A stretch of 64,000 nt of DNA from Heloderma charlesbogerti. Its lineage: Eukaryota; Chordata; Lepidosauria; Squamata; Helodermatidae. Each line of letters opens with the position of its first letter. Positions within the stretch are counted from its first letter, which is position 1. The stretch lies in contig JANEZZ010002885.1 of NCBI GenBank assembly GCA_026122225.1, positions 496,001 to 560,000 of the forward strand, read 5' to 3'. Both the position numbers and the translations under genes were made by a program. The notes beneath the pieces are model-generated. The model was not told the origin of the DNA. It made no database searches and worked only from the letters and a program-made list of their open reading frames with translations. Shown piece after piece: positions 1 through 64,000 of the stretch.

Positions 1-2420
1 CCCCTTATGAAAGACAGAAATTCATCTCTCACCACTTTGGACACACCCATTTTCACTTACTTCCTTATGCATATTTTAAAGAGGTGAATCTAAAACAGTT
101 ACATCAGAATTGACACTTAGAGCCAAAATAGACATTACTTTAAATGTGTGTGGAGCACCTATGTTTCCCCCTCATTTTTACTCTAGAGTAGGTGCAGGCC
201 TTATACCAGATTGAGACCCTAATGTGGGGAGTAGGGAGTCTTTAAGATCTGGATCAGGGTCCCTGTGCCTACTATAAAGTAAAAAAAATAAAACCAGCAT
301 AGCTGCTAGACACACTTTTAAATTAATGTCTGTTTTGGCCCTGAATTGAATATTACAGACAAAGCAAGTAATTCAGCCTAGATTTATCATGTATGCATTG
401 ACATAAAACAGAAGCCCCAGGCCTCCTTGAATTCTGCAATACTAAGCCAGAACTATACATAACATAACCAGCACATTTTGAAGCAAGAGCAACACTTCAG
501 ACTTTTCAGTAATTTAGAAATGTCTTTTATTTTGGAACAATGGTTCATCATGTGCAAGAACTCCCCAACCCTGCCCACGCCCAGAGGACATTCCAAGTTT
601 GATTCTGGAGCCTAGATGGGATTGCAGAATACTCTCCAGATTTCCCAATCTTCTCTGGAGCAATTGATTTAACAGAATTGGTTTATTCCAAGATCCATCA
701 AGCGTTAACAGAGTAGTAGAACACAACCACCCCTGCACCCCTGTTTTGCCCACCCCTGCACCACCCACGTGGTTCTTTGTTCCAGGTGTGACTGTCATGA
801 TGTGAGATCCTGACCATGTCGAAATAGCAGCTGCTTCACAGAAATATTCAGAAACAGCCATTAACCCTTGAAATGCATTGGGATGCAACCCTGATTTTTA
901 CAGTCTAATTTCTGCACTCAATCTTCATTACAACAGCTCTGGTGGTACTGCCTTCTTGTACATCAATGTAATATCATGATAAATTGTGTTGCTATTGGCT
1001 TCCACAAGGATTAATCTCCTTCAGACCAAGCACTGTGATTTAATTGATTTGTGGACCAGACTTTTACACTTCTCTTTATCTACAACATGGGAATTATGAC
1101 ACCTCTCTGCCTCACAGGATGTTTCATTATTATGTTCCTTTCATATGCAATGGGAAATAAATAAATAAATAAATAAGAATATTAAAGCTTTTAGGGCTCC
1201 AATGCTGCCATCATGGCAGCTGTGCAAATACTTTTGCTGGATCCCATTATCTTGAACAAAGACCACCAAATATGATTGCATGGGTAACCGCTATAGGTCA
1301 CTGTTCACCTGGACTAAATTTTGAAAAGACAAACTAGGCCTTTCTCCTCTACTATGAATCCCCTGTGTTACCCATTCTCCCACTTACCCAACTCTAACAC
1401 CCCCTTCCAGAAAGACTTATGTTATTTTGGCATTCCTTGTTGAGTGTAAGGCCATGTTTTGAGACTGTACACAATGGACATTCTTTTGGCTTTCTGGAAC
1501 TCATTATAGGTTTGATACTTTCCTACCATATCAAAAGGCATGAAGCAATGGGGGGGGGGCTTCCAGCTGTCACCTTGAGTTTGTGATTCAGTGTTGAATG
1601 TTAGGAAGGAATTGCATTTGGTGAATATCACTTTCAGAGTACGCGAAGCAACACTTCATCATCCTTAGGTCAACCCTCAGGTGTCTCCCTATGCCATTGA
1701 GTTGTCCCTCATGTAATGTTAGCATCAGTAACCCTGTCAGAAATATATTAAGCTTTATTGAGGTCAGAAACCACACAAATGAAAACTCTGACCATTTTTG
1801 ATATCTTTACAGGGTGATACAAATGTGTTTTGGTGGAAAGAACCTATTGGCCAAGAATACACTCAATATCTAGCCTGCAGCAAAACTAGCAAGATGCATT
1901 AGTGTGGACAGAAGCCAGGTAGCACGGCTTACAGACAGCATCAGTTCATTGTTGGGATATGAACTTGTTGCAGGCCATTAATCAGGTTGGTATGCTGGAA
2001 TCTCTCAAACACAATTATATGATGTATGCGAAACATAATATATTTTCACCGCAGTAATATCAGATTGGCTCTGTGACTGAAACTTGAAATGCAGCCATTA
2101 CCTTCTGCTTTAGAGTAAATTGCAGCTTAACTAAAGTTTATGCAGAACTCTTTCGTTGAGACAGTTTCTTGCGTATTTTTAAAAAAAGAATTATATATAC
2201 ATTTGCAGAAACACAGCCTTTGACTGATCTGTTCCAGCCACTGGAACAGCTTTTAAATTTACCTGCCAGATTGGTAGGATATGCTTTGGAAGAAAGTAAG
2301 TTGTAAAAGAAACATTCTCCCAAAAGATTTAGCAAATGCAGCCGGATTGCCCAACAGCCTGATCCTGCTGGGTGGGGTGCTGCACTGAGGCCGCACACAC
2401 AGAGAAGTAAGCAGTCCCTG
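1..2420. other. Mostly unique non-coding sequence
   Basis: AT-rich sequence with no open frame that resembles a known protein and no clear repeat other than a short (AATA)n run at about 1158-1176 and a G homopolymer at 1551-1558. I see no exon-like structure. Confidence 0.5.
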
Positions 2421-2425
2421 GACAT

Positions 2426-2533
2426 GACAGTTATTCTGGCCACAGACGATTGCTCTGGCCAGAATAACAATCTATGGCCACAGTTATTCTATGGCCAGAA
2501 TAACTGTGGCCACAGATTGTTATTCTGGCCATG
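2426..2533. repeat. Local cluster of inverted repeats (hairpin)
   Basis: A short unit containing GGCCACAGTTATTCT and its reverse complement occurs several times. The best hairpin has arms at 2469-2490 and 2497-2518, 22 bp with one mismatch, around the 6-base loop ATGGCC. Further half-copies lie at 2430-2440, 2456-2468 and 2519-2532. It may be a small foldback element or a local palindromic expansion. I do not recognise the family. Confidence 0.7.
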
Positions 2534-3950
2534 GGGCATCATTCTCACTGCTCTGGTGGGGCCAAGGAAAAGAGCAGTGAGGACAGTGTCCCCTCTATCT
2601 CCTCGCACCCAGGGACAGGTGAATCAGCAAAACCCAAGCTCAAAGAAGTTCCCCAAATTCCATCTCGAAGCCCATTCCAACTCAAGTCCGAATCAGGTTG
2701 AGAGCTTTGTTGTTGCTGCTGTTGTTGTTGCATGGAAATCCATGTATGTTTCTATTTGTATTTTTCCAAATGTACACATCAGTTGTGTGCATTTTTGAAA
2801 TGTATGCATCCTTCTCCCATGGTTAAAGCATATTTGTCCACATTTTTGAAATGTACTCATTTTGAGATGGATGCATTTTTTTAATGTAAGCATGCTGCGG
2901 AATGCTCTTTTTTGGGGAGCGGGGCTGTCTGTGAATCACATTGCAAGCTCAGAAACTTACTGATTTCAGCCGCAGATTACATCCAAGTTCATGTTCAGTC
3001 TGGAAGGTATGAACTGGGTAAAAATCTTGATCAGAAATGAACTGCCGCTCTTGACAGCCAAAAGACGGATATTACAACATTGGAAGGATAAATGTTCACC
3101 TCCTTTAATGCAATAGACTGAGGACCCAACAACATTATCAACATTTGAATGGATGGTATATAAGCACCATATGTGAATGGATAAATATATGGATATTTGG
3201 TCTGCTTTTCTTGAAGCTTACACATAATCCCATATTTTGTTTTTCTAGAATGTTCTATTTAATGGAATATTGGTATTTCTAGGAGTGTAATTTCTTGTCT
3301 TTTCCCTCTTTTTCTGCATGATTTGTTTTTGTTTTGTTAAAACCACAATACAAAAGATTAATATAAAAGAATGAACTGAAATGAATTTATCATACTCCCC
3401 TCCTTGCTTAGCATCCTATGGGCCCAATTTGCAGAAAGAGCACATGTCAGAGCCAAACGAAACGTTCTTCTAATCACAGATAGTGTAGCTATGGAATGAT
3501 GGTAGTTGCAGTATAACACATCTGAAGGGCGCCAGGTTGGGGAATGCCAGTCTAAGTCATCGCAGCAGCAGACTCCTCCCACCAAACTGTGAATTCATTA
3601 ACACATGTGTCACTACACATGTCACTAGAAAGAGTCACTATGTGGACACCTGTATACACAAAGCTCCCTACACACACAATCTGATGATTCATCGAGAGAT
3701 TCAGCTTTATTTCCTGAGGTTTGAATAAAGACAAAGGGTTTTTGTAATGATGATGATGATAAAAAATCAGACTACATATGTGAATTGGCTCACTATTGCA
3801 GTGATGTTGTGATATCACCCAACAACCTTTTGTGAATGGCAACTGATAAGGTAATGATCACTGTCTGTACTTCCTGCATTTCGGTTCCCTCTGACAACCC
3901 AGTTTGCATCTCTCCCTCCCACCTCCCTCCAGGATGTGTCTATAAATCTG
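2534..3950. other. Non-coding sequence with minor repeat relics
   Basis: It contains a short (GTT)n run near 2708-2730 and repeated ATGCAT/ATTTTTGAAATGTA phrases at 2775-2890. A decayed MITE-like fragment lies at 3486-3557 (the phrase GGCGCCAGGTTGGGGAATGC), like the one at 22,993-23,105. There is a (GAT)n run at 3748-3760. No gene is recognised. Confidence 0.45.
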
Positions 3951-3954
3951 CCGA

Positions 3955-4066
3955 TTTGAGGCTAATACTTCATGCATCTGATGAAGCGGACAGTGTCCAT
4001 GAAAGCTTATGCCAGAATAAAGGTACCATAAGACTCTTCGTTGGTTTTGCTGCAGCAGACTAGCAT
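3955..4066 (+). repeat. Ancient amniote repeat with hammerhead-like core
   Basis: CTGATGA (3978-3984) is followed by a short stem (GGAC/GTCC around AGT) and then GAAA (4001-4004), with GCAT just before the core and ATGC just after it. This is the order of conserved boxes in a hammerhead ribozyme. Downstream is AATAAAGGTACCATAAGACTC, typical of a repeat that I recall as widespread in turtles and other reptiles. Hammerhead motifs are known in Penelope-like element repeats, but assignment to that class is inference. A second, core-mutated copy lies at 62,044-62,150 on the other strand. Confidence 0.5.
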
Positions 4067-5260
4067 GACGAACCCTGTGGAAACAATCTAATGAATGTGC
4101 ATAGATCAGGAGAGGAGCTAGCTGCCATGATAATACTGTCCTCTGACCACACATGTTCATTTTTTGAAGGGGCTACTGAGTGGTACCAATGAGAGGCAGG
4201 TTCCAGTGACTTAAATAAAAGCTACCTCACTCTTTATTCAGAATCTCAAACGGGCATCTAATACCGAAGATCAGGCGATATGCAAAATGTATTCAGATAG
4301 AATTATTTGGTTAAAAGATGGTAATTCAACCAAATATTTGTTTGTTTGCTTCCTTTACATTTATTGATTTTTTTAAAAAAGCCTTAATTCAGCCTTAATT
4401 CAGAAGTGAACTCAAAGTGGCTTACAACATAAAAACATGACACAATACAGAAAAATATATCCACTATATAAAATTACCCCAACCCAAATATCACAAAACA
4501 TCAACCATGGAGAAACTGCACAAGAAGGACAAAACTCAGAGAGAGAATTCTGTTAGCCAGTTAATTGTGCTAGGTAGAACATGCTAAGCACTAGATGTCT
4601 GCAACCATCTTTATTAAAATGTGTCACATGGGGGGGGGTGAGAGAAAGAGAGAGAGAGAGAGAGAGATGCCCATGAAACCAGAGATGTAATTAATCAAAC
4701 TGGAGCTGTAATATCCAGGAAGAAATTAACTAAATCCTCCTATTTCGCAACCAAGATGGGGAGAAATCCTAAAGCAAAACTAACTAAGCCCAGCTAGCTT
4801 TAGCTTTTGATGTTGCCAGATCAAATATTTTTTTCTTTTCTTTTTCATGTTGTTTGTTCAGAATCAAAAGGAACATCGTGATAATGAGTCTTGGTGTCTT
4901 TTTTGTGATCTTTTCTTGATTTCCTGTGTTAACATTAATGTAATAAAGAAGGCAGCATCTGAAACTTAAGCTCTTCATTCTTTAACTGCACATTTATGGG
5001 GAAAAATAAGTTCTTGGGGCTGAAGAAGAAGGGGGAGAGTTGGAATAAAGCCAAAAACAAAAAAAACCCACGAAAGCCTGTGAAAGTAACAAACTTGCCT
5101 GTTGCTGATTTCATTGCTTTCTGCTTGCGTGCAATCTCTTTGAGGACCAAACTACACATGACCATTTTAGTGATTCACTTTTCCTTCTTACCAAAAGCAG
5201 GCATGGAGGTGGAAGATCCAGACTGAGATCATAGCTGCACCTGCACGGGAACCTACGCAA
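4067..5260. other. Non-coding sequence, microsatellite
   Basis: Unremarkable AT-rich sequence with an (AG)n microsatellite at about 4642-4668. No coding similarity is recognised. Confidence 0.5.
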
Positions 5261-5261
5261 G

Positions 5262-5570
5262 GGTGAGCAACGGTTTCTCTGAAGGCTTCATTCCCTTGTG
5301 GGTAATCCATTGAGGGTCTCATGTCAGCGGTGGGCAGGGTCAAATTCAGCAGTGGGCAGGACCAGAGACAAAAGTGGGTGGAGCACTTCTCTTCTCTCTC
5401 TTTCTGCCACTCCCTCTTCTCTCTCTTTCTGCCACCCTTTTTCTCTCTCTCCCTCTTCCTTCCAAAGCAGTGGGCTTCCAGGGAAGGATATTGCCTGCAA
5501 GAGGCCTGGACTGATTCCATGCAGAGGGCTTCTGAAATTAGGCAGAGGGCCACATTGCCCATCTCTGACC
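5262..5570 (+). repeat. Decayed hAT-like MITE relic with CT-rich tract
   Basis: The left part (GGGTGAGCAACGG..., repeated GCAGTGGGCAGG) resembles the widespread class of MITEs starting CAGGGGTGGGGAACC-like. A low-complexity CTCTTCTCTCTCTTTCTGCC repeat runs from about 5388 to 5462. Ends and TSD are not resolved. Confidence 0.35.
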
Positions 5571-5705
5571 TTGCCTTATCAGGGCAAATAACAATTTAGG
5601 GATAGGAGATTTTCAGTGGGGAAAATGGTGCCGGGGAAAGGGCAAGCCCCTCCACACTTGCTTCCAACCCAGATCACACACTGTTTCCACTGGTTCACTC
5701 CACAC

Positions 5706-6374
5706 TAGGGGTGTATGAAACCCCACTTACCTTGCTCCGCTGGGGTCCGTGGTTGGGAGGTGATCCAGTCCTCCCGCCGGAATCCTCGACGGGGGGGGAG
5801 GCGATCCAGTCCTCCCCACCAGAATCCTGCCCGTACGGCTTTGCTCCGCGGCCAGTCCACGGAGCTGCTGGCTGAGCTGATCCGCAGCAGGGCCTCCATC
5901 TGCTGCCAGGCTGCTGCAGAAGCAAATGGCATCCTGCGTAGGGGACACCATTTGCATCCCTATGCTAGGCTGTGATAGGCTACTTAAATATTTACGTAGC
6001 CTATCACGGCTAAAGTGGGGATGCAAATGTCGTCCGCTGCGCCATTTGTGTCGCCGCTTTTGCTGTGATAGGCTATGTAAATATTTACGAAGCCTATCAC
6101 GGCTCAGCAAAGGGAAGCAAATGGTGGCCAGTGTAGCGGCCACCATTTGCAGCCGCATCCCGGCAGTGGCCTGAGCCGCCGCCGGAGTCACCGCTGCTGC
6201 CGCCGCCAGAGCCGCCGCTGCCACCGCCGGAGCAGCAGCCAGGTAGGATCCGTTTCGCAGGGCTTTTGCGGGGTGGTGGGGCAGGTTGCTCCATTCCGCC
6301 ACAGATTCCGGGGGGGCGAATTCACTGGAATTCAGCCTCCCTGGGATCCGTGGAGGAATTCTCTGACATCCCTG
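5706..6374 (+). mobile_element. hAT-like palindrome-array element, copy 1
   Basis: The left end is TAGGGGTGTATGAAA and the right end is CTCTGACATCCCTG. Flanking 8-mers CTCCACAC (5698-5705) and CTCCACGC (6375-6382) match 7/8 and read as a target-site duplication. Inside, type A palindromes (about 5920-5960, 6019-6060, 6114-6158) alternate with type B palindromes (5972-6007, 6065-6100). The left end carries AAG|GTAAGT on the minus strand (ACTTAC at 5725-5730). The right end carries CAG|GTAGGA near 6240. Long open frames over it on both strands (up to 237 codons) arise from stop-poor palindromes and are not taken as coding. Confidence 0.88.
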
Positions 6375-6383
6375 CTCCACGCT

Positions 6384-6880
6384 GGTTCCAGTCCAGGTGA
6401 CACACACTTGGGGTGGCTGTTTTTTTTTTGAAGAAGGCATCCTTAGATTCCTTACACTAACTAGGGATAGATGGACCTAGCTCTACTTGTGCTCGCTGCT
6501 GCTGCTTCCTGCCCCCACAAGTCCCACAGCATGAGCCCTGGATGGCCTGACGAGTGCCCAGCGAGCACCGCAGGGCCAGCTGCCCTTGAGCAAGCTGACA
6601 ATGAGAGGCAGCAGGGCAAGTCCAGCTCGTCTCATTGCGCACAAGTCTTCCTTCTTCCCGCCGGGGTACCAGAGGAGACTTGTTTGCAACAAGAGGCGCT
6701 GGACATGCCCACTGCCTCTCCTTGTGGGCAAGTCTCCCTTCTCCCTGCAAAAGGATGGCTCGCTAAGGACTCGGGCGCTCACAGACCGTGTGGCACTCGG
6801 TGAACAGGGGCAGGGGGGCAGCAGCTCAGGGAGTGGAGTCTGGGAGGCTGAGTGGGGGGGAATCTGTCGGACACTACCTT
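6384..6880. other. GC-rich sequence of unknown nature
   Basis: GC-rich stretch following family copy 1. It has open frames on both strands without recognisable domains. It begins with TAGGGATAG (6462) preceded by ACACTAAC, which recurs at 7148-7155, but there is no matching inverted end. Could be a decayed transposon. Confidence 0.3.
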
Positions 6881-6890
6881 GGACTCCCAT

Positions 6891-7134
6891 TTATTTATTT
6901 TTATTTATTTATTGCATTTATACCCCGCCTTTCTCCCTCTCGCAAGGAACTCAAGGCGGCTTACATTATCCTCCTCCTCACCGTTGTATCCTCACAACAA
7001 CAACCCTGTGAGGTAGGTTGGGCTGAGAGTCTGTGACTGGCCCAAAGTCACCCAGTGAGCTTCCATGGCCAAGTGGGGACTAGAACCCGGATCTCCCAGC
7101 TCCCAGTCCGTCACTCTCACCACTACACTACACT
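6891..7134 (-). mobile_element. tRNA-derived SINE with LINE-like tail
   Basis: Read on the minus strand it starts with a tRNA-like head: A-box-like TGGTGAGAGTGACGGAC, then the B-box-like GGTTCTAGTCC at 7077-7087. It ends in a 3' part typical of reptilian SINEs (GTAAGCCGCCTTGAG ... GGCGGGGTATAAATG) and an (AATA)n tail. The direct repeat GACTCCCAT lies at 6882-6890 and 7135-7143, a 9-bp TSD that fixes both ends. Confidence 0.85.
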
Positions 7135-7143
7135 GACTCCCAT

Positions 7144-7642
7144 GACAACACTAACACTAATACATAGTTTGAGTTGTGTTGTTGCTGTAGGGTTTTTCTT
7201 TTTTTCAGGTGAAATGGAATGGTGAGTTCAACTGATGGTCAATTTTATTAAAAGGTAACATCTGCCTGTTTTGTTATGTATGCTTTTAATTGTTAAATTT
7301 AACTCAGGTAAGATAGGCTTAATAGTATGCCAGAGAGTGAGTGAAAGGTTGGAAGGGCCTGAGTGTATGAGCATTAAGGTTATATAAGGAATGAGCTGAC
7401 AGTTCATAATCCCCTAAGTCAAATAGGGCCTTAGGGATCGTGGAAGCAACATCTACTTAGTGGGGTTTGTGTATAGGATTTTAGAAGGGGTAGAGTAGGT
7501 AGGGAAGTTAGGAACAAGCATTGATTAATCGTAATAACTTATAACTTTTCATATAGTTTTAAATAAATCTTTATTTGTTTTTAAAAATCCAAACACCCAC
7601 AAGTTGTTTGATTTTCCCTACCTTTATTATATCTATTTCAGG
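7144..7642. other. Unique non-coding sequence
   Basis: AT-rich, no recognised repeat or gene. Confidence 0.5.
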
Positions 7643-7691
7643 GGGTGGGGGATATTCATGACAATGGAATAGAAGCGTGTTAGAGGATTAT
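7643..7691 (+). repeat. Repeat A copy 1, left fragment
   Basis: CAGGGGGTGG...CAATGGAATAG matches 41,536-41,580 of repeat A copy 2. The match resumes at 8574, showing that the intervening RTE segments are insertions. The last 10 bases, AGAGGATTAT (7682-7691), are the duplicated target. Confidence 0.65.
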
Positions 7692-8055
7692 GCTGGAGGA
7701 AAATTCTGAGAGTGCCTTGGACTGCAAGAAGATCAAACCAGTCCATACTCCAGGAAATAAAGCCAGACTGCGGCTCACCTGAGGGAATTATATGAAAGGC
7801 AAAACTGAAGTACTTTGGCCACATCACATCATGAGAAGACAGGATACCCTGGAGAAGATGCTGATGCAAGGGAAAGTGGAAGGCCAAAGGAAGAGGGGCC
7901 GACCAAGGGCAAGATGGATGGATGATATTCTGGAGGTGACGGACTCACCCTTGGGGGAGCTGGGGGTGGCGACAGCCAACAGGAAGCTCTGGCATGGGCT
8001 GGTCCATGAAGTCACGAAGAGTAGGAAGCGACTGACTGAATAAACAACAAAAAAA
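7692..8055 (+). mobile_element. RTE/BovB-like LINE 3' end, first copy
   Basis: 5'-truncated LINE 3' end. The frame from 7792 to 8043 gives a C-terminal tail typical of RTE-clade proteins: a segment like HHIMRRQDTLEKMLMQGKVE, then a GRPRARWMDDI-like motif and KLWHGLVHEVTKSRKR before the stop. The 5' part (7692-7790) shows the PWTARRSNQS-like region with frameshifts. It ends in an AACAACAAAAAA tail. The same 10-bp sequence AGAGGATTAT lies on both sides (7682-7691, 8056-8065). It is a dead remnant. Confidence 0.7.
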
Positions 8056-8065
8056 AGAGGATTAT

Positions 8066-8563
8066 CTCAAGCAGAGACATCACCTTGCCGACAAAGGTTC
8101 GTATAATCAAAGCTATGGTTTTCCCAGTAGCAACGTATGGCTGTGAGAGGTGGACTATAAGGAAGGCTGAGCACCGAAGAATTGATGCTTTCGAACTGTG
8201 GTGTTGGAGAAGACTCTTACAAGTCCCCTGGACTTCAAGGAAGTCAAATCAGTCAGTCCTAAAGGAAATCAACCCTGACTGCTCATTGGAAGGACAGATA
8301 CTGAAGCTGAAGCTCAAATATTTTGGCCACCTAATGCGAAGAGAAAACTCTCTGGAAAAGACCCTGAAGCTGGGAAAGACTGAAGGCCAAAGGAGAAGGG
8401 GACGGCAGAGGATGAGATGGCTAGATAGCATCACCGATGCAATGAATATGAAGTTGAGCACACTCTGGGAGAGAGCGGAGGACAGGAAGGCCTGGTGTGC
8501 TATGGTCTATGGGGTCACAAAGAGTTGGACATGACTTAATGACTGAACAACAACAACAACAAC
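8066..8563 (+). mobile_element. BovB-like RTE LINE 3' end, second copy
   Basis: The frame from 8085 to 8534 encodes about 149 residues of the RTE/BovB C-terminal region: YGCERWTIRKAEHRRIDAF, then VPWTSRKSNQSVLKEI, then YFGHLMRRENSLEKTLKLGK, then GRQRMRWLDSITDAM. These are hallmark phrases of BovB LINEs, which are common in squamates. The tail is (CAA)n at 8548-8563. The element is 5'-truncated, lacking the endonuclease and most of the RT. AGAGGATTAT flanks it (8056-8065 and 8564-8573), so it seems to have landed in the TSD of the preceding RTE copy. Confidence 0.85.
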
Positions 8564-8573
8564 AGAGGATTAT

Positions 8574-9660
8574 CTAGATTTTCTTGGAATCAGCTTTGGT
8601 CTGTCAGAGACACATGAAGCAAGATAAGCTGAGTGTACCGTACCTTTAAAATCTGGTTTTCAGGGGGTCACACAGGACTTGAAAGGAACATACGTCTGGG
8701 TCAGCTGGGTGGAATACAACTGAACATCATGAAACTGGCAGGGGCTACTCAACCAATGAGAGGCTTGTTTCCTGGCCCATATCCAGGCTTCCCTCTGCTA
8801 CTACATTATTATGAATGGAGAGCAACTAATAGGTTCCCTATGAGAGCACCCCCCCCCCCATTTTGCTGCATTCTGCAATCTGCTGCAAAGTTATTTCTCT
8901 TTCCCTTGTTTCCCAATGTGCACACTTTTGCCTTGAGAAGCCAAAATCCCTGGTTCTCAAGTGCAGCATCTGAAGGCTCCCCGAGAGCATCCCATCCACC
9001 TCAATTTGGCCTCATTCCAGCAAACTCTCACCAGAGTTATTTGTTCTACCACCACCACCCCTTTCTCCTTCTCTGGGCACTTTCTCCCTGCTTGCAATGA
9101 CAGCCTCCTGAGATCTCACCAGATCAGAGAAGTGACTTTCCATAACATCAAAGAAGTGACTTTACACAATATCGGAGATGCGATTTAACACAACAGTGGA
9201 GAAGCAAAGTAATGTTAACTTCAGAGAAATGCATCATCATGGAGGCTAATTACTGGCAGCATCAGAGTACAAGGTGATTCTGAAGGCTGGAAAGGCTCAG
9301 CGAGGTCATGGCCAGGTGAAAGACACCCCTGGGCAGGGCTATCATGCCAAAGTGAACCACCCAGAGAGCTTTGTGAACCGCCCAGATAGTTTCAGCTATG
9401 GGATGGTATAGATATATATAATAAATAAAATGAAATTAAGTAAATGTGGAGGATAGGGGCACACAGCACCAGAAGTGTGGAGAGCACATATTAAAGAAAT
9501 AAAACAGAGTAGAAGTAGTCTCAGAAAATCTGGCTTTTCCACTGGAAAACTCTGGAGAGTGGCTGCAAATTGGCCATGATGTCATCTGCCTCCAATGACC
9601 TCGAAATGCTCCTAATTCGCAGCAAATCCCCTGAGAGGACAGCCCCTTGGTTACTTCTCC
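8574..9660 (+). repeat. Repeat A copy 1, main part
   Basis: About 1 kb that aligns along its length with fragments at 41,581-41,705, 42,234-42,394, 43,205-43,544 and 47,632-48,010. Shared phrases include GGCAGGGGCTACTCAACCAA, CAAGTGCAGCATCTGAAGGC, GCGATTTAACACAACAGTGG and AGTAGTCTCAGAAAATCTGG. No ORF. This copy lacks the three hAT-like insertions found in copy 2, so it serves as an empty-site control. Family unknown: it may be an old transposon or a segmental duplication. Confidence 0.75.
9345..9437 (+). mobile_element. L2-type LINE 3' tail
   Basis: Contains GTGAACCGCCCAGATAG and CAGCTATGGGATGGTATAG followed by (AATAAA)n-like sequence, the typical 3' end of reptilian L2 LINEs. It interrupts repeat A between AAAGTGAA and AAGTAAA, which look like a decayed TSD. 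Confidence 0.75.
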
Positions 9661-10519
9661 TGTAGTGGGTTGGGAGCACCAGTTGAGCATATTGAGTTTT
9701 TCTGGAACCCTGAGAGGGTAAAAGGGTTGAAGCTTGTGGGACAGTGGGTGCAGCTGTCCCAAAGTGAAAGCAGGTGTTTCCTGAGGGGTTTGTTTCTCAG
9801 TTTCAGAGGTGGAGGCTGGAGAAAGGTGGAATCCCAGGCAGGAACACCACAGTAACTTTTCAGGCCACATTCACCATGGATTGGATCCAGATTGAAAATG
9901 GATCCACTGTGCTGGGGAGTGGACTACCCTGCCCCTCCTTCCCATGGCAACTCTTCCAGCCCCCTGAAAATGCCACACAGAGAGTCAGGAGACACTACTG
10001 GATGCAATAAGCTGTGAGCTGGGGTGGAGGAGGAGACCTCCAAAACTCAGGCAGAAGGACCTTCTGCAAGCATAGTCTGCAGAACTCTTGTGGAAGGCAG
10101 CTCCTGGATCCAACCCCATAAGAATTGCACACCTGTTCAATTTCTGATGCAGTTTTGAGAAATGCACTCTTATACATCCTCTATGTGCAAAAGCTCCAAA
10201 TATAGGTTTACTTGAACCTCAAATCGCAGGGAGCTTCAAACATGTCAAAAGTTCAAAGCTAAACTCTAAAATTCTTGGAAGTTGGGATTACTGATGTTAG
10301 CATTTCAGGAGGCAATGCATGGAGGGGTGGTGACCTTGAGACATTTTGTTTTTACGATCCCAGTTTTTATTGCTGCCTTTGAGCCTTGCATCTTGCTTCA
10401 AGATTCATTACATGAACACTGAACAGCCAATGGCAAATATTCATCAAAACGTTTTCATATGTTTAATGTTTGCATTTGTGGTCAAAAGGCCATTGGTACA
10501 GAGTATTATTGGTGAGAGA
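9661..10519. other. Non-coding sequence
   Basis: No recognised gene or repeat. An open frame on the minus strand at 9436-9870 has no family resemblance and crosses repeat sequence. Confidence 0.45.
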
Positions 10520-10527
10520 ATTATTGC

Positions 10528-11491
10528 TAGGGATGTACGAAACTCATTTACCTTTGCTCCGTCCCTCCCCGCGGAATCCTCAATGGGGGGGTAAGTGATC
10601 TGGTCCTCCCCCCCCCCGGAATCCTCAACGGCCAGCTCCGCTCCATGGCCAGGCTGCGGAGCAGCCGGCCAGGGCCGTCCGCAGCCGGCCAGGGCTGTCC
10701 GCAGCTGGATTTCCGGCCGTGGATGGCCTGGTGTGGACGCAAATGGCAGCCGCCATAGTGGCTGCCATTTGCATCCAGCTAGAAAGCCATGATAGGCTAC
10801 ATAAGAATTTATGTAGTCTACTACTGCTAACATCAAAAAAAACCCCCACACACGCAGCATACGCAAATGGCGGCAGCTATGGCGGCCGCCATTTGCGTTC
10901 CCTATTTTTCGCCAACTTATCTTATGTAAATATTTATGTAAGATAAAACGGCGGAAAAAAAAGGGGAACACAAATAGCGTAGTGGACGCTATTTGCGTTC
11001 CCTTATTTTTCGCCATTCTAGCCTATGTAAATATTTACGTAGGCCAGAAAGGCAAAAAATAAAGGAATGCAAATAGCGTCCACTACGCTATTTGTGTTCC
11101 CCTTTTTTTTTCGCCGTTTTATCTTAAGTAAATATTTACGTAAGATCAGTCGACGAAAAATAAGGAACGCAAATGGCGGCCGCTGTAGCTGCCGCCATTT
11201 GCGTACGCTGCGTGTTGTTGTTGTTTTGACGTTAGCTGTGATAGGCTATGTAAATTCTTATGTAGCCTATCACGGCCCAAGGACGGCAATGGTGGTGGCG
11301 GCAGCCCTGCCGCAGCCGGCCAGGAGACCAGCTGCCGCTGCCGCCGCATCCACCCCAGGTAAGTGCCGTCCCAGGGGAATTCCGCGGGGGGGCGGAGGGT
11401 GGGAGGCCGTTCCGCCATGGATTCCGGGGGGGGCCGATTCTAAAGAATCCAACCTCACTGGAATCCGTGGCGGAATACTCCACCATCCCTA
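10528..11491 (+). mobile_element. hAT-like palindrome-array element, copy 2
   Basis: Starts TAGGGATGTACGAAA and ends CCACCATCCCTA. The 8-mer ATTATTGC is perfectly repeated at 10,520-10,527 and 11,492-11,499. The interior from 10,736 to 11,279 alternates type A and type B palindromes. The B arms change in a symmetric order: GATAGGC, ATCTT, TAGCC, ATCTT, GATAGGC. A right-end donor CAG|GTAAGT lies at 11,359-11,364 (plus strand). The left-end donor has decayed to GTAAAT (minus strand, near 10,548). No transposase ORF, so non-autonomous. Confidence 0.92.
10736..11279. repeat. Mirror-symmetric palindrome array
   Basis: Ten modules: A 10,736-10,775, B 10,787-10,832, A 10,857-10,903, B 10,915-10,951, A 10,965-11,004, B 11,013-11,050, A 11,063-11,100, B 11,114-11,152, A 11,160-11,207, B 11,237-11,275. 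Each module is itself a palindrome. The variants are ordered symmetrically about the central B at about 11,031, so the array is a palindrome of palindromes. Confidence 0.85.
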
Positions 11492-11727
11492 ATTATTGCT
11501 CTATAATTTCATGGGCTCAGATCCTAAATTAAGTTAAACTAAGAAAAATCATGGAAGGAAAGTTTCCTCTCCCCTCCTTCCCCCTGCAGCCATATGTCCT
11601 CCCTAAAAAGCTTCTCTTGACTCATATGGAATGGAGGATGGTGTGGCCTAGGGGATAGTGGAAGCACCCCAAACTGGCAAGAGGTCCACTACACTCCACC
11701 AGCCTTAGGATCTCAGGCCGCAATCAT

Positions 11728-11729
<2 letters not shown>

Positions 11730-11808
<79 letters not shown>

Positions 11809-11812
11809 TGAT
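11730..11812. repeat. (GATA)n/(GACA)n microsatellite
   Basis: About ten GATA units followed by about seven GACA units, then GATGATAGATT. Simple compound microsatellite. Confidence 0.95.
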
Positions 11813-11974
11813 AGATTGATATTTAAAATGTATCCTATCCTAACTTCTTAAAAATAAAAATGTAAATACAATAAAAATTTAAATTCAAATGTGTTAATCT
11901 TCCTATTGAATAACATGTGAGCACAAAGCATGGGCCCCATACACACCATCAAGAAATACTTCACCAAATAAGCA

Positions 11975-12262
11975 GAAACAGATTTGCATGTGCTAATTTA
12001 TACATACATATGCAAATTTGGAAATGATTACTGTAATTTAAATAGAAATACACTGTGGTATAATGGAAAAGACTGTGACCAGGTGACCGGTATGCCTGCT
12101 CAGTCTGCTGCCCAGGTGATAACTGCTGATTGGCAACTTCAAGGCCCCCCGCTGCTCTCCCTTCTTTAACTTTAAACAAGACTTGGACTGGTCACCCCTT
12201 CAAGTGGAGGATGCCTTCAAACAGAGGACTGTCCTCTGTGAAGTAGAATACACTGCCAACCA
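11975..12262 (-). mobile_element. Repeat family B (AGGACAGTCCTCT element), antisense
   Basis: Shares with the copies at 14.7, 16.2, 19.9 and 28.3 kb the TATGGTGAGATG-like, GTGACC.GGTGACC and CTTCAAACAGAGGACTGTCC phrases. The AGAGGACTGTCCTCT motif is itself an imperfect palindrome repeated two or three times within the unit. Non-coding and probably a non-autonomous DNA transposon; the class is unresolved. Confidence 0.65.
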
Positions 12263-13083
12263 ATTGCCTCCAGATTACGAACATTCTCAAATTCATTAAA
12301 AATTATTCTCATTCATTGGCTTTTGGTTTAGGAGTTGTTGTCTACTTTGCTATTCTGAAATTTTATTGCTGTTGGTTTTGGGGGGGTGCGTGTGTGTGCT
12401 CTTCTAGTTTTCCTATATATATTTATTTGTATATTGGTTTCTGCTTTTATATTTTGATGGCTGATGTCATTTGCTTTTCTTCTGAATGCTGTTGTCAAAG
12501 CATGCCTGCAACCTGATCATAGAATTCCTACCAAAAAAGATTTGGCCCCCTTCTCTCTTGAGTTTTAAGAGAACTGCAAAGGTTTTTTGTTTTTTGTTTT
12601 TTAAGATTCCACTGTGCCTTTAATCTACTTAGGGGCACAATCGTATGCATGTTTAGACAGAAAAAAGTCCTACAACTCCCAGCATGACCTTTTTTTCTGT
12701 CTAAATTTGCATGGGATTGAGCCCTTTACCTCCTGCTGTGTTGATGTGTTGTGTGTTTTTTTTTAATTTTTGTCTTTTTAACTGACCTGGTTGTTTTATG
12801 CCATTTCATGCTATTGCCTTAATTATTTAATTGAGATATTGTATTTGTTTTTATCTCATTGTTTTTCTTTTTCTTTTATTTTTGTGTTTTTCATCCAGAA
12901 CCCACCTTTGGGGGTGAACATTTTCTAAAACAAATAATTGAAACAATAATGGCTTAGATCCAGGGTTGGTATGAGAGAGAAAGGCTGCATGTACAGTGGG
13001 GGATTCTGCCCCCTCCTCCCCACTGCAGTCTTTGCTTTCCTCCCAAAATCCTCTCCTGAAGAAAGGGCAAGGGTTTCTCTGCT
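12263..13083. other. Non-coding sequence with a small foldback
   Basis: Within it, 12,637-12,715 is a copy of the GCACAATCNTATGCATG foldback MITE family that is best preserved at 28,886-29,028. The rest is T-rich unique sequence. Confidence 0.5.
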
Positions 13084-13091
13084 GTTGTGGC

Positions 13092-13453
13092 TAGGGATGT
13101 ATGGATGTTGTTAAATCTGTTTCACCTGTGTTTTGTAGATTATTAGGATCTCTCATTCCGTCGTCCGCTCATTGACGGACTTGGATTTTTTTTTTTTTTT
13201 GCCCAAAATTTCATTCTACTTGCGCTAATTCACATTAGTGCTAACTTGCACTAGCGCATCAGCACAAGTGTGCATTAGCCCTTGTGCTAATGCAAATCAG
13301 TGTAAATCCCCCCCTCCCCAAATGAAAAACCAGTCCACATGTCTGCAGAATCTGCATGACTCAGAAAAAGCCAGTCCTCTGAGGAATCCACAGTCCAGAG
13401 TCATAGAAATCTAAATTCATTTGAATCCATGGTGGATCTCTCCAATATCCCTG
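13092..13453 (+). mobile_element. hAT-like relative with a different core
   Basis: Starts TAGGGATGTATGGATG and ends TCCAATATCCCTG, with flanking 8-mers GTTGTGGC (13,084-13,091) and TTTGTGGC (13,454-13,461), 7/8. The right end (GAATCCATGGTGGATC...) aligns with that of the main family (GAATCCGTGGCGGAAT...). Its core has no A/B palindromes. Instead, small inverted repeats of GCGCTAAT/ATTAGTGC and GCACAAGTGTGC fill 13,220-13,300. 362 bp, non-coding. Confidence 0.75.
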
Positions 13454-13461
13454 TTTGTGGC

Positions 13462-14700
13462 ACGGGGGGATTTGGCATAAAGTGGGTGAGGAGGCACCTT
13501 GGGGAAACACAACATTCATTCATGCAAGCTCCCTCTGCCTAATTTTGGAAGATGCCTCCCTCGGAGTCCCTCCCACTGCTGCCTTTGGTGCTACAGACAT
13601 CACTGATCAGGATCGTCTCCCAAGCTTTTGAAAGGTTTCTTGGGGTGTTCAGTGGGAGAAGGGGGCAGAAAAGCCCCAGTGAAAGAGCTGTCTTCTGATC
13701 ACAGAACTTTGGATCCAACCCAATATAGATAAATAAATATACATAAGTCTTTGGCTTTGATACAAAGTGAGTCAAGGATGGAGAGAAGGGGCTGGAACAA
13801 TGGTTGGATGGGAGGTAAAGTGTGGGAGGGGAAGGGTTCAATGCCCCCCTCCCAGAGTGCCTCTTTCCCAGAACTTGATCAGGACTGACCTGTTTTAGCT
13901 AACAAGATGTGATGGGATCAAAAACTCAAAGGACGTATTACTGCAGACCTGCACTTTGCCATGCGGAATCAAGATATATTTGAACTGAAACGTTCTTTTG
14001 TGTGTACAGCCAAACCACAAGATCAAAACTCTGAGATTCCGCAGCCAAATAATGAATGATATGGGTTATTTACGGGATGATATTTCCCCCATCGTAACTG
14101 CAAGGCATGCCATTGGAAATCATCTGGTTACGTTACAGTGCAAAAGTATTTCACGATAATGAGTTCTATCAATCACTGCTATGATCAGTCTGCATGAAAG
14201 AGTGAAATGTTGCCTCCAATGACTTGGCAAGATACTATTGCTTAATTATTTGGAGTGATTATCTCAATTCATGACTAAAATGGAGAGGTTTTCTGTAGGG
14301 ACGCTGCAATAGCTACAGTGTATAATTTTGGTTAGATTCATGTGAAAGTCTGGGAATTGCACCATGTCAATGCACAGTGCTACAGACATAGGCAAAAGGG
14401 AAGGCAGGATAGAAATGTAATAAATAAATAAATAACTGGGAAGATGGTTAGTGCTTCCTTCAGCCCCCCACCCCTACCCAACGTTTCCATTGCAACTCAC
14501 TCCAGAACAATTTCCCTTCCCCTGCTGGCTTCCATCACAAATATACATCTGGAGTTCTGCAATGCAGCTAGGCTGGGAGGGAATTGGAACTGAAAAGCAG
14601 AGACTGAAAGAATGATGTAGCCCTCCTCTGCTGCTTCTCGGTGCTTCTAACATCCCTTCAGACTGGTTCCCAAAAGCAGCTTTTCACTACGAGAAATAGA
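13462..14700. other. Unique non-coding sequence
   Basis: No recognised repeat. 13,920-14,240 is balanced in composition and free of obvious repeats. It could be an ordinary intron or intergenic segment or a conserved non-coding element; only an alignment could tell. Confidence 0.4.
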
Positions 14701-14703
14701 TAT

Positions 14704-15424
14704 AGGGTGGGCTTGTGTCCTCTTTTACAGAGGATAGTCCTCTATTTAAAGGGTTGCCAGAGACCAGTCCTGTATTTTGATTGAAGGCATCCTCTAATTG
14801 AAGGGCTGTTCCATCTAAGTCCAGTTTAAAGATCAAGAACCATCCAAAGGAAGGGCTGGGCCTTGAAGTTGCCCATCAACAGCACCTGGACAGCAGACTG
14901 AGCAAGGCACACAGGTCACTTGGTCACAGTCTCGCACACTATGGTGAAATGTAGGAATGTTGTGAGAATATGGTGGACTCCCCCACCCGCTCAGCCTCCT
15001 GGAGCCATTTGCTGAGCCACCATGCTTACCAGACCTCGCTCACCGAGCCGCCACGCTGTATGCAAGCACCCAGAAGCTGCCCGACCCCTCAGCAAGCCGT
15101 CATTTTGCGGTAAAGGGGCTATTTACACAATATTACATTTATAGAAAAACCCAAGCTGCCATTTTTTCACAAAATGGAGGCTCGCGGAGGGGCCGGGTGG
15201 CTACAGACCTCACAGACACTCATCCAGGGAGCTGAACAGGGTGGATGGCTGGCAGTGGCTCAGCAAGCACCTGGCAGCATGGAAGGAGGTGAGTCCATCC
15301 ATCCCTAGTGAAATGTACTGTATTTCCATTTAAATAAAAATACTAATTTCTAAATTAGCGTATGTAGATTTTATGCAAATCAGTGTCCTCTTTTCTATTT
15401 TGGTGATGCATATCCTCTTATTTG
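14704..15424 (+). mobile_element. Repeat family B, sense copy, interrupted
   Basis: The longest copy in this window. GGGTGGGCTTGTGTCCTC is followed by repeated GGATAGTCCTCTATTTAAAG-like units, then the GTCACTTGGTCACAGTCTC phrase. After the insertion at 14,952-15,307 it resumes with ATGTACTGTATTTCC and runs to the CCTCTTTTCTATTTTGGTGA tail. Non-coding. Confidence 0.7.
14952..15307 (+). mobile_element. hAT-like relative with a third type of core
   Basis: Starts TAGGAATGTTGTGAGAAT and ends CCATCCATCCCTA. The 8-mer GTGAAATG is perfectly duplicated at 14,944-14,951 and 15,308-15,315 inside a family B repeat, where other copies show a single target. The core lacks type B palindromes but has a small hairpin (CCATTTT/AAAATGG) near 15,158-15,178. 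Outward donor-like sites are again present: CTG|GTAAGC on the minus strand near the left (GCTTACCAG at about 15,024) and GAG|GTGAGT near the right end (15,286). Confidence 0.8.
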
Positions 15425-16200
15425 GTGACTTAAAACAGCCGCCATATTAAATGTCCATGTTTGCCCCGCATGTATTTTTGGCCAGTGGGGGGAGGGGGAG
15501 AGAGTTAGGTGCCTTCTGTGCCCTCTAGCAACAGTGCAAATGGGACATAGTAGCTGCTCTGACTGAATCCCCATGTTCTGCATACATGTCCCCTCTTCGA
15601 CGTCCTCAACTGGACTGAGAGGGGGAGAACACACCTGGGAGAAAAGCCTTAGAAAGCCAGATTCAGCCCATGAGCATTACATTTCATACACCTCTCCTAG
15701 AGAGTCAGCTCTAAGGTCGTTCAGCTGAAAGTAGCAGCCTCAGGAGGCACAGACTGTAGCTAGGGTGAAATAAATGCTGTTCTCCTAGGAGATGAGGATG
15801 CATTTGATGTACTTTCCTTGTTGACCTGCCATATCTACTCCAGATGTGCTTTTTAAATAGGTAGAGGGCTTTCCTCCTGTCCCCACTCCATGTACATGAT
15901 GCTGGTGTACACTGAAACAGTGTCTCATACTAGTGACTGCTAACTTCTCTGGCTACCCAAAATACGAGTACTTGAAAACTGGAACTTGCAACTTTGTCAG
16001 TGTATGGAACATTCTGAAATTCTGACTACTGGTGTCAAGTGGGACGATAAAGATGCCCATATCAAATGACATTTCATTGTGAAGCTGTGCTGCTGTCTGG
16101 GATGCAGGGAAATTTAGACAGAAAGAAAGACAGAAAAGATAGAATGCCTGTTTGGGCATTCAGTTCATGCAATTGCATGGAGTAGGAGAGCAGTCTGCAC
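15425..16200. other. Unique non-coding sequence
   Basis: No recognised gene or repeat. Confidence 0.45.
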
Positions 16201-16204
16201 CTGC

Positions 16205-16486
16205 AAATTTAGAAATAGTTATTATAACTTATAGAAATATAGTCCATCTCACCATAGTGTAGAAGAGCGTGACCAGGTGACCTGTGTTCCTTCCTCAGTC
16301 TGCTGTCCAGGTGCTGTTGATGGGCAGCTTCAAGGCCCAGCTCTTCCTTCTGATGGTCCTTGATCTTTAAACTGGACTTGATCTGAACAGCCCTGCAAAT
16401 AGAGGATCCCTTCAAATGGAAGATGGCCCTCTGGCAGCCTTTCAAATAGAGGACTGTCCTCTGTAAAAGAGGACATACAGCCACCC
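16205..16486 (-). mobile_element. Repeat family B, antisense copy
   Basis: Contains CTCACCATAGTGTAGAAGAG, GTGACCAGGTGACCTG, TCAGTCTGCTGTCCAGGTG and the AGAGGACTGTCCTCT palindrome, ending CAGCCACCCTATGG. Same family as the copies at 12.0, 14.7, 19.9 and 28.3 kb. Confidence 0.7.
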
Positions 16487-16549
16487 TATGGTGAGGGATG
16501 AGGCCAGTGCAGATTAGATAGTTCCAATCTATATAAGGCCAGATGGATG

Positions 16550-16552
<3 letters not shown>

Positions 16553-16583
<31 letters not shown>
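16553..16583. repeat. (GA)n microsatellite
   Basis: An uninterrupted run of about 14 GA units directly abutting the MITE at 16,585. Confidence 0.9.
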
Positions 16584-16584
16584 T

Positions 16585-16803
16585 CACTGGAAGCTGGTGG
16601 CTTTGATTTCAGTGGGGCTCTGGATCCATTCTGGGTTTCAGTCAGAACCAGCCAGAACTCTAAAGGAGATATCCAAAGTGCTGAACCCCACCCCTAAAAT
16701 AGGTTCAGCACCTTAGATAGCTCCTTTAGAATTATGGCTGGTTCTGACTGAAACCTAGAACGGATTCACACCCCTCCAAAATTGTAGCCACCAGCCTCCA
16801 CTG
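16585..16803. mobile_element. Foldback MITE (CAGTGGAGGCTGGTGG type), copy 1
   Basis: The ends CACTGGAAGCTGGTGG and CCACCAGCCTCCACTG are inverted repeats. The arms continue inward through GTTTCAGTCAGAACCAGCC and its complement GGCTGGTTCTGACTGAAAC, with AAAGGAG/CTCCTTT near the centre. Nearly the whole element folds on itself. The 8-bp flanks AGAGAGAT/AGATAAAT match only 6/8. Second copy at 34,787. Confidence 0.75.
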
Positions 16804-16821
16804 AGATAAATAGAATATACT

Positions 16822-16992
16822 TACTTACTTATTTATTTATTTATTTATTTATTAAATTTCTTAATCACCCATCTGGCCGGTCACCCAGCCACTCTGGGCG
16901 ATGTACAATAGTATAATTTAAAACAGTAAAATTATACATTAAAACGTTATTTTAAAATACACTAACCCATCCCAAATTTTAAACTTTGAGCT
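16822..16992 (-). mobile_element. LINE 3' tail (L2-like), antisense
   Basis: A (TTAT)n run is followed by AAATTTCTTAATCACCCATC and CAGCCACTCTGGGCGATGTA, the reverse complement of an L2-like 3' end. Truncated. Confidence 0.6.
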
Positions 16993-17124
16993 GCGTGGAG
17001 GCTTGATCACCTGTTTAATTTGGCTGGGAATGCTATCATACTGTGAACTACCTGAGCATACTGCTTCATTTAAAATAAGTGTACCCTCTTTACTGCAAAA
17101 ATCCATTCCTTACCCCTCCCCTGT

Positions 17125-17335
17125 GGTTTATTGGTTACACTCATATCCTACATTTTTGTAGGAGCCCAAGATGGTGTACATGATCCTCCTCCTCTCCATT
17201 TTATCCTCACAATGACTCCGTGAGGTAAGTTAGGTGGAGGTCACCTGATGAGCTTCATGGCTGAGAAAGACTGGAACCTGGATGTCCCAAATCCCAGTCC
17301 AACATTCTAACCACTACACCACATTGGTTCATGCG
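17125..17335 (-). mobile_element. tRNA-derived SINE, antisense, decayed
   Basis: On the minus strand: an A-box-like TGTGGTGTAGTGGTTAGAAT and a B-box-like GGTTCCAGTC, then CACCTGATGAGCTTC and TCACGGAGTCATTGTGAGGA. Same SINE type as at 6891-7134. Confidence 0.65.
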
Positions 17336-17554
17336 CTAATAATTTGCAATTCATTATGGCAACTGTCACCTCTCTAACCTTCCCTTCACTCACCTTAGGT
17401 TTCTCACTTCTGTCCAGAACTCTGCTGTCAAAGTGATCCCCCTGCTTTCATCATTCAGACCATGTGGCACCCCTCAAGTACATTGTTTGCCCATCCCCTT
17501 CTGCATCAAACACAGACTCCTTGTCTTTACTTTGAATGATCTTCCCATCCTCAC

Positions 17555-17758
17555 CTTATTTATCCCATTTATTTTTGTCTCGCCCTACCTCAGTGTGGTG
17601 CATATGGTTCCCCTTCTGCATTTTATCCTCACCAGAGGTATTAGAAAGAGTGGCCCAAGGTCACCTGGTGAGTTTCATGGTTGATCAGGGTCAGGACCTG
17701 AACCTGGAGCTTCTGCGCCTCATCTAACACTCATGCCGCTACACCAAACGGACTCCCT
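17555..17758 (-). mobile_element. tRNA-derived SINE, antisense, decayed
   Basis: Same type as the previous SINE. The minus strand reads AGTCCGTTTGGTGTAGCGGC, then GGTTCAGGTCC as the B-box, then CACCAGGTGACCTTGGGCC. The 3' part is degraded. Confidence 0.65.
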
Positions 17759-17858
17759 CTTCTTTTTCTCTTTTTGTATCTCAATATACCCCTGTCCTGG
17801 AAAAGGAACTTGTCTTCCATTTATGTAATTGATGCACCATGTACATTGATGGTGTGAT

Positions 17859-17875
17859 AATGATGATGATGATGA

Positions 17876-17915
<40 letters not shown>

Positions 17916-17919
17916 TTCC
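17859..17919. repeat. (TGA)n/(TTA)n microsatellite
   Basis: About five TGA units then about fourteen TTA units. Confidence 0.9.
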
Positions 17920-19900
17920 AGATACTTAAGGACAGAGGGCTGGCTTGGTGAGGGCATCCCTGTCTTGCAACCATGGACCAATCCCCATGCCACATAACTA
18001 GCCAGCAAAATTTGGGAAGTGCTAGGCAGTGGCAATTTTATGTGGAAATATGCCACATTTATGCCACACACCAAAAAGGTTATGGAAAAGAATGACTATA
18101 CCCCATGTCATGATAATCAAAGGCCTCTATTGCTAATTATCTTTACTTGTGTATGCCATGGCCCTATACTCAAATCATGGAGATAAGGTGCAAGGAAACC
18201 CATAGAAAATGGGACCAATTCACGTAACTGAAAACCAGCCCCTGGCTATGCAGTGAGTTTCATGCATATTTCTGTTAACCATAATGCCTGAAGTGCTCCA
18301 TCATGGAGTCAGATTGATTTCCCGCCCACAATGATTTACATTTTTCCATGTGCCACAGCATGGCTTGAAAATCAATCAGGCAGCATCAATGAGCAATCAG
18401 ACAGTCTCTTCACTGCACATCCATCTGTAATTAGTATCGAACTTGCGATGCTGCTCTGGTCAATTCTCAGTCACATGAATCAACTCTTGGTTCCAAATAT
18501 GTACACTTAGGATTGCAGTTTTTCAGATAAACATGCACTCTTCATCCTCTGCATTCACAGTAATGAATCACCTGTGGCAATTTGTACTGGGCAATCCCAC
18601 TCTGATTTCTGGTCACCAACCAGCAAACAATACAGACATCAGGATCTATGGAAACAAAAGTAGCAATGACTCTGCTTTTGCCTTCTGCACATGATACAGA
18701 CGGAATCTTTTCCCACTGCACACTTCCTGGAAAGTAGCTATTTATAATGCAAGAGACAAACCAGGCTCACCTTTTGCATTCAGGAAAAGGCAGAGATTCC
18801 CATGGACTGCCTGATGAAAGTGGTTGAATGTTGAAACGAAGGCCAGACAGAATACTGGCTGTCCTTATCTGGTTCAGATCCTGGTGGAAAATGGTCTTTT
18901 GCCAAGCAAATAAAAGCAAGCAAGAAAGACTATACTGGCATCCATAGAACGTTTTGCCAAAATGACACATTGGCCTTGACCTTATCTACAATGGAAAGTT
19001 TCAGAAGAGAAGTTTTATTTAAGCTTGGCACAAGTAATAAGGATTGTAGGAATGGCTGCTAAGTCTAGGAAATGCAGCTGCTGCTAAAAGACATAATTTG
19101 AGGGCCCCATGTAAAGCCATTAAATCCCAGGGAGACTTGTTAAGCACTGGCACCATTTCACCTGGATCTGAGAAAAAGAGCATTTTTAGAGGTAGTTAGA
19201 TTCCATTGTCATAGAGCTCAAGCTTAAAGGTTAAAATCAATGGTGAGGTACCACCAATAAATCCTTCTTAATAGTCATCCTGTTCAAGAGCAGGCTGTTG
19301 AACATTTCCATTAGAAGATGGAAGCATTTCATGGCCTGTGTTGAGAACATTTTAACATGTCAAGGTTAGATGCTCTATAGATGAGAAAGGGCAAGGCAAG
19401 TTGGGGGGAAACCTCTGTTTTACAATGCACAGAAAATGCTAGCAGTGCTTCCTCATGAGTACATCCCATCAGTGCATATAGGCACTGAGACAAAGTCTGA
19501 AATGAAATCATGTTCACCTTGGTGCTTTTGCATGAGGCCATTGTGCATGGGCTTCTTCTTGATGCTCAGCCACTGGGACACAGCTCTGAGCTCAAGGAAT
19601 TTAACAGCACTCCTGCACAATCACTAGTGGAAGCAAAGCATGTTCCCGTGGTGTGCATGGATCTGCAAGATGGTGCTTCTGCTGGGTGGGCATCTCAGTC
19701 CACACTGCGCTAGTTTCAAAGGCACTAAGTGGTGGAAGAAAGAGTCTCCAAAAGCAAGAACTACAGTTGGCTCACTGGGAACTAAGTGACCCTTGTACCA
19801 TCCACAACAGCTCACAGAAAGTCATACTGCTTGTACTCAGGCATCATACTAGGTGGCCACCTGTGAATCAACAAAGAAGAGGGCAAAAGATCACACCAAT
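17920..19900. other. Unique non-coding sequence
   Basis: No recognised repeat or gene. Short open frames on both strands show no domain. Confidence 0.45.
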
Positions 19901-19904
19901 CTGC

Positions 19905-20196
19905 ATAAAATTTGCATATGATGATTTATATGTATAGATGCAAATTTAAATAGAGATACAATACATCTCACCATAGTATGGAAGACAGTGACTGGGTGAC
20001 CTACTCTCCTTGTTCAGTCTGCTGTCCATGTGCTGTTGATGGGAAGCTTCAAAACCCAGCTCTTCTTTTTGATGGTTGGCTGTCTTAAAACTGGACAGCC
20101 CTTCAAACAAAGGGCACTTTCAAAGTATAGGACAGTCCTCTGGCTGTGCTTCAAAGAGAGGACTATCCTCTGTAAAAGAGGACACCTGGCCATCCT
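19905..20196 (-). mobile_element. Repeat family B, antisense copy
   Basis: The ATTTGCATATGATGATTTAT, CATCTCACCATAGTATGG, TCAGTCTGCTGTCCATGTG and AGAGGACTATCCTCTGTAAA phrases place it in family B. Ends near CCTGGCCATCCTGCA. Confidence 0.7.
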
Positions 20197-20251
20197 GCAT
20201 CATACCTCTCTACAAATAGCATCAAAAAGGGTGTACAAATTCATATTATTA

Positions 20252-20795
20252 TGAACACATGAAGCTGTCTTATATTGAGTCAAACCACTGGCCCATTTAG
20301 TCCAGTATTGTTTATTTGACTGGTAGCAGTTCTCCCGGCCAGAGGCAAAGGTATTCTCCAGCTGGGGTCTCTGATTATCTCTGAAATCTGATTAACTGGA
20401 GATTGAGGCTGGGTTCACACAATATGACAAACCAGAGTATGGGTTGAGTATGGGTTGAGTATGGGTTATCTTTGAACCATGGGTTGTTATTGAATCATGG
20501 GTTGTTGTGTTCTGTGAACCCAGCTGTGCTAACAAACCATGGTTTGTTAACCATGAACAACTCAGGGTTCACAACCCAACAACAAACCATGAGTTCCCTT
20601 CATAGGTTGGTCATGGTTAACAAACCATGGTTTGTCAGCACAGCTGGGTTCACACAACACAACAACCCATGATTCAACAACAGCCCATGGTTCAAAGATA
20701 ACCCACACTCAACCCATACTGTGGTTTGTCAGACTGAACCTGAGTCCTTCTGCATGCGGTGCATGCGCTCTGTACCCAAGCTATGGCCCTTCATA
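20252..20795 (-). mobile_element. tRNA-derived SINE (second type), antisense, interrupted
   Basis: Reads antisense: GAACACATGAAGCTGTCTTA, ATTGAGTCAAACCACTGGCC, AGTCCAGTATTG, then (after a foldback insertion at 20,409-20,741) CCTTCTGCATGCGGTGCATG and TGTACCCAAGCTATGG. This is the 'GACTCAGTATAAGGCAGCTT' type also seen at 24.0 and 60.0 kb. Its tRNA-like head contains a GTTCAATCC-type B-box in better copies. Confidence 0.7.
20409..20741. mobile_element. Large foldback element inside SINE
   Basis: The arms are long inverted repeats: GACAAACCAGAGTATGGGTT at left pairs with AACCCATACTGTGGTTTGTC at right. Pairing continues inward through TTATCTTTGAACCATGGG, GAATCATGGGTTGTTGTGTT, TGTGAACCCAGCTGTGCT and ACAAACCATGGTTTGTTAAC to a small central loop around 20,570-20,610. 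About 330 bp, non-coding. The left arm also contains a short tandem (TATGGGTTGAG)n. TSD not resolved. Confidence 0.8.
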
Positions 20796-20799
20796 AAGC

Positions 20800-20976
20800 C
20801 AATAACTCAGAAAGTTTCTGTCTGAATCTACTGTATAGCATTGGTCCATCAAGTCAAGTGTTGTCTACTTTGACCAACAGTGGCTCTTTCCTCATTCTAC
20901 TAACAGCAGTTCCCAGTGATTGACTTCAGTACCTCATGCCTGCACCACATGAACTCTACCACTGAACTATGGGCCT
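20800..20976 (-). mobile_element. tRNA-derived SINE (second type), antisense, decayed
   Basis: ATTGGTCCATCAAGTCAAGT, ACTTTGACCAACAGTGGCTC and CTCTACCACTGAACTATGGG are diverged versions of the same SINE, directly following the interrupted copy. Confidence 0.6.
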
Positions 20977-21239
20977 TCCCTGTTGCTGTTCTTCTGTGTT
21001 CCACTCTCTGCCATTGTGTCCCCATCATGTTCAGCCTCCAGCTATTTTAATGCTCCTAATGCATTAAAAGTAACACCTAGAAGTGTTACTTTCCACAGCT
21101 ATGAAGCATCTGCCAAATGTAACCATTTCCAGTATAAAATAGAATTACCTAATTGTGCCAGTGCAATGTCTGGGATCATCATACAATGCTGGTGCAATGC
21201 AATGATGTATAGCAGTCTGTTGGTACATCATCATTGCAC

Positions 21240-21560
21240 CTCACCACATGGGCAGGTACATATGGGAGGAGCTGATCCTCTAGGTATCCTGTTCCCATTT
21301 TAGGGTTTTGAAGGTCAGCACTAACACTTTGAATTGTGCCCAGAGACCAACTGGAACCCAGTGAAGTCTTTAAGCACAGATGTAATGTGCTTGTTCTGGC
21401 AAGCAAATCCCAGTTAACAACCTGCCTGATGAGTACTAGACCAGTTGTAGTTTCTGAAAGTTTTTCAAAGACAGGCCCATGTAAAGCATTTAGCAGAAAT
21501 CTAGTCTGGAAATTACCAGGCATGGATGATGGTGGCAACATCTTCCTTCCCTGGGAGACA
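21240..21560 (-). mobile_element. L2 LINE ORF2 C-terminal fragment, antisense, decayed
   Basis: The minus strand translates to pieces of the L2 C-terminus such as YLEDQLLPYVPAHVVR and, through frameshifts, LVLTFKALKP-like and RQVVNWDLLARTS-like segments. These match the order in the L2 copy at 49-52 kb. No intact frame. Confidence 0.65.
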
Positions 21561-21787
21561 CTGCAAAACTTTAATTAAGCAAGGTGAGCATATTATCTAA
21601 TTTATTGCTTTATTCAGATTTATAGCCTACTCCGTTCTAAAAACTAACAGTACCATCCCACACATATTTACTCAGAAGTAAGTCCCATTCTATTCAATGT
21701 ATCTTCCTTCTCCATACATGTGTTTAAGATCGTAGCCTAAAGGTGGTAACAAAATGGGGAAAACTGTAATATACAATACGATATGAG

Positions 21788-22120
21788 ATGGAATTTTATC
21801 ATTAAAATTCCTCCAAGTGCCTCCTCTGAGGGAAGTTTGGAGGATGGCAGCAAGGGAGAGGGCCTTTTTGGTGGTAGCCCCCTCAAATGTGGAATGCTCT
21901 CCACAGTGAGGTCTGTCTGCCTGGTGCCAACATTGTCATCTTTTTGGCTCCAGGTCAAGATGTTCCTCTACTTCCAGGAATTTGCCTGCATCTGATGGGC
22001 TTCTTAATTCAGTCGTTATAAGACATCATGGTATTTTATTAACTGTTTTTAGCTGTTTTAAATTGTTTTAATTTTTTGGTATGTTAATCACTGTTGAGTC
22101 TTTTTTTTGAGAAAGGCATC
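21788..22120 (+). mobile_element. L2 LINE 3' fragment, sense
   Basis: GAGGATGGCAGCAAGGGAGA, GTGGTAGCCCCCTCAAATGT, GGAATGCTCTCCACAGTGAG and CTGTTTTTAGCTGTTTTAAA correspond to the L2 C-terminus (RRAFSAVAP-LWNELP region) and 3' UTR. Truncated before the AATAAA tail. Confidence 0.6.
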
Positions 22121-22125
22121 TACTG

Positions 22126-22167
22126 CTGCTGCTACTACTACTATTACACACACACACACACACACAA
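22126..22167. repeat. (CTA)n/(CA)n microsatellite
   Basis: CTGCTGCTACTACTACTA followed by (AC)n. Confidence 0.85.
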
Positions 22168-22169
22168 TG

Positions 22170-22990
22170 TGCTGATGATGATTTATTAGTATATGGCTTT
22201 AAACTTTCAACAAAGGGAGTGTTTGATCTATCTATGGATTCTATTCAATGTGATTTTACTGGAGTTTTGTTGTTTAGTTCCTAGAATTGTATATGACCTA
22301 GGTGAAATAGAAATGACACATTCAAAGCATGATCCCTCCCTCCCACAGGCACAGCTGTGCGCACAGGAGGATGGATCATGCCCTGCTGAATCTAAATAAA
22401 CAAACAGGCCAGAAAAAAGTTAGCCCTTCTACGCTTAATCCATATTTTAGAAGAAACAAAGAAAGAGCTTTCTAAGCAATGCACTTGGTAGCAGGTGTTG
22501 TTTCATGCACAGAGATGGATTTTGACCAGCTGTTTGAATTTGCTCTCTGACCGCCTTTTGGTGGAAAAGTTGTAGCCAATAAAAACAAAAGCAGTAGAAT
22601 CTTCATAGCTGAGTGTTTTATAGAAACCATGAAATATGGTTTATCTGGAATATCTTGACAAACCAAATCCTAGTTGGGTTACCTCAGTAAGGAACTGGTA
22701 ATTTTTCAGCCTGCTACAGAGAACTTAAGCATTGTAGATTTCACTAGGGATAGCTGAATACATTGTTTTGGAATCAAACCAATTCATACATTAGCCCAAA
22801 CACAAACCAACCCTTTCCATATTTTGGAATATATTTTTCAAGTTGTTTCCTTCTGCAGTCCCATCCCACTCCATTGCTCACATTCTCACAATGGCTTTTT
22901 AAAGGGATTTTTCTTCTTTTTTGCCTGGAGAAAAACAAAAGTACATAGACTACTCTGTAATGTTGTATTTTCGCTAGTCCTGAAAATCTA
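22170..22990. other. Unique non-coding sequence
   Basis: No recognised gene. TAGGGATAG at 22,745 resembles a family terminus but I find no partner end or TSD. Confidence 0.4.
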
Positions 22991-22992
22991 GT

Positions 22993-23105
22993 GCAGTCTT
23001 CCCCAAGGTGATGCCCTCAGGATGTTTCCCAGGATTTGTGACCAAGAGTGATGGGAGTTTAGGCCCAGAACAGCTGGAGGGCACCAGGTTGGGGAAGGCT
23101 GATCT
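22993..23105. mobile_element. Small foldback MITE
   Basis: The ends CAGTCTTCCCCAAGGTGATG and CACCAGGTTGGGGAAGGCTG are inverted repeats, with GATGGGAG near the centre. It is a typical amniote hAT-type MITE ('gggcaccaggttggggaagg'). Fragments of the same family lie near 3540 and 41,130. Confidence 0.65.
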
Positions 23106-23280
23106 AGTATATATTTCCTGTAGGCTCATACAGCAGAAACCCACCTTGAATCAGTTCGATACTGAGCTGATTCAAGTTATGTGAGTAATATCAGATGGTG
23201 AAAAGGCACAAATTGGCTTCGGGATGTGCAAGAGATGTATTTGCTCTGGGCCCCTGTGCCACATCACTTCTCCATCCACT

Positions 23281-23372
23281 AGTGTTGTTGTTGTTGTTGT
23301 TATTATTATTATTATTTACTACATTTCTATACCACCCAATAGCCAAAGCTCTCTGGGCAGTGTTTCAAGATT
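23281..23372 (-). mobile_element. L2 LINE 3' tail, antisense, with trinucleotide tract
   Basis: A (GTT)n(ATT)n tract (23,283-23,319) is followed by TACTACATTTCTATACCACC and CAATAGCCAAAGCTCTCTGG, the reverse complement of the L2 3' end. Confidence 0.7.
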
Positions 23373-23925
23373 GGTAGTGCTGGTAACAGTTTCAGAGATA
23401 CCCACCCACCTATATGCCAAGATAGGACAGGCTTTTCTGGTCGACGGGCACAGCTGCAACATCGTTGGTGGGGAGGCGAGGCTGTCACTTCAAACAAGCT
23501 CTGTAAAGGCAGGGCCACACTGGGACATGGGAGATCACAGCTGCATCTGGACTTGGAAGATATGTCCGCCTGCTCAGGCCCCCTGAGTTCAGAGACTTGA
23601 ACTGAATTGGAACAGCAGGGAAAGCTGGACCTAAAGCACAAGAGGACCTCAAGCACTGTTTTGTTGACCTGGCTGGCGTCAAGTACTCAGCATCTCTGGG
23701 CAGCTGCTGAGGCCCCAACACTCCTGCAGGGCCCACCGCCGGCATCCCCTTTTCCATCTCTCCAATGCACATGGGGATAATGACCCCCACAATGCCCCGG
23801 AGCACTGCTGTATCAGAGGCTGTCCAGGACACCGCAGGAAATTTAAATGGCAGCTGCAAGCTTCCCCGGTACTCACTAGAGTGCCACTGCTGCAGCCCCT
23901 GTCACCAAGCTTCTGGCTCATGGTT
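23373..23925. other. Unique non-coding sequence
   Basis: Open frames exist on both strands (up to about 124 codons) without recognisable domains. No repeat identified. Confidence 0.4.
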
Positions 23926-23926
23926 A

Positions 23927-23970
23927 AAACAACAACAACAACAACAACAACAATAATAATAATAATAAGT
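23927..23970. repeat. (AAC)n/(AAT)n microsatellite
   Basis: About eight AAC units followed by five AAT units. Confidence 0.9.
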
Positions 23971-24025
23971 AAAGAAATCTTAAGAAATAAAATAAACAGC
24001 AGGAGGGAGCCTGTTGATGCCAAAA

Positions 24026-24220
24026 GAACATAGGAAGCTGCCTTATACTGAGTCAGACCATTGGTCCATCTAGCCCAGTATTGTCAACACTGACTGGCAG
24101 CAGCTCTCCGGGGTTTCAGGCAGGATTCTTTCCTTGCCCTACCTAGAGAAGCCAGGAATTGAACCTGGGACCTTCTGCATGCAAAGCATGTGCTCTATCA
24201 CACTGAGCTATGGCCCCTCA
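24026..24220 (-). mobile_element. tRNA-derived SINE (second type), antisense, well preserved
   Basis: GAACATAGGAAGCTGCCTTA then ACTGAGTCAGACCATTGGTC at left. The tRNA head at right holds the B-box complement GAATTGAACCTGGGA and the A-box complement GTGCTCTATCACACTGAGCT. The best-preserved copy of this SINE in the window. Confidence 0.85.
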
Positions 24221-24330
24221 CAACAGAGTCCGTGGGCACATTGGTGCCCATGGGCACCACATTAGGGACCCTAGATAAATAGAGGGCTGCCCTGTGTAAA
24301 GTAGGACACATGCGTGCCCTATAGGGGCCC
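24221..24330. repeat. Fragments of a hAT-like MITE and of repeat family B
   Basis: 24,231-24,268 carries GGTGCCCATGGGCACCA, as in the MITE at 52,935. 24,270-24,325 (ATAGAGGGCTGCCCTGTGTA, GTAGGACACATGCGTGCCCT) is a short piece of family B. Confidence 0.5.
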
Positions 24331-24860
24331 ACTGCTGTGGAAGGGCCACACCAAGATGCCCTATGCTGAGGGCTCCTGCAAAACCTGGCCCTGTCTGTTG
24401 ACTGAGCAAAGGCAGAAAGTTAGGAGCTTAGAGTTTATATCAGACCAGGCCAATCCAAAGATATTGTGCTGTTTGTACAGTTGCTGGGGCTGATGTTGTT
24501 GCAGGTCCCCTTCTTTGCCTGTAAAAAAGATCTGCGGCCTGAGGCAGCTCTCACTGCACTAGTGCTCAGCTTCGAACCATGTGGTTCCCAGTCCAAATAC
24601 TTAGTGTCCCTCTCCCCATGGCTGCTGAAGTGTGCTGAAAGAGCAAAGATGAGCACTATACAATCGTATTTGGTTGGTGATGTGTAAGCATAACCAATTA
24701 CATCTTCTATATAAAATCCCTGGAGTTAGTACCACCAACAGTGCTTTGTATCATTACCAGTGATAGATCAGTGATATCAGTTAATTGACCAGTCATGGGC
24801 TGAATCTACACATAGCAGTTATACGTTATGATAACTATTGGTGATTTACAACTCAGCATT
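24331..24860. other. Unique non-coding sequence
   Basis: Nothing recognised. Confidence 0.4.
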
Positions 24861-24865
24861 TATTT

Positions 24866-24942
24866 TTTGTGAACTACCCAGAGAGCATTGGCTATTGGGT
24901 GGTATAGAAATTAAATAAATAAATAACAAATAAATAAATTTC
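24866..24942 (+). mobile_element. L2 LINE 3' tail
   Basis: GTGAACTACCCAGAGAGC, GCTATTGGGTGGTATAG, then (AATA)n. A severely 5'-truncated insertion. Confidence 0.75.
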
Positions 24943-25788
24943 TGGGGGGTGGGGACAAATGAAAACTCCCAAGAAAGCAACTGGTAGAGGTGAGAATTTC
25001 AAATAACTTTCTCCTTGGGGAGGAGGACAGGATTTCTGCTTACCTTTTTAAATGTAGGCAGTGGCTGAGGGATGTTATTTCTTTCTTTTTAAAAAACACC
25101 CCTTGCACTTGCAGAAGCCCAGGGCCCTTCTCCAGCCCAGCAGCTCTTTCTGAACTCCCAGGAGACCACATGACCTCACCCTCTGCAATAGGCATTCAGA
25201 AAAGGCTCTGGGGCTGCAGAAGCTTTGTTGCAAAGCATGAGCAATGGGGGATTTTAGAGCTTTAGAAAAATTCTGCTTTTCCTTACAGCAGCACAGAGCA
25301 AGCAAGATAAGCATTTTTCTAAAGCTTCAAAAGTTCCATTTGTTCTTTGTGAAGAAGCTTCTGCAACCCAGGAGTTCTTCCTGAATGCCTATTGGAGAGG
25401 GCAAGGTTGTGGTCTCATGGGAGTTCAAGAAGTGCTGCTGGGCTGGAGAAGCCTCTCATGTTGGGGGCACTTTTCAAGTAAAAAAAAAGAGAGAGAAAGA
25501 AAGATCCTCCAGCCACCTCCCAAATGTAAAATGTTATGTGGAAACTCTGTCCCTCTGCCCAAGGAGAAAAATCTCCAAAATTCTCCCTCTCTCTACAAAA
25601 GAGGCAGAAAAAACAATGTCTCTTTTGCAGGGAGAGAGAGAAAAATCCTAAAAATAGGGGGCAGGATTCAGCACAACACTATTTACAACGGCTTAACATA
25701 CAAATAAAAACAACCCATATAAAGTAGTAAAACAATGAAACAAATAAAAACAAATTTAACATTATATAAAAGTGAGAATCTCCATGAA
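24943..25788. other. Unique non-coding sequence
   Basis: Includes purine-rich AGAGAGAAAGAAAGA at 25,489-25,503. Phrases around 25,120-25,250 and 25,340-25,460 (GGAGTTC.., AGAAGCTT.TG) look like a weak inverted duplication. No gene is recognised. Confidence 0.4.
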
Positions 25789-25796
25789 CTTCCAAA

Positions 25797-26702
25797 TAGG
25801 GATGTACAAAAGTCACTTACTGTTTTGCGGAATCTTTCCCGAAGGGGGGAAGGCACTCCGTCCCTCCCCCTGGAATCCTCAACAGGGGGAGAGGCGGTCC
25901 ATCCCTCCCCCCAGGAATCCTTGATGGCCAGCTCCACTCTGCAGGGATTCCGCAGAGCCACCTGCCAGCTCCACCAGCAGCCGGACATCCGGCCGCTGGC
26001 TAGCAGGGACGCAAATGGCGGCTGCCGTAGCCGCCGCCGTTTGCGTCCCTGTATTCAGCCATGATAGGCTACATAAAGACTTATGTAGCCTATCAGGTCT
26101 GGTTTTTTAAAAAAAATGCATACGCAAATGGCGGCGGCTACAGCCACCACCATTTGCGTTCCTTATTTTTGGCAGTCTTAGTCTACGTAAATATTTACGT
26201 AGACCTAGACGGCAAAAATAAGGGGGAACGTAAATAGCGTAGTGGGCGCTATTTGTGTTCCCCTTTATTTTCACCGTCTTAGTCTACGTAAATATTTACG
26301 TAGACTAAGACGGCGAAAAATAAGTAACGCAAATGGCGGCGGCCGTAACCGCCACCATTTGCGTACGCGTGGGGTTTTTTTAAAACCCAGACATGATAGG
26401 CTATGTAAGTCTTTACGTAGCCTATCACATCTATGTAAAAAAAAAAAAAAAAACACAGAAGTGACCAGACTGCAAATGACAGCGGTGGCAGCCGGTTGGA
26501 ATACCAGCCGCCACCGCCGCCGCCGAAGCCACCGCTAGAGCTGCCGCCATCCAGAACATCCGCCCCAGGTAAGTCTTGTCCCAGGGGGGGATCTGTGGGG
26601 GGCGGTGGGGGTGGCAGGCCGTTCCGCCATGGATTTTGGGGGGCTGAATGCACTGGCATTCGGCCTCACTGAGATCCATGGCAGAATTCTCTGACATCCC
26701 TG
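25797..26702 (+). mobile_element. hAT-like palindrome-array element, copy 3
   Basis: Starts TAGGGATGTACAAAAG and ends TCTCTGACATCCCTG. The flanks CTTCCAAA (25,789-25,796) and CCTCCAAA (26,703-26,710) match 7/8. Modules: A 26,009-26,053, B 26,063-26,097, A 26,122-26,158, B (TTAGTC arms) 26,176-26,215, short A 26,223-26,263, B (TTAGTC arms) 26,276-26,312, A 26,323-26,365, B 26,391-26,429, symmetric about about 26,243. Donors: CA|GTAAGT on the minus strand (ACTTAC 25,815-25,820) and CAG|GTAAGT on the plus strand (26,569-26,574). Non-coding. Confidence 0.9.
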
Positions 26703-26710
26703 CCTCCAAA

Positions 26711-26960
26711 TGCCTGACAGAATAAAAGTGTTTGCCCTTATCTATGAATGAGGCCAGGGAAGAACATATGTAGACTTCCTGGGGAAGAGCATTCCACAAC
26801 TGCAGAGCCACCACAGAAAAGACCTTGCTTCTGGTAGATGATAACCTTAGCTAAAGGAAAGAACTTGGAACAGGGCCTTGCTAGTAGATCTTAAGGCTTT
26901 TGGAAACTCATACAGGAGAAAGCACTACTTAAGATCTTTAGGACCCAGACCATATATATA
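26711..26960 (-). mobile_element. LINE (L2/CR1-like) fragment, antisense, decayed
   Basis: The minus strand reads VALQLWNALPQEVY followed by a SFIDKGKHFYSVRHL-like stretch, as in the C-terminal LWNELP region of L2-type LINEs. The rest (GACCTTGCTTCTGGTAGATG...) fits the preceding L2 region with many stops. Confidence 0.5.
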
Positions 26961-27090
26961 TTTAATGTCAAAACCAGAACTATTGCCAGTTACATACCAC
27001 TGATGGCAATTTAGAAAGATAGAATGATAACTTCCTTGATTTAGACCACTGGAACTGTGTTCAGAACCAACGAAGAAAAGATAATGTTAT

Positions 27091-27874
27091 AAGGGATGTC
27101 AGAGAGTTCTGCCATGGATCTGCCAAAATCCGTGGCAGAACGAAGCTCCCCCGCCCCACGAAAGGCACCCAAAATGGGACACCTACCTGCTGCCGTTCGC
27201 GCTGACTTGCAAATGGTGGCCGCATCCGCGGCCGCCATTCGCTTCATCACTATAGCCGTGATAGGCTACGTAAATACTTACGTAGCCTATCATGGCTAAT
27301 GCAGGGACGCCATTTGCGTCCCTGCGGAAGCTGTCATAGGCTGTGTAAGTATTTACGTAACCTATCATGGCAAAAAAAAGGGAATGCAAATGGCGGCAGC
27401 TACAGCGGCTGCCATTTGTGTTCCTTTTTTTTTTGGCCGTGATAGCCTACGTAAATATTTACGTAGCCTATTACGGCAAAACAGAGGCACGCAAATGGCG
27501 TAGTGGCTGCCATTTGCATCCCCCCCTCTTTTTTTGCCATAATAGGCTACGTAAATATTTACATAACCTATCACGGCAAAAAAAAAAGGGAACGCAAATG
27601 GCAGCCACCGTAGCCACTGCCATTTGCGTTCGCTGTTTTTTGTGGGGGTTTTGCTGTGATAGGCTATGTAAATATTTACGTAGCCTATCACTGCAAAATA
27701 CAGGGACGCAAATGGCGGCGGTTACAGCAGCTGCCGGGCGGCTCCAGCCAGTGGCTCTGTGGAATCTCCGCAGAGCGGAGCCAGCCAGAGAGAATTTTGG
27801 GGGAGGCATGGAGCACCTCCCCACCACCACGAATGTCACCCTTCGAAAAGGTAAGTGACTTTCATACATCCCTA
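27091..27874 (-). mobile_element. hAT-like palindrome-array element, copy 4
   Basis: Inverted orientation. The left end AAGGGATGTCAGAGAG is the 'right' terminus of the family and the right end TTTCATACATCCCTA is the 'left' terminus. The flanks AATGTTAT (27,083-27,090) and AATATTAT (27,875-27,882) match 7/8. Five B palindromes (27,258-27,293, 27,330-27,369, 27,439-27,476, 27,538-27,574, 27,655-27,692), all with GATAGGC-type arms, alternate with A palindromes. A donor AAAAG|GTAAGT faces out at 27,851-27,856. Confidence 0.88.
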
Positions 27875-27899
27875 AATATTATTAATACATTTTCAATAG

Positions 27900-28198
27900 G
27901 TCTGTGGTGGGGAACCTCTTTCAGGCTGAGGGCTGAATTTTATTTCAGAGAAGCTTTGGGGAGGCCACATTCCAGTGGTGGGCTGAAAGCCAAAGGGGCA
28001 TGGCCAAAAACAATACTAGCATACTTTAGCTTAAAGCCTTACTGCCAGTAGCTTAGGAGAAGTATTTCAACCTTTAGAATGGGAGGAAAAACTGGATAAA
28101 AGCTAGGAAATCACCAAATGATCGGGGGGGGAGAAGGGGGGCCCACAGGAAGGCGGTGTGGCCATCTGGGGAGGTTTGGAGGGCTGGATTGGGTAGCC
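27900..28198 (+). repeat. Decayed hAT-like MITE relic
   Basis: GTGGTGGGGAACCTCTTTCA, AGGCCACATTCCAGTGG and GTGGCCATCTGGGGAGG are phrases of a common amniote MITE class (TIR CAGGGGTGGGGAACC-like). Ends are blurred. Confidence 0.4.
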
Positions 28199-28204
28199 AG
28201 GCAG

Positions 28205-28274
28205 TAGGTTGTGAACTGCCCAGAGAGCTTCAGCTATTGGGTGGTATAGAAATAAATAAATAAATAAATAAATA
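28205..28274 (+). mobile_element. L2 LINE 3' tail
   Basis: GTTGTGAACTGCCCAGAGAG, CAGCTATTGGGTGGTATAG, then (AAAT)n. Confidence 0.8.
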
Positions 28275-28275
28275 T

Positions 28276-28640
28276 GTCCTATTTTGCAGAGGATAGTCCT
28301 CTATTTGAAGGGATGCTAAATGACCGACCTCTATTTAAAAATGTCCTCTGTTTGAAGGGCTGTCCCATCCAATTCTGGTTTAAAGGTAAAGAAGCATAAG
28401 AACTGTTGCTCATCAACACTTAGTACCTGAAAAAGCAGCCTGAACAGGCAGGCATGCAAGTCACCTTGTCACGGTCTTACACACTATGGTGACATGTATT
28501 GTATTTCTATTTAAATTATAATAGTGATTTAGACTTCTATACATATAAATTAACATATGCATATTTTATGCAATTCGCTATCCTCTTTTATCCTCTTTTT
28601 TTGGTGATGCATTTCCTCTCTTTTTGCCACTCTACTAGGT
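28276..28640 (+). mobile_element. Repeat family B, sense copy
   Basis: GCAGAGGATAGTCCTCTATT, CTGTTTGAAGGGCTGTCCCA, CACACTATGGTGACATG, AACATATGCATATTTTATGC and GGTGATGCATTTCCTCTC run in the same order as in the 14.7-kb copy. The most nearly complete uninterrupted copy. Confidence 0.75.
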
Positions 28641-28885
28641 GAGTGAGATTTGGCCCCTGAGCCTCAGATTCCCACCCATAAATGGCATTTGAGCATGTCT
28701 AGGAGCTGTAAGACATTCAAGCTAAATTTTAGAGCCATGTGTTCTGGTACAGAATTGTTGACTGGGGACGATGAACTACAATTAGTATGCATACCTCTGG
28801 AGACTTTTTTGCTTTGTCATTCACTAAAAAGTGAAAATTTGACTAAAATCTTGACTAAAAAGGCAAGCCTTGCACAAACATCTAA

Positions 28886-29028
28886 GGGCACAATCCTATG
28901 CATGTTTAGACAGAAAAAAAAAAGTCCTACAACTTCCAGCATGCCCTAGCCAGCGTGGTTGGCTGGGACATGCTGGGAATTGTAGGACTTTTTTTTTTTT
29001 TTGTCTAAACATGCATAGGATTGTGCCC
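28886..29028. mobile_element. Harbinger-like foldback MITE with TAA duplication
   Basis: Long inverted repeats: GGGCACAATCCTATGCATG ... CATGCATAGGATTGTGCCC, continuing through TTTAGACA-A(n)-GTCCTACAA and CAGCATG to a centre near 28,958. TAA lies directly outside both ends (28,883-28,885 and 29,029-29,031), the 3-bp target typical of PIF/Harbinger elements. Partial copies: 12,637-12,715 and 33,742-33,842. Confidence 0.8.
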
Positions 29029-29530
29029 TAAGGGTGCTCCCAGACAAGGCTTTTATGGAAACATCCCCCTACTTCATTCATGGGTTGGTCCAGACATCTC
29101 CTTCTACTACTACTCATGCGTCTCCCATGTTTTCTTACCACTTGTTCCATCTTTTTTCTTAATGCAGAAAATCCATTAAGGAGAAAAAGATATGCCTTCC
29201 AATTTCAAGCACTAGGAGCTCTCCATCTTGAAGCACCCTAAGAGTGCAATCCTATATTCCTTGGGAGGAGGGTGTTCCAGGGGCCCATAGGATTTGTTGA
29301 ATCTCCTTTTCTCAGGGCAAAGAGGGACATCCACCCTCAGATTTGGAAAACTAACCTCAAAACCTTTGACCTGTTGCTGAGGAAAGGTCCACAGCCAGTG
29401 TCTGACATCAGAACTCAAACACTGGACAGGACAAAAAGGAGGCACGCCAGGAGCATATTGGGAGAAGACTCCCATTCCCCCTGACACACCCCTGGATTGG
29501 TCAGGGAGACAAGTCCAGTCCTGGAACTAC

Positions 29531-29803
29531 TTTTTTTGGCTTGCCGTGATAGGCTACGTAGATACTTACGTAGCCTATCACGGCAGCTTCGCAGGATGCA
29601 AATGGCGGCCGCTACGGCGGCCGCCATTTGCGTCCGCAGCAGCCCGTCTGCAGCCGGAACTCCAGCTGCAGATAGCCCTGGCCGCCATGGAGCCGCCACA
29701 GAGCGGAGCTGGCCCAGGGAGGAGTCCAGGGGGAGGGATGGAGCGCCTCCCCCCCACTGCGAATCCAAGCTGTGAAAAGGTAAGTGACTTTCGTACATCC
29801 CTA
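29531..29803 (-). mobile_element. hAT-like palindrome-array element, copy 5, short form
   Basis: Contains one B palindrome (29,544-29,584), one A palindrome (about 29,596-29,634) and the normal 'left' terminus at its right edge: AAAAG|GTAAGTGAC (GTAAGT 29,780-29,785) then TTTCGTACATCCCTA. GGAACTAC (29,523-29,530) and GGAACTAG (29,804-29,811) match 7/8, yet the left edge is TTTTTTTGGC, not a family terminus. Confidence 0.8.
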
Positions 29804-29856
29804 GGAACTAGCATAGTTTATTTCCGTCCCACAGGGGGCAGTAAGATAGGAAATTG

Positions 29857-29891
29857 TTGTTTGTTTGTTTGTTTGTTTGTTTGTTTGTTTT
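29857..29891. repeat. (GTTT)n microsatellite
   Basis: Eight GTTT units. Confidence 0.9.
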
Positions 29892-31199
29892 AAGACCAAA
29901 TGGCTGTAAAAGGCCAAATAGAAAAGGAACAAAGCTGTGCCCCCACCACCACCACCACCATTCTGCATGAGCAGGCCCGGCATGGGAAAAGGTGGTGCAT
30001 CTGCCCAGCTTCTCCCTCTTCCTCCCCCGTAGGATTGCTCTGCCTGTTCTAGCTTATACCAGCACCACATCCCCAAGTCACTCCCCCTTCTTAGATGTTC
30101 ACTTGAATAATTAACCCTCTTTTATTGTTCTTCAGATAACAATGGTTAGCAAATAAGCTCTCCCAAGAAAAACAACAGTGGTGACCAATTTTTCAGGCAT
30201 TGTTGAATTGAAATATGTCCACAATTTCCTATTTTAGGTCCTTTTTCCAGCTGCTTTCTTTGTCCTCCCTTGTCTTTCCAAAGCATCAGCATCAGCTTTC
30301 CTTGCTGCTTTGTTTTGGCTCTTGGTCCTTTGCCAAGATTCATCATTTCCTGCTTACACAGCGATCTAAACCAGACCTTCTAATCAGCTTCTTTGCCATG
30401 GATCCTTCTCCTCTGCACTTTTACCTATAGCTCACAAGCCCCAAGGGCTAGAAAACGACGGGTATCTTTCCATTTTCCTCCTCTCATTTCTCCATCTCCT
30501 TTAACGCAGTCACAGATGGATAAACATGATGGGATAGACGTATGTGTGATGCATGAGATGTGGCAATGTTTTCAAAAGCACCTAAGTGGCTTATAAACAT
30601 GCTTACTTTTGTGAGTGTCCCAGGGAAGACAATGGAAATTACTTGCATGTTCAAGATGACAGCCTGAGGACCCTCATTCTGTCTTTCAAAAATGGTCTAG
30701 ATGATCACAATTCTAGGTCAACTTGCCAAATGGCTAAGTATCACTGACACCGACTATTCAAGATATGTCTCATTGAGTCCATCAATTCTGTCTTGCAAAG
30801 AACCTTTCTCACATAAGGACTTCAGCCAAGGGGAAAATCTGAGGGATTAGCCACTCCTTGGCTAATACATTTGTTTTCAAACTAGGTTGATTCCCAGCCA
30901 CCAGCCATGAATCCAATCTGAACTTATTCATGATGACCTTCAAGGGTGCACCATGAGCCCAGATTGCTAGTCTTTGATGGGGTATCTGCCCTTTTCATTC
31001 AACCCATCACTGATCACTGAGTTACATGAGTAGTCAACATATTCAGATTCAAACTATCTTGAAAGAGAAGTCAACCTGAATTTTTAAAAAGTTGTGAACA
31101 GTGGTTAGGTAACCACAGGGTATTGTATCCATACGTTTCTATCTTTCAATTCTTTCAACTGAGATTTAACTTTAGATTACCCAAGCATGTATCTATGGT
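29892..31199. other. Unique non-coding sequence
   Basis: Includes a short (CAC)n run at 29,944-29,960. No gene is recognised in either strand. Confidence 0.4.
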
Positions 31200-31204
31200 G
31201 GCCA

Positions 31205-31470
31205 TTATGGTTTTTGTATTTGCATTTATAAGTGATATTGGTCAATAGTTTACACATAACTGCAGATCCGTATTGTTCAGTTATTCATGAGATACTAGCT
31301 CTTTGTCTCAGTTGTTTCCTGTATTACTCCAATCAATGTAGGGACTAACGTATCTCTGAATGTCTCATACCATTGTACTGTGTATCTATCTGGCCCTGAA
31401 GTCTTTCCTCCCTTCATGTTTCTTATTGTTTCTTCTTTTTCTTTTGTCCTTGGCATCTGCAAGTTCTGCA
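31205..31470 (-). mobile_element. L1-type LINE RT fragment, antisense, decayed
   Basis: The minus strand translates to a segment with GGKTSGPDRYTVQWYETFRD then LVPTLIGVIQE, matching the SGPDG..EFYK.F...L.P.L motif at the start of the L1 reverse transcriptase. In-frame stops follow. A possible sense L1 3' end (TTGTATTGTATTGGAAAATG, then AATAATAATAAA) lies at about 31,600-31,665. Confidence 0.6.
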
Positions 31471-31679
31471 GTAATATGACCCATCACAAAACCAATGCAA
31501 GCCAGGAAAGAGATGTGTATAACACAACGTTTTTAATTTATTTATGGTGATATGAAGAAAGGAGGGGGAAACCTAAAGGGGAGGGAATGGGGGTAGCGCA
31601 GAGGAAGGATTTACTGTTTGTATTGTATTGGAAAATGAAAAAAATAATAATAAACAGTTAATAACAAAAGCAAAACCAA

Positions 31680-32330
31680 ACTTTTTCTAGATTACACTTT
31701 GCAAATGCCAGTGGAACTGCAGACTAAGAGAAATGTGTGCTACCTCCAAAAGCTACACCTCCATATCAATTTTGCCCACTTTGTAAAATGTAGTAAAATT
31801 TACTTGGTGTCCTGATCAGGGCTTTATCCTAATCAAAGAAATCTTAGCTGATTAATTGTTGATTAAATGTGCATACATTTGCACAGGACTAAAACAGTAG
31901 TTTTGCAGGGGGAAGCATTCCTTCCCTGTTTTTAGATGCTGGCGCTGCAAGTATATGTCACAGCAGGTGCCTTCTCAGAAGAGGCATTCCTTCCTGTGTA
32001 AGGGGAACTGCTCTTCTGAGACAAAACACATAGCGTAGGAGCCTGGCATCTGAAGAGCAAACAACACGACTTGCATTATATGATATTTCCCTGAAGAAGG
32101 ACCTGCATGTGGTCCAAATGCATTGGAACCTTTTTCTTTCATTGAATAAAACATCCTGTTTGTCTACTCCTTTGCTGTTGGCTTTTTTGCATTCTTCTAA
32201 GGTAGTGCCCGCTATCTACAGTTGTTATGAGTAATATTTTTTAAATCGCTTTTTAATTTTTTAATTTTTTTTTAAAAAAATGCATTGCCAGGTGTCTTTT
32301 AGTCATTTGCGACATGTTTGGTCAGTGGGC
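31680..32330. other. Unique non-coding sequence
   Basis: Nothing recognised apart from T-rich and A-rich tracts near 32,250-32,280. Confidence 0.4.
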
Positions 32331-32332
32331 TA

Positions 32333-32664
32333 GGTCACTTGACACAACAGCCTACTGAGTCCACTTACCCTTGAGGAACTGCGGATGTGCCGGCTGCCAT
32401 TATTCAACCCCCGACGGGGGGTTGTTGGGAGTTGTCATGTTGTGCAAACCTGGCTGGCAGGGGTTATTTGAGGGTTAAACAACTTTTGCATAACCCTACA
32501 ACAAACCATGCTTAACCCTCAAATAACCTCCACTGGACAGGTTCGCATGACACAACCCCCCACAACCCCCCGTCGGGGGTTGCATATTCATAATGGCAGC
32601 CAGCACGCGCCACAGCTCTTCGAGGGTAAATGAACCCTCGGTGGGCTGTTGTGTCATACAAACC
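32333..32664. mobile_element. Large foldback element
   Basis: The outer arms GACACAACAGCCTACTGAG and its counterpart GGTGGGCTGTTGTGTC pair. Further pairs are CAACCCCCGACGGGGGGTTG / CAACCCCCCGTCGGGGGTTG, TGCAAACCTGGC/ACAGGTTCGCA and GGTTATTTGAGGGTTAA/TTAACCCTCAAATAACC, closing near 32,500. About 330 bp, non-coding. No TSD resolved. Resembles in design, but not in sequence, the foldback at 20,409. Confidence 0.8.
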
Positions 32665-32669
32665 AAGTC

Positions 32670-33265
32670 AATGAATCTTTGCTTCTAATACTGAATGTGG
32701 CTGGTCCTGTGCCGCTCACTTTGTATGCAAAATAGGACCACCCACAAGCAAAACAGAGAGTTCAGTATACCGGTATGCAGAAGTATATAATTTATTTTTC
32801 AAATACCAAAAGGGGAAAGACCTCCAGAACAGAAAATGGAGGACTCTGCATGTGTGTCTTTGTGCAGAGGAGAGGAGATGGAGTGGGAAATGAATGCGCA
32901 CATAGCCAGGGAGGCCGTTATCTGAGCCTGAGCCATGTACTGTGTGGGCAAGCAAGAGTCCCTGGCCATGCTAGGCTGGTAGACTGGCAGGTTGATGGCC
33001 AGGTGGTTGAAGGAGAGGGTTGTGCTTAGTGAGAGGGGTAGAGATACCTCCATGACCTTTTTGAACCTGGCTGCCAGGAAAAGATATTCCATGGATCTTC
33101 CCCTGGCTTGGAGGAGAGGAGCAAAATATCTTTTGCTGGCAGACAGTCTCTGACACCTAGCAAGCCAGATTTCTCTCCTCTCCTCCAAGCCCAGAGGAAA
33201 GACAGGAGAACCTCCTTACTGGATCTGAGCTCTGAGAGCCTTGCAAAGCATTAATCTAAGCAACA
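32670..33265. other. Unique non-coding sequence
   Basis: A 129-codon open frame on the minus strand (32,799-33,188) has no recognisable domain. I do not call it a gene. Confidence 0.4.
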
Positions 33266-33270
33266 TATTT

Positions 33271-33520
33271 ATTCTGGATCCATAAGAACATAAGAAGAGC
33301 CATGCTGGATCAGACCAAGGGTCCATCTCATCCAGCATTTTGTTCACACAGTGGCCAACTGGCTGTTGACCGGGAACCCAAAAGCAGGACACACGTGCAA
33401 CAGCACTCTCCTGCCCATGTTCCCCAGCAACTGGTGCACATAGGCATACTGCCTCTGGTACTGAAGGTACAGATAGCCATCAGGACTAGTAGCCATCAGG
33501 ACTAGAGCCCCTCTTGTTGA
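33271..33520 (-). mobile_element. CR1 LINE 3' end, antisense, 5'-truncated
   Basis: CATAAGAACATAAGAAGAGC (the 8-bp CR1 tail repeat), GATCAGACCAAGGGTCCATC, CACAGTGGCCAACTGGC and CCCCAGCAACTGGTGCACAT. The same family as at 55,737 and 62,836. CAACTGGTGCACATAGGC here shows a single, unoccupied version of the site occupied by family copy 10 at 55,902. Confidence 0.8.
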
Positions 33521-34786
33521 ACTGATCAATGCCTCAACATTGGCAGCCCTGGCCCTGATATCGACATTGGGCATTTCGACATTCCTAGCAGTGGCAGCCA
33601 ATGATGGGGGGAAAGAAAATGTACAGCAGAAGGGCATCAGGATATGTGATACATCATGTTACAGCTGGACAGAATTCCATACAGGGCTGACATTTTTGGT
33701 TGCAGCCCAGTGTTTCTAATAACATATAGTTCTACCGTCCAAGGGTGCAATCCTGTGCATGTTTAGACATAAAGAAGTCCTATAACTCCCGGCTGGGAGT
33801 TGTAGGACTTTTTTCTCTCTAAACATGCATATGACTGTACTTAAAGCTTTGAAATTTCCCTGAAATGAATAGTGCTCCTCTGAAGTAAATATCACTGAGT
33901 TTGTAGTTTAATAAAAGCAATACTCTTTCACCATGCCAATGTTCCAGTGGCTTTTATGACAGAGGACTTAACGCTAAGCTTGTCCCAGGACATTGCAGAC
34001 TCATTTATCAAGACCTCCCATGGCCACATCTTCTATAAAAACTTCTTGTTTTGAATGAGAACCTTCACAAAGCATATTCTGGTTATTCCAATAATCCCTC
34101 TCTTTCATTGGAGGTGGGCCTGCCTCATGGAAAAGCTTAACACATTCGGATAAAGGATCAGTGTACTATTAATAATTTTTTTGTTAACACAACACAAAGG
34201 AGATTCACAGATCCTCTGGCAAAACAACAAGCAAAGTCCCTTTGCAATCACATTCCCCTGTGTCTTTGATCAGTGTGGTGGTAATCATAGATGCAGAGAC
34301 AGAAAAATAGCTAATGTTAGTATGTTAGTCCATCAATATGTAATCTTTATACACAGCCTGATGACTAATGTGGAATTAAATCAATTGTACCAAAATTAAA
34401 TCATTCACACCCTTTCATCTTTTTGTGCTTTATGATAGCAGCCACCAAATTTAAGTATGCTAAAAGCCATAATGTTATTACCAAGTTTTCAGGAATGTAT
34501 AGGAGATGGGGACTGCAATCCTATGCATGCCTACTCAGAGGTAAGTCCCATTACTCTCAGGCAAAATGTCCAGAGGCCTGCAGCCTGAAAATGCAATAAA
34601 GACAAAGTCCTCACAAAGTCACTTAACACAGAATAAAAGTGTTGTCCACACTTTTACTCATAAGAAAAAGGCAACTGTGTGAGGTAACAGATGCTATACT
34701 CTACTTAATGACACATCTTTTGTTGGGTTGTATGAAGTACTTGAGCAGATATGTCTAAGGAGAGGTGATGCACAGTAGATCCTGTC
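33521..34786. other. Non-coding sequence with short MITE pieces
   Basis: 33,742-33,842 is a diverged copy of the GCACAATCCTATGCATG foldback. 34,512-34,560 (GCAATCCTATGCATGCCTAC, CTCAGAGGTAAGTCCCATT) is a short piece of a very common reptilian MITE. The rest is unique. Confidence 0.5.
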
Positions 34787-34988
34787 CAGTGGAGGCTGGT
34801 GACTCCTATGTCAGTTGCACGGTGCATCTGCTCCGGGTTTCAGTCAGAACCAGCCAGAACTCTAAAGGAGCTGTCCAAGGTGCAAAACAAAGCACCTTGG
34901 AGAGCTCCTTTAGAGTTCCAACTGGTTCTGAATGAAACCCAGAGTGGATTCACCGCCCCACTGACATCAGAGCCACCAGCTTCCACTC
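34787..34988. mobile_element. Foldback MITE (CAGTGGAGGCTGGTGG type), copy 2
   Basis: The ends CAGTGGAGGCTGGTGAC and GCCACCAGCTTCCACTC are inverted repeats. The inner arms GTTTCAGTCAGAACCAGCC and GTTCTGAATGAAACCCAGAG pair. The flanks ATCCTGTC (34,779-34,786) and ATCCTGAC (34,989-34,996) match 7/8, consistent with an 8-bp hAT-type TSD. Confidence 0.8.
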
Positions 34989-35019
34989 ATCCTGACTATC
35001 TAAGGGGCTAGGTTTTATG

Positions 35020-35135
35020 GCAAAGGAGTATTTATTACATTTTTATCCTATCGCTCCTCCAAGGACCTCATGCTTCTCCCCTGCAATTTTATACTTGTAG
35101 TGACCCTGTGAGATGGGTTGGACCAAGAGACTGTC
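35020..35135 (-). mobile_element. tRNA-SINE 3' fragment, antisense
   Basis: TATTTATTACATTTTTATCC, CTCCAAGGACCTCATG and GACCCTGTGAGATGGGTTGG match the tail half of the SINE at 6891. The tRNA head is missing. Confidence 0.5.
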
Positions 35136-38100
35136 CTGGACCACTTTTTCCAAAATATAATAGCCTCTAAGATTACAGATTTTAACCATCCATTCTATAA
35201 AGATCTCTTCACAATAACTTTCACCAATACATTTCCATACACATCCAAGAACATTTTAAAGTGTTAGATCCAGAAGTATGCTACAATCATATACATGCAC
35301 TCTCAGAAGTAAATCCCATTGACTTCCATGAAGCTTACTCCCAGGTAAATGGGTGTAGGATTGCAGCTTAAATCGCAGTGAGGTCCGATTGAAATCAGTG
35401 CAAAAAGTTAGACATGGCTACCTTTTACCCTTTGGTTTCATGGGGAGCTGTGCAACTCACTTATTCTGGATCCAAGCATAGGGCAGTATCCTATGCAGCC
35501 TGCAGTGGGACTCACCACTAGTGCAACAGGGAGCTAGCAGTTCTTACAGCAACCAGAAACGAGTAGCAACACTTCTTTCCAGAATGGAGCAGGTCAGCAG
35601 AGATTGCAGAAGGGCGTTCCACTGACCTGAACTGATTTGGAAGTGAGCATTTCCACTTGTTTCCAGGTTTGCTTTAGGCAGCATCCCATTGCACTAGTGG
35701 TGGGTCCCACTGGAGGAACTGAATGGGTGGAAGCACAGCATAACATTGGATACTGCCCCAAATCTATAACTATACAATAGATTAATTGTACTGCATTGCA
35801 GTTGATACTTGCATAATATCAGAGGGAGACCAGAAGATAAATTGCTTTGGGAAACATCTCCCACAGTCAAGGTAACAAGCTAACAAACATAGATGGAACA
35901 AGATGAATTATTTTATTTGAAAGAGAACTCCTGGCAAACAACTTCTCAGCAGAACCAAACACATATGAGATTTTTGAAAGCAAGAAAACACACACCAGAA
36001 AGTCCTTGTTTTGTGCACACATTTACACAATAACTTTATTCAGCTGCTCCAAGGAAATTGCTGCACATTTTTTCTGACCAGTCGCATTGAATTCACTCAT
36101 TGTGTGGATATGAATAAAGTTCAGCATCGATGCCTACATTTGAACTCTACTGAATGGTCATTGAACTGCAGTCTTCTCTTGCTCAAACAGAAGTACATAA
36201 AATATTAACCTCAAGGTCATCCATAGCCCCTTTCCCACAGTTTATGAGAACAAAGAATTTTAAACTGTTCCCATTTTACCATTTCTTGTGGCAAATACCT
36301 TCAACTGTCTGTCATTGCTATACAGAGTAAAATTTAATTTTCTCAATAATTTGTACTGGCAATCTCAATATTTATGTGCTAAACATTATCATGCTTTTTC
36401 AGTTGACATTTTTGCACTTGTGGGTAATCAAGGGGACCAAAATATAATGATTAAAATTACAATAAAAATGATCTCAGCAAAGGAAAGAAAGATTCGATGT
36501 CCCACTATTATTAACATTTGCAGGTTAAACATTTCCTTATGCAACCTCGAATTCAACAGCAAATACAGAGGCACTAACTCAGATGGAACTCTTATTTCAA
36601 AACTGCTCCTCATAGCTCCATGGGTATTCTTTCCTGAATGTATAATTGTATATTTTCCACAAATATTTCTGGGAAATCCCTTTATGTTCAGACTTGGGAG
36701 CTGAATCTGAGTGAACTAATAGAGGGGGGAAATGGGGAAAACCTAGGGAATTTACTTTCACACTGACAGAGTACATGGATTTCCAGGCAACACAACTTAA
36801 ATTAATGTCACAGCGGTATACTGCCCCAGCGAGAATACACAGAATCAATGTGGAGTATTTGTCTCCAGCTTCTTACGCTTTACACTAAACCAGTAGCATA
36901 TCTTAAAGCAACTATTATTCCCAGATTGTTCTTAAGTTGAAGATTCTGCTGTCTGTTCCTAAGCAATTGGTTACACAATTTGAAAAGTATCTTGTGTCCA
37001 CCACAAAGAATATTCTGCTCTTAGCATATTTTGCTGTGATCTGTAAAATGCAAATATTGTGATGAATCACAACCAGTTTGTAGGCAAGCAGAGTTAGGAT
37101 TTTTCCGAGCACACAGCTGTGGCCTGTTCCTCCATTAGAGGGTAATAAGAGTTGTTCCACAGCTTTGCAAGACTACATATTGAGGTCAATAATGAGAACA
37201 CAGTCCAATATCTAATCGTTCCCCTTTGTCCTTTCACACCCACATGGCACACAACTCACATTTTTGATCAGACAATATTATTAACAAATGGAGTGAGTGA
37301 GTGAGTGAGTGAGTATTCCTATGTTTCTACCCCATTTCTACCCTGGTCCTTATGACCAAAATACAGTCTGAATTATTTTTTTAAAAAACCTTAGTCTTCT
37401 TCTAGAAAACATAGTGGCTTGGACATGTCTCCAAGGAAAGAAAATTTCAAAACATCGGAGGAAGCTACCAAAAATGCCTCTCTGTGAACGCTTGCAGACC
37501 TGATTTGGCTTACATATAAGCATCTCAAGAGGACATTCTCTTCAAATTGTAGGTGGAGCCAATCTCTTAGGTATGTGGGCCCAGATCTCTAGGGCATTAT
37601 CTTCACCTGCACTGATACTCCCAATGACCTACCACCTAACAAATTCTTGCACCAGCTGAAATTTCTGAAAGGCAGCCTTTTATAAAGGGGTGTTACAGTA
37701 GCATAGCCTTGAAATTCTGAAAGTGTGAATACTAACTTAAGTTGCATTCATTTCAGTGGGTCTTCTCTAACTAGGACTAACATTGGATACAACCCATTGT
37801 TACCAGGTCTCCATCTGTGAAAAGGCTATAGCCTTCCTCTCAAGTGGAGCTGTAAGAAAACATCACTGGGCCTACGTATGGACATCCATGCACAGTGATG
37901 AATACAGGTTGTGAGATTTCGATCCAGAGAGGGCTAATGTTGAAAGGTCTCCATATTGTAAGGTCTGACAATAATCAGCTTGTCTAGATTTAATTTCAGC
38001 TGGCTTTTATACATCCAGCCCCCAAACATGGCCAGACAATAGGACTGCTGGACCCAGATGAGAGCAAATGAAAAAAACAGATAAGGCTGGTTGTCACTGG
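35136..38100. other. Mostly unique non-coding sequence
   Basis: 35,279-35,375 holds a short common reptilian MITE (CTCAGAAGTAAATCCCATTG, CTTACTCCCAGGTAAAT, GTGTAGGATTGCAGC). A (GAGT)n run lies at 37,289-37,313. Open frames such as the 138-codon one at 36,288-36,704 lack domains. Confidence 0.45.
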
Positions 38101-38119
38101 GGTAGCAATTGCACTGAAC

Positions 38120-38815
38120 TAGGGTTGGCAGAGAATTCTGCCATGGATTCCAGTGAGGAATTCTCCCTGGAATCCGTGGCAGAATGGCATCCTGCCCCCC
38201 TGCCCCCCCACGGAATCCCCCCGGGACGGAACTTACCTGGGGCGGATGCAGCGGCGGCGGCAGCAGCTCCGGCGGCGGCAGTGGCTCCGGTGGCTGGTCT
38301 CCTGGCCAGCCACGGCCAGGCTGCTGCGGCTGCCACTGGCGTCTTTGCAACTGTGATAGGCTACATAAGTATTTACGTAGCCTATCCCGGCTAAACCCCC
38401 CCCCCCAAAAACCAGCGTATGCAAATGGTGGCGGCTACGGCGGCCGCCATTTGTGTTCCCTATTTTTCACCGTTCTAGCCTATGTAAATATTTATGTAGG
38501 CTATTACGGCGAAAAAAAAGGGAATGCAAATAGCATAGTGGGCGCTATTTGCATTTCTTTTTTTTCCGCCGTTCTAGCCTACGTAAATATTTATGTAGGC
38601 TAGAACGGCAAAAAATAGGGAATGCAAATGGCGGCGGCTGTAGCCACCACCATTTGCATACGCCATTTGGGGGGGGGCCATGATAGGCTACGTAAATACC
38701 TACATAGCCTATCACGGCAGCCTGGCTGGATGCAAATGCCATTTGCATCCGCAGCAGCCAGTCCGCGACCAGAAATCTGGCTGCGGACGGCCCTGGCCGG
38801 AATCCTGGCTGGAGT
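38120..38815 (-). mobile_element. hAT-like palindrome-array element, copy 6, 3'-incomplete
   Basis: The left edge TAGGGTTGGCAGAGAATTC is the family 'right' terminus, preceded by CACTGAAC (38,112-38,119). The other terminus is missing: similarity fades near 38,815. Donor CAG|GTAAGT on the minus strand (ACTTAC 38,231-38,236). Modules: B 38,352-38,392, A 38,419-38,456, B (CTAGCC arms) 38,471-38,507, short A 38,521-38,556, B (CTAGCC arms) 38,569-38,608, A 38,620-38,662, B 38,680-38,720, A 38,729-38,750, again symmetric about the short A. Confidence 0.85.
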
Positions 38816-41530
38816 ATTCATGGAAAGGGTTAATCCAACCAATGCAGCGCATGCACAGAAATGACATTATTTAGATATAGACTGTACATGCTCAGAAGCT
38901 TGCAATGAATTCTGAATTTGACTGCAAAGTTGTAAACCCCGCCCCAGGCATATTAAAAGGTGAGCATTATGAACAGGTGAAGTTTGACCAATGAGCAGGC
39001 TACTTACAAATTTTGGCAGCATCACTAGTCTTAATATCAGTTCGCCCTGAACTTCAAGAATTTTTTTTAAAAAACATCCTCATGAAAATTCATTATTATT
39101 TTATTATTTATTTCATTTCTATACCGCCCAATAGCCGAAGCTCTCTCAAAAATTCATAAGCTTTTGTAAACATTTCTCCTGATACATGCATTTTGTATGC
39201 ATTGTTTTTTACTAATGTACACATTTTTTCAAGCAATTTTCCTAATATAATGCATTTTGAACGGTATTCCCCCTAATATGCACATTTTTGTACACAATGT
39301 TATTGCAGAACATGGCAAAACGTGGAGAAGTGCAAGGGTAACTGAGTTTCGGTTCATATACTGGTTCGAAAGTGTGAAATAAGGTAAATTTACGTTAAAA
39401 TACAAACTGAATGAATTTCTCCTTCGATACCTACACCTACCTCCTTACCCACACCCACAAGCAGCAGCTTTCTTATGAAGCTTCCAAGGGCTGGGGTGTG
39501 GAAAGACAGGTGGGAACAACCAAGCCCTGATGCCAAACACAGCCTCTCTCCCCTTTCATTGAGAAAGTAGATGCCTGGAAGATAGAAAGCAGATTAGACA
39601 GCCCCTGCCTCAGAGATAACCCATGCCCCTCCCTGAATTGTGAGCTTTCATTTTAAAAAGTAGGGAGACGGCTGACTTGTGAAGAATGCAGGGAGTATAA
39701 TAGACAAGTGCTCACTAAAAAGCAAGCTTGCTTTCCTGTTTTCTGGCCAATGAGTGCAAAAGCCCTGCAATAACTGAGAGGCACTATTTTTAAATTGTGT
39801 AAAATTCAGTTTAATGTTAAGACGTATTAGGCAGCCGGGCCCCTGTTTATGTTTTTGGCTGTTCTGCCATGATTCCTTGCCCCTCAGACCCCCTCACCAC
39901 AAAATTTCTGGCTACAGAAATGGTGTGTATAACTATACAAATGCTGAGAAGTTGTTGACTCTAGACTGTGTGAACGAGAATATAAAAGGCATCAATCACT
40001 AATTCTTGTTTCCCTTCGCAAGTTTATTGAATTAGGTATACCTTAGGTATGCCTGACCTAGAGCCAACATGCTCTAGGTGAGATGCATTAGCCAAGGATG
40101 TACAGATCAGAAGAAAGTGACCTATTCTTCACAGGAATAATGTTTATTATACTTTGTGGCTTTTTCATATTTCATTCAGCTCAGAGATGTTCACTCTCTT
40201 TTATAGCTCATTTCATGCAAAGTAACAATCCATCAGCATCAGAACTTCCCCTCCCCAAACAATACATTCTGATGTAAGGAAGAGAAGTTCTAATAAAGAA
40301 CACATAAAACACTCCTTCCTACAAACATCCCTTTAAAAATACAAGATGAACATGAAAAAATATGTTATATTCGTGTGAATGTTTTCAAAGATTTCCCAGT
40401 AGGAGACAGGGGGTCTTTAAGGTGTTCTGATTTTTTTCTTGTACTCTTCCTTGTGACTCTCAGTTGTCATGGATACGGTATGCTGTTTTCTTAAACAAAA
40501 CAAAACAAAATATGTCAGTGTAACCAATATATTTTGTTGACGCTAGGAAAAAATGCTTCTGTGGCTTTAAAAGATTTTCTTTTCATTGTTACTTGTTTGC
40601 CTTGTCAAATGTTGCTGTTGGGTTCCTCAGAAGATACTTTAATTCAGAGAGACAAAATATGAGAAAAATATATGAACTGCATATTTGTTACACTTACGGT
40701 GCCAGGAGTTCTATCAGACTACCTCACGAAGAGGGAGAATGCAGGCAAGTATTCTGGCTCCTGTTCTGTAGGATGCAGCCTTACAGGGTCTCATGGTCTG
40801 AGGTGATGGAGACCACTGCCTGTTCCTAAAGAGTCAGGCCTCTGCTTAAGGGTATATACGGGTAAGTACCGGAAAGGCAGGGAAACAGAAGAAACACTGA
40901 GAAAACATTGACAGCATGTGCCTAACGGGACCACAGTCTGAAGAAAACCTCACATATAACGTAGGCTTTCTTAGGGCTCTGCCCCACTTCTTTAGGTAGG
41001 AGTTACAATATCTCCCAGGATGGGGCTCAGGACTTGAATGAGACACTCATCGAGATGTACAATTCCTGGAAATTTGGAAGCAATGGGGGAAAAAATGTAG
41101 TTTTTGATGTTTTGTAGCCCAAAATGTTGGAGGGCAGCAGATTGGGGAAGGTTGCTTTAGGAACATATATTATGTATAACTTGGTTTGCTCATAAAAATT
41201 ATCATTACAATTAAAAACTTTTAAAAGTAAACTCAGTGAGTAAATTTGAAATTATTGTCTGAATAAAATATACTTCTAAATTTAATATAACAAACATGAT
41301 GATTTTATGAGCAAAGCAAGTTATACATATTACATTTTAGATACCTATTTTATCTATGTCCAGAGGAAACATCATCAAGTAGTCTCTGAAATATTTGAGT
41401 ATTTCAAATAGAAGCCCAAAGAAGGAAGAACTGGAAGCAGGGGAAAGAGGGTGTACCACATTTGTTCCTGTTTGTAAGGAAGTTTAGGGAAATTCCTAAA
41501 CCTGTTTCTGTTTCTGGGGTGGTGTTTAGG
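38816..41530. other. Mostly unique non-coding sequence
   Basis: 39,088-39,148 is an antisense L2 tail (TTATTTCATTTCTATACCGC, CCAATAGCCGAAGCTCTCTC). About 41,105-41,160 is a scrap of the MITE at 22,993. An inverted pair TAGGTATACC/GGTATGCCTGACCTA lies near 40,033-40,063. No gene is recognised. Confidence 0.45.
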
Positions 41531-41705
41531 GAAATCAGGGGGCAATCTTCACAACAATGGAATGAGAAGCATATTGGAATATTATCCAGATTTTCATGGA
41601 ATCGGCTTTGTCCATCAGGGACACACAAAGCAAGAAAAGCCAAGTGTAGCATACTTTAACCTCCGGTTTCAACAGGTCACACAGTGCTTGAAAGGAACGT
41701 ACTTC

Positions 41706-42233
41706 TAGGGATGTACGAAAGTCATTTACCTTTAAGTTACTACGCCATTTAAGTTTTACTATGCCATTTGCATGGCTGCCTTTACCGTGATAGGCTATGT
41801 AAATACTTAGGTAGCCTATCACGGAAAGAGCAGCGGCGCAAACGGCGTAGCGGCCACCATTTGTGTCCCTGTTCTTTGCCGTGATAGGCTATGTAAATAC
41901 TTAGGTAGCCTATCATGGAAAGAGCAGCGGCATAAACGGCGTAGCGGCCGCCGTTTGCATCCCTGCTCTTTGCCGTGATAGGCTATGTAAGTATTTACAT
42001 AGCCTATTACGGCAGCTTGGCAGGACACAAATGGCGACCGAAGCAGCCGGCCGAAAGACCAGCCGCTGCCGCCGCCACCACCATCACCGGAGGAGCCCCA
42101 GGTAAGTTTCATTCTGGGGGGATTCCACGAGGTGGCGGGGGGTAGGAGGCCATTCCACCATGGGTTTCAGAGGGCCAAATGCCAGTGCATTAGGCCTCAC
42201 TGAAATCCGTGATGGAATTCTCTGCCATCCCTA
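41706..42233 (+). mobile_element. hAT-like palindrome-array element, copy 7
   Basis: Starts TAGGGATGTACGAAAG and ends TCTCTGCCATCCCTA. CGTACTTC is perfectly duplicated at 41,698-41,705 and 42,234-42,241. Three B palindromes (41,788-41,824, 41,879-41,918, 41,973-42,012) alternate with A palindromes. The first two carry the same TACTTAG variant, suggesting local duplication. Right donor CAG|GTAAGT at 42,102-42,107; the left one has decayed to GTAAAT. The shortest complete copy, 528 bp. Confidence 0.93.
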
Positions 42234-42394
42234 CGTACTTCCAGATTTGGTGGGGGGAGTAGAGAGAAATGTCATCAACCTGGCAGGGACTGCTCAACCA
42301 ATGAGAGAGGCTTGTTTCCCACCCCTGTCCAGGCTCCCCCTGTTTTGCATGAAGAAGCCAAAATTCCCAATTCTCCAGTACACCATCTGAAGGC

Positions 42395-43204
42395 TAGGGA
42401 TGTACGAAAGGGACTTACCTTGTCCCGCAGCTTTTTTCGCGGTGGGAGGGAGGCGCTTCGCTTCTCCCCCCGAAGTTCATGCGAGCAGGGGGTGTCTTCC
42501 TGCCTCGCCCGGCTGAAATTCAGGCCAGGGAGAAGCGCCCCATCTCCCCGGCCGCGAACTTCAACAGAAAAGTAAAAAAAAAAGCCCCGTGATAGGCTAC
42601 GTAATGATTTACGTAGCCTATCATGGCTAGATCTGCAAAGTCAGCCGTGATAGGCTACGTTAATCGTCACGTAGCCTATCACGGGTGACTTAAAAAAAAA
42701 AGCACGTACTCAAATGGCGGCCCCCATAGGGAGCCACCATTCGCGTTCCTTATTTGGTCGCTGTAGTCTACATAAAGATTTACGTAGACTACGGCGAAAA
42801 TAAGGGCAACGCAAATAGCAAATAGTACACACTTTTTTTTTTTTAAGTCACCCGTGATAGACTACGTGACGATTTACGTAGCCTATCACAGCTGACTTTG
42901 CAAATCTAGCCGTGATAGGCTATGTTAATTGTCACGTAGCCTATCACGGGGGTGTTTTTTTTTTTTACTTTTCTTGGAATGGCGGTGGCAGCAGCCGGTC
43001 AAAAGACCAGCTGCCGCCCCCACCCCTGTCGAAGCCCTGCCGAACCGCCGCTGCGACCCGCCACCCGGAGCGACATTCGGGAAAGGTAAGTCCCATCCCG
43101 GGGGGGCGGGGGGGGAGAATTTCTCCCTGAAACTACTTCGGGGGGCCAAATACGTTGGCACTCGGCCCCCCGAAGTTTCGGCGAGAAATTCTCTGACACC
43201 CCTA
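42395..43204 (+). mobile_element. hAT-like palindrome-array element, copy 8
   Basis: Starts TAGGGATGTACGAAAG and ends TCTGACACCCCTA. CTGAAGGC is perfectly duplicated at 42,387-42,394 and 43,205-43,212. It is a divergent subfamily: the terminal regions read GAAGTT where others read GGAATCC. The core, 42,571-42,965, is one large inverted repeat containing B palindromes at 42,587-42,625, 42,645-42,684, 42,853-42,891 and 42,910-42,949 around a central A and a TAGTCTAC-type B. Donors face out at both ends (ACTTAC 42,413-42,418; GTAAGT 43,086-43,091). Confidence 0.93.
42571..42965. repeat. About 395-bp inverted repeat of nested palindromes
   Basis: Arms near 42,571-42,700 and 42,838-42,965. Each arm holds two B palindromes separated by TAGATCTGCAAAGTCAGC or its counterpart GCTGACTTTGCAAATCTAGC, and is bounded by A-rich/T-rich tracts. 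The two arms are reverse complements with scattered mismatches, so the segment could form a cruciform of cruciforms. Confidence 0.85.
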
Positions 43205-44200
43205 CTGAAGGCATCCTATGAGAGCAGCTCACCATCCCAATTTTGCCCCATTCCAGCAAACCGTCATGGAGTTATTGCTCCCACTCAGTTTTTCCTAATG
43301 TGTGCACTTTTGCCTGAAGAAGCCCAAACTCCAGTTCTCAAGTGCAGCATCTGAAGGCTCCCCCTGAAAGCATCCCCACCTCCCCAATTTCACCCTATTC
43401 CAGCAAACTGTTGTGGAGTTATTGCTTCCACCACCACCCCTTTCTCTTTCTCTGGGCACTTTCTCCCTGCTTGTAATAACAGGCTCCAGAGACCTCGCCA
43501 GATCAGAGAAGTGACTTTACACAATATTGGAGATATGATTTAACTAGGGATGGTGGAGAATTATGCCACGGATCCCAGTGAGGCCAAATGCCAGTGCATT
43601 CGGGCCCCCCAGAATCTGTGGCAGAGCGAAGGCCCCTCACCCTCTACCCCGCAAAACGGAGCCTACCTGGTGCCATTCACCGGTGGGTGGTCCTCGAATG
43701 GTGGCCATGGCAGCGGCCGCTATTCGTCTCCCCAGGAATGCCGTGATAGGCTATGTAACTATTTACATCGCCTATCACAGCTAACGCAGGCAGCCACCAT
43801 AGCTGCCACCATTTGCATAGCTGCCTTTTGCCATGATAGGCTACATAAATACTTACGTAGCCTATCATGGCATCCCCTATGCCATTTGCATCCCTGCTTT
43901 AGCCGTGATAGGCTACATAAGTATTTAAGTAGCCTATCATGGCTAAAGCAGGGGCGCAATTGGTGTAGGGGATGCCATTTGCATCCCTGCTTTAGCCGTG
44001 ATAGGCTACGTAAATATTTACGTAGCCTATCATGGGCTAGCGTAGGGACACAAATGGCGTCCCCTACGCAGGATGCCATTTGCGTCCACAGCAGCCCGGC
44101 AGTGGCTGGAGGCCCCACTGTGGGTTGGCCTGGCCGGCGGCTCCATGGACTGGCCATGGTTGAGCCGGCCGGGCAGGATTCCGGGGAGAGGAACAGATCA

Positions 44201-44524
44201 AATGATACCGCCAAGCGGAGCTACGAAGAGATCACGTCAGACTTTGAAGCTTTGGGAAGGAAACTCAAGAACTTGGGGGCCCAGATAGTTTTCTCATCCA
44301 TCCTTCCAGTAGTTAGAAGAGGGATAGAAAGGGAACGAAAAATACTCCAGGTGAATGACTGGCTACGATGGTGGTGCCGACGAGAGAGATTTGGATTCTG
44401 GGACCACGGGCTATACTTCCTGGAAGATGGGCTGTTGGCTAGGGATGGGTTGCACCTCACAAAGGCTGGGAAGAATGTGTTTGGCCACAGCATGAAGAAC
44501 TTCATCAGGAGGGCTTTAAACTGA
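44201..44524 (+). pseudogene. CR1 ORF1 C-terminal (esterase-like) fragment
   Basis: Reads from an NDTAKRSYEEI segment through VVFSSILPV-like (here IVFSSILPVVRR), WLRWWCRRERFGFWDHG and LLARDGLHLTKAGKNVF to a stop at 44,522-44,524. This matches the C-terminal part of the SGNH/esterase domain of CR1 ORF1, including the DGLHLT motif. The N-terminal half is lost by 5' truncation. By chance the upstream hAT-like sequence is open in the same frame, giving a 324-codon fused frame from 43,550. Confidence 0.85.
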
Positions 44525-44667
44525 ATCCTACGGGGAAGGGAGATATAATGTTGGGGGTAACAATGGACATAGGCGCATGCACTGCAATGGAGAGAACAGC
44601 TCTGATAGCGCCCAATAATAGTCTTCAGACACATGTAGGAAGAAAGCCAGACTATGAAGCACATGGT

Positions 44668-47431
44668 CTTCGATGTCTATATACTAATGCCCAGAGTATG
44701 GGAAACAAACAGAACGAACTTGAACTCAATACAAGAGGGAAATTATGACCTGATAGGTATAACTGAGACTTGGTGGGATGACTCTCATGACTGGAATACA
44801 GCAATTGAATGATATAACTTGTTCAGAAAGAACAGGAGGAACAGAAAGGGAGGTGGGGTTGCACTGTATGTGAAAAATACATATCTCTGCACAGAAATAC
44901 AGGAGGAGGAGCTTGGTAGCCCCATCAAGAGCATCTGGGTTGAAATAAATGGAGCAAAGAATAAAAGGAACCTGGTGGTCGGAGTCTACTACCGGCCACC
45001 CAATCAAGGAGAAGACAAGGATGAAACTTTTGAAAAGCAAATAGCCAATGTTTTAAGGAAGCATGATGTAGTAATAATGGGGGACTTCAATTTCCCCGAT
45101 ATTTGTTGGGAGACAAATTCTGCAAAACATGGCCCCTCCAGGAAATTCCTGACTTGTGTGGCGGATAACTTCCTCCTACAGAAAGTAGAGGAAGGAACTA
45201 GAGGATCGGCTATCCTTGACTTGATCCTAACCAACAGAGATGACTTAGTGGATAAAGTAGCAGTTACAGGAACTCTGGGGGAAAGCGACCATGTTGTACT
45301 TGAGTTCTTGGTTCTAAGGGAAGCAAAAGCCGAGTGTAGTCAAATGCGTACCCTGGATTTTAGGAAAGCTGATTTTCATAAACTCAGAACAATGATCAGT
45401 AAGGTCCCATGGCAAGCGATGCTAGCGAGAAAAGGAGTCCAAGATGGGTGGGAGCTTTTAAAAAAGGAAATTCTCAAGGCACAATCACAAACAATTCCAA
45501 CAAGAAGAAAAGGTGGAAGACAACAGAAGAAGCCAATGTGGCTTCACAAAAAGCTTAGGGATGACCTGAAAACAAAAAATGACACATATAGGAAGTGGAA
45601 AGAAGGCCAAGTAACAAAGGAAGAGTACAGGCAGGTAGCACAGAATTGCAGGGATGGCGTCAGGAAGGCTAAAGCTGAGAATGAGCTGAGGTTAGCAAGG
45701 GATGTTAAAAACAACAAAAAGGCTTTCTTCAGCTATGTGCATAGTAAAAGGCAGAGGAAAGAAATGGTGGTTCAGCTATTAAATAAGGATGGAAAAATGA
45801 TAACAGATGACAAAGAAAAGGCAGAGGTGCTCAATTCCTACTTTGGCTCAGTCTTCTCCCAAAAGAGGGTCTATGACCCCCCTGGCAAAGGCGAAGTACA
45901 GGCTGAAGGGGCAGGATTGCAGCTTGAGATCGATAGGCATATGGTCAAGGAACACCTCATTACTTTGAATGAGTTCAAATCTCCAGGGCCAGATGAACTG
46001 CATCCTAGAGTCATAAAGGAACTGGCAGAAGAACTCTCAGAACCGCTGTCTATTCTCTTTGAGAAATCATGGAGGACGGGGGAAGTGCCAGATGACTGGA
46101 GGAGGGCTAACTTTGTCCCTATCTTCAAAAAGGGTAAAAAGGAGGAACCTGGGAACTACAGACCAGTCAGTCTGACATCAATCCCTGGGAAAATTCTGGA
46201 GCAGATCATAAAGCAATCCATCTGGGAGCACCTTGACAACAATGCCGTGATTACTCGAAGCCAACATGGATTTGTCAAAAACAAGTCCTGCCAGACAAAT
46301 CTGATCTCATTTTTTGATCAGGTAACCTCCCTTGTGGACTGTGGGAATGCTGTAGACATAATATACCTCAACTTCAGCAAAGCTTTCGACAAAGTGCCCC
46401 ATGATATCCTGATGAGCAAACTAGCTCGAAGTGGGCTAGATGAAACAACGATCCAGTGGATCCACAGTTGGCTACAGAATCGGACTCAAAGAGTGCTTAT
46501 CAATGGGACCTTCTCAAGCTGGGGAGAGGTAACGAGTGGGGTACCGCAGGGCTCAGTCCTGGGCCCAGTGCTCTTCCACATTTTTATTAATGACTTGGAG
46601 GAGGAGGTGCAGGGAATGCTGATCAAATTTGCAGATGACACAAAATTGGGAGGGATAGCTAATACTTTGGAAGACAGAAACAAAATTCAAAGTGATCTGG
46701 ATAGACTGGAGCGCTGGGCAGAAAACAACAGAATGGCATTTAATAGGGACAAATGCCAAGTTCTGCACCTAGGAAAAAGAAACCAAATGCACAGTTACAA
46801 GATGGGGGATACGTGGCTCAACCACACTACGAGCAAGAAGGATCTTGGAATTGTTGTCGATCACAAGCTGAATATGAGCCAACAATGTGATGTGGCTGCA
46901 AAAAAGGCAAATGCTATTTTGGGCTGCATTCATAGAAGCATCGCTTCCAAATCCCGGGAAGTACTAGTTCCCCTCTACTCAGCACTGGTTAGGCCTCATC
47001 TGGAGTACTGTGTCCAGTTCTGGGCACCACACTTTAAGAAGGATGCAGACAAACTGGAGAGAGTTCAGAGGAGGGCAACAAAGATGATCAGGGGACTGGA
47101 AACAAAGCCCTATGAAGAGAGACTGAAAGAACTGGGCATGTTTAGCCTTGAGAAGAGAAGACTGAGGGGAGATATGATAGCACTCTTCAAGTACTTGAAA
47201 GGTTGTCACAGAGAAGAAGGCCAGGATCTCTTCTTGATCATCCCAGAGTGCAGGACACGGAATAATGGGCTCAAGTTACAGGAAGCCAGATTCCGGCTGA
47301 ACATCAGGAAAAACGTCCTGAGTGTCAGAGCAATATGACAATGGAACCAATTACCTGGGGAGGTGGTGGACTCTCCCACACTGGAGGCCTTCAAGACAAG
47401 GCTGGACAGCCATTTGTCGGGGATGCTCTGA
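44668..47431 (+). pseudogene. CR1 ORF2: endonuclease and reverse transcriptase
   Basis: The protein of CR1-type target-primed retrotransposition. The endonuclease starts near LRCLYTNAQSMGNKQ (44,668) and includes ITETWW, GVYYRPPNQ, MGDFNFPD and ESDHVVLEF. The RT follows with SPGPDELHP, NYRPVSLTS, FSKAFDKVPH, SGVPQGSVLGPVLF and FADDTKLGG, then the C-terminal YCVQFWAPH region. Lesions: a frameshift at about 44,728-44,731, a TGA at 44,810-44,812, a motif-A Asp replaced by Asn (codon 46,370-46,372, YLNFSKAFD), and a TGA at 47,336-47,338 where relatives have Arg, about 31 codons before the natural stop at 47,429-47,431. Between lesions 839 codons stay open, so the insertion is fairly recent. Confidence 0.93.
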
Positions 47432-48010
47432 CTTGGATTCCTGCATTGAGCAGGGGGTTGGACTCGATGGCCTTGTAGGCCCCTTCCAACCCTACTATTC
47501 TATGATTCTATGATTCTATGATCACCTCCCCCCCATCGAGGATTCCGGGGGGGAGGACCAGATTGCCTCCCCCCAACTGCGGACCCCAGCAGAGCCAGGT
47601 AAGCGGGGTTTTGTACACTCCTAGATTTAACACAACAATGGAGAAGCGAAGTAATGCAAACGTCAGAAAAGTGCATCATCATGGAGGCAAATCACTGGCG
47701 AAATGGGAGTGCAGGGCAATTCTGAAGGCTGGAAAGTCTTAGTGAGGGTACAGCCAGGTGAAAGACACATCCCTGGGCAGAGCTATCATGCCAAAGTAAA
47801 TGCAGTGAATAGGAACACACAGTATCAGGAGCACAGAGAACCTAATTTAAAGAAATGAAATGGAGTAAAAGTAGTCTCAGAAAATCTGGTTTTTCCACAA
47901 GAAATATCCGGGGTGGCTGCAGATTGGCCACAACATCATCTGCCAAAATCAAGCTCAAAATGTTCCCAATTCACAGCAAATCCCCCATGAGGACAGCCTC
48001 CAGGTCTGAA

Positions 48011-48822
48011 GGAAAAGCTATTGAGATTTTATTTAGCTGGGAAAGACTAACTCACCTATTTGAAAAGGTAAGTAACCATATTTAATTTAAGAACTAGTGC
48101 TGTGCTGAAAATTTCTCCTACACATTTTTCAACTATTCGTATTCAATTTCATAGAAAAGAAATTGCTTTCAAAAAGAAATTCAAAGGAGAAGAACTTTCA
48201 GATAAATTCTCATGGGTTCAGGGTTCTTGTGCTTCCCTTACTTATGAGATGGCTGAGGAGTGTGTGAGAGTGTCCTGTCTTTCATTGTACAATCATCTCC
48301 CTGGCAGCCTGTAGCCTCCTTGGCTTCCTGCACTTCCTGCCAAGGGGAAAATATCATGAGGTATTTCCTCCCATAGGTCTTTTTCAGATCAGGAAGTGCA
48401 GGCAGCCTTGGAGACTGTAGAGCAGTGGTGAAATGTGTAATAGAAAGAAAAATACAGACAATACCTCAGCCACCTCACAGTGATTTGGTAAGTTCAAAAA
48501 CACCACCAAAACAAATTCAAAATAAATTATATCTGCCCTGAGAATGAGGCAGAAAAATGGAAGTCTTTTTCATGGGGGAAGGAAACTTTCAAGAAATCAG
48601 AGGATGGATTTTGGCACAGCATTAGCTCTACCCCTTCCCTGGAGCTGGATGCAACATTCACCACCACCCCCATCCCCTGATTCACACCTGCTACAGGGCT
48701 TTCAGGGAAGGACTGGTGTTGCCAGCACTTGCATTACAGACAAGATGTGTCCACAATCACCCCTAAGAAATGTAACATTTGGAAGACCCTAGAGAAGGTG
48801 CTGAGCCCTGAAGAATGACAAC
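48011..48822. other. Unique non-coding sequence
   Basis: Nothing recognised. The phrases GCACTTCCTGCC (about 48,330) and GGAAGTGCAGGCAGCC (about 48,391) form a weak inverted pair around 48,300-48,425. Confidence 0.4.
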
Positions 48823-49092
48823 TAGAGCTGGGCCAAAATTTCTCAGGAGACATTTTTGTCAGAAAAGCCCCGAGATGTTTCTTTTCTTACCCCCTGGAGA
48901 TAAAAGGACACTTTGCAGAATTTTCTCCAAATTTTCTTCACCATTATTTTTTGTGGGGGCTCCATTCCCTCCCCGATCCCTGCCATGCCCTGGAATGATG
49001 CTAGGCATATGGGACATTGTGGAAGACGCAAAGGGGGGGGGCATGCTGCCAACACAGTTGATAGTGTTGCCACTTGCAGTGGCAGTGCAAAA

Positions 49093-51904
49093 AATTATTT
49101 ATTTATTTATTTATTTATTCATTTCATTTCTATACTGCCCAATAGCCGAAGCTCTCTGGGCAGTTCACAAAAATTAAAACCAAACAACACACAATAAAAC
49201 AATTTAAAATATATAGAACATTAAAACCACAATATAACAATACAACCACAATAAAACCTAGCAGCAGTGCAAGAGTTTAAAATACAGATTTAAAACAGCA
49301 AAGCTAAAAATTTAGAAAGCTAAAATGCTAAAATGCCTGGGAAAATAAAAAGGTCTTCACCTGGCGCCGAAAGGAATACAATGTAGGCGCCAGGCGAACC
49401 TCACTAGGGAGCTCATTCCACAGCCGGGGTGCCACAGCAGAAAAAGCCCTCCTCCTAGTAGCCACCTGCCTCACTTCCTTTGGCAGGGGCTCACGGAGAA
49501 GGGCCGCTGATGATGATCTTAAGGTCCGGGCAGGTACATATGGGAGGAGGCGATCCTTCAGGTAACCTGGCCCCAAGCCGTTAAGGGCTTTAAATGTTAA
49601 CACCAGCACTTTGAATCGGGCCCGGAAATGGACTGGCAGCCAGTGCAGCTGGAAAAGTACTGGCGTAATATGAGCTCGCAGGCCAGTCCCTGTTAACAAT
49701 CTTGCTGCCCTATTTTGGACCAGCTGAAGTTTCCGGACCATTTTCAAAGGCAGCCCCACGTATAATGCATTGCAGTAATCCAGACGAGAAGTTATCAGAG
49801 CATGGATAACTGTAGCTAGGCTATTTCTGTCCAGATAAGGGCATAGTTGGTATAGCAGCCTAAGGTGATAAAAAGTGCTCCGTGCCACTGAGTTCACCTG
49901 TGCCTCAAGTGACAGTTCTGGATCCAAGAGCACCCCCAAACTACGAACCTGATCCTTTAGGGGGAGTGCAACCCCCTCCAGAACAGGTTGAATATCACCT
50001 AGCCGGGCAGACGAACCACCCACTAACAGTACCTCCGCCTTGTCTGGATTGAGTTTCAGTTTATTAGCCCTCATCCAGTCTATTACCGTGCCCAGGCACT
50101 GATTTAGAACAGCCACTGCCTCACCTGGGTTTGATGAGAAAGAGAGGTAGAGCTGGGTGTCATCTGCATATTGATGGCACCTCAGCCCACACCTCCGGAT
50201 AACCTCCCCCAGCGGTTTCATGTAGATGTTAAACAGCATGGGGGATAAAATAGAGCCCTGTGGAACCCCATGGCATAATTGCCATGGCACAGAGCAATAA
50301 TCCCCCAGCACCACCTTCTGGAATCGGCCATCCAAGTAGGAGCGGAACCACTGTAGTACAGTGCCTCCAACTCCTAACCCAGACAACCTATCCAGAAGGA
50401 TACCATGGTCGATGGTATCGAAAGCCGCTGAGAGGTCCAGGAGAATCAACAGGGTCGCACTCCCCCTGTCCCTCTCCTGGCAGAGGTCATCCCACAGGGC
50501 GACCAAGGCAGTTTCCGTTCCAAAACCAGGCCTGAAGCCCGATTGAAATGGATCTAGATAATCCGTTTCATTCAAGAGTGCCTGGAGCTGTCCTACAACC
50601 ACCCGCTCAAGCACCTTGCCCAGGAAGGGGATGTTGGCCACTGGCCTATAATTGTTAACATCCTCTGGGTCCAGGTTAGGCTTTTTCAGGAGTGGTCTAA
50701 TTACTGCCTCTTTTAAAGCGGCAGGCACCACTCCCTCTCTCAAGGAGGAATTTACAACCTCCTGGACCCAGCCAGACAATCCCTCCTTGTTTGATTTAAT
50801 AAGCCATGAAGGGCAAGGGTCAAGCACACAAGTGGTCGATCGGACTTGGCCAAGCACTTTGTCCGCATCCTCAGGCCTCAGTAACTGAAACTCATCCAAT
50901 AAAACTGGACCAGATGATGCTCTGAATGCCTCTATCAATGGAACTGCATTAATGGTGGTGTCCAATTCATGACGAATCTGAGCGACTTTATCCTCAAAGT
51001 GCCATGCAAACTTGTCACAGCGTGCTACCGAGGGTTCCACCGGCTCTCTCCCTGGCCCAGAATGTAACAGGCTGTGAACCACTCGGAAAAGCTCCGCTGG
51101 ACGACACTGAGAAGATGCAATGCTGGTGGAAAAGAACTGTCTCTTTGCCACCCTCACCGCCACAGAGTAGGCTCAATAGTGGGCTCTTACCTGTGTTCGG
51201 TCAGACAGAACACAGAGCGACCTGGGCTTCGACAGGAGCACCAGCCATACCAGCAGGAAAATCCCCCAGAGCCCTCTGGAATCCATCGGAATCCATTAAT
51301 CTCCGGGGGCGGACCATTTTAATAGGTCCCTCACCCTTGCAGAGGGGAAAGACCGCCAGGAGTCTAAACCTCAGCAGGAAGTGATCTGACCATGACAAAG
51401 GGACAGATGTTAATTCCTCCACTTTCAGATCACCATCCTCCTGCCCAGTCGAGAAAACCAGATCAAGCGTGTGTCCTTTTATATGCGTTGGGCCGATGAC
51501 ATGTTGGGACAGCCCCATGGTTGTCATGGCGGCCATGAAGTCCTGAGCTGCCCCGGATACAGCGGCCTCGGCATGGAAGTTGAGATCCCCCAGGACCATC
51601 ATCCTGGGGGTCCTCAACACCAAGTCTGAGACCACCTCCGTCAGCTCAGGCAGGGAGTCTGATGGGCAGCGGGGTGGGCGGTACACCAACAGAATCCCTA
51701 ATCTGTCCCAGGTACCCAACACAAGGTACAAACACTCAAGATCTGCACTCGAATGAGCAGGAAGCCTGGAGAGGGAGATTGAATTCCTATAGACCACGGC
51801 AACCCCCCTCCCCGACCCTCAAGTCGGTGTTGGTGCTGCACCGAGTACCCAGGAGGGCACACCTGGGAGAGAGTGACCCCTCCCAGTTCCCCAAAACCTT
51901 TAGG
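49093..51904 (-). mobile_element. L2-clade LINE, antisense, 5'-truncated
   Basis: About 2.8 kb. On the minus strand: part of the endonuclease, the RT and C-terminal region, then a 3' UTR ending TGTGAACTGCCCAGAGAGC, TTCGGCTATTGGGCAGTATAG and an (AAAT)n tail (the T-rich edge at 49,093-49,125). Several short L2 tails elsewhere in the window (9.3, 23.3, 24.9, 28.2, 39.1, 54.7 kb) share this end. Confidence 0.92.
49328..51895 (-). pseudogene. L2 ORF2: endonuclease and reverse transcriptase, disrupted
   Basis: The endonuclease part is read in two frames (51,895-about 51,800 and 51,797-51,201): NSISLSRLPAHSS, LLVYRPPRCPSD, MVLGDLNFHAE, HTLDLVFSTG, SWSDHFLLRF. Then an internal deletion removes the usual linker, and a TGA sits at 51,175-51,173 in HY*AYSVAVRV. 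From there an open frame of about 611 codons runs to the stop at 49,328: NYRPVANIPFLGKVLERVV, LLDLSAAFDTIDH (motif A intact), HGVPQGSILSPMLFNIYM, QYADDTQLYL (YADD intact), SLGVLLDPELSL, RLDYCNALYVGLP, ITPVLFQLHWLPV, RLWNELPSEVR. This order is diagnostic of L2. At least one frameshift, one stop and one deletion make it dead. Confidence 0.92.
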
Positions 51905-52083
51905 AAAAAAAGAGAGAAGCTGTTCTACAAAACTTCCCAATGGTGATGCCTACCTGTGAGAAATTGTGGAAAGTTTCTTCCCCCGTGGAAAATTTCAGGT
52001 GAAATTACCCCACCCCCGTTTCTCTGCCCACAAATAGGGTGGTGAATTTCGAGAGGCCATTTGCGCACAGCTCTATTAAGAAC

Positions 52084-52930
52084 CTTTAAGCAATCTCAAA
52101 CTATTATTTGAAGAGATAACCTACAGTGTTTCTTTCACATGTGGGTTTTAGATTAGAACTACATTCATTGATTGCCACAGCACCAAAGAGAACAAGGCTA
52201 GAAAACACAGGACTCTATAGAACAAAACCCAAACTGTCGAAGAATGTACATTTTCCTCCATATGATATGGTGACTCTATTCATGTGTTGGGAAACTGAGC
52301 ATGACTTGGACCATCCCTAAATGTCTATCAGTAAAAGATACAATACTTCAATTATTTTAATAAGGAATGGAAGAAATAATTATGCTGAGAATTTTACACA
52401 GAGGATTTAAAAACTATTTCCTCCAATAGCTTTATTATTTCCAGAAATTTTACATCTATAGTCTTGCTATAAAAGTCTCCATCTTACATAGTTTTTAGTA
52501 ATCATTTGGGGGAGAAAAGGTTGGGTAACAATATATAAGCACCTTGTCTTAAATATTTTAGTCATCATTCGAAAAGAAAATATTTCATAATCCAAAGGTG
52601 TTTTCCCCAATCCCCCCCTTCTTGGGTGTGGGGGAGCAAAAACAATGTGGTGGGGGGAACAAGGAAGAGATTGGTTTATTTCCAAAATTTTCTGTTTTTT
52701 TCTGGGCCTTCACATCTCTAGGCACTCAGATGGAAAGGGGCATCACCCAGGAGGGAGCCCTGTGGATGCAGACCTGTGCCCATGACTCGTTATGGTACCC
52801 ATCATTCTCTGATGCCTGCTGTGTGGCTTTCTGCTGTCTCGGTGGTGCCACCTCTATGTCTCGGGCCTGGAAGTATCAGTCTGTCCTCTTTGCCCTGATC
52901 AAGTTATAAACTGCACGTATGACATGAGTT
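52084..52930. other. Unique non-coding sequence
   Basis: No recognised gene or repeat. Confidence 0.4.
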
Positions 52931-52935
52931 CATTT

Positions 52936-53162
52936 ATGGCAGGGATAGGAAACATGGTGCCCATGGGCCTCAGTGTGCCTCCAGACACCTTTCTTGGCTC
53001 CCAGCAAGGTGCCCTACCCCTCCCACTTATTTTTTTAATGAACACGTTTTCTTACTGGCTACTAGTGGGTCCTTTGACAAGGACATTGTCAAAGTTTGAC
53101 AAGGACTTTGTTCAGCCCTGCTGGCTACTTTTAGAGTGTTGCTTTAGAATCCCTGATCTCTA
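52936..53162 (+). mobile_element. hAT-like MITE relic
   Basis: CAGGGATAGGAAACATGGTG, CCCATGGGCCTCAGTGTGCC, TCCCAGCAAGGTGCCC ... and a right end AGAATCCCTGATCTCTAG. It has the look of the common CAGGGRTRGGAAACC-type hAT MITEs. A fragment of the same family lies at 24,231. Confidence 0.5.
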
Positions 53163-54665
53163 GTAACCTACATGAGCCACCATTTTGTGTTTAGCTCTGG
53201 TTGATAAACCTTAGCATTGAAATGAAAAACTCCGACGTGAAGTCTACCCACCCCTGCCCTGGGGATGTATTCACAGTTCTTGCAGAGCAGTGGCTGAGAT
53301 ATGGAAACACCCTGCAGGAATTGAGTACACTTCCCAGAATCCCTTGCAACACCCGGGGGACAGCAGCAGGTACACAAAGGTTCCATTCAACATGGAAAGG
53401 GTTCCTTGAAGGCAGGAAGTTTGAAAACCAGTGACATTAATGAACATAATAAAATCCCATTACTTAATTGCAGTTTGATCTGGTCCCCCAACACTATGAG
53501 AAGGAAAATGAAACAAAACAGTGAACTCTGAGAGTAATATCTTAAACAAGAATCAAGTATTATCTGTACAATCAACAAAGCCATGGAGAAAGATGTATAT
53601 GCAGAATAGTTTTATGACTTTCCAAGATATCTGATATTATAAAGGGTATTTTATAATGCTGATTTGAAATACACTGCAGATGCAGAAACAAGAATGTTTA
53701 AGTGTATATATAGAAAACATTTAGGTTCTCTCCTTCCTCCCCTCTCCCTGGCTATCCCTAGAGGTTCGATACACATATTGTTCTGGAAACTAGGAGGGAC
53801 AGCAACATGAAGCAAAGGAGGCCATTTGCAGCCATTCTGTATAATGAAGAAGTGTGAGACAGATGAGATACTTTATAGGCAACACAGGACCAAGAGGAAA
53901 ACAAGTGTTCAGAAATATACATTTTACAGGCAAGATGCTACATCTGAGAAGGTAATTGCAAAGCACTTGGGAATTAAATGCATCAAGCCATGAATTGTAA
54001 ATAGGCAAACATCAGCAGGGATGCAGCCCTCTCAAGTACAAAAAAATTGACAAAATCCACCCAGAGGTGCTACGTCCTGATTAAACGTAGGCAGATGTGT
54101 TATGTTAGTGCTTTGTTAACATATAGGGAGCATTTTGTTTGAAATCATAGTCTCTTGGGTGTGCAAACCTTCACAAGGCACCATGCTATAAGCAAAATAA
54201 TTCTGATAGACCTCATCTATAAGCCAATTGCAGATGTTGTGTGGACGCCAAAGGGGAAGGGTTGCGCCCCCTCGCATTCATTATAAGATCTGAAAGAGCA
54301 CCCTCTCTCCATGTGATTGGGAACCATGTAAAAGCAAGCCAGTACAGACCAGACAATGAACTCACAGAGGCCAGGCATGTACAGCCCTGCTCCCCCCTCC
54401 CTCCAGGTGCATATAACATCTGAAAGGGACTATGATGAACCTGATCCAGAACATTATATAATACACAGAGAGCCTCTTATACCACTGCAAGATTTGGTTG
54501 TCCTGGGATTACTGCCGGCATTATACAAACACCAGTGGTGAACACTGAATCTATTACCACTGGACACCATCTGTGATATACTTTGCCCATCAAGAATAAA
54601 GGGGCGCGGGACAGAGAGTTGTGAATATCTGTGACATACGGAGAGGCATAGCAGTATAAGCTGAA
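53163..54665. other. Unique non-coding sequence
   Basis: No recognised gene or repeat. Confidence 0.4.
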
Positions 54666-54668
54666 ATA

Positions 54669-55036
54669 TGATTTATTTATTTATTTTATTACATTTCCAT
54701 ACTGCCCCATAGCTGAAGCTCTCTGGGTGGTTTACAGAAGTTAAAACATTAAAATACAATATGCAAAGTTTAAAATACAATATGTTTAAAGTTTAATTTA
54801 GACAGGCAGGCAGGCAGGCAGACAGGCAGACAGACAGGATATACAAACAACATATAACTAAAAATAACTTTGAACAGTCAGTCATAACTAAAAACACATC
54901 CAGGACCAATTAAAACCCATCATGTGCTGCCAAATGCCTGGGGAAAGAGATAGGTCTTAACCTGGCGCCAAAAAGATAACAATGTTGGTGCCAGGTGGAC
55001 CTCATCAGGGAGCTCGTTCCACAGATGGGGGCGACC
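54669..55036 (-). mobile_element. L2 LINE 3' fragment, antisense
   Basis: TTATTTATTTATTTTATTAC, CATACTGCCCCATAGCTGAA, GCTCTCTGGGTGG, ... CTGGGGAAAGAGATAGGTCT, GGTGCCAGGTGGACCTCATC, AGGGAGCTCGTTCCACAG. These are the L2 3' UTR and the end of ORF2 in reverse. A (GGCA)n run interrupts the UTR at 54,802-54,838. Confidence 0.8.
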
Positions 55037-55735
55037 ATAAGTGAAATACGATTGCATATTTGAGTGGACTATTTGATATTGCTGCCTCCTGCTAAAAAGG
55101 CAGTTGGCAGAGAAAAAACAAGAGGCAGAACAGAATGAACATTTACCAGTACCACATGCACACGGGCTATTTTAGGATAACAAAATAAGGAGACCACACC
55201 TTGCTTTAGGGAAGAAAAAATCAGCTTTACTCACAAGTATTCTTGCACATACAAATGCAGGCACAGCGTAGGGTTTCAAGACAGTTTGTTCAGTCCATTT
55301 CGTGTTCCATTACACAGGCAGGTGCGAGGGAGCAAGCCACGCGCTCTTAGCAATGGTGGAAAGCAGAGAGAGAGAGGAAAGGAAGAAAGGAGAGGAGCAG
55401 GAAACCAGTGCAGGTGATAGAGAGCCCAAGGGAGCAATGCTATGGCTGCTAGACAGGGTCTAGATGACCATAGGACTTTTCGGTTCCTGGGAACCTCACT
55501 CCCCACCCCCTCCCCTACCGCCTTGTAGGCAGTGCGGTTCGTCCCTATCTCCACCCTCATAAGTGCAGCGTGAGCGGTGCAAAAAGGGGGCGTTCCTGGG
55601 GAGAGGAGGAGACCGTAGAATTGTCATTTTGACACTTCCTATGCACTGTCCAGCCTTTCCCCCCCCAGTCCAATGTGCCCCACCCAGACAGCTGAAAGTG
55701 CTCCACCTGCCCTGCATTGGATAGTTGGCCACCTA
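55037..55735. other. Unique non-coding sequence
   Basis: Nothing recognised. Purine-rich GAGAGAGAGAGGAAAGG near 55,366-55,382. Confidence 0.4.
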
Positions 55736-55901
55736 AGAATATAAATACATAAGAAGAGCCATGCTGGATCAGACCAAGGGTCCATCTAGTCCAGCATTCT
55801 GTTCACACAGTGGCCAACCAGATGTCGACTAGGAACCCACAAGCAGGGCATGAGCGCAACAGCACCCTCCCACCCACATTCCCCAGCAACTGGTGTACAT
55901 A

Positions 55902-56564
55902 TAGGGATGGCGGAGAATTCTGCCACAGATTCTGGGGGGGGCAGATTCTAAGAATCCAGCCCCCCAGAGTCTGCAGCAGAACGGACCACCCCACCCCACC
56001 ATCCCACAAAGTCCAACCTGGCCAGATCCTACCTGGCAGGCTGGCACCGCCAGGTCCGGATCTGGCTGGGTCCATCCGTGGGCGGTCTTCGGACGTGAAT
56101 GGCATCCAGCCTAGCGGATGCCATTTGTGTCCCTTCCCCTTCGGTGATAGGCTACGTAAAGCTTTATGTAGCCGATCACAGGAAGAGGATGAGACGCAAA
56201 TGGCGTGCGCTATGCCATTTGCACCCCTTCCCCTTACCGTGATAGACTACGTAAAGCTTTACGTAGCCTATCACAGGAAGGGACGCAAATGGCGTAGCAC
56301 ACGCCATTTGCGTCCCTTCCCCTTCGGTGACAGGCTACGAAAAGGGATGTAAAGGGAAGCAAATGGCGTCTGCTAGGCTGGACGCCATTCGCATCTTGAG
56401 ACAGCTGTAGCCGGAAGTCCGGCAGCAGCCAGCCCCGGCCGGTGGCTTCTCAGACTTGCTGTGGAGCAGAGCCGGCCAGGGAGGATTCCAGGGGGGAGGA
56501 CCAGATCGCTTTCCCGCCCCAGACCCCCAGCAGATGGAAGGTAAGGGGGTTTCGTACACCCCTA
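55902..56564 (-). mobile_element. hAT-like palindrome-array element, copy 10
   Basis: Left edge TAGGGATGGCGGAGAATTC, right edge TTTCGTACACCCCTA. TGTACATA is perfectly duplicated at 55,894-55,901 and 56,565-56,572, and the CR1 paralog at 33.4 kb has the site once (TGCACATA). B palindromes at 56,143-56,180 and 56,238-56,275 have AAAGCTTT instead of AAATATTT at the centre, still self-complementary. A third is half-deleted at 56,325-56,345. Outward donors CAG|GTAGGA (minus, about 56,030) and AAG|GTAAGG (56,541). Confidence 0.93.
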
Positions 56565-57540
56565 TGTACATAGGCTCATTGCCTCTGGTACTGGAGGTAG
56601 CACATAGCCATCAAGACTAGGAGCCATTGATAGCCTTTTCCTCCAGGAATTTGTCCAACACCCATTTAAAGCCATCCAAATTGGCCATCACTATTTCCTG
56701 TGTTAGCGATTTCCATAGTTTAACTATGCTGTGTGAAGAAGTTCTTTCTTTTATCTGTCCGGAATCTCCCACCAATCAGCTTCATGGGATGATCCCGGAT
56801 TCTAGTATTTTGAGAGAGGGAGAAAAAAGTCTCGCTATCCACATTCTCCACACTATGCATACTTTTGTAGACCTCTATCATGTCCTTACCCTCCTTTTTT
56901 CCAAGCTATACAATCCCATCTGTTGCAACCCTCTCTCACAGAGGAGATGGTTCAGCCCCTTGATCATTTAAGTTGCCCTTTTCTGTACTTTTTCCAGCTT
57001 ACAATACTTGTTTAGGTGTGGTGACCAGAACTGGACACAGTATTCCAAGTGTGGTCACACCATAGATTTGTATAGGGGCAGTATGATACTGGCAGTTTTA
57101 TTCTCAATTACTTTTCTAATTATGCTGAAAATGGAGTTTGTCGTTTTTACAGTGGCCACACCCTGGGCTGTCATCTTCATTGAGCTGTCCACCACAACCC
57201 CAAGATCTCTTTCCTGGTCGGTCACTGCTAGCTCAGATCCCATCAGTCTATACATGAAGTTGGGATTTTTTTAATTTATTTTTTTGCCCCAACATGCATC
57301 ACTCTACACACATTTGCCATTTATATGCCCATTCTCCCAGTTTGGAGAGATCCTTTTGGAGCTCTTCACAATCCCTTTTTGTTTTAACCACCCTAAATAA
57401 TTTGGTGACATCTGCAAACTTGGCCATTTCACTGCTCACTCCTAATTCCAGGTTATTTATAAACAGGTTGAAAAGCATTGGTCCTAACAGAGATCCCTGT
57501 GGGACCCCACTATTTACTTTCCTCCACTGGGAGAATTGAC

Positions 57541-58667
57541 TAGGGATGTCAGAGAATTCCCCCACGGATCTTGGTGAGGCCGAATGCCAGTGCATTCGGC
57601 CCCCCGAAATCTGTGACAGAACGGCCTGCCCCCCCACCCCCCCACAGATCCCCCCGGGACAAGACTTACCTGGGGCGGATGTTCCGGGCTGCGGCGGCTC
57701 TGGCGGTGGTGGCGGCGGCTGCGGCGGCCAGTCTTCTGACCGGCTGCCACTGCCACCATTTGCAGTCTTGTCAGGGGGGGGGGTTTACAAGACGTGATAG
57801 GCTATGTAAAGATTTATGTAGCCTATCATGGCTGGGTAAAAAAAAAAAAAAAAACACGTACGCAAATGGCAGCGGCTACAGCCGCTGCCATTTGTGTTCC
57901 TTATTTTTGGCCGAGTTAGTCTACATAAATATTTACGTAGACTATGACGGCGAAAATAAAGGGGAACGCAAATAGTGTAGCGGGTGGATGCTACTTACCT
58001 GGGACGGATGTTCCGGGCAGCAGCGGCTCCGGCAGCGGTGGCGGCGGCCAGTCTTCTGACCGGCTGCTGCCGCCGCCATTTGCAGTTTTGTTGGGGGGGG
58101 GGTTTACAAGACGTGATAGGCTGCGTAAAGATTTACATAGCCTATCATGGCTGGGTAAAAAAAAAAAAAACGCGTACGCATGGCAGCGGCTACAGCCGCC
58201 ATTTGCATTCCTTATTTTTGGCCAAGTTAGTCTACATAAATATTTACGTAGGCTAAAACGGCAAATCAAAAAGGGATGCAAATAGCGCCCGCTATGCTAT
58301 TTGCGTTCCCCTTTATTTTCGACGTCATAGTCTACGTAAATATTTACGTAGACTAAGACGGCCAAAAATAAGGAACGCAAATGACGGCGGCCATAGCCGC
58401 CGCCACTTGCGTACGCGGTGTAGTTTTTTGGGGTTTTTTTTACCCAGAGCCCTCCGCAGCCGGAAATCCGGCTATGGACGGCTCTGGCCTGGGCCTGGCC
58501 GGCTGCTCCGCGGAGCTGCTGTGGAAAACAGCTGGCCGTGGAGGATTCCGGGGGGGAGGAACGGATCGCCTCACCCCCATCGAGGATTCCAGGGGGAGGG
58601 ACGGAACGCCTCCCCGCCCACCATCAACATAATCCGCGGAAAGGTAAGTGACTTCCATACATCCCTA
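57541..58667 (-). mobile_element. hAT-like palindrome-array element, copy 11, duplicated core
   Basis: Left edge TAGGGATGTCAGAGAATTC, right edge TTCCATACATCCCTA. The flanks GAATTGAC (57,533-57,540) and GAATTTAC (58,668-58,675) match 7/8. The longest copy, 1127 bp. The segment from the ACTTACCTGGG donor through B-A-B modules occurs twice (about 57,664-57,985 and 57,993-58,295). B palindromes: 57,794-57,832, 57,916-57,949, 58,113-58,149, 58,226-58,261, 58,326-58,362. Donors at 57,664-57,669 and 57,993-57,998 (minus) and 58,644-58,649 (plus). Confidence 0.92.
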
Positions 58668-58790
58668 GAATTTACCATTTATTCCTACTCTCTGCTTTCT
58701 GTTCTTTAATCAGTTACTGATCCATAAGAGGACCTGTCCTCTTATTGCATGACTGCTAAGTTTGCTCAGGAGTCCACTGGATCACTCCTG

Positions 58791-59325
58791 TCTACATCCT
58801 TATTGACACTTCCAAGCTCAGAGGCCACCGACTATCTCTCCATTGTGCCATTAGGCTAGCTATGCCCAAAATTCTTATGCATTAACTAGCTAACTGCAAC
58901 ATTGCCCCCTTCCTGTAATTTGCAGATGAGGTTGCAATATTCCCAACAATATTCATATATTGTTCCCTCCTGTACCACTATTTAATAAAACTATCTGCCT
59001 TTCAAACTTGCTTTAGGTCCAGTTTTCAGTCAGAACTTGCCTTGGTCACACTAGTGGACCACCTTCACTAGGTGAGAGACAAAAGGAGTGTGACCCTTGG
59101 AAGTAAGTGTCATTGCATGAACAACCAACTTACCAAGTGATTAAGTTAGCAGATGACCATCTTATCACTTGACAAGCTACCCAACCTTTTCTGCACATCA
59201 GAATAATAGACTTAGTTATGCTTAATATAGAAACATTGAAATCAATAGAACAAGTTCATCATGACTAACTTAAGTCCCATTGAGTTCAGTGGGTCTACTT
59301 TACACATGACTAAGTCTAGATCCAA
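58791..59325. other. Non-coding sequence
   Basis: No recognised gene. The last part (CCATTGAGTTCAGTGGGTCT) resembles a common short reptilian MITE. Confidence 0.4.
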
Positions 59326-59329
59326 CCCA

Positions 59330-59712
59330 TTCAGTTGAAAGGGATATGAAAGGTCATCAAGTTCAATCCCTTGCCAATGCAGGAAATCTGCTGATACAGC
59401 ATCCCCGAGAGTTGGCCATCCAGCCTCTGCTTAAGAAACCCTAATGAAGCAGAATCCAGCATCTTCCGAGCTGTCTGTGCTGTCCAGGAATTCTTCCTAC
59501 TGTTTAGTCGAAATCCTTCTTTGTGTAATTCAAACCTGTTGGTTCAGCTCCTACCCTCTGGAGCAACAAAAACCAAAACCAAAAATTGATCCATCATCTA
59601 TGCGGATGATATTTGAAAGTAGCTGTCCTATCACTTCCTGTTCATCTCTTCTCCAGGCTAAATGTACCCAACTCCTTCAGCCTTTCTTCACAGGCACTTC
59701 TCTCAGGATGTA
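59330..59712 (-). mobile_element. CR1/L3-type LINE fragment, antisense
   Basis: AGGTCATCAAGTTCAATCCC, TTGGCCATCCAGCCTCTGCT, CCAGGAATTCTTCCTACTG, TTTAGTCGAAATCC, CTACCCTCTGGAGCAAC, CTTCTCCAGGCTAAATGTAC. This is the reverse of the C-terminal end of a CR1/L3-type ORF2. No intact frame. Confidence 0.75.
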
Positions 59713-59954
59713 AATTTGACATCACTACATAGGCTCAGGAACAAGAAGAAAGCTATCCTGAAATGGGCAGCTCTAGGATCCTTTGGTGTGTATCCATCAT
59801 GCATCACATATACACATATGGCCCAAAGCCATGAAGAGCCAGGATGCTTTGTAGGCTGGTCTGGAAAAGGCAGTTTCCAGTTCCACTGATGACATTATCT
59901 TGCCGTCAACGTGTTATAAACAGCAGGGGGGAAAAAGAGTTTCCCCTTTTTTTT

Positions 59955-60870
59955 TACTCACTGATAGAGAGCACATTCTTTACATGCAGAAGGTCCCAGG
60001 TTTGATCCGTGCCATCTCCAGGTAGGGATGGAAGAACTCCTGCCTGAAACGCTGGAGAGCCACAGCCTGTCAGTGTCAACAATGCTGGCCTAGACTGACC
60101 AATGGTGTGACTCAGGATAAGTAGGGATGTGTGAAAGTCACTTACCTTTTCGAAGGGGGTGATTCGCAGTGGGGGGAGGCACTCCGCACCTCCCCCCGAA
60201 ATTCTAACCTGGCCAGCTCCACTCCGCAGCAACTCTGCGGAGCCGCCAGCCAGGTGCATTCGCAGGCGTGCGGAGCCTGCGGATGCAAATGGCGGCAGCT
60301 ACGGCGGCCACCATTTGTGTTCCTGTTTTTTTGCCGTGATTGGCTACGTAAATATTTACGTAGCCTATCACAGCAAAAAAACAGGGGCGCAAATGGCATA
60401 GTGGCTGCCATTTGCGCCCCTGTCTTTTGCCATGATAGGCTACATAAATATTCACATAGCCTATCACGGTGAAAGACAGGGGCGCAAATGGCGGCAGCTA
60501 CGGCGGCCGCCATTTGCGTTCCCTTTTTTTGCCGTGATAGGCTACGTAAATATTTACGTAGCCTATCACGGCCTCCGCAGGGATGCAAATGGCGTCCCTG
60601 CATAGCCGTGATAGGCTACGTAAGTATTTACGTAGCCTATCACAGCAAAAATGGGGATGCGAATGGCGGCTGCAGACGCAACCGCCATTTGTAAAGCAGT
60701 GCGAATGGCACCAGGTAAGTGCTCCGTTTCGCGCGCCTTTTGCGGGGTGGTGGGGCGGGAGGCTTCGTTCCATCACTGATTTTGGGGGGCCTAATGCACT
60801 GGCATTCGGCCTCACTGAGATCCATGGCAGAATTCTCTGACATCCCTAAGGATAAGGCAGCGTCCTAAGT
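59955..60870 (+). mobile_element. tRNA-derived SINE (second type), sense, interrupted
   Basis: The head has CTGATAGAGAGCACATTC (A-box region) and AGGTTTGATCCGTGCCATCT (B-box region), then CTGCCTGAAACGCTGGAGAG, CTAGACTGACCAATGGTGTG and ACTCAGGATAAG. After hAT-like copy 12 it resumes with GCAGCGTCCTAAG. SINE parts: 59,955-60,121 and 60,857-60,870. Confidence 0.8.
60122..60848 (+). mobile_element. hAT-like palindrome-array element, copy 12
   Basis: Starts TAGGGATGTGTGAAAG and ends TCTCTGACATCCCTA. AGGATAAG is perfectly duplicated at 60,114-60,121 and 60,849-60,856. Other copies of the SINE show AGTATAAG once here. Four B palindromes (60,332-60,371, 60,429-60,470, 60,531-60,570, 60,606-60,645) alternate with A palindromes. 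Donors at both ends: ACTTAC 60,140-60,145 (minus, AAAAG|GTAAGT) and GTAAGT 60,715-60,720 (plus, CCAG|GTAAGT). One of the best-preserved copies. Confidence 0.94.
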
Positions 60871-62040
60871 GGTCCATGTCTTAGCAGCAATTTCTTCAAG
60901 TGCCAGTAAGTGCCATAGTCACCATGCCCCCGTAATGCATGTACGTCTCTATGGGAACATGAACTGCTACAGGAGGGGAGCATAGCCCAAGTGCTGTTCA
61001 TAACAGAGAACATCATGTAAATATTTTAAGTCATTTTGCAAAGGCAAAGCATATTACATTTGAAACATATTTTTAAAAAGCAAATAAAATTGTATCATAG
61101 CTATAAAAATGTTAACTCACCGCCACCACCAATCACTCAGCCTTTCCAGGTGTTTTCTCCTTTTTCTACTGAGACAGAGTGTCAGACACCTGACTTAACT
61201 TTGCAGTGCTAGTTGGAGTTCTCCATGGACAAATACGCATCTCTGCCCATCTGTTTTCAATTTATTGAGCTATTTCTCTCAGGATACCTTTCAAATTGCT
61301 AAAGAAATGTATTGCCGTCTGTGACCCAGCTCTAGTGCACTTTTTTTTTAATGATTGTCTGGACAAAACAATAGGTCCAGTGAATATTCCTGAATAATCC
61401 AGCTTTCTCAAAGACCTTAAACACTTCTAATAGCATAGTGCTGGTTCTCTGTTCTATGGCACCTGTGAAGCCATTTGTTATCATTAATATATTAAAACCA
61501 CCAGTAACCTGTTGACATGCTGGACTAAATTTGACTTTGAGGTTAAAGGCTATAGCTATCCACATCTCTGGGTGCTACTAAAATATCAGAATTTGGATCC
61601 TGCTATCAATGGGCCGATGTCGGCAGCAAGGCCCTGACGAGAGGAAAAGTAGGTACATTGCCTACTCACGTATCAAATGGAGGTTCAGAGGCCTTCTTCA
61701 TCTGTTGCTTCCCCCAAGTTGGCCCAGGCCCCTTACCTTGAGGGAAAACAGAAGCGGGTTTGCTTGCAAAAAGGGTTTGACTGAGCGGCAATGTCTGAAT
61801 TTGGGGCAAGGTAATGTATGAGTGTATGGCTTGCTCTGGCTGACTTGCTTGAGTGTGTCTGGAGCTCCTTGCAGTCATCTTTCTGGAGAGTACCTGCTTT
61901 TTGCATGATTCACGTGGCCAGATTCTGATGGGTACATGGCCCTCCTTGGCATCAAGGGATTGAACTAGGTTGAGAAAGGTGAATAGGTGTGGGAGGAGGA
62001 TAGGGGCTTCTTGCCTTTTTGTGTTCAAAAGCCACAATGC
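60871..62040. other. Unique non-coding sequence
   Basis: No recognised gene or repeat. A 77-codon minus-strand frame (61,332-61,565) is not recognised. Confidence 0.4.
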
Positions 62041-62043
62041 CTT

Positions 62044-62150
62044 GTAGCACCTTAAAGACTCACAAATTTGCTGTGGCATAATAAGCTTTCATGGACTGCA
62101 GTCCACTGTACAGGACGTTATTTTGAAAGGTGTTGCTTTTCATGTAATGG
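62044..62150 (-). repeat. Ancient repeat with decayed hammerhead-like core, antisense
   Basis: On the minus strand the core box reads CTGTACA (62,113-62,107) instead of CTGATGA. It is followed by a strong stem TGGAC TGCA GTCCA, GAAA (62,090-62,087), and then TTTGTGAGTCTTTAAGGTGC. Same family as at 3955-4066. Here the stem is kept but the catalytic box is lost. Confidence 0.5.
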
Positions 62151-62555
62151 GACTGAAATGGCACTTGCTGAAATAAAGGTACAGGACAGGAGCCCTGATG
62201 ATCCCTGTTGCATCTGATCCCCCTGGACTAGCTGGCTTTTTGCCCACATGCGTTTTGCCTCCTGCTGCCTCCCTTGAATTTTTCTTCCTGAGGTTTTTTT
62301 AAAAAATTAAATCTCTATTCAGAGATTTTGGATACATGGGTGACAAAAGGAAGCAGCCTCAGAATTAGTATGCCCCTTTGCCGTACGTAAGTTGTGAGTT
62401 AGCTTTTCCATCAGGGCAAGCTTCCATACACAACTGTACCAAATCTCTCTCTCTCAAAAAAAGTTCCCAATTAGTCTTGGGAACTAATTGTTTAGGCCAA
62501 GAAGGCACACAGGTCACCTGGTCAGTAAAAAAGAAAGGGAAAAAAAGGAAAGGTT
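62151..62555. other. Non-coding sequence
   Basis: Nothing recognised. Confidence 0.4.
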
Positions 62556-62557
62556 CC

Positions 62558-62805
62558 TCCTGTGCAAGCACCGGGTCATTACTGACCCCAGAGGGACGCC
62601 TGCTTGTGCTGGCGTTTTCATGGCAGACTGTAGCGGGGTGGTTTGCCATTGCCTTTTCAGTCGTGACTACCTTTCCCCCAGCAAGCTGGGTACTCATTTT
62701 ACCGACCTCGGAAGGATGGAGGGCTGGGTCGACCTGAGCCAGCTACCCGAGACCCGGCTTCCCCTGGGATCGAACTCAGGTCATGGGGAGAGTTTCGGTA
62801 AAAAA
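62558..62805 (-). mobile_element. tRNA-derived SINE (third type), antisense
   Basis: The minus strand has a CTGAGTTCGATCCCAGG B-box (fwd TCGAACTCAGG about 62,770), then TACCCAGCTTGCTGGGGGAA, GGCAATGGCAAACCACCCCG and CATGAAAACGCCAGC. This is a reptilian tRNA SINE type; assignment to the Sauria group is an inference. The A-box end is missing or degraded. Confidence 0.65.
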
Positions 62806-62835
62806 GAAAGCTATTGTAAAGCTGGAAAAAGGGCA

Positions 62836-63404
62836 GGAAAAGGGCAACTAAAATGATCAAGGAGCTGGAACAACTCCCCTATGAGGGAAGGTTAAAACAG
62901 CTGGGATTGTTTTGCTTGGGAAAAAAAGGAGGGTAAGGGGAGACATGATAGAGGTATACAAATTATGCATGGTGTGGAGAATGTGGATAGGGAGACATTT
63001 TTCTCCCTCTCTCATAATACTAGAACCCAAAGGGGTCATCCCATGAAGATGATTAGTGGGAGATTCAGGACAGATAAAACGAAGAACTTCTTCACACAGC
63101 ACATAGTTAAACTATGGAATTCGCTCCCACAAGATGTGGTGAAGTGATGGCCACCAATTTGAATGGCTTTAAAAGGGGGTTAGACAAATTTCTAGAGGAA
63201 AAGGCTATCAATGGCTACTACTAGTCTTCATGGCTATGTGCTACCTCCAGTACCACAGGCAGTATGGGTGGGCGGGTGCTGTTGCACTCATGTCCTGTTT
63301 GTGGGTTTCCAATACAGCTGGTTGGTCACTGTGTGAACAGAACACTGGACTAGATGGACCCTTGGTCTGATCCAGCATGCCTCTTGTTATGTTCTTATGT
63401 TCCC
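62836..63404 (+). mobile_element. CR1 LINE 3' end, 5'-truncated
   Basis: ORF2 C-terminus in pieces: ATKMIKELEQLPYEGRLKQ-like, then SGRFRTDKTKNFFTQHIVKL and WNSLPQDVV followed by a stop (63,145-63,147). The 3' UTR ends TGGACTAGATGGACCCTTGG, TCTGATCCAGCATGCC, TTCTTATGTTC. It is inserted next to a family B remnant at 63,409. Confidence 0.88.
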
Positions 63405-63408
63405 CACA

Positions 63409-63572
63409 ATAGTGAGATGCACTGTGTTTCTAATTAAACTATTGTTATTATCTCTAATTTTCATGTATACATAGAAATTAACATATGCAAATATTATGCA
63501 AATTGGTATCCTCTTTTATCTTATTTTTATTGGTGCATTTCCTCTTTTTTGGTGATGCATAAATGGCCACCC
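63409..63572 (+). mobile_element. Repeat family B, 3' part
   Basis: ATTAACATATGCAAATATTA, TGCAAATTGGTATCCTC, TTTTTGGTGATGCATAAATG. Matches the 3' third of the copies at 14.7 and 28.3 kb. Confidence 0.6.
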
Positions 63573-63671
63573 AATGTGTTGGGTTGTCTAATATTCTAAT
63601 CACAGTTATGAAATTTGGAAATGAAATCTAACAAAAACAACAAAGGGGGATTTGGCACCTTAACATCTAAC

Positions 63672-64000
63672 TAGGGATGTACGAATCACTTACCTGGTTC
63701 CGGTCGGGGCATCCACTGGGTGGGGAGGCGCTCCGTCCCTCCCCCCGAAATCCTCAACTGGGGGGGAGGCGATCTGGTCCTCCCCCCTGGAATCGTACCC
63801 AGCTGGCTCTGCTCCGCAGCGGCTCCGCAGAGCAGCCGGCCAGGGCCGTCCATAGCCGGACTTCTGGCTGTGGACGGGCTGCAGCGGACGCAAATGGCGG
63901 CCACTGTAGCAGCCGCCATTTGCGTCCTACCAGGCTGCCGTGATGGGCTAAATAAATGGGCTATTTACGTAGCCTATCATGATATGCCCCCCCCAAAAAA
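63672..64000 (+). mobile_element. hAT-like palindrome-array element, copy 13, cut by window edge
   Basis: Starts TAGGGATGTACGAATC after CATCTAAC (63,664-63,671). Donor CAG|GTAAGT on the minus strand (ACTTAC 63,688-63,693). A palindrome at 63,889-63,926, then a distorted B palindrome with a duplicated GGGCTA at 63,938-63,982. The right end lies beyond the window. Confidence 0.88.

Follow-up and report, generated by a model that had tools for sequence, protein, structure and literature searches.

A probable non-autonomous hAT transposon family with a core of nested palindromes is highly abundant in the genome of Heloderma charlesbogerti

Elements of the hAT superfamily produce an 8-bp target-site duplication (TSD), carry short terminal inverted repeats that often start with YAGGG, and are mobilised by a transposase with a C-terminal hAT dimerisation domain (PF05699). 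Members of the Ac family (Ac, Tam3, hobo, Hermes and Tol2) show this duplication and short inverted ends; their target consensus is nTnnnnAn, a string that was not met in the hAT literature searched for it. The Buster family (Mar, TcBuster and SPIN) also has an 8-bp TSD, and its target is given as nnnTAnnn in excerpts of PMC3517528 and PMC3499496. The hATm elements combine TAGGG-starting ends with an 8-bp TSD, and published members possess terminal inverted repeats of 417 and 575 bp (excerpts of PMC6004678). In Galileo, which belongs to the P superfamily, the repeats contain several transposase-binding sites (PMC3688188, in part).

The family described here was recognised in a window of 64,000 nucleotides, the whole stretch of DNA that was analysed. 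The window harbors 13 copies of one nested-palindrome repeat family (Table 1). Both ends are present in 11 of them, namely nine copies inside the window, copy 9, which is split by an insertion, and copy 13, which continues 687 bp beyond the window and is completed in locus L025. Exact matches to the core motifs GCAAATGGC, GCCATTTGC and TACGTAAATATTTACGTA number 22, 22 and 7, respectively. With up to five mismatches, 47 type-B palindromes occur in the window, 44 of them inside copies, compared to nine in one mononucleotide-shuffled window; with up to four mismatches there are 43, all inside copies, and one in the shuffled window. A preliminary description of this DNA had proposed 13 copies with common ends and palindromic cores, together with roughly 45 type-B units; it is borne out by our counts of motifs and units and by the limits of the copies. 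On rechecking the 11 both-ended copies, the flanking 8-mers were identical in seven and matched at seven of eight positions in four. All six perfect flanks claimed previously (copies 2, 7, 8, 9, 10 and 12) were recovered, and that of copy 13 is added to them. Of the five 7/8 flanks claimed, those of copies 1, 3, 4 and 11 were retained, and the match beside copy 5 (29523 vs 29804) is not counted as a TSD, since no 3' terminus was found for this copy. For copy 6, neither a 5' end nor a credible TSD was found. One terminal base of copy 4 is altered (AAGGGATGT), and an occurrence of TAGGGATGT at 13092 was rejected as a family member. Copy 9 is interrupted at about 44190-47522 by a nested LINE-like insertion, which, by eye, we take to be a CR1 element; its tail reads (ATTCTATG)n at 47497-47522, a feature in keeping with a reptile.

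Table 1. Copies of the family in the window (positions are those of the window; TSD, target-site duplication).
Copy	Position	Strand	State	TSD
1	5706..6374	+	full length	7/8 (CTCCACAC/CTCCACGC)
2	10528..11491	+	full length	8/8 (ATTATTGC)
3	25797..26702	+	full length	7/8
4	27091..27874	-	full length	7/8
5	29531..29803	-	5' end only, at 29803; left limit approximate	
6	38120..38812	-	core and 3' end at 38120; right limit approximate	
7	41706..42233	+	full length	8/8 (CGTACTTC)
8	42395..43204	+	full length	8/8 (CTGAAGGC)
9	43545..47623	-	full length, split by nested insertion	8/8 (GATTTAAC)
10	55902..56564	-	full length	8/8 (TGTACATA on + strand)
11	57541..58667	-	full length	7/8
12	60122..60848	+	full length	8/8 (AGGATAAG)
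13	63672..64000, whole copy to 64687	+		8/8 (CATCTAAC)

The transposition signature was assessed in 50 full-length copies, comprising nine from the window, 18 from arbitrary loci (taken at fixed offsets, not at random) and 23 picked by a 5' end pattern; the TSD sample omits loci L001-L008 (overlapping copies) and L037-L056. The 8-bp flanks are identical in 29 copies and match at seven or more positions in 41, the other nine being worse than 7/8, and mispaired flanks agree at a mean of 0.283 per position. Perfect flank matches of 5-7 or 9-12 bp were not found in the 50 copies beyond one chance 5-mer. The 8-bp duplication proposed from the window is thus upheld beyond it, with other lengths at chance. 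Among the 41 duplications, 25 have T at position 2 (binomial p 1.1e-5) and 22 have A at position 7 (p 4.7e-4), both against an assumed frequency of 0.28, whereas T at position 4 (10 of 41) and A at position 5 (12 of 41) are not significant in the same test. The termini are 9-bp imperfect inverted ends (TAGGGATGT / ACATCCCTA): the start is TAGGGATGT in 35 of the 50 copies and conforms to TAGGG[A/G]TG[T/G/C] in 49, the exception being TTGGGGTGT, and the 3' end is CCATCCCTA in 23 and ACATCCCTA in 16. Full-length copies have a median length of 832 bp (range 451-1127).

Like the Ac family, these copies show an 8-bp TSD, short inverted ends and the T2/A7 bias; unlike it, they have a core of palindromes, subterminal regions that are GC-rich and asymmetric, and no transposase that we could see. 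The 8-bp TSD is shared with Buster, but the Buster target is not seen here at positions 4 and 5. The hATm elements resemble the family in their TAGGG start and 8-bp TSD and differ in their TAGGGTG/CACCCTA ends, TAGGGTG occurring in none of the 50 starts. MITEs are non-coding, numerous and of uniform short length; here the copies are very many and four open reading frames gave no Pfam match, yet the median length is long for a MITE. On the basis of TSD, ends and target bias, we consider this to be, with a probability of about 0.86, a non-autonomous hAT DNA transposon family with a nested-palindrome core, probably of the Ac type by target preference. It appears to move by an ordinary, known route; what is unusual is that a non-autonomous hAT family of such abundance has a palindrome-of-palindromes core. 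No description of it was found among the open-access papers listed in literature searches.

The four longest open reading frames tested gave no Pfam match at an E value of 0.1. A genome search with PF05699 produced 150 scored matches from 871 candidates, and none of the 26 3' flanks examined (a set of 20, one of them only 440 bases long, and a set of 6) ends in the family terminus; within this limited search, an autonomous partner was not found. PF04937 gave 4 matches, PF14291 47 and PF14372 none. Three copies of the dominant hAT-like repeat share 98% identity along roughly 2 kb of 3' flank, as do two copies along about 2.3 kb of 5' flank; the repeat extends past the compared flanks, so that its ends were not reached. 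For seventeen 5' ends of the present family, no 3' end lay within reach, often because the locus ended. Their interpretation as longer elements was rejected, as the real ones with enough sequence all carry the core of A and B palindromes described below.

The preliminary description had suggested counting copies across the genome. In 2,302,168,690 bases (3,246 contigs), the 5' end occurs 61,738 times with at most one mismatch (30,869 per strand; control 0 and 1). Since the 5' pattern is matched at this threshold by only nine of the 27 copies collected independently of it, the total would be approximately 185,000 5' ends (118,000-331,000, Wilson interval). The family occupies 17,841 of 159,779 bases at the arbitrary loci (11.2%, bootstrap 4.6-19.6%). 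When the window, a dense region, is included, the share is 27,642 of 223,779 bases (12.4%) and 1,865 of 4,044 CpGs (46%), two figures for which the query set contained each locus's own copies. The CpG observed/expected ratio is 0.93 in copies and 0.34 in the window. The motif GCCATTTGC is found 440,573 times genome-wide (control 400, a weak control since its word is CpG-rich), and GCAAATGGCGGC, the YY1/TISU-like 12-mer of the arms, has 206,659 exact occurrences (control 4); through the family, one GC-rich motif has reached huge numbers across the genome. Spread by viruses was considered and rejected, as the viral contigs searched contain no exact match to the 5' end. The 8-bp TSDs, the short inverted ends of TAGGG type, the lack of recognisable coding capacity and the very many copies all favor the hAT-type non-autonomous family that had been proposed initially.

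The core is composed of two modules, palindrome A (GCAAATGGC...GCCATTTGC) and palindrome B (TACGTAAATATTTACGTA, with class-specific stems b and d), arranged in recurring orders common to many copies. Full copies contain 1-6 B units, and one partial copy (L075) has nine. The commonest B order is b-b-d-d-b-b (8 of 50 copies), and b-d-d-b-b occurs in 5 of 50. In the eight b-b-d-d-b-b copies, the outer 45-bp flanks of the units, compared in inverted sense, are 0.87 identical for units 1 and 6, 0.90 for units 2 and 5 and 0.90 for units 3 and 4, compared to 0.21-0.75 for other pairs of units; in b-d-d-b-b, a mirror identity of 0.90 is seen for the two d units only. The b-b-d-d-b-b core is a second-order palindrome, i.e., one large inverted repeat of palindromes, which goes beyond mere alternation. 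The stem classes are paired across the hairpin: among 204 units, GATAGGC faces its complement in 121, and the corresponding numbers for CTTAGTC and TCTAGCC are 20 and 5, with a mean stem match of 6.13 of 7 vs 5.05 with shuffled partners. In each of the 50 copies, folding is stronger than the average over four shuffles of that copy (mean ratio 2.10, lowest 1.32); copy 3 folds as one long stem with a z score of -28.6 and copy 12 has a z score of -17.3 (20 shuffles each).

The arm of palindrome A holds ATGGCGGC, present 148 times in the 50 copies (2.96 per copy, compared to 0.069 in shuffles); we take positions 5-12 of the TISU element to read ATGGCGGC. In excerpts of PMC2518114, transcription activity is tied to YY1 binding at these positions; positions 1-4 are dispensable in that study, which cites other work where positions 3-4 matter. 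SVA, a retrotransposon, and PRE-PIK3C2B, a single locus, both differ in kind from the present family. Human SVA elements and PRE-PIK3C2B are nonetheless repeats with YY1-type sites (PMC9239442 and PMC3689693, in part), as are the copies examined here, in which the sites are putative.

The copies also carry the splice-donor consensus [CA]AG|GTAAGT. Outward-facing occurrences lie 110-135 bp from the 3' end in 34 of the 50 copies (span considered, the last 200 bp) and 24-25 bp from the 5' end in 38 (the first 60 bp), with 25 copies having both; the 5' values are biased, since this motif belongs to the search pattern by which 23 copies had been selected. Among the remaining 27, the numbers are 17, 15 and 8, respectively. 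Inward-facing motifs number 0 and 0 (shuffles 0.05). From the first ATGGC to the donor, the reading frame is open in 17 of 25 cases and meets a stop in eight. Each insertion might be viewed as a portable two-way regulatory cassette, with clustered YY1/TISU-type sites, a CpG-rich nested palindrome and outward donors at its ends, a view that we regard as rather unlikely. We infer the YY1/TISU and splice-donor functions from the motifs. The proposal that the core works as a mobile two-way promoter with a first exon, its transcripts starting from YY1/TISU-type cores and CpG-rich sequence, running out of the element on either side and being spliced into neighbouring host exons via the end donors, is in our judgment also unlikely. 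The outward and never inward donor-like motifs, the density of ATGGCGGC, YY1 binding at TISU positions 5-12 and the high CpG ratio would fit it, but AGGTAAGT near both ends may be a mere transposase-binding repeat, the 5' motif sits within the copy-selection pattern, and open frames are obtainable from GC-richness alone. Moreover, CpGs within b hairpins show 16.4% mutation per site, compared to 2.5% at non-CpG G/C sites, as expected of methylated, non-promoter-like germ-line DNA; this decay speaks against germ-line promoter activity of most copies.

The preliminary description had viewed the core as an expandable hairpin array. The array of palindromic modules was confirmed; expansion at single loci was not, as units match by position. 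When units are compared between copies position by position, their identity is 0.65-0.92 and reaches at least 0.78 at 10 of 11 positions (two B orders, 13 of 50 copies); only one position (0.65) departs from positional inheritance. Units at different positions inside one copy are 0.70-0.71 identical, equal to the between-copy value. The array is inherited in fixed form, and differences in unit number look like differences between subfamilies. Growth and shrinkage of the array at individual loci, in the manner of a minisatellite, might be suggested by the variable number of B units, but this positional correspondence, with likeness within copies no higher than between them, renders it very unlikely.

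Further evidence on the history of the units comes from stem changes and CpG loss, for which the unit counts omit L001-L008, L037-L056 and L077 onward. CpG loss in the two arms of b-type units is independent (97/66/40/26 of 229, odds ratio 0.96, p = 1), and arm-to-arm homogenisation was consequently rejected at CpG sites. The count of pair-preserving stem changes runs contrary to this: 55 in d units vs 36.7 in shuffles (maximum 50) and, more modestly, 43 in b units vs 32.6 (maximum 46). Because matched stem classes are seen and the shuffle ignores class, we read the excess as differences between unit classes, though it could mean some arm-to-arm correction. Since hairpin arms lose CpGs independently, individual copies appear simply to decay; the simplest account is that source copies acquired the palindromes and that decay then set in copy by copy.

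It is highly improbable that the hairpins act via small RNAs, as miRNA or siRNA precursors: their stems are long and very stable, but the segment 25700-28000 contains no Rfam family at gathering score, and its 59 sub-threshold matches are mostly to unrelated miRNA models on which any long hairpin scores. Least probable of all is a Foldback-like element, or one of another superfamily, instead of hAT: long inverted repeats of repeated modules are reminiscent of Foldback and Galileo (excerpts of PMC3688188), but these are terminal there and internal here, the true ends being 9-bp inverted repeats, and the TSD is strictly 8 bp with the T2/A7 bias.

For the non-autonomous hAT family that we favor, the following course may be envisaged. 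A hAT transposase made elsewhere would have cut and pasted the copies, whose insertion duplicated 8 bp of the target. Inverted duplication in a small number of source copies, through fold-back or template-switch copying, e.g., during gap repair after excision, may have given rise to the nested palindromes, and the palindromic source copies would then have multiplied as fixed subfamilies. By analogy with the Galileo repeats, we infer that the modules most likely serve as clustered binding sites for the transposase, or for host factors such as YY1.

If this reading holds, one hAT family accounts for about one tenth of the DNA sampled and near half of its CpGs, and would thus weigh on the methylation, regulatory-site content and assembly of the genome. 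The second-order palindrome offers a testable case in which inverted duplications accumulate in cut-and-paste elements and then freeze into subfamilies. Should the insertions act as two-way cassettes, the bidirectional promoter/first-exon units seeded by the family would number on the order of 10^5, along with over 2x10^5 exact YY1-type 12-mers and close to one half of the CpGs sampled. Functional YY1-type sites or outward donors would make the family a large natural experiment in the spread of regulatory sequences.

The final 70 bp of each element of the palindrome family are also palindromic, around GGGGGGCCGAATG...CATTCGGCCTC. Copy 9 of this non-autonomous hAT family is split by a LINE-like insertion, which carries a ATTCTATG tail and which we take to be a CR1 element.

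Features located in the window
Feature	Position	Context
LINE-like insertion	44190-47522	inside copy 9 of the palindrome family
Palindromic 3' subterminal region (example)	60780-60848	

Among the first 100 matches listed for the 5'-end motif of the family, those on contig C1 of the genome are far denser beyond about 5 Mb than before, and this uneven density suggests that the family is regionally clustered.

Elsewhere in the genome, the hAT dimerisation domain (PF05699) occurs within a repeat with long open frames, often of 879 aa (loci L077-L081 and L037-L049; e.g., contigs C838, C235 and C1330). The flanks of the copies compared are about 98% identical from copy to copy over at least 2 kb on each side; the repeat has multiplied recently. 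Downstream of the hAT-domain frame, the opposite strand holds a further ORF in which a Myb/SANT-like domain is recognised (PF13837, E 5.4e-9), and the repeat may be a large two-gene transposon that extends beyond the sequence examined. At two loci (L085 and L086), copies of this hAT-like open frame are interrupted by palindrome-family insertions, and the palindrome family was therefore active once these frame copies were in place.
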